Source: Odiellus spinosus (lineage: Eukaryota; Arthropoda; Arachnida; Opiliones; Phalangiidae). Taken from it: 64,000 nt of DNA. Location: the NCBI GenBank assembly GCA_963920705.1, contig OY987239.1, positions 9,143,504 through 9,207,503 on the forward strand, in the 5' to 3' direction. Numbering within the stretch: the stretch's first letter is position 1; every line of letters begins with the position of its first letter. The translations under genes were made by a program, and so were the position numbers. A model generated the notes under the pieces. That model saw only the letters and a program-made list of their open reading frames with translations. It did no database searches and was not told the DNA's origin. Positions 1 to 64,000 of this stretch are shown piece by piece.

Positions 1-150
1 CGTCGTCGTTTGTGGAGAGAGAGAATTTCCAATTTTCCGTAGACAGGACCCCTCCGATCTCGTAAAATTGAGAATTTTACCCATACAGAGAGGAGCGCTA
101 TATGGAACATTAGAGTAGTAGACTTCAAAGGAGGGTTTCATCGGCTTCTA
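1..150 (+). mobile_element. MITE-1 copy, cut by window edge
   Basis: The right part, from CGTCGTCGTTTGTGGAGAGA to the terminus CATCGGCTTCTA. The complete version in unit 2 is at 31993-32317. Confidence 0.9.
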
Positions 151-224
151 TTTCATTTGATAGAAGATACATTTTATAGATGAGGAAGCGTTTTTCTATA
201 GTGTTGTTTGTCATTTTGTCAGAG

Positions 225-285
225 AACTAGGGCTTAAGAAGCTGAAGCATTAAGATATTTAATTTTTTTCATTTGCTGACCCTCG
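225..285 (+). pseudogene. Gene a1 E4, disabled
   Basis: Homologous to the open E4 at 14420-14477. Here GCT-GAA has become GCT-TAA (stop at 235-237), an extra T shifts the frame further on, and the GTAATC donor is missing. Confidence 0.6.
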
Positions 286-3200
286 CACTTTTAAATACGT
301 AACTGTTTTATCTTCAAAACCGCTTGTCCCATGGGGCAAAAAAAAAAGTCAAGATGAGTGGTAGAAGTTTTAACTTTAGTAGAAATGAGAACATTAATCC
401 CTTGTCCTTTTTCTCTGTGTCGTCACTCCAAATTTAAACAATAGAAACCTGTATTTTGTAGGTCTTTCATATGTACATGCAAAGTTCTGTGCCAGCTAGC
501 ACCGAAGCCTTCCATATTTCTCCAGTTTTTATGATCTCAGAAACTAGAATATTTACTGCCATAAATCCGACAAGTTTCGGTGGAACGGCAAGATTCTCAC
601 TGGCAGGATTTCAAGACATAATTTGGATATTAATGGCGATTTTCATCATTGTTTTGTCTATCACTTCTTTGCTTTTCAAGTATTTTATCCAGCGACACTC
701 TCGTCAACGTAATTTCTTGTGTTTTGAATACCTCTTCTTCTATGTGTCTTCGTTATTGCAAAACCGTTAAGTATTGATTTTAAAAATACGAATGCCCCTG
801 AAAGTACCATCGCATAGGACTTGCTCAGGCCCGTCGTCAGGGGGGGGGGGGGGCGGGTGGGCTTGACCCTACCTACAATTTTTCCAAAAATCTTCAAATA
901 TCTTTATGGCCCTACCTGTCATTTCGATGGCCCTACCTGTCATTTCGATGGCCCTACCTGTCATTTCGATGGCCCTACCTGTCATTTCGATGGCCCTACC
1001 TGTCATTTCGATGGCCCTACCTGTCATTTCGATGGCCCTACGTCTCATTTCGATGGCCCTACGTCTCATTTCGATGGCCCTACCTGTCATTTCGATGGCC
1101 CTACCTGTCATTTCGATGGCCCTACCTGTCATTTCGATGGCCCTACCTGTCATCTCGATGGCCCTACCTGTCATTTCGATGGCCCTACCTGTCATTTCGA
1201 TGGCCCTACCTGTCATTTCGATGGCCCTACCTGTCATTTCGATGGCCCTACCTGTCATTTCGATGGCCCTACCTGTCATTTCGATGGCCCTACCTGTCAT
1301 TTCGATGGCCCTACCTGTCATTTCGATGGCCCTACCAGGCTACGTATAAATTCTCTCTAGTTAAAAGATAGAGAAAATATGTTACCCAGCTATAAAAACA
1401 ACGTTTTTGCTGACCTTCCGTAGACGCCAATGCAGAAGTCTCTGAATGTCTAGAGCCTAGAAAATCATATCATTATCCATCATAGCTGCCCAAATACAGG
1501 CCCTCGGGTCGGCTCGGGACCCAAAGTGACCCGCCAACGCATTTAAATTTACCCGGCAACAGCAGCGATCGGCTGCCGCAGTTCCGCCACGCCATTGTGT
1601 CGTGCTGCCAATACCGGCAGCTGCGGGCAGCCGCCACGTTATTGGTTTTAAATAAATAGTACCAAATTTGAAAATTTCTTGTGGTAATACTATTTCGTCC
1701 GAAAATGTGCCCTACCACGGCCCTACCTAAAATTTTAACCTGGCGACGGCCCTGGACTTGCTAGAGAAAAGGTGTCCTTTATCCAAGTATATTTACCCAG
1801 GGTTCGTACACCACCTAAAAAAGTCAGGGAAACTTGCCCTTAAAATAGGCTTAGCTGGATTCATGGAGATCCTGAGTTACTAATTTGACCAATGAGCAAA
1901 GGCCCGTCGTTAAGACGAAATCGCCATGAGATAAAACCTATTTTTATGAACGAAAATCATTTACTCCCCTCTTAATTTACGAACAGAACCCGATGTTTTC
2001 ATTCGACAAAATTCTATCAAATATCTATTAACTGGATGGTTGCTGGCCATGTTTGTTCTGGCAAAGTCGTATTCGGGTATTTTGAAAAGCAAATTGACAG
2101 TCTCGAAATTTTCTCGGATCAACACGCTGCAAGATATTGAACGTAGTCCGGGAACTAAACCACTTCTTAGTTACCCATCTGGCTTTGAGGATTATTTGAC
2201 AAAGGTAACCAATACTGTATTTGAAGACAGAGAAACAGTCCGCTTTTAACAAACCTGGAAATATGACGATATTAGAATGGTCATAAAAAACTCTCCCAAT
2301 GCATGCTAGGACATCCTGTTTCCTGACAAGGGAACAAGGCGGCGTAGGGGGTAGGGAGAATTAACAAAGTTTTTCCGCCAGGTGGCGTAGGGCTTCAAGT
2401 TTCTGTCTCTCTCCTGTGGAGTCCTGAATTCGAAGGGCTCCAACATATGACTATCAAATTAAGCATTCGCCTATAACAATTAAAGCCTGATACGTTAACT
2501 TTCCTAGTTTTCCATCAAAGATCCTAACAATAAGGAAATGATCAAATTGAACTCTGACGCTCATCGTTATAAAGGGTTCTTGACACCATCTTACTTAGAA
2601 ACATTTCCTAATGGAACTGTCAAATACGCGTGGATAAATTCTGTATCAAACGTACAGAATGAGTTAAGAAGCATTCCTGTTATAGATCATCTCAAAAAAC
2701 ACGAGAAAAAAATCTATATTGGCAAAAAAGTTTACTTATCGACCATGGCTGTCATTCCATTTAGCAAAACAGTACCACCACGAATCATGGAAAACGTCTA
2801 TTACTTGTGAGTTTTAATGAATACTTACACGCGAAAGAAGACGTAGCTGGTCCTTTAGTTCGGCATATATAGGGTGTCTCAGAGCTACAATGGGTTCTAT
2901 GGGTCATTTTTGTCGTACAGGGCGCCGTTTAAAGGGAGAATGCAACCTAACAACAAGTGATTTTTTTTATCGATTCCTTATTATTTAAATAGGCCTAATC
3001 CACTATTTAAAAAATTTACAAACAAATATTAAACTAGAAATAAATTTAAAACTTACCCGGAAAATAGGCTTAGTGGGATTCATGGAGCTCCTGATTTCCT
3101 CGCGTGTAAGGTCTAGCGACCAATCGCGCGCGACGTAAGTCTCGTGGAGATCTCGCGTGAACGACGGGCCTTTGCTCATTGGTCGCTAGACCTTACACGG

Positions 3201-4583
3201 ACGAGATTCAGGATCTGCATGAATCCCGCTAAGCCTATTTTTCCGGGAAAGTTTTAAATTAATTTCTAGTTTAATATTTGTATTGTAAACTTTTTATCGG
3301 TGGATTAGGCCTATTTAAACGATAAGGAATCGATAAAAAATCACTTGTAATTAGGTTGCATTCTCCTTTTAAGAGTTACGAAGGAGTCATGCGCGGGTGA
3401 CCACTTAAACCTTAATCGGCGCCCCGTACGACAAAACGTCATAAAAACATTTTCGTCTTAAAATGACCCATAGAACCCACAATAGATTGGTCTTACCACC
3501 ATTTTCGAAACACGCTGTATATTTTAGCAAAAGTCCATCAATTTATTCCATAGAAGTAATCAACGCCATGTAGCTTAATACCATCAAGAAACGTCCTGGT
3601 AAAGGTAGCAGCATGATTTTGATTCTGTCGGTGTAAATAATGAAGGGAGCTCCCCTTTTTAGAGAAATTCCGGAGAGGGGGGGGGGGGAGATAATATATA
3701 GCCAAGCGCGGCCTGCCTAAATTCAGACACTCTCCCGACTCAAAGTATTGTGGAAGAGTCCAAATTAGTCAAGCCAGACAGGGGTGATGACTTTTTTGAC
3801 TTTTAAGTGATGACGTAAAATTGGATAGTATTAGTATCCATTGCAGAAGCCGATGAAACCCTTCTTTGAAGTCTATTACTCCGGGGTCTTGTTTACCCCT
3901 CTCTGTATGGGTTAGTTTTAAAAAGCGCGATTCGTACGCCTCCTAACGTTAGATATTTTCGGAGCGGGAGTTCGTCGAGCGAATATCTCTAGCAGCCTTG
4001 GAGTTCGTCAAAAAAAACGTCGTCGTTTGTGGAGAGAGAGAATTTCCAATTTTCCGTAGACAGGGGGGTATGAAGTAGGACCCCTCTGATCTCGTAAAAT
4101 TGTGAATTTTACCCATACAGAGAGGAGCGCTATATGGAACATTAGAGTAGTAGACTTCAAAGGATGGTTTCATCGGTTTCTGTATATATGGCCTTAAAAC
4201 TACAAAAAAGAAATAAAATGATTTTTGGGAACCCTGCTGGTCTTGTATTTTATACAGAAAACCCTAGCTACGTTAAAATGTATTCGATATATCAGTATCT
4301 GTAGCGTAATTGTGTATATTTGTGCAGGGGTCATAGGTATGTGGAAACCGATCAGGGCACCCGAAACAATCGATTCTGGGATCGTGAATACGGAGAGTGC
4401 TGGGCGCCTGAAAAATTAACCAGTTTGAATTTGGAGAGAGTCATGACAGTTGCGGAATTAATTGTTGTATTTCAAGCTTGGTTGTACGGTATCTCCATCT
4501 CTCTGGCAATATTACTACTCGAACTGCTTGTCTATTATTTTCATTATACAAGCCTGCACATCTCTTATATCAGAAGCCGATGA
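225..4583 (+). CDS. Divergent ionotropic receptor gene a1 (5' part outside window)
   Basis: The visible exons are a broken E4 (225-285), E5 (462-765), E6 (1987-2204), E7 (2508-2806) and E8 (4328-4583). Splice phases are consistent from E5 to E8 (1, then 0, then 2). The product is a ligand-gated cation channel subunit of the IR family, located in the plasma membrane; a chemosensory role is inferred from the family and not shown here. M1, the pore loop, M2 with SYSGILKSKLTV, lobe S2 and the last helix are all recognisable. The E5-E6 intron holds a hAT-like element with a minisatellite, and the E7-E8 intron holds a foldback element and a MITE. The stop codon used by the paralogues is TAT here, giving 12 extra residues. 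E4 has a stop and a frameshift, so a full-length product is doubtful. E1-E3 must lie left of the window; their counterparts in copy a2 are at 31144-31967. Confidence 0.72.
462..765 (+). CDS. IR gene a1 E5: end of S1, M1 and first half of pore loop
   Basis: The acceptor TTTTGTAG precedes GTC TTT CAT ATG and the exon ends C|GTTAAGT, leaving phase 1. It encodes 101 residues. The motif FTAINPTSFGG precedes a hydrophobic helix starting DIIWILMAIF (M1), then a basic loop, then FEYLFFYVSSLLQN, which is the start of the pore loop. Joined to E6 it reads SLLQ-NQPDVF, as in IR pore loops. An in-frame ATG at 471 could start an S1-less product. Confidence 0.82.
826..1754. mobile_element. hAT-like element carrying the 21 bp minisatellite (gene a1)
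   Basis: Ends CAGGCCCGTCGTCAGGGG and CGACGGCCCTG, with GACTTGCT at 818-825 and 1755-1762. The shared site and flank with gene c show that insertion preceded the a/c split. Confidence 0.9.
906..1337. repeat. 21 bp minisatellite, 20 units (gene a1)
   Basis: Unit ATGGCCCTACCTGTCATTTCG, 20 copies and a partial one. Units 7 and 8 read CTACGTCTCATTT and unit 12 has CATCTCGAT. No unit has a stop in several frames, so long open frames here are artefacts. Confidence 0.97.
1838..1935. repeat. Fragment of foldback-family arm in gene a1 intron
   Basis: TAAAATAGGCTTAGCTGGAT, then CCAATGAGCAAAGGCCCGTC, matching inner arm sequence of the foldback element. Similar fragments lie at 15975-16070 and 16780-16880. 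Confidence 0.55.
1987..2204 (+). CDS. IR gene a1 E6: pore, M2 and start of S2
   Basis: The acceptor ACGAACAG is followed by two bases that complete a Gln codon with the last base of E5. The exon encodes PDVFIRQNSIKYL, then the helix GWLLAMFVLAK, then SYSGILKSKLTV, the IR counterpart of the iGluR SYTANLAAFLT motif, then the S2 start INTLQDIERSPG. It ends AAG|GTAACC in phase 0. Confidence 0.86.
2508..2806 (+). CDS. IR gene a1 E7: ligand-binding lobe S2
   Basis: The acceptor CTTTCCTAG leads to TTT TCC ATC AAA GAT, in phase with E6. The exon is 99 codons plus two bases, ending TAC TT|GTGAGT. Features include LETFPNGTVKYAW and KKIYIGKKVYLSTMAVIPFS, the latter matching the late S2 strand (Y-x-A-x-x-K in iGluRs). 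Typical glutamate-contact residues are not evident. Confidence 0.84.
2933..3368. mobile_element. TTAA-flanked foldback element (gene a1 intron)
   Basis: TTAA at 2929-2932 and 3369-3372. Termini AGGGAGAATGCAACC and GGTTGCATTCTCCTT. Nearly the whole element is two inverted arms. The TTAA target suggests a piggyBac- or Kolobok-like transposase. It sits inside an older inverted repeat with TGGGTTCTATGGGTCATTTT arms (about 2868-3530). Confidence 0.85.
3844..4182 (+). mobile_element. MITE-1 copy upstream of gene a1 E8
   Basis: Ends CAGAAGCCGATGAAACCC and CATCGGTTTCTG. Compared with gene c (18987), the left flank TGCATGTTTTTAATATATAT is deleted. Confidence 0.88.
4328..4583 (+). CDS. IR gene a1 E8: end of S2 and C-terminal helix, stop-loss form
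   Basis: The acceptor TTTGTGCAG is followed by G, completing Leu with E7. It encodes GHRYVETDQGTRNNRFWDRE, then SLNLERVMTVAEL, then the final helix LYGISISLAILLLELLVYYF. The paralogues stop with CAT TAA. Here it is CAT TAT, and translation runs on for 12 residues to a TGA at 4581 that lies inside the adjacent MITE. Confidence 0.84.
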
Positions 4584-4908
4584 AACCCTCCTTTAAAGTC
4601 GATTACTCCCGGGTCTTGTCTACCCCTCTGTATGGGTTATTCTCAAAAGGCGCGATTCGTACGCCTCCTAACGGTAGATGTTTTCGGAGCGGGAGTTCGT
4701 CCAGCGAATATCTCTAGCAGCCTTGGAGTTCGTCCAAAAACGTCGTCGTTTGTGGAGAGAGAGAATTTCCAATTTTCCGCTGACAGGGGGGATGAAGTAG
4801 GACCCCTTCTAACTCGTAAAAAAAATTGGGAATTTTACCCATACAGAGAGGAGCGCTATATCGAACATTAGATTAGTAGACTTCAAAGGAGGGTTTCATC
4901 GGCTTCTA
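4571..4908 (+). mobile_element. MITE-1 copy downstream of gene a1, supplying a stop codon
   Basis: CTTATAT on both sides, as in gene c. Its first bases, CAGAAGCCGATGA, supply the last codons and the TGA of the read-through E8 of gene a1. Confidence 0.9.
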
Positions 4909-5665
4909 CTTATATTGAACATCCCATCGATCCAATGAAAATGAAAAACGTAATTATAATATTGTTTACAAGCTCGGTCAACGAAACGGAATAGGAAGTT
5001 TGTTTCGAGTCTGAAGTTTGATCATTATTCTGAATACAAACGTCGGCTTTATTACATTTCGAAACTTATTTTAGTTTTAACGCGGGGAAATGTAGAACAC
5101 CATATTTGCGAAGTTAGCAAGAGTTCAAATTTAATGCTTTGTTTTCTAAATAGAGCTTTTTTTCTGATACACGGCCATGTAATTACATTGTAAATATATC
5201 CGAATATTACGAACATTTGCCAAAGTCGTTGAAAATATTTAATGATTGCGCTGCCATTAATATTATATTTTAATGGTTATAATCATTAATGTTCTAAAAT
5301 CAAATATAAAGTTTATTTCGAGGCTGAAGTTTGATCAGTGTTTAAAATATGAACCTAGGCGTAGTCTTTATTACATTTATAATGGTATTTTAGTTTAAAC
5401 ATGGGAAAATTCTGAAGCACTATGCTTTGTTTCAAAACAGAACTTTTTTTCTGATACACGAACTTGTGTCTTGAAAATATTTAATGTTTGTGCTGGCATT
5501 GATATTATATTTTAATGGTTAGAAATATTATAGAATAGTTAATGTTCTAAATTTAACGTTTAAAACACGCGTATAATGTTATCTTGGCGCATTCGGACAG
5601 ATCTTAGCGTTGGATTCGATACGCATTCGAAATGCTCGAATTTTTATAGCTATAGCATCTATAAT
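4909..5665. other. Spacer between genes a1 and b1 with internal duplication
   Basis: Two diverged tandem copies (about 4995-5305 and 5309-5560) share TTTCGAG-CTGAAGTTTGATCA, TTTTCTGATACACG and ATTATATTTTAATGGTTA. GGACAGATCTTAGCGTTGGATTCGAT follows, a block present before all genes. No gene is seen. Confidence 0.6.
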
Positions 5666-5698
5666 ATGTCGACAGAAAAAATTGAGTTTCGTATTGGC
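5666..5698 (+). CDS. IR gene b1 E1
   Basis: ATG opens MSTEKIEFRIG and the exon ends before GTAAGT in phase 0. It lacks a signal peptide, so a more upstream exon may exist. Confidence 0.5.
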
Positions 5699-8600
5699 GT
5701 AAGTTGAATTGATTAGATTGATTTTATGGAATCCATATCCGTAGTGATTGATCGTGATAATTATTTTAAAACAGGCTTATTATCAAATGTCTCAAAAAAA
5801 TCTTGATGATCTCTTGAGTGGAGTATTTATAAATCAGGACGTGCGTTCCTTTTCGCAATATATCTTAATGAATCTAGCGAATGTTAGGTACGTTCGCATC
5901 CCAAAGTATCTCGTTACTTTTATTCGTTTTATGTTTCTCGTTATCTATTTCTTTACAAGGGTTTGTACCCCAAGATTTCTATTTATTTTATATGCAGAGC
6001 TCGGATTTCCAATAACTTTTGATAATAGCAGAGGTATATAATAACCCCCTTCGGGGGAAGTATGAAAGCCCCTATACTACCAATGCTAAAAATCACGAAC
6101 AACAAAAGCCCGCTGCTGACTATCTAGGCCATTAGCTCGCGCTGTACTTCTCAATGTCGCTACTCTAGTAAATGGTCTTTGTATAAACAAGACGGCTCGA
6201 TTTGTGTTTACAACTTCCTGTCTCGGGAGTCAGGTTGTCTGTTAAAATGGAGTCAAAGGTTGACTTCAGCTCGTAAGTTCCGGAAGTGTGCGTAGGAAAA
6301 ATTTAGTGAGGTGTAACTATTTTTTGGGAGTAAAGCGGTGTGTCGATCCGCCGCGATTTACGGCGGGCACTTGTTGTTCGTCGATTTTGCCTACCTTTCA
6401 TACTTCCCCCGAAGGGGGTTATTATATACCTCTGATAATAGTTACTAATCATAAAAGAGGAGGAGCTTATATTCAAATAAAATATACTGAAAGAATTTAA
6501 AAATAACCTCAATAAGAGAGGTTGTGTTTATCCGTTTGTTGGAAAATATATAGCATAGTTTTAAAGATTATTTTTTAAGGGTGCGAAGCAACCTCTTTTT
6601 TGTATAAAAAACCTATATATGATAACATCAGAAGCCGATGAAACCCTCCTTTGAAGTCTACTACTACTCTAATGTTCCATATAGCGCTTCTCTCTGTATG
6701 GGTAAAATTCCCAATTTTACGAGATGGGAGGGGTCCAACTTCATACCCCCCTGTCTACGGAAAATTGGAAATTCTCTCTCTCCACATACGACGGCGTTTG
6801 GTTGACGAACTCCAAGGTTGCTAGAGATATTCGCTTGACGAATTCCCGTTCCGAAAATATCTACCGTTAGGAGGCGTACGAATCGCGCTTTTTGAAACTA
6901 ACCCATACAGAGAGGGGTAGACAAGACCCGGGAGTAATAGACTTCAAAGGAGGGTTTCATCGGCTTCTGGTAATATTTTCAGATTTATTAGTTCTAAGTT
7001 TAAGTGAGCGTATTTTTCTTGTTTTATATCGTTGGTTGCTTTCTCTGTAAGTAATGTATTATTAACTATTATAGCGTTGTCTATATACCACCGCGACAAT
7101 ATTACAAATTAGGATATACAATGTGGGGAGCTGTGTCAAGGGGAGTAAGTATTGAAATTTAATTATCTCAGAAACCTAGACGACAATACGGAGGAAATAT
7201 ACAAAGGGAGAGCTAGACGTAGCGAAATGGGAACATTTTAAGTGTTTTTTACGCAGGCATACCATTGTCATTTTTCTTTGTCGTCACTCCAAACGCGAAT
7301 TAAAACATTAAAATCTTTTGTTATGTAGATCATTCACATGTTGCTGCAAATTACTTCGACACATGCTTTCAAAAAGTACAATATGTCTCCAGTCTTTAAG
7401 ATTACAGAAATTAGAATATTCACTGTTATAAATCCGACAAGCTTTGGTGAAACGGCAAGATTTTCTTTGGCAGGATTTGAAGACATAATTTGGATTTTAA
7501 CCGCGATTTTTATCATTATTTTGTCTATGACTTCTTTTCTTTTTAAGTATTTTATCAGGCGACACTCTCATCAACGAAGATACTTGTGTTTTGAATACAT
7601 CTTCTTCTTTGTGGCGTCTTTTTTGCAAAACCGTTAAGTATATTTTATAAATAGGAATGTATCCGGGAACGCCCCAGAAAGAACCATCGCTATAAATCTC
7701 GTCGGCCCTTACTTACTTAGGACATGCTTGAGAAAAGGGACCTATTTTATGAAGGCCAATCTTTCACTCCCCTCTTAATTTACGAACAGAACCCGATGTT
7801 TTCATTCGACAAAATTCGATCAAATATCTATTGACTGGATGGTTGCTGGCCATGACTGTTCTGACCAAGTCGTATTCGGGTATTTTGAAAAGCAAATTGA
7901 CAGTCTCGAAATTTTCTCGGATCAACACGCTGGAAGATATTGAACGTAGTCCGGGAACTAAGCTACTTCTTAGACTTACCTCTCCCTCTGAGGAATATTT
8001 GACAAAGGTAACAAATACTCTTATTCGAAGACTAGAGAAACAGTCGGCTTCGAACAAATCTGGAAATGTCACAATATTAGAATGTTTATAAAAAAAACAT
8101 TGAGATATCACATGGACTAGTCTAGGGTATTTATTCAGGGTTGCCAAGGGTCTGGGAAAACAGAGAAAGCAGGGAAAAGTCAGGGAATTTGAAAATGAGC
8201 CAAAAAAGTCAGGGAATTTGAAAATGAGCCAAAAAAGTCAGGGAATTTGAAAATGAGCCAAAAAAGTCAGGGAATTTGAAAATGAGCCAAAAAAGTCAGG
8301 GAATTTTAAAATAGTTTAAAAAGTCAGGGAAAAGTCAGGGAATTTAAAAATCTTTCAAGAAGCCAGAAAATTACAATAATTATCTGCGGAAAAGATTTTA
8401 AGCTGACTGTGACAGTTGTATAGATTAGAACAAAAATATGCGTGCAAAAAGTTTGGCGAACACAATTGCAAAATTTGTAGCGCTTTTTATGAAAAATATA
8501 TCGTCCGAGGAAAATACAGACAAATTAGAATTATCTGAAACGGTCAGGGAAAATCGTTGGAAAAGGTCAGGGAAAATCGTTGGAAAAGGTCAGGGAAAAT

Positions 8601-11600
8601 CGTTGGAAAAGGTCAGGGAAAAACCTGGAAAAGTCAGGGAATTTGAATCTGAAGAAATTGTGGCAACCCTGTTATTGAAAAATACGCGCATGCTGTAGTC
8701 GTGGTCCTAAATGACCTTCCGGAAAGTCACTAAACTTCCTATCTCGGCTTTATCAGTTCGAGGCTTTCCTAAATTCTGCACAGAGAGACTAACGCCTCTA
8801 CCCATACCCTACGGTTGATTATAGCGCCATCTCTGAGTCAGGGATAATATTTGGCTTTGACAGCACCTTCGGCCTTTCCATCCCACGAATATAAAGATAC
8901 CATTAAGCTTGACGAAGACCTTGCGTTATATCCACGCGTTTCTCCTATCAACAAAATTGTCTGGTGGCGTGGTGGCGGGTAATTCCGTCCACTTTGTTTA
9001 TAAATGTGAATATTTAATTTGGGTTGCTCGAATTAAAACGAAAAATTACTTATATTAGACACTGATAAACGCTTCGTCAGAAGAAAAAATATTTCAAGGC
9101 CATTGGGCAAGGTTCGGCTACGTTACGACTATAGTTAAACAAGAAGCAATTTTCTCCCATTAAATTAATGCCAATTTAAGGAAAAGAAGTTTTTTATGGC
9201 TCCGGAAATCAGGATTAAAAACCGTCACGGAAATTGTACAGATACGAACTCGAGAACACGCGAAAACCCAGAACTTTAGCTAGTAAATAGGCATCTCCGG
9301 TCTCATCTGTATCGAATATTAGAAAAAACTTTCGACAGAGGCCAATTCCGTCCACTCGAAACAACGTCAAGTTTAAAGTTAAACGCGAATTTGCGAGCTT
9401 GAAAATCATTGACGATTGACAATTCAATAATTTCAAAGCAGACAGCTCCGTTTTTCCCGCTTTTTTGCGCAGTCTTTCAGGGCTGGAAATATTTTTAATG
9501 CGAATTCAGTATAAAGGGCGGTAATCATGGACGGAAATAAGCACAAGTCACTGGTCATTTGTCCGGTAAATTTTCCAAATGTCCGATAACTTTTTATTTT
9601 TAAGAGGGGGTCACTGGACAAATGTCCGATAGAAAAAAAAGTACTTTTCAATACAGGAAATGTAGCATTGTCCGGTAATTTTGTTAAATATCCGATAACT
9701 TTTGAATTTTTAAAGGGGGTTACTGGACGTTTGTCCAATAAGAAAAATTTCTTATTTCCGTCCCTGGCGGTAATGTTTCGTAACAATACTTTAAAAAAGG
9801 CTTAGAACATAATATGGCGCGGTTTTTGAGTATGTAAAATGGAAGTATGGGTGTTTTAGTCGTCTTTGAAACTGAGTAAAATATTTTTAATTTAATGTTA
9901 AGAACGCGCAATATGTAAATGAATTTTGGTATTTTTTTTAAGCTTTCACAATGGTTGTTTTTATCCAGATAGAGCAAATAGTTGAAAATTTTGGGTTACA
10001 AAGAATAATGTGGCTCTCATTACTCCGTGATTATCTACGGGTGGACGGGTATTACCCGCCACTGGTTGAAATTAGACTCGGGCCGAACGAAATTACTCTT
10101 CTGGACGGAATTGGCCGCGTCGACTGACTTTGAAAAACGTCTCGTATCTTTTAGACCAATCAAAGTTATGGAAAGCAATGTAGTTTAAAATACGCGCTAA
10201 AGTTGAATTTATAAAAAGGTGCCAAAATGGGACAAAGTTAACATTGGGAGAGTTTCCTTGGTGACGGAATTACCACCAACGGCGGACGGAATTACCCGCC
10301 ACCACCATAATTGTTCCAACTATGACTAACAAATTCAACATTCGCCTATAAAAATTAAGTCTGATCCGTTAACTTTCATAGTTTTTAATCAAAGATCCTA
10401 ACAACAAGGAAATGATTAAACTGAACTCTGTCGCTCATCGTTATTACGGATACATGAAAACATCTCACTTAGAAACATTTCCTAATGGAACTGTCAAATA
10501 CGCGTGGATTAATTCTTTAGCAAACGTAAAGATTCACTTAAGACTCAATTATTTCATAAATCATCTTAAAAAACACCAGAAAAAAATCTATGTTGGCAAA
10601 AAAATTTACTTATCGAGCATGGGTGTCATTTTATTGAGCAAAACAGTACCTCAACGAATCATGGAAAACGTCTATTACTTGTGAGTTTTAACAGAAGCCG
10701 ATGAAACCCTCCTTTAAAGTCTATTACTCCCTGGTATTGTCTACCCCTCTCTGTATGGGTTATTCTCAAAAGGCGCGATTCGTACGCCTCCTAACGGTAG
10801 ATGTTTTCGGAGCGGGAGTTCGTCCAGCGAATATCTCTAGCAGCCTTGGACTTCGTCCAAAAACGTCCTCGTTTGTGGAGAGAGAGAATTTCCAATTTTC
10901 CGTAGACAGGGGGGATGAAGTAGGACCCCTTCTGACTCGTAAAATTGTGAATTTTACCCATACAGAGAGGAGCGCTATATGGAACATTGGAGTAGTAGAC
11001 TTCAAAGGAGGGTTTCATCGGCTTCTGACTTTTTTGAAATAAAGTCATAGACTTTTGATTTTTTTAATTTTATTTTTCAACGGCTTCAGGGGGATTAATT
11101 AATTTAATTAGTGCTTCTATAAGTTCCTATAATTTTCCTCTTTTGAGATTTCTTTGGTATTTGCCACTTTCCACTGCATGTTTTTAATATATATATATAT
11201 GCCCAACCAAAAATGAAATAAATTTTTAATTGAGATGACAGTGCCTTAAAACTACAAAAATGAAGTGAAATGGTTTTGGGAACTTGGATCAAGGGTCATC
11301 TTCACTATTTAGATTTAGAATGACGTTTAACTTCATATTTGAAACCTGTATTATAATTTTATTTGTCTTGTCACCCTGTTGGTCTTAACCCTAGCTATAT
11401 TAAAATGTATTCGATATATCAGTATCTGTAGCGTAATTGTGTATATTTGTGCAGGGGTCATAGGTATGTGGAAACCGATCAGGCCACCCGAAATGATCGA
11501 GCCTGGGATCGTGAATACGGAGGTTGCTGCTGGGCGACTGAAAAATTAACCAGTTTGAATTTGGAGAGAGTCATGACAGTTCAGGAATTAATTGTTGTAT

Positions 11601-11677
11601 TTCAAGCTTGGTTGTACGGTATCTCCATCTCTCTGGCAATATTGCTACTCGAACTGCTTGTCTATTATTTTCATTAA
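5666..11677 (+). CDS. Divergent ionotropic receptor gene b1
   Basis: Exons: E1 5666-5698, E2 5775-5887, a frameshifted E3 relic near 7172-7256, no recognisable E4, E5 7329-7632, E6 7790-8007, E7 10382-10680, E8 11455-11677. E5-E8 are open and phase-compatible and carry M1, pore loop, M2 (SYSGILKSKLTV), S2 and the last helix. E2 ends in phase 2 but E5 needs phase 0, so E1-E2 cannot join E5 directly; either an unseen exon bridges them or the gene starts in E5 at ATG 7338. This is the most diverged of the four paralogues, with changes concentrated before M1 and in S2. Introns hold a CAGAGG element (E2-E3), an inverted MITE-1, a CAGGGTTGCC element with tandem repeats, and a 1.34 kb GGTGGCGGG element (both in E6-E7). 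Confidence 0.7.
5775..5887 (+). CDS. IR gene b1 E2 (S1 region)
   Basis: TTTTAAAACAG acceptor and AG|GTACGT donor, phase 0 to phase 2, 37 codons plus two bases. It encodes LDDLLSGVFINQDVRSFSQY and ILMNLANV. The block resembles the iGluR S1 stretch around 'GELVYGKADIAIAPLTIT'; that match is by eye. Confidence 0.62.
6029..6434. mobile_element. CAGAGG-type inverted-repeat element in gene b1 intron
   Basis: About 406 bp with an essentially perfect terminal inverted repeat of about 40 bp starting CAGAGGTATATAATAACCCC. The flanks read GATAATAG on the left and ATAATAG on the right, a 7-8 bp target duplication. Paralogous introns at 13380-13430 and 31360-31400 lack it. Termini and duplication size suggest a hAT-like non-autonomous element. 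No coding capacity is seen. Confidence 0.82.
6629..6969 (-). mobile_element. MITE-1 copy (inverted)
   Basis: Full-length copy in the opposite orientation to the other copies, with 32 bp terminal inverted repeats starting CAGAAGCCGATGAAACCC. It lies in the gene b1 intron upstream of the E3 relic. Confidence 0.9.
7172..7256 (+). pseudogene. Gene b1 E3 relic
   Basis: Follows the conserved acceptor TTTAATTATCTCAG. Compared with the open E3 at 24263-24388 it has a 1 bp insertion (GACAATACGG for GACAAACGG), further changes, and is truncated after about 85 bases. No E4 homologue is seen between here and E5. Confidence 0.6.
7329..7632 (+). CDS. IR gene b1 E5: end of S1, M1, pore loop start
   Basis: TTATGTAG acceptor before ATC ATT CAC ATG; ends C|GTTAAGT; same 304-base length as the other copies. 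The N-terminal third (LLQITSTHAFKKYNMSPV) is strongly diverged from a, c and d, while M1 (DIIWILTAIFIIILSMTS) is conserved. Confidence 0.82.
7790..8007 (+). CDS. IR gene b1 E6: pore, M2, start of S2
   Basis: ACGAACAG acceptor, AAG|GTAACA donor, 218 bases. GWLLAMTVLTKSYSGILKSK is followed by INTLEDIERSPGTK. The sequence just before the donor (LLLRLTSPSEEYLTK) differs from the other copies. Confidence 0.86.
8174..8320. repeat. 29 bp tandem repeat (GTCAGGGAATTTGAAAATGA units)
   Basis: Four full units and one partial unit of about 29 bp, nearly identical, inside the CAGGGTTGCC element. Confidence 0.9.
8541..8630. repeat. 23 bp tandem repeat (GGTCAGGGAAAATCGTTGGA units)
   Basis: About three consecutive units of 23 bp plus a degenerate one, near the right end of the same element. 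The GTCAGGGAA core is shared with the 29 bp array. Confidence 0.88.
8963..10306. mobile_element. GGTGGCGGGTAATTCCGTCC inverted-repeat element, 1.34 kb
   Basis: The left end (GTGGTGGCGGGTAATTCCGT) and right end (ACGGAATTACCCGCCACCAC) are inverted copies. AATTGT occurs at both flanks. Variants of the motif (GACGGAATT, ACGGGTATTACCCGCC) recur inside near 9340, 9530, 10040, 10110 and 10263. A roughly 110 bp direct repeat of TGTCCGGTAA, TGTCCGATAACTTT and GGGGGT-ACTGGAC lies at 9547-9750. No transposase reading frame is recognisable. It is missing from the other paralogues. Confidence 0.7.
10382..10680 (+). CDS. IR gene b1 E7: ligand-binding lobe S2
   Basis: TTTCATAG acceptor before TTT TTA ATC AAA GAT; 299 bases; ends TT|GTGAGT. 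It is diverged in the middle (ANVKIHLRLNYFINHLKKHQ) but keeps KKIYVGKKIYLSSMGVI. The MITE-1 copy begins 12 bases after the exon. Confidence 0.84.
10692..11027 (+). mobile_element. MITE-1 copy
   Basis: Full length, both 32 bp termini present, inserted 12 bases downstream of the E7 donor of gene b1. Confidence 0.9.
11455..11677 (+). CDS. IR gene b1 E8: end of S2 and C-terminal helix
   Basis: TTTGTGCAG acceptor. One codon longer than in a, c and d (EYGGCCWATEKL against EYGECWAPEKL). Ends LVYYFH TAA, the ancestral stop position. Confidence 0.85.
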
Positions 11678-13054
11678 ACAAGCCTGCACATCTCTTATAT
11701 TGAACATCCCAACAATCCAATGAAAACGGAAAACGTAATTGTAATTTTGTTTACAAGCTCGGTCAACGAATAAAATATAGTAATATATAAAGTTTATATT
11801 ATTTAAAACTAAAACTTCGAGTCTGAAGTTTCAGCATTATTCTGAATACAAACGTCGCTTTTATTACATTTCGAAACTTATTTTAATTTTAACACGAGAA
11901 AATTTAAAACACCATATTTGCGAAGTCATCAAGAATTCAAATTTAAGGCTTTGTTTTCTAATAGAGCTTATTTCTGATACACGCCCATGTAATTACATTG
12001 TAAATATATCCGAATACAATGAACATTTGCCAAAGTCGTTGAAATTATTTAATGTTTGCGCTGCCATTAATATTATATTTTAATGGTTATAAGCATTTGT
12101 GAATAGTTATTGTTCTAAATTTATCATAACACACCGTATAATAACACGCGTTTAATGATATCTCGACGTATTCGGACAGATCAGTAGCGTTGGATTCGAT
12201 CACCATTCGAAGGGTTCCAAGTCTGTAAAACTTTCAGTATTTGAATAAGATCTTCTGATTTATAAAAATATTTTATTCGTCTTCTTATTTTCTTAAAATT
12301 AGACTATTATTGTTTTCGAGTCTTGCGAAAACAGTAGCTAGCTATTTGTGATAGTGCCAAATAAGCTGGGATATTTTCTCTTAGAAACTGAATTTTTTTA
12401 GATCTTTCGTTCTGGACGATGAATATTAACTCTTCTACTACAGACAGGAGTTTTCAAAATTTCCTTCCATTACAAGGCATACTTTAAATGCCATTGAAAG
12501 TCTATTTGAACCACCCTGTATAAGAAATCAATAGTCTCACTTTATTAAAGGGAGGATGCAACCTAACAACAAGTGATTTTTTTATCGATTCCTTATTATT
12601 TAAATAAGCCTAATCCACTATTTAAAAAATTTACAAACAAATATTAAACTAGAAATAAATTTAAAACTTATCCTGACAATAGGCTTAGTGGGATTCATGG
12701 AGCTCCTGATTTCCTGGTAAATGTACCGCCAGAATTTGACTCGAGACACTGTAGCTGTCGGAGTCGCCGTTTAAATAGTGAACCAAAGAGCGCCACTCTT
12801 TGGTGAAATTCCTTAGTTGTGAGGGAAACAATATAGCCATGGGGGCCCCGCCGAAATTCTGTAACTCTCTCCTGACTTGAAATATCGAGATGAAGAGTCC
12901 AAACAACTCGAGCAAAACTTTTGCCTAAATTTAAATGATGGGCTTTTGCTGATAATGTTAAGCTATGGGGTGTTGTTTACTTTTGTGGAATAAAGTCATA
13001 GACTTTTGATATCATAAGTGATTTAATGATTTTTATAGATATAGCATCTATAAT
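11678..13054. other. Spacer between genes b1 and c1
   Basis: Begins with an AT-rich 3' flank shared by all four genes (TTGAACATCCCA and CATTTGCCAAAGTCGTTGAA blocks). It continues with a truncated foldback arm (12549-12715) and then a block near 12716-12935 that recurs before E1 of c, d and a. The last 110 bases before the ATG are nearly identical in c, d and a and may hold the promoter or 5' UTR. No gene is seen. Confidence 0.6.
12549..12715. mobile_element. Truncated TTAA foldback element (left arm only)
   Basis: Starts after TTAA with AGGGAGGATGCAACCTAAC and follows the left arm of the element at 2933-3368 as far as GAGCTCCTGATTTCCT, then stops abruptly. Confidence 0.8.
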
Positions 13055-13087
13055 ATGGCGACAGAAAAATTTGAGTTTCGCTTTAGC
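13055..13087 (+). CDS. IR gene c1 E1
   Basis: ATG opens MATEKFEFRFS; donor AGC|GTAAGT in phase 0. The same 33 bases occur in d and a with one or no change. Confidence 0.52.
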
Positions 13088-16000
13088 GTAAGTTGATTTT
13101 GTGGAATCCATATCCGTAGTGAGTGATCATGATAATTATTTTAAAACAGTCTTTGGGACATTACACTCAAAAACGGATTGAAAAAATCTTGAGTGGAGAA
13201 TTTGCAGATATGGACGTGCATTCATTTTCGCAATATATATTAATGAATCTAGCAAATGTTAGGTACGTTCACATTCCAAAATATCTTGTTACTTTTATTA
13301 ATTTAATTTTTCTGGCTCACGATTTCTTTAAAATGGCTAGTACCCCTTGATTTATATTTATTTTACATGCGTAGAACACTTCAAGGATCAAATATATGTA
13401 TAACTTTTGTTAGTAGTAACTACCATAAAAGAGGAGGAGCTTACTTAGGGAATGCTGCCGCCGACGTCATCAACTACGTAATAGCTTGTAAAGTTCATGA
13501 CGCTCGTGAGCACCGAGTATTTAAGCTTATTTTTTTCTATATCCGTGTCAGCTCTCAAGGTCGGGTCTCTCCCGAGTGACTTCTGACCTGTCTGACCTCT
13601 AGCGTTTTATGACAACAGAAATAACTGCCCTGTAGAGCCTAACGCCAGGCGATTTCATGACGTAGTTAGCAACCCTATATAATTCTAATTTTTGATTTTT
13701 ATACGAGGGAAAATGAACCTTAAACATATTTGTTTTATTTGTCGTTTCTCGTTTTCTCTGTAAGTAATGTTTTATTAACTGTTATAGCGTTGTTTATATA
13801 TCACCGCGATCATTTAAACATGCAGGAAGTGCTTTGTATAATGGAGTAAGTATTGAAACTAGACGACAAACGGAAAAGATGTAGCGAAAAGGGAAGGAGC
13901 ATTTTTGTCATACGAAAATTATCGACAGGCAATTTTGGGTTTATACATTTATGCAGGTCGGTAGGTCGTGTAGAGTTTTTATTTCATCGACAATGGGTTC
14001 ATTCAGGAGCCGATGAAACCCTCCTTTGAAGTCTATTACTCCCGGGTCTTGTCTACCCCTCTCTGTATGGGTAAGTTTCAAAAAGCGCGATTCGTACGCC
14101 TCCTAACGGTAGATATTTTCGGAGCGGGAGTTCGTCCAGCGAATATCTCTATTAGCCTTAGAGTTCGTCAACCAAACGTCGTCGTTTGTGGAGAGAGAGA
14201 GAATTTCCAATTTTGCGTAGACCGGGGGGTATGAAGTAGGATCCCTCCGATCTCGTAAAATTGAGAATTTTACCCATACAGAGAGGAGCGCTATATGGAA
14301 CATTAGTGTAGTAGACTTCAAAGGAGGGTTTCATCGGCTTCTATTTCATTTGATAGAAGATACATTTTATAGATGAGGAAGCGTTTTTCTATAGTGTTGT
14401 TTAAGTCATTTTGTCAGAGAACTAGGGCTGAAGAAGCTGAAGCGTTAAGATACTTAACTTTTTCATTTGCTGACCGGGTAATCTCACACTTTTAAATACG
14501 TAACTGTTTTATCTTCAAAACCACTTGTCCCATGGGGCAAAAAAAGTCAAGATGAGTGGTTTTAACTTTAGTAGAAATGAGAACATTAATCCCTTGTCCT
14601 TTTTCTCTGTGTCGTCACTCCAAATTTAAACAATAGAAACCTGTATTTTGTAGGTCTTTCATATGTACATGCAAAGTTCTGTGCCAGCTAGCACCGAAGC
14701 CTTCCATATTTCTCCTGTTTATAAGATCTCAGAAACTAGAATATTTACTGCCATAAATCCGACAAGTTTCGGTGGAACGGCAAGATTCTCACTGGCAGGA
14801 TTTCAAGACATAATTTGGATATTAATGGCGATCTTCATCATTGTTTTGTCTATCACTTCTTTGCTTTTCAAGTATTTTATCCAGCGACACTCTCGTCAAC
14901 GTAATTTCTTGTGTTTTGAATACCTCTTCTTCTTTGTGTCTTCGTTATTGCAAAACCGTTAAGTATTGATTTTAAAAATACGAATGCCCCTGAAAGTACC
15001 ATCGCATAGGACTTGCTCAAGCCCGTCGTCAGGGGGGGGGGGCGGGGGGGCCCGGCCCTACCTATAATGGGCTTGGCCCTACCTACAATTTTTCCAAAAA
15101 TCTTCAAATATCTTCATGGCCCTACCTGTCATTTCGATGGCCCTACCTGTCATTTCGATGGCCCTACCTGTCATTTCGATGGCCCTACCTGTCATTTCGA
15201 TGGCCCTACCTGTCATTTCGATGGCCCTACCTGTCATTTCGATGGCCCTACCTGTCATTTCGATGGCCCTACCTGTCTTTTCGATGGCCCTACCTGTCAT
15301 TTCGATGGCCCTACCTGTCATTTCGATGGCCCTACCTGTCATTTCGATGGCCCTACCTGTCATTTCGATGGCCCTACCTGTCATTTCGATGGCCCTACCT
15401 GTCATTTCGATGGCCCTACCTGTCATTTCGATGGCCCTACCTGTCATTTCGATGGCCCTACCTGTCATTTCGATGGCCCTACCAGGCTACGTATAAATTC
15501 TCTCTAGTTAAAAGTTAGAGAAAATATGTTACCCAGCTATAAAAACAACGTTTTTGCTGACCTTCCGTAGACGACAATGCAGAAGTCTCTGAATGTCTAG
15601 AGCCTAGAAAATCATATCATTATCCATCATAGCAGCCCAAATACAGGCCCTCGGGTCGGCTCGGGACCCAAAGTGACCCGCCAACGCATTTAAATTTACC
15701 CGGCAACAGCAGCGATCGGCTGCCGCAGTCCCGCCACGCCATTGTGTCGTGCTGCCAATACCGGCAGCTGCGGGCAGCCGCCACGTTATTGGTACCAAAT
15801 TTGAAAATTTCTTGTGGTAATACTATTTCGTCCGAAAATGTGCCCTACCACGGCCCTACCTAAAATTTTAACCTGGCGACGGCCCTGGACTTGCTAGAGA
15901 AAACGTGTCCTTTATCCAAGTATATTTACCCAGGGTTCGTACACCACCTAAAAAAGTCAGGGAAAATTACCCTTAAAATAGGCTTAGCTGGATTCAAGGA

Positions 16001-19000
16001 GATCCTAAATTACTAATTTGACCAATGAGCAAAGGCCCGTCGTTAAGACGAAATCGCCATGAGATAAAACCTATTTTTATGAACGCAAATCATTTACTCC
16101 ACTCTTAATTTACGAACCCGATGTTTTCATTCGACAAAATTCTATCAAATATCTATTAACTGGATGGTTGCTGGCCATGTTTGTTCTGGCAAAGTCGTAT
16201 TCGGGTATTTTGAAAAGCAAATTGACAGTCTCGAAATTTTCTCGGATCAACACGTTGCAAGATATTGCTTGCGAAAAGGTGTCTTTTATACAAGTATGTT
16301 TACTCAGGGAAATTGAAATGGACCCAAAAGGTCAGGGAAATAATTTTTTTGGCGAAAGTTAGTTATTATTTATCGAAGTAAGATCGTAGAGCCCCTAGCG
16401 GCATCTAGGTAATAATATAGAGATCACGAGTTAAATTTATGATATATTGTTAATTTTAAATTATTAAAATTATTTGACACTTAAAATAAATCCTAATTAA
16501 TTTACACAAAATGTATTCTCGGTTATTAACCTAACATTTATGAATTTTCCGCCTACATTTGAATATCCCGCCCTTTTTACCCTCAAGAAAGCGACATCTA
16601 ACGATATTTTTGAAATCAGTACCCCCGCCCCTTTTATTTATTTATTCTAAGGATAGATAAGGCAGTGGCTAGGTAATTTGTCGAAAAGGATGATACGTAA
16701 AACTCGTGGATGGTGTCAGTAATACGTCTATACAAAGCGAAATAATTTCATAGGCACTTTTATTTTTAACATGGACCCGTAAAATAGGCTTAGTTGGATT
16801 CATTGAGTTCCTGAATTTTTTCATAATGGTCAGCGACCAATAGCGAAGGCCCGTCGTTAAGGCGAGATCTCCATGAGACAAAACCTCTTTTATGAAGGCA
16901 AATCTTTTACTCCACTCTTAATTTACGAACCCGATGTTTTCATTCGACAAAATTCTATCAAATATCTATTAACTGGATGGTTGCTGGCCATGTTTGTTCT
17001 GGCAAAGTCGTATTCGGGTATTTTGAAAAGCAAATTGACAGTCTCGAAATTTTCTCGGATCAACACGTTGCAAGATATTGGACGTAGTCCGGGAACTAAA
17101 CCACTTCTTAGTTACCCATCTGGCTTTGAGGATTATTTGACAAAGGTAACAAATACTGTATTTGAAGACAAACAGTCGGCTTTGAACAAACCTGGAAATA
17201 TGACGATATTAGAATGGTCATAAAAAACCTCCCCTCTACGCGTTTCCCATAGCAACGGGTGTAATGCGTGGATAGGTACGAGAGCGAGAGATAGTGAGTG
17301 GCAGGCGCGCCATCTATTGCGATAATTCATTATATTTGTACTACAAATGGCGTAGCCCCTAGAAGTTGGTTTATGAGTATGGACATTTCGAATTCGTCCA
17401 TTAGAATGGTCATAAAAAAAAACTCTCCTAATGCATGCTAGGACATCCTGTTTCCTGACAAGGGGAATGAGGCGGCGTAGGGAGAATTAACTAGGTTTTT
17501 CCGCCAGGTGGCGTAGGTCTTCAAGTTTCTGTCTCTCTCCTGTGGAGTCCTGAATACGAAGGGCTCCAACATATGACTAACAAATTAAGCATTCGCCTAT
17601 AACAATTAAAGTCTGATACGTTAACTTTCCTAGTTTTCCATCAAAGATCCTAACAATAAGGAAATGATCAAATTGAACTCTGACGCTCATCGTTATAAAG
17701 GATTCTTGACACCATCTTACTTAGAAACATTTCCTAATGGAACTGTCAAATACGAGTGGATAAATTCTGTATCAAACGTACAGAATGAGTTAAGAAGCAT
17801 TCCTGTGATTGATCATCTCAAAAAACACCAGAAAAAAATCTATATTGGCAAAAAAGTTTACTTATCGACCATGGCTGTCATTCCATTTAGCAAAACAGTA
17901 CCACCACGAATCATGGAAAACGTCTATTACTTGTGAGTTTTAATGTATACTTACACGCGAAAGAAGATGTAGCTGGTCCTTTAGATCGGCATATATAGGG
18001 TGTCTCAGAGCTACAATGGGTTCTATGGGTCATTTTTGTCGTACAGGGCGCCGTTTAAAGGGAGAATGCAACCTAACAACAAGTGATTTTTTTTTTTCGA
18101 TTCCTTATTATTTAAATAGGCCTAATCCACTATTTAAAAAATTTACAAACAAATATTAAACTAGAAATAAATTTAAAACTTACCCGGAAAATAGGCTTAG
18201 TGGGATTCATGGAGCTCCTGATTTCCTCGCGTGTAAGGTCTAGCGACCAATCGCCCGTGACATAAGTCTCGTGGAGATCTCGCGTGAACGACGGGCCTTT
18301 GCTCATTGGTCGCTAGACCTGACACGGACGCGATTCAGAATCTCCATGAATCCCGCTAAGCCTATTTTCCGGGTAAGTTTTAAATTTATTTCTAGTTTAA
18401 TATTTGTATTGTAAACTTTTTATCGGTGGATTAGGCCTATTTAAACGATAAGGAATCGATGAAAAAATCACTTGAAATTAGGTTGCATTCTCCTTTTAAG
18501 AGTTACGAAAGGAATCATGCGCGGGTGACCCCTTAAACCTTAATCGGCGCCTCGTACGACAAAACGTCATAGAACATTTTCGTCTTAAAATGACCCATAG
18601 AACCCACAATAGATTGGTCTTACCACCATTTTCGAAACACGCTGTATATTTTAGCAAAAGTCCATCAATTTATTCCATAGAAGTAATCAACGCCATGTAG
18701 CTTAATACCATCAAGAAACGTCCTGGTAAATGTAGCAGCATGATTTTGATTCTGTCGGTGTAAATAATGAAGGGAGCTCCCCTTTTTAGAGAAATTCCGG
18801 AGAGGGGGGGGGAAGATAGTATATAGCCAAGCGCGGCCTGCCTAAATTCAGACACTCTCCCGACTCAAAGTATTGTGGAAGAGTCCAAATTAGTCGAGCC
18901 AGACAGGGGTGATGACTTTTTGGACTTTTAAGTGATGACGTAAAATTGGATAGTATTAGTATCCATTGCATGTTTTTAATATATATCAGAAGCCGATGAA

Positions 19001-19701
19001 ACCCTTCTTTGAAGTCTGTATGGGTTAGCTTCAAAAAGCGCGATTCGTACGCCTCCTAACGGTAGATATTTTCGGAGCGGGAGTTCGTCGAGCGAATATC
19101 TCTAGCAGCCTCGGAGTTTGTCAAAAAACGTCGTCGTTTGTGGAGAGAGAGAATTTCCAATTTTCCGTAGACAGGGGGATATGAAGTAGGACCCCTCCGA
19201 TCTCGTAAAATTGTGAATTTTACCCTTACAGAGAGGAGCGCTATATGGAACATTAGAGTAGTAGACTTCAAAGGATGGTTTCATCGGCTTCTGTATATAT
19301 GGCCAACCAAAAATCAAATAAATATTTTTAATTGAGATGGCAGTGCCTTAAAACTACAAAAAAGAAATGAAATGATTTTTGGGAACTCTGCTGGTCTTGT
19401 ATTTTATATAGAAAACCCTAGCCACGTTAAAATGTATTCGATATATCAGTATCGGTAGCGTAATTGTGTATATTTGTGCAGGGGTCATAGGTATGTGGAA
19501 ACCGACCAGGGCACCCGAAACAATCGATTCTGGGATCGTGAATACGGAGACTGCTGGGCGCCTGAAAAATTAACCAGTTTGAATTTGGAGAGAGTCATGA
19601 CAGTTGCGGAATTAATTGTTGTATTTCAAGCTTGGTTGTACGGTATCTCCATCTCTCTGGCAATATTGCTACTCGAACTGCTTGTCTATTATTTTCATTA
19701 A
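13055..19701 (+). CDS. Divergent ionotropic receptor gene c1 (most complete copy)
   Basis: Exons: E1 13055-13087, E2 13150-13262, E4 14420-14477, E5 14654-14957, E6 16930-17145 (or from 16898), E7 17634-17932, E8 19482-19701. This is the only copy with an open E4. E2 (phase 2) joins E4 in frame, and E4 ends in phase 0 as E5 requires, giving about 414-424 residues without E3. That is short for an IR, so a signal-peptide exon may be missing. Oddities: the E3 relic has lost its acceptor; E6 is duplicated as a truncated copy at 16117-16267 and a full copy; both E6 copies lack the ACGAACAG acceptor found in a, b and d. An alternative acceptor TATGAAG at 16891-16897 is in phase. The sequence suggests one potentially functional subunit, but splicing must be tested. 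Confidence 0.74.
13150..13262 (+). CDS. IR gene c1 E2 (S1 region)
   Basis: TTTTAAAACAG acceptor, AG|GTACGT donor. Encodes SLGHYTQKRIEKILSGEF, then ADMDVHSFSQY and ILMNLANV. Phase 2 at the end matches the starts of both E3 and E4. Confidence 0.65.
13856..13957 (+). pseudogene. Gene c1 E3 relic
   Basis: Similar to 24263-24388 from ACTAGACGACAAACGG onward, but the TTTAATTATCTCAG acceptor and about 20 internal bases are deleted. Skipping E3 keeps the frame because the intact exon is a multiple of three. Confidence 0.6.
14004..14343 (+). mobile_element. MITE-1 copy
   Basis: Starts CAGGAGCCGATG, ends CATCGGCTTCTA, and is flanked by TTCATT on both sides. The same insertion is present upstream of E4 in gene a (31993) but absent from gene d near 24425. 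Confidence 0.9.
14420..14477 (+). CDS. IR gene c1 E4 (end of S1), intact
   Basis: After TTTTGTCAGAG, one base completes Arg with E2 or E3, then TRAEEAEALRYLTFSFADR, and the donor CGG|GTAATC leaves phase 0. R-x-x-x-L-x-x-L-T-F-S matches the place of the iGluR 'R-x-x-x-I-D-F-S' block by eye. The paralogues in a and d have stops here, and b lacks the exon. Confidence 0.66.
14654..14957 (+). CDS. IR gene c1 E5: end of S1, M1, pore loop start
   Basis: Same boundaries as in gene a. Reads SPVYKISETRIF where gene a has SPVFMISETRIF, and FFFVSSLLQN in the pore loop. Otherwise almost identical to gene a. Confidence 0.83.
15018..15887. mobile_element. hAT-like element carrying the 21 bp minisatellite (gene c1)
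   Basis: Ends CAAGCCCGTCGTCAGGGG and CGACGGCCCTG. It is flanked on both sides by the 8 bp duplication GACTTGCT (15010-15017 and 15888-15895), the target size of hAT transposases. A G-run follows the left end. The right part carries a GC-rich stretch (ACCCGCCAACGC, CGGCAGCTGCGGGCAGCCG). Genes b and d have the empty site ACATGCTTG. Confidence 0.88.
15116..15484. repeat. 21 bp minisatellite, 17 units (gene c1)
   Basis: Unit ATGGCCCTACCTGTCATTTCG. One unit has CTTTTCGAT in place of CATTTCGAT. Ends in a partial unit followed by CAGGCTACG. Confidence 0.97.
16117..16267 (+). pseudogene. Gene c1 truncated duplicate of E6
   Basis: Matches E6 from CCC GAT GTT to CAAGATATTG (INTLQDI), then switches at 16268 to CTTGCGAAAAGGTGTC, which is E5-E6 intron sequence of the gene d type (26164 onward). 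No donor is left, so it cannot be spliced as a normal exon. Confidence 0.82.
16268..16897. other. Intron segment shared with gene d (chimeric intron)
   Basis: Almost identical to 26164-26793 in the d1 intron (TTTTGGCGAAAGTTAGTTAT and AAATCAGTACCCCCGCCCC). It separates the truncated and complete E6 copies of gene c and marks an exchange between c and d type sequence. Confidence 0.85.
16930..17145 (+). CDS. IR gene c1 E6: pore, M2, start of S2
   Basis: Encodes PDVFIRQNSIKYLLTGWLLA, then SYSGILKSKLTV and INTLQDIGRSPG; donor AAG|GTAACA. Five bases at the ancestral acceptor are deleted (ACGAACCCGATG against ACGAACAGAACCCGATG). The frame stays open upstream, so the exon could begin at 16898 after TATGAAG, adding about ten residues to the pore loop. 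Confidence 0.8.
17209..17419. repeat. 173 bp insertion flanked by a 19 bp direct repeat
   Basis: TTAGAATGGTCATAAAAAA occurs at 17209-17227 and again at 17401-17419. Gene a has it once (2270s), which is the empty site. A long duplication suggests target-primed retroposition, but no A tail is obvious. The insert holds CCATAGCAACGGGTGTAATG and GGCAGGCGCGCCATCTATTG. Confidence 0.7.
17634..17932 (+). CDS. IR gene c1 E7: ligand-binding lobe S2
   Basis: CTTTCCTAG acceptor, TT|GTGAGT donor, 299 bases. Differs from gene a by KYEW for KYAW and HQKK for HEKK among few changes. Confidence 0.84.
18059..18495. mobile_element. TTAA-flanked foldback element (gene c1 intron)
   Basis: TTAA on both sides (18055-18058, 18496-18499), termini AGGGAGAATGCAACC and GGTTGCATTCTCCTT, and long inverted arms meeting near GGAGATCTCGCGTGAACGAC. 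It is nested in an outer inverted repeat (GGGTTCTATGGGTCATTTT on the left, AAAATGACCCATAGAACCC on the right). Confidence 0.85.
18987..19293 (+). mobile_element. MITE-1 copy with internal deletion
   Basis: TATATAT occurs on both sides. About 30 bases after the left terminus are missing. Genes b (11190) and d (28950) show the empty site TTTTTAATATATA. Confidence 0.9.
19482..19701 (+). CDS. IR gene c1 E8: end of S2 and C-terminal helix
   Basis: TTTGTGCAG acceptor; GHRYVETDQGTRNNRFWDRE, then CWAPEKLTSLNLERVMTVAE and the last helix; ends CAT TAA. A MITE-1 copy begins 23 bases after the stop, as in gene a. Confidence 0.86.
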
Positions 19702-21076
19702 ACAAGCCTGCACATCTCTTATATCAGAAGCCGATGAAACCCTCCTTTGAAGTCGATTACTCCCGGGTCTTGTCTACCCCTCTCTGTATGGGTTATTCTC
19801 AAAAGGCGCGATTCGTACGCCTCCTAACGGTAGATGTTTTCGGAGCGGGAGTTCGTCGAGCGAATATCTCTAGCAGCCTTGGAGTTCGTCCAAAAACGTC
19901 GTTGTTTGTGGAGAGAGAGAATTTACAATTTTCCGCTGACAGGGGGGATGAAGTAGGACCCCTTCTAACTCGTAAAATTTGGAATTTTACCCATACAGAG
20001 AGGAGCGCTATATGGAACATTAGAGTAGTAGACTTCAAAGGAGGGTTTCATCGGCTTCTACTTATATTGAACATCCCATCGATCCAATGAAAATGAAAAA
20101 CGTAATTATAATATTGTTTACAAGCTCGTTCAACGAAACGGAATAGGAAGTTTGTTTCGAGTCTGAAGTTTGATCATTATTCTCAATACAAACGTCGGCT
20201 TTATTACATTTCGAAACTTATTTTAGTTTTAACGCGGGGAAATGTAGAACACCATATTTGCGAAGTTAGCGAGAGTTCAAATTTAATGCTTTGTTTTCTA
20301 AATAGAGCTTTTTTTCTGATACACGGCCATGTAATTACATTGTAAATATATCCGAATATTACGAACATTTGCCAAAGTCGTTGAAAATATTTAATGATTG
20401 CGCTGCCATTAATATTATATTTTAATGGTTATAATCATTAATGTTCTAAAATCAAATATAAAGTTTATTTCGAGGCTGAAGTTTGATCAGTGTTTAAAAT
20501 ATGAAGCTATGCGTAGTCTTTATTACATTTATAATGGTATTTTAGTTTAAACATGGGAAAATTCTGAAGCACTATGCCTATATTGGCGAAGTTTTCATAC
20601 GTTGTATCTTGAAAATATTTAATGTTTGTGCTGGCATTGATATTATATTTTAATGGTTAGAAATATTATAGAATAGTTAATGTTCTAAATTTAACGTTTA
20701 AAACACGCGTATAATGTTATCTTGGCGCATTCGGACAGATCTTAGCGTTGGATTCGATCAGCATTCGAAGAGCTCGAAGTTTGTAAAACTTTTAGTATTT
20801 GTATGAGATCTGATTTATAAAAATATTTTATCCGTTTACTAATTTGCTTAAAATTAGACTATTATATCCAGACATATAGATCTATAAGAATTCTCAATTA
20901 TAAAAACAAAATTTAGATAATAATCCTAAAGTCTTCATTTAATTTAGTTAATTTTCTTCAAATTTGAAGTGAATATTTTTTACTTTTATTAATTCGACAG
21001 AACTGAATTTTCTTTTAAAGACTAATATTTTCGAAATCCAGATAATCAAATTTTTGTTTAATTCACTTGACGGAAA
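19702..21076. other. 3' flank of gene c1
   Basis: Contains a MITE-1 copy (19725-20060) and then AT-rich sequence nearly identical to the flank of gene a (4909-5640), including the repeated TTCTGATACACG and AATATTATATTTTAATGGTT blocks. No gene is seen. Confidence 0.6.
19725..20060 (+). mobile_element. MITE-1 copy downstream of gene c1
   Basis: CTTATAT occurs immediately before and after. Gene d at 29405 has the unfilled sequence CTCTTATATTGAACATCCC, which gives a clean 7 bp target duplication. Confidence 0.92.
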
Positions 21077-21611
21077 CAGGGTGACCACTTTTCCTATATA
21101 TCCTATTTTTCCTATATTTTTACCTCCTTCCTATAATTTAATGTCAATTCCTATAATCTCCTATATTTCTACTCAAAATCTCTAGTTAAAGGAATGGTGC
21201 GGTGTCAAAATATTTTTGCTGCAAACCCTTTAGTTAAACTCAAAACCAATTTTTCAAGTGTTAAAAAAATTTAAAATTAAGTATATTTTTAAATAAACAA
21301 TTAAAACAAATTACATTGAGGGCACATAGGCGCCCGTATGAAGCTTTCCTGTAAAGCAAGAGCGCATTCGATACGTCACTTCAAGGTTTTTATTTCGGCA
21401 ATAATCTGATTGGCCAAAGTAACTTGGCTCAGCTTTTTACTCAATGGTAAAGTTGACTACTACGCGCTTGAACATTAAATCGACGACAGGTTATAACGGC
21501 AGTGCTCGCCAGTCTAACGAACGGGACGCCGACTGAAGGAGCATCTAACCCCGGTAAGCTGTAGCCTAGGCCTAACTCCGTCGGCGATTCGGACTCTCGG
21601 AGAGTATCGTC

Positions 21612-21758
21612 ATGCCGCGAATAGATCCGTTTGAAGTTGAACCAGTGTACACGGAAGAAGAACTTTTAATTAGAGATAGACTACAGGAAGAGCGGAATAA
21701 TAATGACGGTATCGAAAATTTAATTGACATAGACCAGATGAAAGAAAATTGCACCTGA
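21612..21758 (+). CDS. Captured exon-like reading frame, 48 aa, P2X7-like family start (tentative)
   Basis: ATG to TGA, starting MPRIDPFEVEPVYTEEELLI and then strongly acidic and charged. From memory it resembles the N-terminus of P2X7-receptor-like zinc-binding proteins often found with repeats in invertebrate genomes; this is a weak assignment. It ends against the tail of the antisense THAP exon. It may instead be a relic with no function. Confidence 0.35.
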   Translation: MPRIDPFEVEPVYTEEELLIRDRLQEERNNNDGIENLIDIDQMKENCT

Positions 21759-21946
21759 CAAACTCTGTAATCCAACTTCTTCGTAGGCAAAGGCTTAGTA
21801 TAATACGCGGCTTTCACTGTTTCTTTAGCATATTTTAGCCATTTTGACGCGAGTTCGGGGTACTTTAAATGATCAGGAACCGTATAAAAACTTAGTCCAA
21901 ACCGAGAACTAAAATTTTTGCATTCTTTTATAATACAACTTGGCAT
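21755..21946 (-). CDS. Captured THAP-domain first exon
   Basis: On the minus strand, ATG begins MPSCIIKECKNFSSRFGLSF. C4-x4-C9 and a third Cys at residue 63 (RVCQ) fit the THAP C2CH pattern, in which VC-x-x-H follows 35-53 residues later. The aromatic FYTVP and the KWL stretch also fit. A donor CAG|GTGC ends the exon in phase 0 where the final His would follow. No second exon was found inside the element. Confidence 0.62.
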
Positions 21947-22576
21947 TTTGAACTTTCTTTAAAACAACACCGATTAAAAAACGAAGGATTCTAGACTTTA
22001 CTGTCTCAGACTCTCTCCCCTCGGAGTCTCATTTCATTGGTTTATAAGTTATTTCTATTAGCCTATCAGATTGCTAGCCTGGCCAAGCACGACAGATAAG
22101 TTTAGAATTAGGGGCAAAAGGGCCACGTCAATACTAAATTTATTTTTAACTAAAAAATTATTATTATTATTAAAAATTAATTTTGAGTTATAAATTTCTG
22201 TTGCCAAGAGTGCTATTGACCCTTAGAGGCAAAAAAACTTTATGGGTGAACCATTCCTTTAAGGGTAAAGTTCTAAATCATGCTGTCAGCTGTGGCTGTA
22301 TAAGATTATTTTAGCTTCACTGTACATTTTCCAGTTAAAATAGTCTGTAAAAGTCCATACTATTTAAGCAATTGGATCATATTAATACCGTGTTTAAACC
22401 GGTGGCGAGAGTTTTGAAGCAATAATAAACAAGCTTCTTTTAATTAATTATTTTCATATTTTATCATATATTTTACACTTATATCCTATATTTTGCATAA
22501 AAGTCTTCCTATATTTTCCTATATTTCGCAAAGAAATTTCCTATGTATGATTTTCAAATTTTCAGTGGTCACCCTG

Positions 22577-23171
22577 CTAACGAAATTTCTTGAAGTTCGG
22601 CTCTCACCATTTGTTTAGAATGGCTAAGGATTAATTTTTAGATTAATCATTCAGTATTCAGGATCATAAATATTAACTCTTCTAGTACAGACAGGGGTTT
22701 TTCAAAATTTGCTTCGATTACTATTTTAAATATAATTAAAAATCTATTTGAACCACCCTGTGTAAGATATCACTTTATTATTCCATAAAAACAAACAACG
22801 CTTCGTATATTAATACTATCAGCAAAGGTCCAGATAAATGTACCGCCAGATTCTGATTTTAGACACTCTAGCGGTCGGAGTCGCCGTGTAAATAGTGAAT
22901 CCGGAAGCGCCACTCTTTGGTGAAATTCCGGAGTTGTGAGGGAAACAATATAGAAATGGGGGCCCCGCCGAAATTCTGTAACTCTCTCCTGACTTGAAAT
23001 ATCGAGATCAAGAGTCCAAACCACTCGAGAGAAACTTTTGCCTTATTTTAAATGATGGGCTTTTGCTGATAATGTTAAGCTATGGGGTGCTGTTTACTTT
23101 TGTGGAATAAAGTCATAGACTTTTGATACCATAAGTGATTTAATAATTTTTATAGATATAGCATCTATAAT
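22577..23171. other. 5' flank of gene d1
   Basis: A repeated block (22820-23040, with GCGCCACTCTTTGGTGAAAT and GGGGGCCCCGCCGAAATTC) is followed by about 110 bases conserved before E1 of c, d and a. A long antisense open frame crosses the block but recurs only as part of the repeat. No gene is called. Confidence 0.55.
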
Positions 23172-23204
23172 ATGGCGACAGAAAAATTTGAGTTTCGCTT
23201 TAGC
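23172..23204 (+). CDS. IR gene d1 E1
   Basis: MATEKFEFRFS followed by GTAAGT, phase 0; identical to gene c. Confidence 0.52.
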
Positions 23205-26200
23205 GTAAGTTGATTTTGTGGAATCCATATCCGTAGTGAGTGATCATGATAATTATTTTAAAACAGTCTTTGACACAATACTCTCAAACATTGATCGATA
23301 AAATCTTGAGTGGAGTATTTACAGAGCTGAGCGTGCATTCCTACTCGCAATATATCTTAACGAGTCTAGCAAATGTTAGGTATTCACATCTCAAAATATT
23401 TTGTCACCTTTATTCGTTTTATGTTTCTGGCTATCAATTTCTTTAAAAGGAGCTAGATAGTACCCCATGATTTCTATTTGTTTTGTATGTAGAGCTCGGA
23501 GCTCGTTTAACTTTTGATGTGTGTGTATATTTGTTGTTAAGATTTCCGCGTTTGTAATTTTCTTGCAACGTGCAAATAATAATTTCCAGTAGCCCTTAGA
23601 TCACTCGGGATGATCTTGGTAGTGCCAAGAATCCATTCAGGTTCCATAAGAATATGGGAGCATAGCTTTAGCCTCTGGTACCATCCTCCCAAACTTTGTA
23701 ACAAAAATTCGTCCGCAATTTTCGCAACATTTGTACGCTTAGATCTTTTTTCGGTCGGCTCCATTTTTATTACCCAAAATATTACGTCAAGGTCGTTAGT
23801 GGCGCGGGTTAATAATAAATGTCAGGAGCGATTTACTTGAAAAATCGATTCGATGCGGACGAACTTTTGCTTCAAAGTTTGGGAGGATGGTTATAGAATC
23901 GCGGCCCTCCCATATTCTTATGGAACCAGAATGGATTCTTGGGTAGTGTAGATCTTACCCTGACAGAGATACCTCTCATTTTAAACTAAGATAACTTGTT
24001 ACCAATTTGTAAAGGACAAGCCTTTTCTGGTTTTTCAGTAAACTGTATTGGGGGTGGTAGACAAAGTGAGTTCCACCCTGTATAATTCTAATACGAGTGA
24101 AAATTAACCTTTTATATATTTGTTTTATTTATCGTTGGTTGCTTTCTCTGTAAGTAATGTTTTATTAACTGTTATAGCGTTGTTTATGTATCACCGCGAT
24201 CATATAAATATCCAGGAAATGCTTTGATTAAGGGAGTAAGTATTGAAATTTAATTATCTCAGAAAACTAGATGACAAACGGAGGAAATACACAAAGGGAG
24301 AGAAAGACGTAGCGAAATGGGAAGGAACATTTTTGTCTTACGCAAATTATCGACCGGCAATTTTGGGTTTATACATTTATGCAGGTCGGTATGTCGTGTA
24401 GAGTTATGTCATCGACAATGGGTTAATTTGAGATACATTTCATAGATAGGAAGCGACTAAAAGGGTCCATTTGATCGACAAAAACGAGCCAGCGGGTTGT
24501 CCTTTAGTGTTGTTTAAGTCATTTTGTCAGAGCACTAGGGTTTAAGAAGCTGAAACATTAAGATATTTAATTTCTTCATTTGCTGACCGGAATCTCTGCT
24601 GCTGAACTTGTTCAGTAATCTGACACTTATCTTTAAAGCCAGTGTTTGGTAAAATACTAAATACCTACTCCTACGATAAAGTATTTAAAATACTTAAAGT
24701 ATTTTAAAATAATAAATACTTAAAATAGTGTAATTTTATCCTAAATCTGAACGCTTCTGTTTCAGAACACTTTCATTTAAAAATGCGTAATTTAACTTCG
24801 GTCTATTTAAAGATTCCTAAATTTGCTAAAGGAACCACTTCGGCACCGCGAATCGAGAAATAGGTGCCACCAATGGTTTCCCCGGCCGAATTTACTTAGG
24901 GAAAGGCGGAATTAGCTAGCTTGACCCAGTATTTGCGAAGTTATCGACGATTTCCTTTGAAATGAAGATTATTTTATGGTTTCTATACACAAGCAATGCC
25001 AAATTTTTAAATCGTCGAAAACTTCGCAAATACAGGCTTGATAGCGCTAATTCTGCCTTTAACTCGGTAAATTGGGCCAAGAAATTCATTGTTGATGCTC
25101 ATTTCACGATTCGAGCTGCGCAAGTGGTTCCTTTTTCAAATTTTGGGATTTTTGTATTATAGGCTATAAGATAGTTCAGACTTAGAAGCAGGGGGCGTTC
25201 AGAATTAGAGTCGTTCGTTCAGAAATAGAAGCCGCTACTGCGGTCTTCAAAACCGCCTCCGCGTCAAATGTACGCGTCATGGAACTATTCAAACTTGGTC
25301 GCTAACAATTCCATGGCAATAGAGATCTCGGATTTCTTAAAAAGCGTTCAGAGATAGTCAACCCTACCCTACCGGCGATAGCCGGAATTTTGCAAGCGTG
25401 TTTCTTCCGCTTGCATCTTGATGGTGGTTTTTCACGGACCATTTGACTCTTTGATAAATACAGTATTTTCGCTAATAATATTCAGTTTTTTTTAAATACT
25501 AGAAAAAATGTATTTAAAATAAAATACTGAATACATTTATTTAAAAAGTGTTTAAAATTCTACCCAACACTGTTCAAAACCACTTTTTTCATGGGGTAAA
25601 AAATAATAACGTTAAAAGGACTCGTTTTGGGAGAAATAGGACGCCACGTTTTTGGGAGAACTCAGAACTGCTAACTATAGTTGAAATGAGAACACTCCCT
25701 CGTCCTTTTTCTCTGTGTCGTCACTCCAAACGTGGGCATGCGCGAATTAAAACAATAAAATCCTGTATTTTGTAGGTCTTTCATATGTTGATGCAAAATT
25801 CTGTGCCAAGTAGTAGCACAGAGTTACATTTTTCTCCAGTTTTTATGATTTCTGAAGCTAGAATATTTACTGCCATAAATCCGACAAGTTTCGGTGGAAC
25901 GGCAAGATTCTCACTGGCAGGATTTCAAGACATAATTTGGATATTAATGGCGATTTTCATCATTATTTTGTCTATGACTTCTTTGCTTTTTAAGTATTTT
26001 ATCCAGCGACACTCTTATAAACGTAGTTGCTTGTGTTTTGAATACATCTTCTTCTTTGTGGCGTCGCTTTTGCAAAACCGTTAAGTATATTTTATAAATT
26101 ATTTTGCCCCAGACAGTACTATCGCTATAAATCACATCTGTACGTTCGCTTACGTAGGACATGCTTGCGAAAAGGTGTCTTTTATACAAGTATGTTTACT

Positions 26201-29200
26201 CAGGGAAATTGAAATGGACCCAAAAGGTCAGGGAAATAATTTTTTTGGCGAAAGTTAGTTATTATTTATCGAAGTAAGATCGTAGAGCCCCTAGCGACAT
26301 CTAGGTAATAATAATATAGAGATCACGAGTTAAATTTATGATATATTGTTAATTTTAAATTATTAAAATTATTTGACACTTAAAATAAATCCTAATTAAT
26401 TTACACAAAATCTATTCTCGGTTATTAACCTAACATTTATGAATTTTCCGCCTACATTTGAATATCCCGCCCTTTTTACCCTCAAGAAAGCGACATCTAA
26501 CGATATTTTTGAAATCAGTACCCCCGCCCCTTTTATTTATTTATTCTAAGGATAGATAAGGCAGTGGCTAGGTAATTTGTCGAAAAGGATGATACGTAAA
26601 ACTCGTGGATGGTGTCAGTAATACGTCTATACAAAGCGAAATAATTTCATAGGCACTTTTATTTTTAACATGGACCCGTAAAATAGGCTTAGTTGGATTC
26701 ATTGAGTTCCTGAATTTTTTCATAATGGTCAGCGACCAATAGCGAAGGCCCGTCGTTAAGGCGAGATCTCCATGAGACAAAACCTCTTTTATGAAGGCAA
26801 ATCTTTTACTCCCCTCTTAATTTACGAACAGAACCCGATGTTTTCATTCGACGAAATTCTATCAAATACCTATTGGCTGGATGGTTACTGGCCATATCTG
26901 TTCTGACCAAGTCATATTCGGGTGTTTTGAAAAGCAAATTGACTGTCTCGAAATTTTCTCGGATCAACACGCTACAAGATATTGAACTTAGTCCGGGAAC
27001 TAAACCGCTTCTTAGTAGCAAATCTGCTTTTCATGATTATTTGACAAAGGTAACAAATACTACATCTGAAGGCATCGAACAAAAATGGAAATATCACGTT
27101 ATTAGAATGCTCATAAAAAACAAGAACAAATCACGTGAACTAGTACAGGGTATTTATTGAACTAAATACGCGCGAGCGGAAAGTTTTAGATTCGACTGGA
27201 GTCGTGGTCCTAAATGATTTAAACATGCCTTATCCACAATTAAAAAATAACAAAGAAATATTAAACTAGAAATAAATTTAAAACTTATACCAAAATTAGT
27301 CTTAGCTGGATTTATGGAGATTAGCTGAATTTTTTCAGCGACCAATCAGCAAAGGCGAAATCTTCGTGAGACTTTCGATAATATTCGATTGGTTGCTGAC
27401 CTTTCGATAAGAAATTCAGGATTTCCATCAATCCAGGTTCGCTTATTTTCCTGGTTAGTTTTAAATTATTTATTCGTAGTTTGGTATTTGTATTTTTTTA
27501 CAAACACCACAAGGAATCGATAAAAACCTCGCTATTCTTTAGGCTGCATTGTCCCTTTAAGCGATAGATTTTACGAAAATTGAGTAAGATTGGGTTTCCA
27601 AATGTTGTTTGTATAAAACCATAGAAAAATCAATTATTAAAATTAATTTAAAAGAACTTGAAAGATTATCAAGTCGTTTTATACTAATTGATCCAACATA
27701 TGACTAACAAATCTTTCGTAGTTTTTCATCAAAGATCCTAACAATAAGGAAATGATTAAATTGAACTCTGAAGCTCATCGTAACCCTGGGTTCTTGAAAC
27801 CATCTCACTTAGAAGCATTTCCTAATGGAACTGTCAAATACGCGTGGATAAATTCTGTATCAAGCGTACAGAATGAGTTAAGAAGCATCGCTTTGATAGA
27901 TCATCTCAAAAATCACCAGAAAAAAATCTACGTTGGCAATAAAGTTTACTTATCGAGCATGGGTTTGATTCCATTTAGCAAAACAGTACCACCACGAATC
28001 ATGGAAAACGTCTATTACTTGTGAGTTTTAATGAATACTTACTTACACGCGAAAGGAGACTTATCTAGTCCTCTAGTTCATCATATACAGGGTGTTTCCG
28101 AGATACAGTGGGTTCTATGGGTCTATGTTCGTGTGTCGTACAATATAAGGGGGTTCGCTGCTTCGTGACGATAGTGTGATGATGGGGGAGGTGGGATTAA
28201 AAATTGGACTTTTTCGCGTGACATAATTTATGGACAATCCCTTATTCTATAAAAGAAAACAACGCCCCTTATCCTAATACTATCAACAAACGTCCTGGTA
28301 AATGTGCCGGCTGATTCTGATTCGGTCACTGATGTCGGTGTAAATAGTGAACGGAGAAAGAGCCACTCTTGGAGAAATTCCGGAGTTGGGGGGAGACAAT
28401 ATAGCCAAGCGCGGCACGCCTAAATTTTTGGTCTCGAGACAATTCGGTCTCGAGACAGTTTGGGCTCGAGACAGTTTGGTCTCGGGTCAGTTTGTTGTTT
28501 AATTCGTTTTTTAACTTACACCCGAAAATAAAAATGTGTTGAAGAATGGTTAAATGTTTAGAATTTTTGTTATTAATGGTATATATTGCTAAAACCTAGC
28601 GACTTTCGGCTCTAAACCTCGAAATGGAAGACGCGCTTAAGACGGAGAGAGGGAAAAAGAAAACGACGAAACTGTCTCGAGACCAAATTGTCTCGAGACC
28701 AATTTGTCTCGAGACCAAACCGCTCCAAGACCAAATCGGCAAGACCAAACTGCCCAAAGACCGAAGGGTCTCGAGACCAAATAGGCAAGACCAAACTGTC
28801 TCGAGACCAAAGCGGTTAGACCAAAGCGGTTAGACCAAATCGGCTAGACCAAATCGGCGAGACCAAATTGACCTGTCCCGGGGTCTTTAAGTTCCGATAA
28901 TTTTCCTCTTCCAAGATTTATTTGCGGATTTCCGTTTGCATGTTTTTAATATATATGGCCAACCAAAAATGCAATAAATATTTTTAATTATGATGACAGT
29001 GCCTTAAAACTACAAAAAAGAAGTGAAATTATTTTTGGGAATTTGGCTCAAGTGTCCTCTTCTTCACTTTTTAGATTTAAAATGACACAACTTCATATTT
29101 GAAAGCTATATAATAATGTTCTTGTCTTGTCATATATATCAGGGTTTCTAGCGTAATTGTGTCTATTTGTACAGGGGTCATAGGTATGTGGAAACCGATC

Positions 29201-29394
29201 AGGGCACCCGAATTAAACGATTCTCTGATCGTAAATACGGAGAGTGCTGGGCGAGTGAAAAATTAACCAGTTTGAATTTGGAGAGAGTCATGACAGTTCA
29301 GGAATTAATTGTTGTATTTGAAGCTTGGTTGTACGGTATCTCCATCTCTCTGGCAATATTGCTACTCGAACTGCTTGTCTATTATTTTCATTAA
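23172..29394 (+). CDS. Divergent ionotropic receptor gene d1
   Basis: Exons: E1 23172-23204, E2 23267-23379, E3 24263-24388 (the only intact E3 type), broken E4 24533-24590, E5 25776-26079, E6 26832-27049, E7 27722-28020, E8 29175-29394. E1-E2-E3 join in frame, but E3 ends in phase 2 and E5 needs phase 0. The bridging E4 has a stop (GTT TAA) and has lost its GT donor, so a complete product is not possible with the exons seen. E5-E8 are open and keep M1, SLLQ-NQPDVF, SYSGVLKSKLTV, S2 and the last helix. Introns hold MITE-2, a composite CAGTGTTTGG element, an old foldback element and a CTCGAGACC element, none shared with b. Confidence 0.7.
23267..23379 (+). CDS. IR gene d1 E2 (S1 region)
   Basis: Encodes SLTQYSQTLIDKILSGVF, then TELSVHSYSQYILTSLANV; donor AG|GTATTC, phase 2. 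Confidence 0.63.
23626..23941. mobile_element. MITE-2 copy in gene d1 intron
   Basis: About 316 bp. The termini CAAGAATCCATTCAGGTTCC and GGAACCAGAATGGATTCTTG form an inverted repeat of about 33 bp. GTAGTG flanks both sides. Internal inverted segments (CCATCCTCCCAAACTTTG and CAAAGTTTGGGAGGATGG) extend the palindrome. Confidence 0.85.
24263..24388 (+). CDS. IR gene d1 E3, intact symmetric cassette
   Basis: TTTAATTATCTCAG acceptor, CG|GTATGT donor. 126 bases starting with one base and ending with two, so it can be skipped without changing the frame. Encodes KLDDKRRKYTKGEKDVAKWE, then GTFLSYANYRP, then AILGLYIYAG. Copies in a, b and c are frameshifted or deleted. Confidence 0.55.
24533..24590 (+). 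pseudogene. Gene d1 E4, disabled
   Basis: ACT AGG GTT TAA puts a stop at codon 4, and the donor reads CCGGAATC in place of CGGGTAATC. Confidence 0.62.
24640..25572. mobile_element. CAGTGTTTGG hAT-like element with nested palindrome
   Basis: The left end CAGTGTTTGGTAAAATAC and the right end, reversed CAGTGTTGGGTAGAATTTTA, are flanked by TTTAAAGC and TTCAAAAC, a worn 8 bp duplication. Gene a near 311 (TATCTTCAAAACCGCTTGTC) is empty. AT-rich AATACTT runs adjoin both ends. An inner palindrome at about 24826-25140 pairs GGAACCACTT with AAGTGGTTCC and, further in, GCGGAATTAGC with GCTAATTCTGC. Confidence 0.78.
25776..26079 (+). CDS. IR gene d1 E5: end of S1, M1, pore loop start
   Basis: GTC TTT CAT ATG after TTTTGTAG; 304 bases; FTAINPTSFGG and M1 DIIWILMAIFIIILSMTSLL. 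The pore loop reads FFFVASLLQN. Confidence 0.83.
26832..27049 (+). CDS. IR gene d1 E6: pore, M2, start of S2
   Basis: ACGAACAG acceptor intact; GWLLAISVLTKSYSGVLKSK; INTLQDIELSPGTKPLLSSK; AAG|GTAACA donor. Confidence 0.86.
27219..27556. mobile_element. Old degenerate TTAA foldback element
   Basis: The right end GGCTGCATTGTCCCT precedes TTAA. Both arms are recognisable (AGAAATAAATTTAAAACTTA and CAGCGACCAATCAGCAAAGG), but the left terminus is missing and the arms are diverged. Confidence 0.7.
27722..28020 (+). CDS. IR gene d1 E7: ligand-binding lobe S2
   Basis: TTCGTAG acceptor before TTT TTC ATC AAA GAT; SEAHRNPGFLKPSHLEAFPN; KKIYVGNKVYLSSMGLIPFS; donor TT|GTGAGT. Confidence 0.85.
28430..28870. 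mobile_element. Element built of CTCGAGACC repeats
   Basis: The left side has four GGTCTCGAGACAGTTT-type repeats. The right side has more than ten inverted, spaced repeats of the type GTCTCGAGACCAAA, AAGACCAAA and TAGACCAAA. The two sides face each other across about 170 bases. It is found only in gene d. Confidence 0.68.
29175..29394 (+). CDS. IR gene d1 E8: end of S2 and C-terminal helix
   Basis: TTTGTACAG acceptor; GHRYVETDQGTRIKRFSDRK; same final helix; CAT TAA. The 3' flank is free of MITE-1. Confidence 0.85.
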
Positions 29395-31143
29395 ACAAGC
29401 CTACACATCTCTTATATTGAACATCCCATCGATCCAATGAAAACGAAAAACGTAATTATAATATTGTTTACGAGCTCGGTCAACGAAACGGAATAGAAAG
29501 TTTGTTTCGAGTCTGAAGTTTGATCATTATTCTCAATACAAACGTCGGCTTTATTACATTTCGAAACTTATTTTAGATTTAACACTGGAAAATGTAAAAC
29601 ACCATATTTGCGAAGTCATCAAGAATTCAAATTTAAGGCTTTGTTTTCTAATAGAGCTTATTTCTGATACACGCCCATGTAATTACATTGTAAATATATC
29701 CGAATACAATGAACATTTGCCAAAGTCGTTGAAATTATTTAATGTTTGCGCTGCCATTAATATTATATTTTAATGGTTAGAAGCATTTGTGAATAGTTAT
29801 TGTTCTAAATTTAACATAACACACCGTATAATAACACGCGTTTAATGATATCTGGACGCATTCAGACAGATCAGTAGCGTTAGATTCGATCACCATTCGA
29901 AGGGTTCCAAGTCTGTAAAATTTTCAGTATTTGAATAAGATCTTCTGATTTATAAAAATATTTAATTCGTCTTCTTATTTTCTTAAAATTAGACTATTAT
30001 TGTTTTCGAGTCTTGCGAAAACAGTAGCTAGCTATTTGTGATAGTGCCAAATAAGCTGGGATATTTTCTCTCTTAGAAACTGAGAAATTTTTTAGATCTA
30101 TCATACTATAAAATACAGTATTCAAAATTTTTTAACTCTGGGTTGACGAGTTCTTATGACGTAGTTTATTTGTGGAAGGTAATTAACGATAATTAACAAT
30201 AGGACTTTCTGGATTAAGTAATTTTAGGAAAAAAGATCATTGGAAAGCGACCTTGTCACTGGTGCCAGAATGCTCGTTTTTTTTTTTTTTTTTTTTTTTT
30301 TTTTTGGATCGGGACGATGAATATTTACTCTTCTACTACAGACAGGAGTTTTTCAAAATTTCCTTCCATTACTAGGCATACTTTAAATACCATTTAAAGT
30401 CTATTTGAATCACCCTGTATAAGATATCAAAAGTCTCACTTTATTACATAAGAGCAAGAATTCATTCAGGTTCCATAAGAATATGGGAGGGCCGCGATTC
30501 AATAACCATCCTCCCAAACTTTGTAGCAAAAGTTCGTCCGCATCGAATCGATTTTTCAAGTAAGTCGCTCCTGACATCTATTATTAACCCGCGCCACTAA
30601 CGACCTTGACATAATATTTTGGGTAATAAAAATGGAGCCGACCGAACAAGATCTAACCGTACAAATGTTGCGAAAATTGCGGACGAACTTTTGTTACAAA
30701 GTTTGGGAGGATGGTACCAGAGGCTAAAGCTATGCTCCCATATTCTTATGGAACCTGAATGGATTCTTGATACGAGTAAACAACGCCCCTTATATTAATA
30801 CTATCAGCAAAGGTCCAGATAAATTTACCGGCAGATTCTGATTCGAGACACTCTAGCGGTCGGAGTCGCCGTGTAAATAGTGAATCCGGAAGCGCCACTC
30901 TTTGGTGAAATTCCGGAGTTGTGAGGGAAACAATATAGAAATGGGGGCCCCGCCGAAATTCCGTAACTCTCTCCTGACTTGAAATATCGAGCTGAAGAGT
31001 CCAAACAACTCGAGCCAAACTTTTGCCTTATTTTAAATGATGGGCTTTTGCTGATAATGTGTTGTTTACTTTTAAGGAATAAAGTTATAGACCTTTGATA
31101 CCATAAGTGATTTAATAATTTTTATAGATATAGCATCTATAAT
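29395..31143. other. Spacer between genes d1 and a2
   Basis: A 3' flank like that of gene b is followed by a 29-base poly-T at 30277-30305, the CACCCTGTATAAG block, MITE-2 (30455-30769), and the conserved 5' block leading to E1 of a2. No gene is seen. Confidence 0.6.
30455..30769. mobile_element. MITE-2 copy, inverted, upstream of gene a2
   Basis: Same termini as 23626-23941 (CAAGAATTCATTCAGGTTCC on the left), with the inner part in the opposite orientation. Confidence 0.85.
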
Positions 31144-31176
31144 ATGGCGACAGAAAAATTTGAATTTCGCTTTAGC
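31144..31176 (+). CDS. IR gene a2 E1
   Basis: Same 11 residues as c and d; GAATTT in place of GAGTTT is silent. Confidence 0.5.
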
Positions 31177-34100
31177 GTAAGTTGATTTTGTGGAATCCAT
31201 ATCCGTAGTGAGTGATCATGATAATTATTTTAAAACAGTCTTTGGGACATTACACTCAAAAACGGATTGAAAAAAATCTTGAGTGGAGAATTTGCAGATA
31301 AGGACGTGCATTCATTTTCGCAATATATATTAATGAATTTAGCAAATGTTAGGTAAGGATCAAATATATGTATAACTTTTGTTAGTAGTAACTACCATAC
31401 AAGAGGAGGAGCTTACTTAGGGAATGGGGCCATAGACGTCATCAACTACGTAATAGCTTGTAAAGTTCATGACGCTCGTGAGCACCGAGTATTTAAGCTT
31501 ATTTTTTCTATATCCGTGTCAGCTCTCAAGGTCGGGTCTCTCCCGAGTGACTTCTGACCTGTCTGACCCCTAGCGTTTTATGACAACAGAAATAACTGCC
31601 CTGTAGAGCCTAACGCCAGGCGATTTCGTGACGTAGTTAGCAACCCTGTATAATTCTAATTTTTGGTTTTTATACGAGTGAAAATGAACCTTAAATATAT
31701 TTGTTTTATTTGTCGTTTCTCGTTTTCTCTGTAAGTAATGTTTTATTAACTGTTATAGCGTTGTTTATATATCACCGCGGTCATTTAAACATGCAGGAAG
31801 TGCTTTGTATAATGGAGTAAGTATTGAAATATAATTATCTCAGAAAACTAGACAAACGGAGGAAAATACACAAAGGGAGAGAAAGATGTAGCGAAAAGGG
31901 AAGGAGCATTTTTGTCATACGCAAATTATCGACAGGCAATTTTGGGTTTATACATTTATGCAGGTCGGTAGGTCATCGACAATGGGTTCATTCAGGAGCC
32001 GATGAAACCCTCCTTTGAAGTCTATTACTCCCGGGTCTTGTCTACCCCCTCTCTATATGGGTTAGTTTCAAAAAGCGTGATTCGTACGCCTCCTAACGGA
32101 AGATAGTTTCGGAGCGGGATTTCGTCGAGCGAATATCTCTAGTAGCCTTGGAGTTCGTCCAAAAAAACGTCGTCGTTTGTGGAGAGAGAGAATTTCCAAT
32201 TTTCCGTAGACAGGACCCCTCCGATCTCGTAAAATTGAGAATTTTACCCATACAGAGAGGAGCGCTATATGGAACATTAGAGTAGTAGACTTCAAAGGAG
32301 GGTTTCATCGGCTTCTATTTCATTTGATAGAAGATACATTTTATAGATGAGGAAGCGTTTTTCTATAGTGTTGTTTGTCATTTTGTCAGAGAACTAGGGC
32401 TTAAGAAGCTGAAGCATTAAGATATTTAATTTTTTTCATTTGCTGACCCTCGCACTTTTAAATACGTAACTGTTTTATCTTCAAAACCGCTTGTCCCATG
32501 GGGCAAAAAAAAAAGTCAAGATGAGTGGTAGAAGTTTTAACTTTAGTAGAAATGAGAACATTAATCCCTTGTCCTTTTTCTCTGTGTCGTCACTCCAAAT
32601 TTAAACAATAGAAACCTGTATTTTGTAGGTCTTTCATATGTACATGCAAAGTTCTGTGCCAGCTAGCACCGAAGCCTTCCATATTTCTCCAGTTTTTATG
32701 ATCTCAGAAACTAGAATATTTACTGCCATAAATCCGACAAGTTTCGGTGGAACGGCAAGATTCTCACTGGCAGGATTTCAAGACATAATTTGGATATTAA
32801 TGGCGATTTTCATCATTGTTTTGTCTATCACTTCTTTGCTTTTCAAGTATTTTATCCAGCGACACTCTCGTCAACGTAATTTCTTGTGTTTTGAATACCT
32901 CTTCTTCTATGTGTCTTCGTTATTGCAAAACCGTTAAGTATTGATTTTAAAAATACGAATGCCCCTGAAAGTACCATCGCATAGGACTTGCTCAGGCCCG
33001 TCGTCAGGGGGGGCGGGGGGGGCGGGTGGGCTTGACCCTACCTACAATTTTTCCAAAAATCTTCAAATATCTTTATGGCCCTACCTGTCATTTCGATGGC
33101 CCTACCTGTCATTTCGATGGCCCTACCTGTCATTTCGATGGCCCTACCTGTCATTTCGATGGCCCTACCTGTCATTTCGATGGCCCTACCAGTCATTTCG
33201 ATGGCCCTACCTGTCATTTCGATGGCCCTACGTCTCATTTCGATGGCCCTACGTCTCATTTCGATGGCCCTACCTGTCATTTCGATGGCCCTACCTGTCA
33301 TTTCGATGGCCCTACCTGTCATCTCGATGGCCCTACCTGTCATTTCGATGGCCCTACCTGTCATTTCGATGGCCCTACCTGTCATTTCGATGGCCCTACC
33401 TGTCATTTCGATGGCCCTACCAGGCTACGTATAAATTCTCTCTAGTTAAAAGATAGAGAAAATATGTTACCCAGCTATAAAAACAACGTTTTTGCTGACC
33501 TTCCGTAGACGCCAATGCAGAAGTCTCTGAATGTCTAGAGCCTAGAAAATCATATCATTATCCATCATAGCTGCCCAAATACAGGCCCTCGGGTCGGCTC
33601 GGGACCCAAAGTGACCCGCCAACGCATTTAAATTTACCCGGCAACAGCAGCGATCGGCTGCCGCAGTTCCGCCACGCCATTGTGTCGTGCTGCCAATACC
33701 GGCAGCTGCGGGCAGCCGCCACGTTATTGGTTTTAAATAAATAGTACCAAATTTGAAAATTTCTTGTGGTAATACTATTTCGTCCGAAAATGTGCCCTAC
33801 CACGGCCCTACCTAAAATTTTAACCTGGCGACGGCCCTGGACTTGCTAGAGAAAAGGTGTCCTTTATCCAAGTATATTTACCCAGGGTTCGTACACCACC
33901 TAAAAAAGTCAGGGAAACTTGCCCTTAAAATAGGCTTAGCTGGATTCATGGAGATCCTGAGTTACTAATTTGACCAATGAGCAAAGGCCCGTCGTTAAGA
34001 CGAAATCGCCATGAGATAAAACCTATTTTTATGAACGAAAATCATTTACTCCCCTCTTAATTTACGAACAGAACCCGATGTTTTCATTCGACAAAATTCT

Positions 34101-35684
34101 ATCAAATATCTATTAACTGGATGGTTGCTGGCCATGTTTGTTCTGGCAAAGTCGTATTCGGGTATTTTGAAAAGCAAATTGACAGTCTCGAAATTTTCTC
34201 GGATCAACACGCTGCAAGATATTGAACGTAGTCCGGGAACTAAACCACTTCTTAGTTACCCATCTGGCTTTGAGGATTATTTGACAAAGGTAACCAATAC
34301 TGTATTTGAAGACAGAGAAACAGTCCGCTTTTAACAAACCTGGAAATATGACGATATTAGAATGGTCATAAAAAACTCTCCCAATGCATGCTAGGACATC
34401 CTGTTTCCTGACAAGGGAACAAGGCGGCGTAGGGGGTAGGGAGAATTAACAAAGTTTTTCCGCCAGGTGGCGTAGGGCTTCAAGTTTCTGTCTCTCTCCT
34501 GTGGAGTCCTGAATTCGAAGGGCTCCAACATATGACTATCAAATTAAGCATTCGCCTATAACAATTAAAGCCTGATACGTTAACTTTCCTAGTTTTCCAT
34601 CAAAGATCCTAACAATAAGGAAATGATCAAATTGAACTCTGACGCTCATCGTTATAAAGGGTTCTTGACACCATCTTACTTAGAAACATTTCCTAATGGA
34701 ACTGTCAAATACGCGTGGATAAATTCTGTATCAAACGTACAGAATGAGTTAAGAAGCATTCCTGTTATAGATCATCTCAAAAAACACGAGAAAAAAATCT
34801 ATATTGGCAAAAAAGTTTACTTATCGACCATGGCTGTCATTCCATTTAGCAAAACAGTACCACCACGAATCATGGAAAACGTCTATTACTTGTGAGTTTT
34901 AATGAATACTTACACGCGAAAGAAGACGTAGCTGGTCCTTTAGTTCGGCATATATAGGGTGTCTCAGAGCTACAATGGGTTCTATGGGTCATTTTTGTCG
35001 TACAGGGCGCCGTTTAAAGGGAGAATGCAACCTAACAACAAGTGATTTTTTTTATCGATTCCTTATTATTTAAATAGGCCTAATCCACTATTTAAAAAAT
35101 TTACAAACAAATATTAAACTAGAAATAAATTTAAAACTTACCCGGAAAATAGGCTTAGTGGGATTCATGGAGCTCCTGATTTCCTCGCGTGTAAGGTCTA
35201 GCGACCAATCGCGCGCGACGTAAGTCTCGTGGAGATCTCGCGTGAACGACGGGCCTTTGCTCATTGGTCGCTAGACCTTACACGGACGAGATTCAGGATC
35301 TGCATGAATCCCGCTAAGCCTATTTTTCCGGGAAAGTTTTAAATTGATTTCTAGTTTAATATTTGTATTGTAAACTTTTTATCGGTGGATTAGGCCTATT
35401 TAAACGATAAGGAATCGATAAAAAATCACTTGTAATTAGCTTGCAGTCTCCTTTTAAGAGTTACGAAGGAGTCATGCGCGGGTGACCCCTTAAACCTTAA
35501 TCGGCGCCCCGTACGACAAAACGTCATAAAAACATTTTCGTCTTAAAATGACCCATAGAACCCACAATAGATTGGTCTTACCACCATTTTCGAAACACGC
35601 TGTATATTTTAGCAAAAGTCCATCAATTTATTCCATAGAAGTAATCAACGCCATGTAGCTTAATACCATCAAGAAACGTCCTGG

Positions 35685-35725
<41 letters not shown>

Positions 35726-37009
35726 CGGCGTGTAACGTAACGTCTTTACGCCCGGACAGCGGCCGCGATTGCGAACCAGGTGTGGCGCCAAGGCGTAAGG
35801 CCTTGAGCAACTCAGTGATGGTAAGTAACTACGCAGGGATGAGGACTGGGAATTGCCCACGCGACGGAAGGAGATGGGAATGGGGAAGAGGAAGGACCAT
35901 TCCGTCGCGGACCATTCGCAACACTCCCTATGGGCAAGGGACCTGCGATTCGAGCAGGACAACACCCAGACCTTGCCACTGAGACGCCAGTTTACAGGAG
36001 TGCGCCACCACTCCCGGCGTCCTGGTAAAGGTAGCAGCATGATTTTGATTCTGTCGGTGTAAATAATGAAGGGAGCTCCCCTTTTTAGAGAAATTCCGGA
36101 GAGGGGGGGGGGGGAGATAATATATAGCCAAGCGCGGCCTGCCTAAATTCAGACACTCTCCCGACTCAAAGTATTGTGGAAGAGTCCAAATTAGTCAAGC
36201 CAGACAGGGGTGATGACTTTTTTGACTTTTAAGTGATGACGTAAAATTGGATAGTATTAGTATCCATTGCAGAAGCCGATGAAACCCTTCTTTGAAGTCT
36301 ATTACTCCGGGGTCTTGTTTACCCCTCTCTGTATGGGTTAGTTTTAAAAAGCGCGATTCGTACGCCTCCTAACGTTAGATATTTTCGGAGCGGGAGTTCG
36401 TCGAGCGAATATCTCTAGCAGCCTTGGAGTTCGTCAAAAAAAACGTCGTCGTTTGTGGAGAGAGAGAATTTCCAATTTTCCGTAGACAGGGGGGTATGAA
36501 GTAGGACCCCTCTGATCTCGTAAAATTGTGAATTTTACCCATACAGAGAGGAGCGCTATATGGAACATTAGAGTAGTAGACTTCAAAGGATGGTTTCATC
36601 GGTTTCTGTATATATGGCCTTAAAACTACAAAAAAGAAATAAAATGATTTTTGGGAACCCTGCTGGTCTTGTATTTTATACAGAAAACCCTAGCTACGTT
36701 AAAATGTATTCGATATATCAGTATCTGTAGCGTAATTGTGTATATTTGTGCAGGGGTCATAGGTATGTGGAAACCGATCAGGGCACCCGAAACAATCGAT
36801 TCTGGGATCGTGAATACGGAGAGTGCTGGGCGCCTGAAAAATTAACCAGTTTGAATTTGGAGAGAGTCATGACAGTTGCGGAATTAATTGTTGTATTTCA
36901 AGCTTGGTTGTACGGTATCTCCATCTCTCTGGCAATATTACTACTCGAACTGCTTGTCTATTATTTTCATTATACAAGCCTGCACATCTCTTATATCAGA
37001 AGCCGATGA
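31144..37009 (+). CDS. Divergent ionotropic receptor gene a2 (spans the unit boundary)
   Basis: Exons: E1 31144-31176; E2 31239-31352, frameshifted by an A7 run where other copies have A6; E3 31844-31967, frameshifted; E4 32392-32450 with the same TAA stop and lost donor as a1; E5 32629-32932; E6 34072-34289; E7 34593-34891; E8 36754-37009 with the stop-loss. It shows the 5' half of the gene that a1 lacks in this window. The 5' half is disabled three times while E5-E8 are open, so this copy cannot make a full receptor from E1. It may be a pseudogene, or be expressed from the ATG in E5 (32638) as an S1-less channel fragment. The E7-E8 intron holds the SINE. Confidence 0.7.
31239..31352 (+). 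pseudogene. Gene a2 E2 with 1 bp frameshift
   Basis: 114 bases where all other copies have 113. GATTGAAAAAAATCTTG has seven A, against six in c1 and in a3 at 63680. The donor is AG|GTAAGG. Confidence 0.72.
31844..31967 (+). pseudogene. Gene a2 E3, frameshifted
   Basis: Acceptor intact. Loses three bases (GATGAC to GAC) and gains one A (GGAAAATACAC) relative to d1, ending two bases short and out of frame. Confidence 0.65.
31993..32317 (+). mobile_element. MITE-1 copy in gene a2 intron
   Basis: Left end CAGGAGCCGATG, shared with gene c; lies between E3 and the broken E4. Confidence 0.9.
32392..32450 (+). pseudogene. Gene a2 E4, disabled
   Basis: Same GCT TAA stop and missing donor as 225-285, so these lesions predate the 32 kb duplication. 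Confidence 0.6.
32629..32932 (+). CDS. IR gene a2 E5
   Basis: Encodes the same protein as a1 E5. Confidence 0.82.
32993..33839. mobile_element. hAT-like element carrying the 21 bp minisatellite (gene a2)
   Basis: GACTTGCT duplications on both sides. Shorter than in a1 only through the minisatellite; the G-run is broken by a C. Confidence 0.9.
33075..33422. repeat. 21 bp minisatellite, 16 units (gene a2)
   Basis: Four units fewer than in a1. The two CTACGTCTCATTT units are at positions 8 and 9, and one unit reads CTACCAGTCATTT. Confidence 0.97.
34072..34289 (+). CDS. IR gene a2 E6
   Basis: Same sequence and splice sites as a1 E6. Confidence 0.86.
34593..34891 (+). CDS. IR gene a2 E7
   Basis: Same protein as a1 E7. 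Confidence 0.84.
35018..35453. mobile_element. TTAA-flanked foldback element (gene a2 intron)
   Basis: Unit-2 copy of 2933-3368. Two substitutions in the right end (AGCTTGCAGTCTCC against AGGTTGCATTCTCC). Confidence 0.85.
35691..36017 (-). mobile_element. tRNA-derived SINE, unit 2 only
   Basis: On the minus strand a tRNA-like head has an A-box region CTCAGTGGCAAGG (near 35972-35984) and a B-box-like GCTCGAATCGC (near 35944-35956). A body with CTTACGCCTTGGCGCCACAC follows, and then 33 A (poly-T at 35691-35723 on the plus strand). The 14 bp target duplication CGTCCTGGTAAAGG is at 35677-35690 and 36018-36031. Unit 1 has one copy of the target near 3592 and no insert. The offset jump of 341 bases equals insert plus duplication. 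Confidence 0.94.
36270..36608 (+). mobile_element. MITE-1 copy upstream of gene a2 E8
   Basis: Unit-2 copy of 3844-4182. Confidence 0.88.
36754..37009 (+). CDS. IR gene a2 E8, stop-loss form
   Basis: CAT TAT as in a1, with the same 12-residue extension ending in MITE-1. Confidence 0.84.
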
Positions 37010-37322
37010 AACCCTCCTTTAAAGTCGATTACTCCCGGGTCTTGTCTACCCCTCTGTATGGGTTATTCTCAAAAGGCGCGATTCGTACGCCTCCTAACGG
37101 TAGATGTTTTCGGAGCGGGAGTTCGTCCAGCGAATATCTCTAGCAGCCTTGGAGTTCGTCCAAAAACGTCGTCGTTTGTGGAGAGAGAGAATTTCCAATT
37201 TTCCGCTGACAGGGGGGATGAAGTAGGACCCCTTCTAACTTGGGAATTTTACCCATACAGAGAGGAGCGCTATATCGAACATTAGATTAGTAGACTTCAA
37301 AGGAGGGTTTCATCGGCTTCTA
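36997..37322 (+). mobile_element. MITE-1 copy downstream of gene a2
   Basis: Unit-2 copy of 4571-4908 with 12 bases deleted (AACTTGGGAATTTT where unit 1 has AACTCGTAAAAAAAATTGGG). Confidence 0.9.
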
Positions 37323-38078
37323 CTTATATTGAACATCCCATCGATCCAATGAAAACGGAAAACGTAATTATAATATTGTTTACAAGCTCGGTCAACGAAA
37401 CGGAATAGGAAGTTTGTTTCGAGTCTGAAGTTTGATCATTATTCTCAATACAAACGTCGGCTTTATTACATTTCGAAACTTATTTTAGTTTTAACGCGGG
37501 AAAATGTAGAACACCATATTTGCGAAGTTATCAAGAGTTCAAATTTAATGCTTTGTTTCTAAATAGAGCTTTTTTTCTGATACACGGCCATGTAATTACA
37601 TTGTAAATATATCCGAATATTACGAACATTTGCCAAAGTCGTTGAAAATATTTAATGATTGCGCTGCCATTAATATTATATTTTAATGGTTATAATCATT
37701 AATGTTCTAAAATCAAATATAAAGTTTATTTCGAGGCTGAAGTTTGATCAGTGTTTAAAATATGAACCTAGGCGTAGTCTTTATTACATTTATAATGGTA
37801 TTTTAGTTTAAACATGGGAAAATTCTGAAGCACTATGCTTTGTTTCAAAACAGAACTTTTTTTCTGATACACGAACTTGTGTCTTGAAAATATTTAATGT
37901 TTGTGCTGGCATTGATATTATATTTTAATGGTTAGAAATATTATAGAATAGTTAATGTTCTAAATTTAACGTTTAAAACACGCGTATAATGTTATCTTGG
38001 CGCATTCGGACAGATCTTAGCGTTGGATTCGATACGCATTCGAAATGCTCGAATTTTTATAGCTATAGCATCTATAAT
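37323..38078. other. Spacer between genes a2 and b2
   Basis: Unit-2 copy of 4909-5665, with one T fewer in a T-run near 37556. No gene is seen. Confidence 0.6.
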
Positions 38079-38111
38079 ATGTCGACAGAAAAAATTGAGT
38101 TTCGTATTGGC
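38079..38111 (+). CDS. IR gene b2 E1
   Basis: MSTEKIEFRIG, GTAAGT donor. Confidence 0.5.
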
Positions 38112-41100
38112 GTAAGTTGAATTGATTAGATTGATTTTATGGAATCCATATCCGTAGTGATTGATCGTGATAATTATTTTAAAACAGGCTTATTATCAAA
38201 TGTCTCAAAAAAATCTTGATGATCTCTTGAGTGGAGTATTTATAAATCAGGACGTGCGTTCCTTTTCGCAATATATCTTAATGAATCTAGCGAATGTTAG
38301 GTACGTTCGCATCCCAAAGTATCTCGTTACTTTTATTCGTTTTATGTTTCTCGTTATCTATTTCTTTACAAGGGTTTGTACCCCAAGATTTCTATTTATT
38401 TTATATGCAGAGCTCGGATTTCCAATAACTTTTGATAATAGCAGAGGTATATAATAACCCCCTTCGGGGGAAGTATGAAAGCCCCTATACTACCAATGCT
38501 AAAAATCACGAACAACAAAAGCCCGCTGCTGACTATCTAGGCCATTAGCTCGCGCTGTACTTCTCAATGTCGCTACTCTAGTAAATGGTCTTTGTATAAA
38601 CAAGACGGCTCGATTTGTGTTTACAACTTCCTGTCTCGGGAGTCAGGTTGTCTGTTAAAATGGAGTCAAAGGTTGACTTCAGCTCGTAAGTTCCGGAAGT
38701 GTGCGTAGGAAAAATTTAGTGAGGTGTAACTATTTTTTGGGAGTAAAGCGGTGTGTCGATCCGCCGCGATTTACGGCGGGCACTTGTTGTTCGTCGATTT
38801 TGCCTACCTTTCATACTTCCCCCGAAGGGGGTTATTATATACCTCTGATAATAGTTACTAATCATAAAAGAGGAGGAGCTTATATTCAAATAAAATATAC
38901 TGAAAGAATTTAAAAATAACCTCAATAAGAGAGGTTGTGTTTATCCGTTTGTTGGAAAATATATAGCATAGTTTTAAAGATTATTTTTTAAGGGTGCGAA
39001 GCAACCTCTTTTTTGTATAAAAAACCTATATATGATAACATCAGAAGCCGATGAAACCCTCCTTTGAAGTCTACTACTACTCTAATGTTCCATATAGCGC
39101 TTCTCTCTGTATGGGTAAAATTCCCAATTTTACGAGATGGGAGGGGTCCAACTTCATACCCCCCTGTCTACGGAAAATTGGAAATTCTCTCTCTCCACAT
39201 ACGACGGCGTTTGGTTGACGAACTCCAAGGTTGCTAGAGATATTCGCTTGACGAATTCCCGTTCCGAAAATATCTACCGTTAGGAGGCGTACGAATCGCG
39301 CTTTTTGAAACTAACCCATACAGAGAGGGGTAGACAAGACCCGGGAGTAATAGACTTCAAAGGAGGGTTTCATCGGCTTCTGGTAATATTTTCAGATTTA
39401 TTAGTTCTAAGTTTAAGTGAGCGTATTTTTCTTGTTTTATATCGTTGGTTGCTTTCTCTGTAAGTAATGTATTATTAACTATTATAGCGTTGTCTATATA
39501 CCACCGCGACAATATTACAAATTAGGATATACAATGTGGGGAGCTGTGTCAAGGGGAGTAAGTATTGAAATTTAATTATCTCAGAAACCTAGACGACAAT
39601 ACGGAGGAAATATACAAAGGGAGAGCTAGACGTAGCGAAATGGGAACATTTTAAGTGTTTTTTACGCAGGCATACCATTGTCATTTTTCTTTGTCGTCAC
39701 TCCAAACGCGAATTAAAACATTAAAATCTTTTGTTATGTAGATCATTCACATGTTGCTGCAAATTACTTCGACACATGCTTTCAAAAAGTACAATATGTC
39801 TCCAGTCTTTAAGATTACAGAAATTAGAATATTCACTGTTATAAATCCGACAAGCTTTGGTGAAACGGCAAGATTTTCTTTGGCAGGATTTGAAGACATA
39901 ATTTGGATTTTAACCGCGATTTTTATCATTATTTTGTCTATGACTTCTTTTCTTTTTAAGTATTTTATCAGGCGACACTCTCATCAACGAAGATACTTGT
40001 GTTTTGAATACATCTTCTTCTTTGTGGCGTCTTTTTTGCAAAACCGTTAAGTATATTTTATAAATAGGAATGTATCCGGGAACGCCCCAGAAAGAACCAT
40101 CGCTATAAATCTCGTCGGCCCTTACTTACTTAGGACATGCTTGAGAAAAGGGACCTATTTTATGAAGGCCAATCTTTCACTCCCCTCTTAATTTACGAAC
40201 AGAACCCGATGTTTTCATTCGACAAAATTCGATCAAATATCTATTGACTGGATGGTTGCTGGCCATGACTGTTCTGACCAAGTCGTATTCGGGTATTTTG
40301 AAAAGCAAATTGACAGTCTCGAAATTTTCTCGGATCAACACGCTGGAAGATATTGAACGTAGTCCGGGAACTAAGCTACTTCTTAGACTTACCTCTCCCT
40401 CTGAGGAATATTTGACAAAGGTAACAAATACTCTTATTCGAAGACTAGAGAAACAGTCGGCTTCGAACAAATCTGGAAATGTCACAATATTAGAATGTTT
40501 ATAAAAAAAACATTGAGATATCACATGGACTAGTCTAGGGTATTTATTCAGGGTTGCCAAGGGTCTGGGAAAACAGAGAAAGCAGGGAAAAGTCAGGGAA
40601 TTTGAAAATGAGCCAAAAAAGTCAGGGAATTTGAAAATGAGCCAAAAAAGTCAGGGAATTTGAAAATGAGCCAAAAAAGTCAGGGAATTTGAAAATGAGC
40701 CAAAAAAGTCAGGGAATTTTAAAATAGTTTAAAAAGTCAGGGAAAAGTCAGGGAATTTAAAAATCTTTCAAGAAGCCAGAAAATTACAATAATTATCTGC
40801 GGAAAAGATTTTAAGCTGACTGTGACAGTTGTATAGATTAGAACAAAAATATGCGTGCAAAAAGTTTGGCGAACACAATTGCAAAATTTGTAGCGCTTTT
40901 TATGAAAAATATATCGTCCGAGGAAAATACAGACAAATTAGAATTATCTGAAACGGTCAGGGAAAATCGTTGGAAAAGGTCAGGGAAAATCGTTGGAAAA
41001 GGTCAGGGAAAATCGTTGGAAAAGGTCAGGGAAAAACCTGGAAAAGTCAGGGAATTTGAATCTGAAGAAATTGTGGCAACCCTGTTATTGAAAAATACGC

Positions 41101-44090
41101 GCATGCTGTAGTCGTGGTCCTAAATGACCTTCCGGAAAGTCACTAAACTTCCTATCTCGGCTTTATCAGTTCGAGGCTTTCCTAAATTCTGCACAGAGAG
41201 ACTAACGCCTCTACCCATACCCTACGGTTGATTATAGCGCCATCTCTGAGTCAGGGATAATATTTGGCTTTGACAGCACCTTCGGCCTTTCCATCCCACG
41301 AATATAAAGATACCATTAAGCTTGACGAAGACCTTGCGTTATATCCACGCGTTTCTCCTATCAACAAAATTGTCTGGTGGCGTGGTGGCGGGTAATTCCG
41401 TCCACTTTGTTTATAAATGTGAATATTTAATTTGGGTTGCTCGAATTAAAACGAAAAATTACTTATATTAGACACTGATAAACGCTTCGTCAGAAGAAAA
41501 AATATTTCAAGGCCATTGGGCAAGGTTCGGCTACGTTACGACTATAGTTAAACAAGAAGCAATTTTCTCCCATTAAATTAATGCCAATTTAAGGAAAAGA
41601 AGTTTTTTATGGCTCCGGAAATCAGGATTAAAAACCGTCACGGAAATTGTACAGATACGAACTCGAGAACACGCGAAAACCCAGAACTTTAGCTAGTAAA
41701 TAGGCATCTCCGGTCTCATCTGTATCGAATATTAGAAAAAACTTTCGACAGAGGCCAATTCCGTCCACTCGAAACAACGTCAAGTTTAAAGTTAAACGCG
41801 AATTTGCGAGCTTGAAAATCATTGACGATTGACAATTCAATAATTTCAAAGCAGACAGCTCCGTTTTTCCCGCTTTTTTGCGCAGTCTTTCAGGGCTGGA
41901 AATATTTTTAATGCGAATTCAGTATAAAGGGCGGTAATCATGGACGGAAATAAGCACAAGTCACTGGTCATTTGTCCGGTAAATTTTCCAAATGTCCGAT
42001 AACTTTTTATTTTTAAGAGGGGGTCACTGGACAAATGTCCGATAGAAAAAAAAGTACTTTTCAATACAGGAAATGTAGCATTGTCCGGTAATTTTGTTAA
42101 ATATCCGATAACTTTTGAATTTTTAAAGGGGGTTACTGGACGTTTGTCCAATAAGAAAAATTTCTTATTTCCGTCCCTGGCGGTAATGTTTCGTAACAAT
42201 ACTTTAAAAAAGGCTTAGAACATAATATGGCGCGGTTTTTGAGTATGTAAAATGGAAGTATGGGTGTTTTAGTCGTCTTTGAAACTGAGTAAAATATTTT
42301 TAATTTAATGTTAAGAACGCGCAATATGTAAATGAATTTTGGTATTTTTTTTAAGCTTTCACAATGGTTGTTTTTATCCAGATAGAGCAAATAGTTGAAA
42401 ATTTTGGGTTACAAAGAATAATGTGGCTCTCATTACTCCGTGATTATCTACGGGTGGACGGGTATTACCCGCCACTGGTTGAAATTAGACTCGGGCCGAA
42501 CGAAATTACTCTTCTGGACGGAATTGGCCGCGTCGACTGACTTTGAAAAACGTCTCGTATCTTTTAGACCAATCAAAGTTATGGAAAGCAATGTAGTTTA
42601 AAATACGCGCTAAAGTTGAATTTATAAAAAGGTGCCAAAATGGGACAAAGTTAACATTGGGAGAGTTTCCTTGGTGACGGAATTACCACCAACGGCGGAC
42701 GGAATTACCCGCCACCACCATAATTGTTCCAACTATGACTAACAAATTCAACATTCGCCTATAAAAATTAAGTCTGATCCGTTAACTTTCATAGTTTTTA
42801 ATCAAAGATCCTAACAACAAGGAAATGATTAAACTGAACTCTGTCGCTCATCGTTATTACGGATACATGAAAACATCTCACTTAGAAACATTTCCTAATG
42901 GAACTGTCAAATACGCGTGGATTAATTCTTTAGCAAACGTAAAGATTCACTTAAGACTCAATTATTTCATAAATCATCTTAAAAAACACCAGAAAAAAAT
43001 CTATGTTGGCAAAAAAATTTACTTATCGAGCATGGGTGTCATTTTATTGAGCAAAACAGTACCTCAACGAATCATGGAAAACGTCTATTACTTGTGAGTT
43101 TTAACAGAAGCCGATGAAACCCTCCTTTAAAGTCTATTACTCCCTGGTATTGTCTACCCCTCTCTGTATGGGTTATTCTCAAAAGGCGCGATTCGTACGC
43201 CTCCTAACGGTAGATGTTTTCGGAGCGGGAGTTCGTCCAGCGAATATCTCTAGCAGCCTTGGACTTCGTCCAAAAACGTCCTCGTTTGTGGAGAGAGAGA
43301 ATTTCCAATTTTCCGTAGACAGGGGGGATGAAGTAGGACCCCTTCTGACTCGTAAAATTGTGAATTTTACCCATACAGAGAGGAGCGCTATATGGAACAT
43401 TGGAGTAGTAGACTTCAAAGGAGGGTTTCATCGGCTTCTGACTTTTTTGAAATAAAGTCATAGACTTTTGATTTTTTTAATTTTATTTTTCAACGGCTTC
43501 AGGGGGATTAATTAATTTAATTAGTGCTTCTATAAGTTCCTATAATTTTCCTCTTTTGAGATTTCTTTGGTATTTGCCACTTTCCACTGCATGTTTTTAA
43601 TATATATATATATGCCCAACCAAAAATGAAATAAATTTTTAATTGAGATGACAGTGCCTTAAAACTACAAAAATGAAGTGAAATGGTTTTGGGAACTTGG
43701 ATCAAGGGTCATCTTCACTATTTAGATTTAGAATGACGTTTAACTTCATATTTGAAACCTGTATTATAATTTTATTTGTCTTGTCACCCTGTTGGTCTTA
43801 ACCCTAGCTATATTAAAATGTATTCGATATATCAGTATCTGTAGCGTAATTGTGTATATTTGTGCAGGGGTCATAGGTATGTGGAAACCGATCAGGCCAC
43901 CCGAAATGATCGAGCCTGGGATCGTGAATACGGAGGTTGCTGCTGGGCGACTGAAAAATTAACCAGTTTGAATTTGGAGAGAGTCATGACAGTTCAGGAA
44001 TTAATTGTTGTATTTCAAGCTTGGTTGTACGGTATCTCCATCTCTCTGGCAATATTGCTACTCGAACTGCTTGTCTATTATTTTCATTAA
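38079..44090 (+). CDS. Divergent ionotropic receptor gene b2
   Basis: Same structure as b1: E1 38079-38111, E2 38188-38300, E3 relic near 39585-39669, E5 39742-40045, E6 40203-40420, E7 42795-43093, E8 43868-44090. The encoded exons read the same as in b1, and the introns carry the same elements. E4 is absent, so E2 (phase 2) and E5 (phase 0) do not join directly. Identical sequence in both units means that short-read expression data could not separate b1 from b2. Confidence 0.7.
38188..38300 (+). CDS. IR gene b2 E2
   Basis: Copy of 5775-5887, open. Confidence 0.62.
38442..38847. mobile_element. CAGAGG-type inverted-repeat element in gene b2
   Basis: Unit-2 copy of 6029-6434. Confidence 0.82.
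39042..39382 (-). mobile_element. MITE-1 copy (inverted) in gene b2
   Basis: Unit-2 copy of 6629-6969. Confidence 0.9.
39742..40045 (+). CDS. IR gene b2 E5
   Basis: Copy of 7329-7632, open. Confidence 0.82.
40203..40420 (+). CDS. IR gene b2 E6
   Basis: Copy of 7790-8007; acceptor and donor intact. Confidence 0.86.
40549..41084. mobile_element. CAGGGTTGCC element in gene b2
   Basis: Unit-2 copy of 8136-8671. Its tandem arrays lie at about 40587-40733 and 40954-41043, with the same unit numbers as in unit 1. Confidence 0.78.
41376..42719. mobile_element. GGTGGCGGGTAATTCCGTCC element in gene b2
   Basis: Unit-2 copy of 8963-10306. Confidence 0.7.
42795..43093 (+). CDS. IR gene b2 E7
   Basis: Copy of 10382-10680, open. 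Confidence 0.84.
43105..43440 (+). mobile_element. MITE-1 copy in gene b2
   Basis: Unit-2 copy of 10692-11027. Confidence 0.9.
43868..44090 (+). CDS. IR gene b2 E8
   Basis: Copy of 11455-11677, ends TAA. Confidence 0.85.
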
Positions 44091-45467
44091 ACAAGCCTGC
44101 ACATCTCTTATATTGAACATCCCAACAATCCAATGAAAACGGAAAACGTAATTGTAATTTTGTTTACAAGCTCGGTCAACGAATAAAATATAGTAATATA
44201 TAAAGTTTATATTATTTAAAACTAAAACTTCGAGTCTGAAGTTTCAGCATTATTCTGAATACAAACGTCGCTTTTATTACATTTCGAAACTTATTTTAAT
44301 TTTAACACGAGAAAATTTAAAACACCATATTTGCGAAGTCATCAAGAATTCAAATTTAAGGCTTTGTTTTCTAATAGAGCTTATTTCTGATACACGCCCA
44401 TGTAATTACATTGTAAATATATCCGAATACAATGAACATTTGCCAAAGTCGTTGAAATTATTTAATGTTTGCGCTGCCATTAATATTATATTTTAATGGT
44501 TATAAGCATTTGTGAATAGTTATTGTTCTAAATTTATCATAACACACCGTATAATAACACGCGTTTAATGATATCTCGACGTATTCGGACAGATCAGTAG
44601 CGTTGGATTCGATCACCATTCGAAGGGTTCCAAGTCTGTAAAACTTTCAGTATTTGAATAAGATCTTCTGATTTATAAAAATATTTTATTCGTCTTCTTA
44701 TTTTCTTAAAATTAGACTATTATTGTTTTCGAGTCTTGCGAAAACAGTAGCTAGCTATTTGTGATAGTGCCAAATAAGCTGGGATATTTTCTCTTAGAAA
44801 CTGAATTTTTTTAGATCTTTCGTTCTGGACGATGAATATTAACTCTTCTACTACAGACAGGAGTTTTCAAAATTTCCTTCCATTACAAGGCATACTTTAA
44901 ATGCCATTGAAAGTCTATTTGAACCACCCTGTATAAGAAATCAATAGTCTCACTTTATTAAAGGGAGGATGCAACCTAACAACAAGTGATTTTTTTATCG
45001 ATTCCTTATTATTTAAATAAGCCTAATCCACTATTTAAAAAATTTACAAACAAATATTAAACTAGAAATAAATTTAAAACTTATCCTGACAATAGGCTTA
45101 GTGGGATTCATGGAGCTCCTGATTTCCTGGTAAATGTACCGCCAGAATTTGACTCGAGACACTGTAGCTGTCGGAGTCGCCGTTTAAATAGTGAACCAAA
45201 GAGCGCCACTCTTTGGTGAAATTCCTTAGTTGTGAGGGAAACAATATAGCCATGGGGGCCCCGCCGAAATTCTGTAACTCTCTCCTGACTTGAAATATCG
45301 AGATGAAGAGTCCAAACAACTCGAGCAAAACTTTTGCCTAAATTTAAATGATGGGCTTTTGCTGATAATGTTAAGCTATGGGGTGTTGTTTACTTTTGTG
45401 GAATAAAGTCATAGACTTTTGATATCATAAGTGATTTAATGATTTTTATAGATATAGCATCTATAAT
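44091..45467. other. Spacer between genes b2 and c2
   Basis: Unit-2 copy of 11678-13054, including the truncated foldback arm at 44962-45128. No gene is seen. Confidence 0.6.
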
Positions 45468-45500
45468 ATGGCGACAGAAAAATTTGAGTTTCGCTTTAGC
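45468..45500 (+). CDS. IR gene c2 E1
   Basis: MATEKFEFRFS, GTAAGT donor. Confidence 0.52.
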
Positions 45501-48500
45501 GTAAGTTGATTTTGTGGAATCCATATCCGTAGTGAGTGATCATGATAATTATTTTAAAACAGTCTTTGGGACATTACACTCAAAAACGGATTGAAAAAAT
45601 CTTGAGTGGAGAATTTGCAGATATGGACGTGCATTCATTTTCGCAATATATATTAATGAATCTAGCAAATGTTAGGTACGTTCACATTCCAAAATATCTT
45701 GTTACTTTTATTAATTTAATTTTTCTGGCTCACGATTTCTTTAAAATGGCTAGTACCCCTTGATTTATATTTATTTTACATGCGTAGAACACTTCAAGGA
45801 TCAAATATATGTATAACTTTTGTTAGTAGTAACTACCATAAAAGAGGAGGAGCTTACTTAGGGAATGCTGCCGCCGACGTCATCAACTACGTAATAGCTT
45901 GTAAAGTTCATGACGCTCGTGAGCACCGAGTATTTAAGCTTATTTTTTTCTATATCCGTGTCAGCTCTCAAGGTCGGGTCTCTCCCGAGTGACTTCTGAC
46001 CTGTCTGACCTCTAGCGTTTTATGACAACAGAAATAACTGCCCTGTAGAGCCTAACGCCAGGCGATTTCATGACGTAGTTAGCAACCCTATATAATTCTA
46101 ATTTTTGATTTTTATACGAGGGAAAATGAACCTTAAACATATTTGTTTTATTTGTCGTTTCTCGTTTTCTCTGTAAGTAATGTTTTATTAACTGTTATAG
46201 CGTTGTTTATATATCACCGCGATCATTTAAACATGCAGGAAGTGCTTTGTATAATGGAGTAAGTATTGAAACTAGACGACAAACGGAAAAGATGTAGCGA
46301 AAAGGGAAGGAGCATTTTTGTCATACGAAAATTATCGACAGGCAATTTTGGGTTTATACATTTATGCAGGTCGGTAGGTCGTGTAGAGTTTTTATTTCAT
46401 CGACAATGGGTTCATTCAGGAGCCGATGAAACCCTCCTTTGAAGTCTATTACTCCCGGGTCTTGTCTACCCCTCTCTGTATGGGTAAGTTTCAAAAAGCG
46501 CGATTCGTACGCCTCCTAACGGTAGATATTTTCGGAGCGGGAGTTCGTCCAGCGAATATCTCTATTAGCCTTAGAGTTCGTCAACCAAACGTCGTCGTTT
46601 GTGGAGAGAGAGAGAATTTCCAATTTTGCGTAGACCGGGGGGTATGAAGTAGGATCCCTCCGATCTCGTAAAATTGAGAATTTTACCCATACAGAGAGGA
46701 GCGCTATATGGAACATTAGTGTAGTAGACTTCAAAGGAGGGTTTCATCGGCTTCTATTTCATTTGATAGAAGATACATTTTATAGATGAGGAAGCGTTTT
46801 TCTATAGTGTTGTTTAAGTCATTTTGTCAGAGAACTAGGGCTGAAGAAGCTGAAGCGTTAAGATACTTAACTTTTTCATTTGCTGACCGGGTAATCTCAC
46901 ACTTTTAAATACGTAACTGTTTTATCTTCAAAACCACTTGTCCCATGGGGCAAAAAAAGTCAAGATGAGTGGTTTTAACTTTAGTAGAAATGAGAACATT
47001 AATCCCTTGTCCTTTTTCTCTGTGTCGTCACTCCAAATTTAAACAATAGAAACCTGTATTTTGTAGGTCTTTCATATGTACATGCAAAGTTCTGTGCCAG
47101 CTAGCACCGAAGCCTTCCATATTTCTCCTGTTTATAAGATCTCAGAAACTAGAATATTTACTGCCATAAATCCGACAAGTTTCGGTGGAACGGCAAGATT
47201 CTCACTGGCAGGATTTCAAGACATAATTTGGATATTAATGGCGATCTTCATCATTGTTTTGTCTATCACTTCTTTGCTTTTCAAGTATTTTATCCAGCGA
47301 CACTCTCGTCAACGTAATTTCTTGTGTTTTGAATACCTCTTCTTCTTTGTGTCTTCGTTATTGCAAAACCGTTAAGTATTGATTTTAAAAATACGAATGC
47401 CCCTGAAAGTACCATCGCATAGGACTTGCTCAAGCCCGTCGTCAGGGGGGGGGGGGCGGGGGGGCCCGGCCCTACCTATAATGGGCTTGGCCCTACCTAC
47501 AATTTTTCCAAAAATCTTCAAATATCTTCATGGCCCTACCTGTCATTTCGATGGCCCTACCTGTCATTTCGATGGCCCTACCTGTCATTTCGATGGCCCT
47601 ACCTGTCATTTCGATGGCCCTACCTGTCATTTCGATGGCCCTACCTGTCATTTCGATGGCCCTACCTGTCATTTCGATGGCCCTACCTGTCTTTTCGATG
47701 GCCCTACCTGTCATTTCGATGGCCCTACCTGTCATTTCGATGGCCCTACCTGTCATTTCGATGGCCCTACCTGTCATTTCGATGGCCCTACCTGTCATTT
47801 CGATGGCCCTACCTGTCATTTCGATGGCCCTACCTGTCATTTCGATGGCCCTACCTGTCATTTCGATGGCCCTACCTGTCATTTCGATGGCCCTACCAGG
47901 CTACGTATAAATTCTCTCTAGTTAAAAGTTAGAGAAAATATGTTACCCAGCTATAAAAACAACGTTTTTGCTGACCTTCCGTAGACGACAATGCAGAAGT
48001 CTCTGAATGTCTAGAGCCTAGAAAATCATATCATTATCCATCATAGCAGCCCAAATACAGGCCCTCGGGTCGGCTCGGGACCCAAAGTGACCCGCCAACG
48101 CATTTAAATTTACCCGGCAACAGCAGCGATCGGCTGCCGCAGTCCCGCCACGCCATTGTGTCGTGCTGCCAATACCGGCAGCTGCGGGCAGCCGCCACGT
48201 TATTGGTACCAAATTTGAAAATTTCTTGTGGTAATACTATTTCGTCCGAAAATGTGCCCTACCACGGCCCTACCTAAAATTTTAACCTGGCGACGGCCCT
48301 GGACTTGCTAGAGAAAACGTGTCCTTTATCCAAGTATATTTACCCAGGGTTCGTACACCACCTAAAAAAGTCAGGGAAAATTACCCTTAAAATAGGCTTA
48401 GCTGGATTCAAGGAGATCCTAAATTACTAATTTGACCAATGAGCAAAGGCCCGTCGTTAAGACGAAATCGCCATGAGATAAAACCTATTTTTATGAACGC

Positions 48501-51500
48501 AAATCATTTACTCCACTCTTAATTTACGAACCCGATGTTTTCATTCGACAAAATTCTATCAAATATCTATTAACTGGATGGTTGCTGGCCATGTTTGTTC
48601 TGGCAAAGTCGTATTCGGGTATTTTGAAAAGCAAATTGACAGTCTCGAAATTTTCTCGGATCAACACGTTGCAAGATATTGCTTGCGAAAAGGTGTCTTT
48701 TATACAAGTATGTTTACTCAGGGAAATTGAAATGGACCCAAAAGGTCAGGGAAATAATTTTTTTGGCGAAAGTTAGTTATTATTTATCGAAGTAAGATCG
48801 TAGAGCCCCTAGCGGCATCTAGGTAATAATATAGAGATCACGAGTTAAATTTATGATATATTGTTAATTTTAAATTATTAAAATTATTTGACACTTAAAA
48901 TAAATCCTAATTAATTTACACAAAATGTATTCTCGGTTATTAACCTAACATTTATGAATTTTCCGCCTACATTTGAATATCCCGCCCTTTTTACCCTCAA
49001 GAAAGCGACATCTAACGATATTTTTGAAATCAGTACCCCCGCCCCTTTTATTTATTTATTCTAAGGATAGATAAGGCAGTGGCTAGGTAATTTGTCGAAA
49101 AGGATGATACGTAAAACTCGTGGATGGTGTCAGTAATACGTCTATACAAAGCGAAATAATTTCATAGGCACTTTTATTTTTAACATGGACCCGTAAAATA
49201 GGCTTAGTTGGATTCATTGAGTTCCTGAATTTTTTCATAATGGTCAGCGACCAATAGCGAAGGCCCGTCGTTAAGGCGAGATCTCCATGAGACAAAACCT
49301 CTTTTATGAAGGCAAATCTTTTACTCCACTCTTAATTTACGAACCCGATGTTTTCATTCGACAAAATTCTATCAAATATCTATTAACTGGATGGTTGCTG
49401 GCCATGTTTGTTCTGGCAAAGTCGTATTCGGGTATTTTGAAAAGCAAATTGACAGTCTCGAAATTTTCTCGGATCAACACGTTGCAAGATATTGGACGTA
49501 GTCCGGGAACTAAACCACTTCTTAGTTACCCATCTGGCTTTGAGGATTATTTGACAAAGGTAACAAATACTGTATTTGAAGACAAACAGTCGGCTTTGAA
49601 CAAACCTGGAAATATGACGATATTAGAATGGTCATAAAAAACCTCCCCTCTACGCGTTTCCCATAGCAACGGGTGTAATGCGTGGATAGGTACGAGAGCG
49701 AGAGATAGTGAGTGGCAGGCGCGCCATCTATTGCGATAATTCATTATATTTGTACTACAAATGGCGTAGCCCCTAGAAGTTGGTTTATGAGTATGGACAT
49801 TTCGAATTCGTCCATTAGAATGGTCATAAAAAAAAACTCTCCTAATGCATGCTAGGACATCCTGTTTCCTGACAAGGGGAATGAGGCGGCGTAGGGAGAA
49901 TTAACTAGGTTTTTCCGCCAGGTGGCGTAGGTCTTCAAGTTTCTGTCTCTCTCCTGTGGAGTCCTGAATACGAAGGGCTCCAACATATGACTAACAAATT
50001 AAGCATTCGCCTATAACAATTAAAGTCTGATACGTTAACTTTCCTAGTTTTCCATCAAAGATCCTAACAATAAGGAAATGATCAAATTGAACTCTGACGC
50101 TCATCGTTATAAAGGATTCTTGACACCATCTTACTTAGAAACATTTCCTAATGGAACTGTCAAATACGAGTGGATAAATTCTGTATCAAACGTACAGAAT
50201 GAGTTAAGAAGCATTCCTGTGATTGATCATCTCAAAAAACACCAGAAAAAAATCTATATTGGCAAAAAAGTTTACTTATCGACCATGGCTGTCATTCCAT
50301 TTAGCAAAACAGTACCACCACGAATCATGGAAAACGTCTATTACTTGTGAGTTTTAATGTATACTTACACGCGAAAGAAGATGTAGCTGGTCCTTTAGAT
50401 CGGCATATATAGGGTGTCTCAGAGCTACAATGGGTTCTATGGGTCATTTTTGTCGTACAGGGCGCCGTTTAAAGGGAGAATGCAACCTAACAACAAGTGA
50501 TTTTTTTTTTTCGATTCCTTATTATTTAAATAGGCCTAATCCACTATTTAAAAAATTTACAAACAAATATTAAACTAGAAATAAATTTAAAACTTACCCG
50601 GAAAATAGGCTTAGTGGGATTCATGGAGCTCCTGATTTCCTCGCGTGTAAGGTCTAGCGACCAATCGCCCGTGACGTAAGTCTCGTGGAGATCTCGCGTG
50701 AACGACGGGCCTTTGCTCATTGGTCGCTAGACCTGACACGGACGCGATTCAGAATCTCCATGAATCCCGCTAAGCCTATTTTCCGGGTAAGTTTTAAATT
50801 TATTTCTAGTTTAATATTTGTATTGTAAACTTTTTATCGGTGGATTAGGCCTATTTAAACGATAAGGAATCGATGAAAAAATCACTTGAAATTAGGTTGC
50901 ATTCTCCTTTTAAGAGTTACGAAAGGAATCATGCGCGGGTGACCCCTTAAACCTTAATCGGCGCCTCGTACGACAAAACGTCATAGAACATTTTCGTCTT
51001 AAAATGACCCATAGAACCCACAATAGATTGGTCTTACCACCATTTTCGAAACACGCTGTATATTTTAGCAAAAGTCCATCAATTTATTCCATAGAAGTAA
51101 TCAACGCCATGTAGCTTAATACCATCAAGAAACGTCCTGGTAAATGTAGCAGCATGATTTTGATTCTGTCGGTGTAAATAATGAAGGGAGCTCCCCTTTT
51201 TAGAGAAATTCCGGAGAGGGGGGGGGAAGATAGTATATAGCCAAGCGCGGCCTGCCTAAATTCAGACACTCTCCCGACTCAAAGTATTGTGGAAGAGTCC
51301 AAATTAGTCGAGCCAGACAGGGGTGATGACTTTTTGGACTTTTAAGTGATGACGTAAAATTGGATAGTATTAGTATCCATTGCATGTTTTTAATATATAT
51401 CAGAAGCCGATGAAACCCTTCTTTGAAGTCTGTATGGGTTAGCTTCAAAAAGCGCGATTCGTACGCCTCCTAACGGTAGATATTTTCGGAGCGGGAGTTC

Positions 51501-52115
51501 GTCGAGCGAATATCTCTAGCAGCCTCGGAGTTTGTCAAAAAACGTCGTCGTTTGTGGAGAGAGAGAATTTCCAATTTTCCGTAGACAGGGGGATATGAAG
51601 TAGGACCCCTCCGATCTCGTAAAATTGTGAATTTTACCCTTACAGAGAGGAGCGCTATATGGAACATTAGAGTAGTAGACTTCAAAGGATGGTTTCATCG
51701 GCTTCTGTATATATGGCCAACCAAAAATCAAATAAATATTTTTAATTGAGATGGCAGTGCCTTAAAACTACAAAAAAGAAATGAAATGATTTTTGGGAAC
51801 TCTGCTGGTCTTGTATTTTATATAGAAAACCCTAGCCACGTTAAAATGTATTCGATATATCAGTATCGGTAGCGTAATTGTGTATATTTGTGCAGGGGTC
51901 ATAGGTATGTGGAAACCGACCAGGGCACCCGAAACAATCGATTCTGGGATCGTGAATACGGAGACTGCTGGGCGCCTGAAAAATTAACCAGTTTGAATTT
52001 GGAGAGAGTCATGACAGTTGCGGAATTAATTGTTGTATTTCAAGCTTGGTTGTACGGTATCTCCATCTCTCTGGCAATATTGCTACTCGAACTGCTTGTC
52101 TATTATTTTCATTAA
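45468..52115 (+). CDS. Divergent ionotropic receptor gene c2
   Basis: Exons: E1 45468-45500, E2 45563-45675, E4 46833-46890 (open), E5 47067-47370, E6 49344-49559 (or from 49312), E7 50048-50346, E8 51896-52115. Like c1, this is a candidate for a complete subunit if the missing E6 acceptor is replaced by the TATGAAG site. The truncated E6 duplicate, the 17-unit minisatellite and the 19 bp-flanked insert are all retained. Confidence 0.73.
45563..45675 (+). CDS. IR gene c2 E2
   Basis: Copy of 13150-13262, open. Confidence 0.65.
46417..46756 (+). mobile_element. MITE-1 copy in gene c2
   Basis: Unit-2 copy of 14004-14343. Confidence 0.9.
46833..46890 (+). CDS. IR gene c2 E4, intact
   Basis: Copy of 14420-14477; CGG|GTAATC donor present. 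Confidence 0.66.
47067..47370 (+). CDS. IR gene c2 E5
   Basis: Copy of 14654-14957, open. Confidence 0.83.
47431..48301. mobile_element. hAT-like element carrying the 21 bp minisatellite (gene c2)
   Basis: Unit-2 copy of 15018-15887; one G more in the G-run. Confidence 0.88.
47530..47898. repeat. 21 bp minisatellite, 17 units (gene c2)
   Basis: Same unit number and the same CTTTTCGAT variant as c1, unlike the a1/a2 pair. Confidence 0.97.
48531..48681 (+). pseudogene. Gene c2 truncated duplicate of E6
   Basis: Copy of 16117-16267 with the same breakpoint. Confidence 0.82.
49344..49559 (+). CDS. IR gene c2 E6
   Basis: Copy of 16930-17145, same acceptor deletion. Confidence 0.8.
49623..49833. 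repeat. Insertion flanked by 19 bp direct repeat (gene c2)
   Basis: Unit-2 copy of 17209-17419. Confidence 0.7.
50048..50346 (+). CDS. IR gene c2 E7
   Basis: Copy of 17634-17932, open. Confidence 0.84.
50473..50909. mobile_element. TTAA-flanked foldback element (gene c2 intron)
   Basis: Unit-2 copy of 18059-18495. Confidence 0.85.
51401..51707 (+). mobile_element. MITE-1 copy with internal deletion (gene c2)
   Basis: Unit-2 copy of 18987-19293; TATATAT flanks. Confidence 0.9.
51896..52115 (+). CDS. IR gene c2 E8
   Basis: Copy of 19482-19701, ends TAA. Confidence 0.86.
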
Positions 52116-52138
52116 ACAAGCCTGCACATCTCTTATAT

Positions 52139-52474
52139 CAGAAGCCGATGAAACCCTCCTTTGAAGTCGATTACTCCCGGGTCTTGTCTACCCCTCTCTG
52201 TATGGGTTATTCTCAAAAGGCGCGATTCGTACGCCTCCTAACGGTAGATGTTTTCGGAGCGGGAGTTCGTCGAGCGAATATCTCTAGCAGCCTTGGAGTT
52301 CGTCCAAAAACGTCGTTGTTTGTGGAGAGAGAGAATTTACAATTTTCCGCTGACAGGGGGGATGAAGTAGGACCCCTTCTAACTCGTAAAATTTGGAATT
52401 TTACCCATACAGAGAGGAGCGCTATATGGAACATTAGAGTAGTAGACTTCAAAGGAGGGTTTCATCGGCTTCTA
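52139..52474 (+). mobile_element. MITE-1 copy downstream of gene c2
   Basis: Unit-2 copy of 19725-20060; CTTATAT flanks. Confidence 0.92.
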
Positions 52475-53490
52475 CTTATATTGAACATCCCATCGATCCA
52501 ATGAAAATGAAAAACGTAATTATAATATTGTTTACAAGCTCGTTCAACGAAACGGAATAGGAAGTTTGTTTCGAGTCTGAAGTTTGATCATTATTCTCAA
52601 TACAAACGTCGGCTTTATTACATTTCGAAACTTATTTTAGTTTTAACGCGGGGAAATGTAGAACACCATATTTGCGAAGTTAGCGAGAGTTCAAATTTAA
52701 TGCTTTGTTTTCTAAATAGAGCTTTTTTTCTGATACACGGCCATGTAATTACATTGTAAATATATCCGAATATTACGAACATTTGCCAAAGTCGTTGAAA
52801 ATATTTAATGATTGCGCTGCCATTAATATTATATTTTAATGGTTATAATCATTAATGTTCTAAAATCAAATATAAAGTTTATTTCGAGGCTGAAGTTTGA
52901 TCAGTGTTTAAAATATGAAGCTATGCGTAGTCTTTATTACATTTATAATGGTATTTTAGTTTAAACATGGGAAAATTCTGAAGCACTATGCCTATATTGG
53001 CGAAGTTTTCATACGTTGTATCTTGAAAATATTTAATGTTTGTGCTGGCATTGATATTATATTTTAATGGTTAGAAATATTATAGAATAGTTAATGTTCT
53101 AAATTTAACGTTTAAAACACGCGTATAATGTTATCTTGGCGCATTCGGACAGATCTTAGCGTTGGATTCGATCAGCATTCGAAGAGCTCGAAGTTTGTAA
53201 AACTTTTAGTATTTGTATGAGATCTGATTTATAAAAATATTTTATCCGTTTACTAATTTGCTTAAAATTAGACTATTATATCCAGACATATAGATCTATA
53301 AGAATTCTCAATTATAAAAACAAAATTTAGATAATAATCCTAAAGTCTTCATTTAATTTAGTTAATTTTCTTCAAATTTGAAGTGAATATTTTTTACTTT
53401 TATTAATTCGACAGAACTGAATTTTCTTTTAAAGACTAATATTTTCGAAATCCAGATAATCAAATTTTTGTTTAATTCACTTGACGGAAA
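52475..53490. other. 3' flank of gene c2
   Basis: Unit-2 copy of 20061-21076, AT-rich. No gene is seen. Confidence 0.6.
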
Positions 53491-54990
53491 CAGGGTGACC
53501 ACTTTTCCTATATATCCTATTTTTCCTATATTTTTACCTCCTTCCTATAATTTAATGTCAATTCCTATAATCTCCTATATTTCTACTCAAAATCTCTAGT
53601 TAAAGGAATGGTGCGGTGTCAAAATATTTTTGCTGCAAACCCTTTAGTTAAACTCAAAACCAATTTTTCAAGTGTTAAAAAAATTTAAAATTAAGTATAT
53701 TTTTAAATAAACAATTAAAACAAATTACATTGAGGGCACATAGGCGCCCGTATGAAGCTTTCCTGTAAAGCAAGAGCGCATTCGATACGTCACTTCAAGG
53801 TTTTTATTTCGGCAATAATCTGATTGGCCAAAGTAACTTGGCTCAGCTTTTTACTCAATGGTAAAGTTGACTACTACGCGCTTGAACATTAAATCGACGA
53901 CAGGTTATAACGGCAGTGCTCGCCAGTCTAACGAACGGGACGCCGACTGAAGGAGCATCTAACCCCGGTAAGCTGTAGCCTAGGCCTAACTCCGTCGGCG
54001 ATTCGGACTCTCGGAGAGTATCGTCATGCCGCGAATAGATCCGTTTGAAGTTGAACCAGTGTACACGGAAGAAGAACTTTTAATTAGAGATAGACTACAG
54101 GAAGAGCGGAATAATAATGACGGTATCGAAAATTTAATTGACATAGACCAGATGAAAGAAAATTGCACCTGACAAACTCTGTAATCCAACTTCTTCGTAG
54201 GCAAAGGCTTAGTATAATACGCGGCTTTCACTGTTTCTTTAGCATATTTTAGCCATTTTGACGCGAGTTCGGGGTACTTTAAATGATCAGGAACCGTATA
54301 AAAACTTAGTCCAAACCGAGAACTAAAATTTTTGCATTCTTTTATAATACAACTTGGCATTTTGAACTTTCTTTAAAACAACACCGATTAAAAAACGAAG
54401 GATTCTAGACTTTACTGTCTCAGACTCTCTCCCCTCGGAGTCTCATTTCATTGGTTTATAAGTTATTTCTATTAGCCTATCAGATTGCTAGCCTGGCCAA
54501 GCACGACAGATAAGTTTAGAATTAGGGGCAAAAGGGCCACGTCAATACTAAATTTATTTTTAACTAAAAAATTATTATTATTATTAAAAATTAATTTTGA
54601 GTTATAAATTTCTGTTGCCAAGAGTGCTATTGACCCTTAGAGGCAAAAAAACTTTATGGGTGAACCATTCCTTTAAGGGTAAAGTTCTAAATCATGCTGT
54701 CAGCTGTGGCTGTATAAGATTATTTTAGCTTCACTGTACATTTTCCAGTTAAAATAGTCTGTAAAAGTCCATACTATTTAAGCAATTGGATCATATTAAT
54801 ACCGTGTTTAAACCGGTGGCGAGAGTTTTGAAGCAATAATAAACAAGCTTCTTTTAATTAATTATTTTCATATTTTATCATATATTTTACACTTATATCC
54901 TATATTTTGCATAAAAGTCTTCCTATATTTTCCTATATTTCGCAAAGAAATTTCCTATGTATGATTTTCAAATTTTCAGTGGTCACCCTG
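53491..54990. mobile_element. hAT-like element with captured exons, unit 2
   Basis: Copy of 21077-22576. The THAP exon is at 54169-54360 on the minus strand and the 48 aa frame at 54026-54172 on the plus strand, both unbroken. Confidence 0.78.
54169..54360 (-). CDS. Captured THAP-domain first exon, unit 2
   Basis: Same 64 residues and donor as 21755-21946. Confidence 0.6.
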
Positions 54991-55585
54991 CTAACGAAAT
55001 TTCTTGAAGTTCGGCTCTCACCATTTGTTTAGAATGGCTAAGGATTAATTTTTAGATTAATCATTCAGTATTCAGGATCATAAATATTAACTCTTCTAGT
55101 ACAGACAGGGGTTTTTCAAAATTTGCTTCGATTACTATTTTAAATATAATTAAAAATCTATTTGAACCACCCTGTGTAAGATATCACTTTATTATTCCAT
55201 AAAAACAAACAACGCTTCGTATATTAATACTATCAGCAAAGGTCCAGATAAATGTACCGCCAGATTCTGATTTTAGACACTCTAGCGGTCGGAGTCGCCG
55301 TGTAAATAGTGAATCCGGAAGCGCCACTCTTTGGTGAAATTCCGGAGTTGTGAGGGAAACAATATAGAAATGGGGGCCCCGCCGAAATTCTGTAACTCTC
55401 TCCTGACTTGAAATATCGAGATCAAGAGTCCAAACCACTCGAGAGAAACTTTTGCCTTATTTTAAATGATGGGCTTTTGCTGATAATGTTAAGCTATGGG
55501 GTGCTGTTTACTTTTGTGGAATAAAGTCATAGACTTTTGATACCATAAGTGATTTAATAATTTTTATAGATATAGCATCTATAAT

Positions 55586-55618
55586 ATGGCGACAGAAAAA
55601 TTTGAGTTTCGCTTTAGC
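55586..55618 (+). CDS. IR gene d2 E1
   Basis: MATEKFEFRFS, GTAAGT donor. Confidence 0.52.
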
Positions 55619-58600
55619 GTAAGTTGATTTTGTGGAATCCATATCCGTAGTGAGTGATCATGATAATTATTTTAAAACAGTCTTTGACACAATACTCTCA
55701 AACATTGATCGATAAAATCTTGAGTGGAGTATTTACAGAGCTGAGCGTGCATTCCTACTCGCAATATATCTTAACGAGTCTAGCAAATGTTAGGTATTCA
55801 CATCTCAAAATATTTTGTCACCTTTATTCGTTTTATGTTTCTGGCTATCAATTTCTTTAAAAGGAGCTAGATAGTACCCCATGATTTCTATTTGTTTTGT
55901 ATGTAGAGCTCGGAGCTCGTTTAACTTTTGATGTGTGTGTATATTTGTTGTTAAGATTTCCGCGTTTGTAATTTTCTTGCAACGTGCAAATAATAATTTC
56001 CAGTAGCCCTTAGATCACTCGGGATGATCTTGGTAGTGCCAAGAATCCATTCAGGTTCCATAAGAATATGGGAGCATAGCTTTAGCCTCTGGTACCATCC
56101 TCCCAAACTTTGTAACAAAAATTCGTCCGCAATTTTCGCAACATTTGTACGCTTAGATCTTTTTTCGGTCGGCTCCATTTTTATTACCCAAAATATTACG
56201 TCAAGGTCGTTAGTGGCGCGGGTTAATAATAAATGTCAGGAGCGATTTACTTGAAAAATCGATTCGATGCGGACGAACTTTTGCTTCAAAGTTTGGGAGG
56301 ATGGTTATAGAATCGCGGCCCTCCCATATTCTTATGGAACCAGAATGGATTCTTGGGTAGTGTAGATCTTACCCTGACAGAGATACCTCTCATTTTAAAC
56401 TAAGATAACTTGTTACCAATTTGTAAAGGACAAGCCTTTTCTGGTTTTTCAGTAAACTGTATTGGGGGTGGTAGACAAAGTGAGTTCCACCCTGTATAAT
56501 TCTAATACGAGTGAAAATTAACCTTTTATATATTTGTTTTATTTATCGTTGGTTGCTTTCTCTGTAAGTAATGTTTTATTAACTGTTATAGCGTTGTTTA
56601 TGTATCACCGCGATCATATAAATATCCAGGAAATGCTTTGATTAAGGGAGTAAGTATTGAAATTTAATTATCTCAGAAAACTAGATGACAAACGGAGGAA
56701 ATACACAAAGGGAGAGAAAGACGTAGCGAAATGGGAAGGAACATTTTTGTCTTACGCAAATTATCGACCGGCAATTTTGGGTTTATACATTTATGCAGGT
56801 CGGTATGTCGTGTAGAGTTATGTCATCGACAATGGGTTAATTTGAGATACATTTCATAGATAGGAAGCGACTAAAAGGGTCCATTTGATCGACAAAAACG
56901 AGCCAGCGGGTTGTCCTTTAGTGTTGTTTAAGTCATTTTGTCAGAGCACTAGGGTTTAAGAAGCTGAAACATTAAGATATTTAATTTCTTCATTTGCTGA
57001 CCGGAATCTCTGCTGCTGAACTTGTTCAGTAATCTGACACTTATCTTTAAAGCCAGTGTTTGGTAAAATACTAAATACCTACTCCTACGATAAAGTATTT
57101 AAAATACTTAAAGTATTTTAAAATAATAAATACTTAAAATAGTGTAATTTTATCCTAAATCTGAACGCTTCTGTTTCAGAACACTTTCATTTAAAAATGC
57201 GTAATTTAACTTCGGTCTATTTAAAGATTCCTAAATTTGCTAAAGGAACCACTTCGGCACCGCGAATCGAGAAATAGGTGCCACCAATGGTTTCCCCGGC
57301 CGAATTTACTTAGGGAAAGGCGGAATTAGCTAGCTTGACCCAGTATTTGCGAAGTTATCGACGATTTCCTTTGAAATGAAGATTATTTTATGGTTTCTAT
57401 ACACAAGCAATGCCAAATTTTTAAATCGTCGAAAACTTCGCAAATACAGGCTTGATAGCGCTAATTCTGCCTTTAACTCGGTAAATTGGGCCAAGAAATT
57501 CATTGTTGATGCTCATTTCACGATTCGAGCTGCGCAAGTGGTTCCTTTTTCAAATTTTGGGATTTTTGTATTATAGGCTATAAGATAGTTCAGACTTAGA
57601 AGCAGGGGGCGTTCAGAATTAGAGTCGTTCGTTCAGAAATAGAAGCCGCTACTGCGGTCTTCAAAACCGCCTCCGCGTCAAATGTACGCGTCATGGAACT
57701 ATTCAAACTTGGTCGCTAACAATTCCATGGCAATAGAGATCTCGGATTTCTTAAAAAGCGTTCAGAGATAGTCAACCCTACCCTACCGGCGATAGCCGGA
57801 ATTTTGCAAGCGTGTTTCTTCCGCTTGCATCTTGATGGTGGTTTTTCACGGACCATTTGACTCTTTGATAAATACAGTATTTTCGCTAATAATATTCAGT
57901 TTTTTTTAAATACTAGAAAAAATGTATTTAAAATAAAATACTGAATACATTTATTTAAAAAGTGTTTAAAATTCTACCCAACACTGTTCAAAACCACTTT
58001 TTTCATGGGGTAAAAAATAATAACGTTAAAAGGACTCGTTTTGGGAGAAATAGGACGCCACGTTTTTGGGAGAACTCAGAACTGCTAACTATAGTTGAAA
58101 TGAGAACACTCCCTCGTCCTTTTTCTCTGTGTCGTCACTCCAAACGTGGGCATGCGCGAATTAAAACAATAAAATCCTGTATTTTGTAGGTCTTTCATAT
58201 GTTGATGCAAAATTCTGTGCCAAGTAGTAGCACAGAGTTACATTTTTCTCCAGTTTTTATGATTTCTGAAGCTAGAATATTTACTGCCATAAATCCGACA
58301 AGTTTCGGTGGAACGGCAAGATTCTCACTGGCAGGATTTCAAGACATAATTTGGATATTAATGGCGATTTTCATCATTATTTTGTCTATGACTTCTTTGC
58401 TTTTTAAGTATTTTATCCAGCGACACTCTTATAAACGTAGTTGCTTGTGTTTTGAATACATCTTCTTCTTTGTGGCGTCGCTTTTGCAAAACCGTTAAGT
58501 ATATTTTATAAATTATTTTGCCCCAGACAGTACTATCGCTATAAATCACATCTGTACGTTCGCTTACGTAGGACATGCTTGCGAAAAGGTGTCTTTTATA

Positions 58601-61600
58601 CAAGTATGTTTACTCAGGGAAATTGAAATGGACCCAAAAGGTCAGGGAAATAATTTTTTTGGCGAAAGTTAGTTATTATTTATCGAAGTAAGATCGTAGA
58701 GCCCCTAGCGACATCTAGGTAATAATAATATAGAGATCACGAGTTAAATTTATGATATATTGTTAATTTTAAATTATTAAAATTATTTGACACTTAAAAT
58801 AAATCCTAATTAATTTACACAAAATCTATTCTCGGTTATTAACCTAACATTTATGAATTTTCCGCCTACATTTGAATATCCCGCCCTTTTTACCCTCAAG
58901 AAAGCGACATCTAACGATATTTTTGAAATCAGTACCCCCGCCCCTTTTATTTATTTATTCTAAGGATAGATAAGGCAGTGGCTAGGTAATTTGTCGAAAA
59001 GGATGATACGTAAAACTCGTGGATGGTGTCAGTAATACGTCTATACAAAGCGAAATAATTTCATAGGCACTTTTATTTTTAACATGGACCCGTAAAATAG
59101 GCTTAGTTGGATTCATTGAGTTCCTGAATTTTTTCATAATGGTCAGCGACCAATAGCGAAGGCCCGTCGTTAAGGCGAGATCTCCATGAGACAAAACCTC
59201 TTTTATGAAGGCAAATCTTTTACTCCCCTCTTAATTTACGAACAGAACCCGATGTTTTCATTCGACGAAATTCTATCAAATACCTATTGGCTGGATGGTT
59301 ACTGGCCATATCTGTTCTGACCAAGTCATATTCGGGTGTTTTGAAAAGCAAATTGACTGTCTCGAAATTTTCTCGGATCAACACGCTACAAGATATTGAA
59401 CTTAGTCCGGGAACTAAACCGCTTCTTAGTAGCAAATCTGCTTTTCATGATTATTTGACAAAGGTAACAAATACTACATCTGAAGGCATCGAACAAAAAT
59501 GGAAATATCACGTTATTAGAATGCTCATAAAAAACAAGAACAAATCACGTGAACTAGTACAGGGTATTTATTGAACTAAATACGCGCGAGCGGAAAGTTT
59601 TAGATTCGACTGGAGTCGTGGTCCTAAATGATTTAAACATGCCTAATCCACAATTAAAAAATAACAAAGAAATATTAAACTAGAAATAAATTTAAAACTT
59701 AAACCAAAATTAGTCTTAGCTGGATTTATGGAGATCAGCTGAATTTTTTCAGCGACCAATCAGCAAAGGCGAAATCTTCGTGAGACTTTCGATAATATTC
59801 GATTGGTTGCTGACCTTTCGATAAGAAATTCAGGATTTCCATCAATCCAGGTTCGCTTATTTTCCTGGTTAGTTTTAAATTATTTATTCGTAGTTTGGTA
59901 TTTGTATTTTTTTACAAACACCACAAGGAATCGATAAAAACCTCGCTATTCTTTAGGCTGCATTGTCCCTTTAAGCGATAGATTTTACGAAAATTGAGTA
60001 AGATTGGGTTTCCAAATGTTGTTTGTATAAAACCATAGAAAAATCAATTATTAAAATTAATTTAAAAGAACTTGAAAGATTATCAAGTCGTTTTATACTA
60101 ATTGATCCAACATATGACTAACAAATCTTTCGTAGTTTTTCATCAAAGATCCTAACAATAAGGAAATGATTAAATTGAACTCTGAAGCTCATCGTAACCC
60201 TGGGTTCTTGAAACCATCTCACTTAGAAGCATTTCCTAATGGAACTGTCAAATACGCGTGGATAAATTCTGTATCAAGCGTACAGAATGAGTTAAGAAGC
60301 ATCGCTTTGATAGATCATCTCAAAAATCACCAGAAAAAAATCTACGTTGGCAATAAAGTTTACTTATCGAGCATGGGTTTGATTCCATTTAGCAAAACAG
60401 TACCACCACGAATCATGGAAAACGTCTATTACTTGTGAGTTTTAATGAATACTTACTTACACGCGAAAGGAGACTTATCTAGTCCTCTAGTTCATCATAT
60501 ACAGGGTGTTTCCGAGATACAGTGGGTTCTATGGGTCTATGTTCGTGTGTCGTACAATATAAGGTGGTTCGCTGCTTCGTGACGATAGTGTGATGATGGG
60601 GGAGGTGGGATTAAAAATTGGACTTTTTCGCGTGACATAATTTATGGACAATCCCTTATTCTATAAAAGAAAACAACGCCCCTTATCCTAATACTATCAA
60701 CAAACGTCCTGGTAAATGTGCCGGCTGATTCTGGTTCGGCCACTGATGTCGGTGTAAATAGTGAACGGAGAAAGAGCCACTCTTGGAGAAATTCCGGAGT
60801 TGGGGGGAGACAATATAGCCAAGCGCGGCACGCCTAAATTTTTGGTCTCGAGACAATTCGGTCTCGAGACAGTTTGGGCTCGAGACAGTTTGGTCTCGGG
60901 TCAGTTTGTTGTTTAATTCGTTTTTTAACTTACACCCGAAAATAAAAATGTGTTGAAGAATGGTTAAATGTTTAGAATTTTTGTTATTAATGGTATATAT
61001 TGCTAAAACCTAGCGACTTTCGGCTCTAAACCTCGAAATGGAAGACGCGCTTAAGACGGAGAGAGGGAAAAAGAAAACGACGAAACTGTCTCGAGACCAA
61101 ATTGTCTCGAGACCAATTTGTCTCGAGACCAAACCGCTCCAAGACCAAATCGGCAAGACCAAACTGCCCAAAGACCGAAGGGTCTCGAGACCAAATAGGC
61201 AAGACCAAACTGTCTCGAGACCAAAGCGGTTAGACCAAAGCGGTTAGACCAAATCGGCTAGACCAAATCGGCGAGACCAAATTGACCTGTCCCGGGGTCT
61301 TTAAGTTCCGATAATTTTCCTCTTCCAAGATTTATTTGCGGATTTCCGTTTGCATGTTTTTAATATATATGGCCAACCAAAAATGCAATAAATATTTTTA
61401 ATTATGATGACAGTGCCTTAAAACTACAAAAAAGAAGTGAAATTATTTTTGGGAATTTGGCTCAAGTGTCCTCTTCTTCACTTTTTAGATTTAAAATGAC
61501 ACAACTTCATATTTGAAAGCTATATAATAATGTTCTTGTCTTGTCATATATATCAGGGTTTCTAGCGTAATTGTGTCTATTTGTACAGGGGTCATAGGTA

Positions 61601-61808
61601 TGTGGAAACCGATCAGGGCACCCGAATTAAACGATTCTCTGATCGTAAATACGGAGAGTGCTGGGCGAGTGAAAAATTAACCAGTTTGAATTTGGAGAGA
61701 GTCATGACAGTTCAGGAATTAATTGTTGTATTTGAAGCTTGGTTGTACGGTATCTCCATCTCTCTGGCAATATTGCTACTCGAACTGCTTGTCTATTATT
61801 TTCATTAA
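55586..61808 (+). CDS. Divergent ionotropic receptor gene d2
   Basis: Exons: E1 55586-55618, E2 55681-55793, E3 56677-56802 (intact), broken E4 56947-57004, E5 58190-58493, E6 59246-59463, E7 60136-60434, E8 61589-61808. The encoded exons equal those of d1. The same E4 stop and donor loss block a canonical full-length product. A few substitutions distinguish the introns (for example GCCTAATCC at 59641 against GCCTTATCC in d1, and AAGGTGGTTCG near 60560 against AAGGGGGTTCG). Confidence 0.7.
55681..55793 (+). CDS. IR gene d2 E2
   Basis: Copy of 23267-23379, open. Confidence 0.63.
56040..56355. mobile_element. MITE-2 copy in gene d2 intron
   Basis: Unit-2 copy of 23626-23941. Confidence 0.85.
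56677..56802 (+). CDS. IR gene d2 E3, intact symmetric cassette
   Basis: Copy of 24263-24388, 126 bases, open. Confidence 0.55.
56947..57004 (+). pseudogene. Gene d2 E4, disabled
   Basis: GTT TAA stop and lost donor as in d1. Confidence 0.62.
57054..57986. mobile_element. CAGTGTTTGG element with nested palindrome, unit 2
   Basis: Copy of 24640-25572. Confidence 0.78.
58190..58493 (+). CDS. IR gene d2 E5
   Basis: Copy of 25776-26079, open. Confidence 0.83.
59246..59463 (+). CDS. IR gene d2 E6
   Basis: Copy of 26832-27049; both splice sites intact. Confidence 0.86.
59633..59970. mobile_element. Old degenerate TTAA foldback element, unit 2
   Basis: Copy of 27219-27556. Confidence 0.7.
60136..60434 (+). 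CDS. IR gene d2 E7
   Basis: Copy of 27722-28020, open. Confidence 0.85.
60844..61284. mobile_element. CTCGAGACC repeat element, unit 2
   Basis: Copy of 28430-28870. Confidence 0.68.
61589..61808 (+). CDS. IR gene d2 E8
   Basis: Copy of 29175-29394, ends TAA. Confidence 0.85.
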
Positions 61809-62689
61809 ACAAGCCTACACATCTCTTATATTGAACATCCCATCGATCCAATGAAAACGAAAAACGTAATTATAATATTGTTTACGAGCTCGGTCAACGA
61901 AACGGAATAGGAAGTTTGTTTCGAGTCTGAAGTTTGATCATTATTCTCAATACAAACGTCGGCTTTATTACATTTCGAAACTTATTTTAGATTTAACACT
62001 GGAAAATGTAAAACACCATATTTGCGAAGTCATCAAGAATTCAAATTTAATGCTTTGTTTTCTAATAGAGCTTATTTCTGATACACGCCCATGTAATTAC
62101 ATTGTAAATATATCCGAATACAATGAACATTTGCCAAAGTCGTTGAAATTATTTAATGTTTGCGCTGCCATTAATATTATATTTTAATGGTTAGAAGCAT
62201 TTGTGAATAGTTATTGTTCTAAATTTAACATAACACACCGTATAATAACACGCGTTTAATGATATCTGGACGCATTCAGACAGATCAGTAGCGTTAGATT
62301 CGATCACCATTCGAAGGGTTCCAAGTCTGTAAAATTTTCAGTATTTGAATAAGATCTTCTGATTTATAAAAATATTTAATTCGTCTTCTTATTTTCTTAA
62401 AATTAGACTATTATTGTTTTCGAGTCTTGCGAAAACAGTAGCTAGCTATTTGTGATAGTGCCAAATAAGCTGGGATATTTTCTCTCTTAGAAACTGAGAA
62501 ATTTTTTAGATCTATCATACTATAAAATACAGTATTCAAAATTTTTTAACTCTGGGTTGACGAGTTCTTATGACGTAGTTTATTTGTGGAAGGTAATTAA
62601 CGATAATTAACAATAGGACTTTCTGGATTAAGTAATTTTAGGAAAAAAGATCATTGGAAAGCGACCTTGTCACTGGTGCCAGAATGCTC

Positions 62690-62722
<33 letters not shown>

Positions 62723-63559
62723 GATCGGGACGATGAATATTTACTCTTTTACTACAGACAGGAGTTTTTCAAAATTTCCTTCCATTACTAGGCATACTTT
62801 AAATACCATTTAAAGTCTATTTGAATCACCCTGTATAAGATATCAAAAGTCTCACTTTATTACATAAGAGCAAGAATTCATTCAGGTTCCATAAGAATAT
62901 GGGAGGGCCGCGATTCAATAACCATCCTCCCAAACTTTGTAGCAAAAGTTCGTCCGCATCGAATCGATTTTTCAAGTAAGTCGCTCCTGACATCTATTAT
63001 TAACCCGCGCCACTAACGACCTTGACATAATATTTTGGGTAATAAAAATGGAGCCGACCGAACAAGATCTAACCGTACAAATGTTGCGAAAATTGCGGAC
63101 GAACTTTTGTTACAAAGTTTGGGAGGATGGTACCAGAGGCTAAAGCTATGCTCCCATATTCTTATGGAACCTGAATGGATTCTTGATACGAGTAAACAAC
63201 GCCCCTTATATTAATACTATCAGCAAAGGTCCAGATAAATTTACCGGCAGATTCTGATTCGAGACACTCTAGCGGTCGGAGTCGCCGTGTAAATAGTGAA
63301 TCCGGAAGCGCCACTCTTTGGTGAAATTCCGGAGTTGTGAGGGAAACAATATAGAAATGGGGGCCCCGCCGAAATTCCGTAACTCTCTCCTGACTTGAAA
63401 TATCGAGCTGAAGAGTCCAAACAACTCGAGCCAAACTTTTGCCTTATTTTAAATGATGGGCTTTTGCTGATAATGTGTTGTTTACTTTTAAGGAATAAAG
63501 TTATAGACCTTTGATACCATAAGTGATTTAATAATTTTTATAGATATAGCATCTATAAT
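61809..63559. other. Spacer between genes d2 and a3
   Basis: Unit-2 copy of 29395-31143 with a 31-base poly-T (29 in unit 1) and MITE-2 at 62871-63185. No gene is seen. Confidence 0.6.
62871..63185. mobile_element. MITE-2 copy, inverted, upstream of gene a3
   Basis: Unit-2 copy of 30455-30769. Confidence 0.85.
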
Positions 63560-63767
63560 ATGGCGACAGAAAAATTTGAATTTCGCTTTAGCGTAAGTTG
63601 ATTTTGTGGAATCCATATCCGTAGTGAGTGATCATGATAATTATTTTAAAACAGTCTTTGGGACATTACACTCAAAAACGGATTGAAAAAATCTTGAGTG
63701 GAGAATTTGCAGATAAGGACGTGCATTCATTTTCGCAATATATATTAATGAATTTAGCAAATGTTAG
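63560..63767 (+). CDS. Divergent ionotropic receptor gene a3, first two exons
   Basis: E1 63560-63592 and E2 63655-63767 (113 bases, AG|GTAAGG donor). E2 has six A in the run where a2 has seven, so this copy is in frame. The rest of the gene lies beyond the window and shows that a third a-type gene exists. Confidence 0.65.
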
Positions 63768-64000
63768 GTAAGGATCAAATATATGTATAACTTTTGTTAG
63801 TAGTAACTACCATACAAGAGGAGGAGCTTACTTAGGGAATGGGGCCATCGACGTCATCAACTACGTAATAGCTTGTAAAGTTCATGACGCTCGTGAGCAC
63901 CGAGTATTTAAGCTTATTTTTTCTATATCCGTGTCAGCTCTCAAGGTCGGGTCTCTCCCGAGTGACTTCTGACCTGTCTGACCCCTAGCGTTTTATGACA

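Follow-up and report, generated by a model that had tools for sequence, protein, structure and literature searches.

The DNA analysed here (the window; 64,000 nucleotides) was located by genome search at positions 9143504-9207503 of the chromosome 15 contig (C17) of the harvestman Odiellus spinosus, with further gene copies on both sides. Of the 120 COX1 matches listed, the nearest belongs to another harvestman, Oligolophus tienmushanensis (98%). It contains seven complete genes and two genes cut by the window edges, all on the forward strand and all of one family. An earlier note on this DNA had counted at least nine genes; the count stands, although only four of them are distinct. The window consists of two 32-kb copies, 99.9% identical, of a cassette of four genes (A, B, C and D), so that the nine genes are four paralogues present twice plus an edge piece, which corrects the earlier note. 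The main aligned blocks of the two copies share 99.88% identity over 27,997 columns, with 16 mismatches and 5 gap openings. The features of the window are as follows (exons are named E3, E4, X and E5 to E8).

3592-31585, cassette copy 1 (main aligned block), pairing with 36018-64000
36018-64000, cassette copy 2 (main aligned block), pairing with 3592-31585
462-4583, + strand, A1 (3′ part): E5 462-765, E6 1987-2204, E7 2508-2806, E8 4328-4583; E3, E4 and X precede the window start, and the gene is intact in the genome
5666-11677, + strand, B1: E3 5666-5698, E4 5775-5887, X 7075-7144, E5 7329-7632, E6 7790-8007, E7 10382-10680, E8 11455-11677; intact, 419 aa
13055-19701, + strand, C1: E3 13055-13087, E4 13150-13262, X 13788-13845, E5 14654-14957, E6 16930-17145 (without the usual acceptor AG; exact end at contig position 9160648), E7 17634-17932, E8 19482-19701
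16117-16267, + strand, truncated copy of E6 between E5 and E6 of C1
23172-29394, + strand, D1: E3 23172-23204, E4 23267-23379, X 24178-24235, E5 25776-26079, E6 26832-27049, E7 27722-28020, E8 29175-29394; intact, 414 aa
31144-37009, + strand, A2: E3 31144-31176, E4 31239-31352 (an extra A, frameshift), X 31759-31816, E5 32629-32932, E6 34072-34289, E7 34593-34891, E8 36754-37009
35691-36017, - strand, retroelement-like insertion, judged by eye to be of SINE type, with poly-T at its low end, in A2 only
38079-44090, + strand, B2: intact, protein identical to that of B1; X 39488-39557
45468-52115, + strand, C2: E6 acceptor lost as in C1; X 46201-46258
55586-61808, + strand, D2: intact, protein identical to that of D1; X 56592-56649
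63560-63767, + strand, A3 (5′ part): E3 63560-63592, E4 63655-63767 (113 bp, in frame); the rest lies past the window end, and the gene is intact in the genome

The exon lengths claimed earlier (33, 113, 304, 218, 299 and about 220 bases) were borne out, with AG/GT borders, by scans of the window with patterns derived from the expected exons. E3 (33 bp), E5 (304 bp) and E7 (299 bp) have these lengths in eight of eight places, E4 is 113 bp long in seven of eight (the exception, of 114 bp, lies at 31239-31352) and E6 is 218 bp long in six of eight, the other two belonging to the C genes, in which a 5-base deletion takes away the usual acceptor AG. E8, including the stop codon, measures 220, 223 or 256 bp. 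Pattern scans also recovered both protein motifs reported in the earlier note, and the joining of E5 to E6 does complete the pore-loop motif LLQN|QPDVF in frame. The claimed exon chain was nevertheless incomplete, one exon (X) between E4 and E5 having been overlooked: the phase is 2 at the end of E4 but 0 at the start of E5, so that a chain without X is untranslatable. Exon X, of 58 bp in A, C and D and 70 bp in B, restores the frame, and it is the sole qualifying stretch between E4 and E5 in all four paralogues (A3, B1, C1 and D1) under criteria chosen after X was known (AG...GTRAG, 30-200 bp, 1 mod 3, open). Each modelled gene has seven exons and six introns, and all junctions of the plan are AG/GT in 16 of the 20 modelled genes, the remaining four being the C genes without the E6 acceptor. 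The plan is less uniform than had been supposed, since three of the seven complete genes of the window (A2, C1 and C2) deviate from it. Parts of it recur elsewhere on the same contig. Gene F, at 6.86 Mb and 2.3 Mb from the array, has X (58 bp), E5 (304), E6 (218), E7 (299) and E8 (220), with no E3 or E4 within the 7 kb examined; in gene G, at 0.82 Mb, the exon patterns recovered E4 (113 bp), X (70), E6 (218) and E7 (299) but none of its remaining exons.

The tandem array itself proved larger than first described. Once the flanking DNA is included, 21 array genes extend over ~170 kb of a gap-free interval of 178 kb (C17:9124001-9302000), in the order a0, D0, A1 B1 C1, D1 A2 B2 C2, D2 A3 B3 C3, D3 A4 B4 C4, D4 A5, D5 A6, i.e., four D-A-B-C cassettes, two D-A pairs and one damaged gene (a0). 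The cassettes are 31.1-32.4 kb long and pairwise 99.4-99.9% identical over long blocks (best pair 99.92% over 33,379 bp); identity falls to 97.7-98.2% in tail pieces involving D5-A6. A5 and A6 are patchworks of A-like and C-like sites, a pattern suggestive of exchange between the A genes and the C genes.

The near-identity of such long blocks is also what an assembly artefact would produce, for instance haplotypes placed one after the other, the animal having one cassette. We regard this as very unlikely: the cassettes number four rather than two, the 178 kb contain no N, and the tail genes A5 and A6 have their own mixture of A-like and C-like sites. Moreover, the 0.33-kb insertion in A2 is flanked by a 14-bp target duplication (CGTCCTGGTAAAGG), and the corresponding site is empty in A1 (9147096), A3 (9211678) and A4 (9242780, with one base changed). 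A minisatellite differs in copy number between A1 (20.5) and A2 (16.5), although the two C genes agree at 17.5, and the published assembly is described as built from HiFi reads, with a QV of 60.6 and haplotypic duplicates purged (PMC11503004). Given the A2-only insertion, the minisatellite differences and the assembly quality, the cassette copies are most likely real. ARAGORN detected no tRNA anywhere in the window.

Among the 20 modelled genes, 14 count as intact, with a full-length open frame and six AG/GT introns (D0-D5, A1, A3, A4, A6 and B1-B4; a0 was left out of this count and the C genes were not scored as intact). They encode six distinct proteins (D0 = D5; D1 = D2 = D3; D4; A1 = A3 = A4; A6; B1-B4), and the models of A, B and D give spliced proteins of 414-426 aa. 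Within the window, B1, D1, B2 and D2 are intact, A1 and A3 being cut by its edges. The other genes are damaged to various degrees: A2 is broken by the extra base in E4, A5 by a stop at codon 377, C1-C4 all lack the usual E6 acceptor and a0 has lost ~77 bases of E7 (222 of 299 left). We had considered the C genes as plain pseudogenes, a classification that was dropped because an AG located 32 bases upstream in C1 (before 16898) would leave all seven exons open, for a protein of 424 aa. With this acceptor, the pore loop of C1, the only C gene examined in this respect, would gain 11 residues where one stood.

Such damage raises the question of whether the array is mostly decaying, i.e., the outcome of a tandem burst from an IR-like gene, with copies turning into pseudogenes and little present function. 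The failure to find a signal-peptide exon (see below) would fit such decay, as would the substitution rates among A, B and D. Nei-Gojobori estimates of dS/dN are 0.19/0.17 for A-B, 0.12/0.10 for A-D, 0.18/0.17 for B-D and 0.043/0.009 for A-C (E6 of C was left out of the dN/dS and intron-divergence counts), and the whole-gene dN/dS of the first three pairs, 0.88-0.95, could alternatively come from relaxed constraint. We nonetheless consider decay unlikely. Besides the 14 intact genes with their six AG/GT introns each, and the frame that C1 would keep with the upstream AG, 190 changes separate B from D over 411 compared codons without a single stop, and their protein length differences are whole codons. 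In a simulation with 95 neutral changes per lineage, the chance of no stop was 1.3% and 2.1% for the two lineages, so that stop-free divergence of B and D is unlikely if neutral. A and C show a synonymous excess (10 versus 7 changes; p 0.0014, one of the Fisher tests described below).

Divergence is unevenly distributed along the genes. In E3+E4+X, which together with the start of E5 would encode the first ligand lobe, dS/dN is 0.17/0.39 for B-D, 0.32/0.39 for A-B, 0.10/0.18 for D-C, 0.18/0.19 for A-D and 0.071/0.006 for A-C. The dN of these exons exceeds that of the whole gene in A-B (0.39 versus 0.17), A-D (0.19 versus 0.10) and B-D (0.39 versus 0.17), although first-lobe dN/dS is 0.08 in A-C and ~1.0 in A-D. 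The alignable intron flanks diverge by 0.126 in A-D, 0.22 in B-D and 0.246 in A-B (windows with fewer than 60 aligned bases or more than 35% divergence being dropped). Fisher tests, for which the site counts (240/807, 155/46) were estimated and rounded and three local intron windows selected by hand, indicate that first-lobe nonsynonymous sites changed more than these intron windows between B and D (p 1.9e-7), with no significant excess of nonsynonymous over synonymous change in the same lobe (p 0.057). Among A, B and D, dS is smallest in E8 (0.02-0.05), a pattern that 3′-end gene conversion could produce. Reading frames have been preserved, and in some pairs the first ligand lobe evolves rapidly, probably though not demonstrably under positive selection.

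The earlier proposal that these genes encode channels of the ionotropic receptor type is supported by Lig_chan matches and by topology. Run on the spliced proteins, as the earlier note had suggested, the Lig_chan profile (PF00060) scores 42.3 bits for B, 38.8 for D and 43.8 for A (cut-off 30.8). One relative from chromosome 8 also exceeds the curated cut-off, and the profile matches six of six aligned family members at E values up to 0.1 (best 4.4e-12). A family profile that includes the chromosome 8 relatives (32-36% identity) matches GluA2 in the PDB with an E value of 6.7e-7, the alignment starting before M1 and extending through M3, and the 60 matches listed for this profile, out of 112, are AMPA and delta receptors. 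This significance arises only once the chromosome 8 relatives are added: a three-member profile without them gave no significant PDB match (E 0.16; hhalign 8.9%), nor did single-sequence PDB searches (best E 0.49), and neither single-protein nor profile searches found anything in a large protein database. With hhalign, residues 84-223 of D pair with GluA2 at 84.5% probability, pore and gate being aligned, and Asn169 of D falls at the position that we take to be the Q/R site. Asn169, like Pro171-Asp172, is the same in all six family members, and A, B and D share the gate motif SYSG(I/V)LKSKLTV. Three hydrophobic segments, a pore loop and the SYSGILKSKLTV gate make up a topology that fits the iGluR superfamily (hydropathy peaks of D: 2.73 at residue 121, 1.34, a weak one, at 183, and 2.12 at 386). 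By size and layout, a two-part ligand domain (S1, S2) would be possible.

Genome searches covered 286 contigs (443.07 Mb), slightly less than the 310 scaffolds and 443.70 Mb of the published assembly. The search with PF10613 gave no match in the array among the 105 listed (150 of 197 candidates scored), so that the first ligand lobe goes unrecognised by sequence. Other clusters with a recognisable S1 were found in this search on contigs C2, C11, C14 and C15. PF00060 likewise gave none in the array among 77 matches listed (150 of 314 candidates scored); this search runs exon by exon, so that a split domain is easily missed. Queried with the D protein, the genome yields at least 110 matches (of 694 candidates, 101 were scored); among those listed, C8 carries five, C4 two and C17 all the others. 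For the chromosome 8 relative, at least 119 matches are spread over many contigs (of 759 candidates, 117 were scored). These counts are at the exon level and are lower bounds that may include pseudogenes.

The modelled proteins lack an amino-terminal domain (ATD), and only 1,082 bases separate the stop codon of A from E3 of gene B, leaving almost no room for one; two forward-strand frames of at least 80 aa reach into this gap (4412-4717 and 4584-4871). E3 begins with ATG, and the modelled start, MATEKFEFRFSS, has by eye no hydrophobic stretch. Among sequences with GTRAG donors, no candidate for an upstream first exon recurs in all four paralogues, and the candidates detected are private to A3, A6, D5 and a0. 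A hydrophobic alternative frame through E3 (MIFIDIASIIW... in C) was ruled out, its continuation in E4 having stops in B, C and D. Two possibilities are left for the N-terminus: an additional first exon whose donor is weak, or export of the N-terminal lobe by the first helix.

The AMPA and delta receptors that make up the PDB matches listed (60 out of 112) could be taken to indicate iGluR-type subunits that serve the nervous system or other tissues rather than chemoreceptors, a reading to which we give very little credence, less even than to an assembly artefact. The positions that contact glutamate are apparently replaced: compared by eye with GluA2, the S1 Arg contact has presumably been replaced and the S2 Glu changed to Ser, in parts that hhalign left unaligned. 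The scarcity of space upstream of B also argues against an iGluR. Fast species-specific expansion is described as typical of divergent IRs (PMC2924276, PMC6938034). These proteins are likely IRs rather than iGluRs.

We therefore favour, as the probable explanation, a young tandem array of divergent IR-type channel subunit genes, ATD-less, amplified as cassettes and putatively chemosensory. This reading is based on the exon plan, the open frames, the Lig_chan homology, the topology and the cassette amplification, all obtained by computation; by analogy with the family, the subunits are probably chemical sensors. E3, E4, X and the start of E5 would encode a short first half of the ligand-binding domain, E5/E6 the first transmembrane helix and the pore loop, E6 the gate helix, E6-E8 the second half of the ligand domain and E8 the last helix. 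As in the family generally, the subunits would join co-receptor subunits to form ligand-gated cation channels in chemosensory neurons, the two-lobed domain closing upon ligand binding and thereby opening the pore. Unequal crossing-over between near-identical copies would multiply the cassettes, and the fastest change of A, B and D in the first ligand lobe would be expected if they were tuned to different ligands. A more ambitious version, which we consider doubtful, would make this a large harvestman-specific family of signal-peptide-less, IR-like subunits of ~415 aa with Asn at the pore apex and a lysine in the gate, in which cassette amplification lets differently tuned subunits gain dose together, the first lobe is under positive selection and gene C obtains 11 more pore-loop residues through the upstream AG.

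We found no study of Opiliones ionotropic receptors in the open-access literature, judged by titles, and the array therefore appears to be undescribed there. It is ordinary in kind, belonging to a known type of gene family, and provides a clear example of arthropod gene amplification and diversification. Amplification, exchange, decay and ligand-domain change are visible together in one gap-free array, with copy ages that span 0.1% DNA divergence (between cassettes) to 27% protein divergence (B versus D). Exact models are also supplied for exons of 33 and 58 bases, which gene finders can easily miss.

Compared with GluA2, the Odiellus proteins have, by alignment, Asn at what we take to be the Q/R site and have apparently lost the glutamate contacts. 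They resemble GluA2 and the delta receptors (PDB 9mrk, 9nwq) in homology from before M1 to M3 and in the same pore and gate layout, and differ from them in the absence of an ATD and in a Lys in the gate motif. They also resemble the divergent protostome IRs described by Croset et al. (2010; PMC2924276), with their Lig_chan core, divergent ligand domain, lack of ATD and species-specific expansion; IRs without some or all glutamate contacts are reported there. The Odiellus genes differ in having seven exons, with a first coding exon of 33 bp. Most IRs are described in the same article as carrying an N-terminal region of ~200 aa without homology to the ATD, whereas only ~120 aa precede the first helix in the Odiellus proteins, this region being either absent or unmodelled. 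In its very large, young family that includes pseudogenes, the harvestman recalls the IR expansion of Campodea augens, for which 2,431 IRs are reported, 901 (37%) of 2,424 mostly intronless ones being pseudogenes (PMC6938034). According to that report, most Campodea genes lack introns and many lie dispersed, whereas those of Odiellus are multi-exon and amplified as a four-gene cassette.

The introns of the window's array genes, which share a seven-exon plan (E5 to E8 are its last four exons), carry several repeats. In the window's A and C genes, the intron between E5 and E6 holds a 21-bp minisatellite (unit ATGGCCCTACCTGTCATTTCG, 16.5-20.5 copies), which is open in several frames and gives rise to long spurious ORFs. 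Repeats of the B and D genes, and a THAP-like ORF, are listed with it.

Repeats and THAP-like ORFs (window positions)
906-1336, 21-bp minisatellite, A/C genes, E5-E6 intron
15116-15483, same
33075-33421, same
47530-47897, same
8175-8331 and again ~32.4 kb on, 29-bp tandem repeat, gene B, E6-E7 intron
8537-8641 and again ~32.4 kb on, 23-bp tandem repeat, gene B, E6-E7 intron
28427-28868, self-complementary GGTCTCGAGACC-type repeat array, gene D, E7-E8 interval
60841-61282, same
21572-21958, minus strand, THAP-like ORF, upstream of gene D
53986-54372, minus strand, its second copy, upstream of gene D

The THAP-domain match (1.5e-4, 22.9 bits), scored on the 21572-21958 copy, falls slightly below the Pfam cut-off of 23.9 bits; this ORF is perhaps a transposon remnant.

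Outside the window, on the array-bearing nuclear chromosome (C17), a 1.9-kb inverted repeat with 99.8% identical arms (C17:9277751-9282499) lies between genes A5 and D5 of the array, and several long copies of mitochondrial COX1 are present (~3.13, 3.14, 4.38 and 4.39 Mb).

Among the matches listed for PF10613 (glutamate-receptor S1), tandem clusters were detected on three other contigs (C11:4.75-4.82 Mb, C15:12.89-12.96 Mb and C2:14.30-14.38 Mb), apparently corresponding to additional IR/iGluR expansions.
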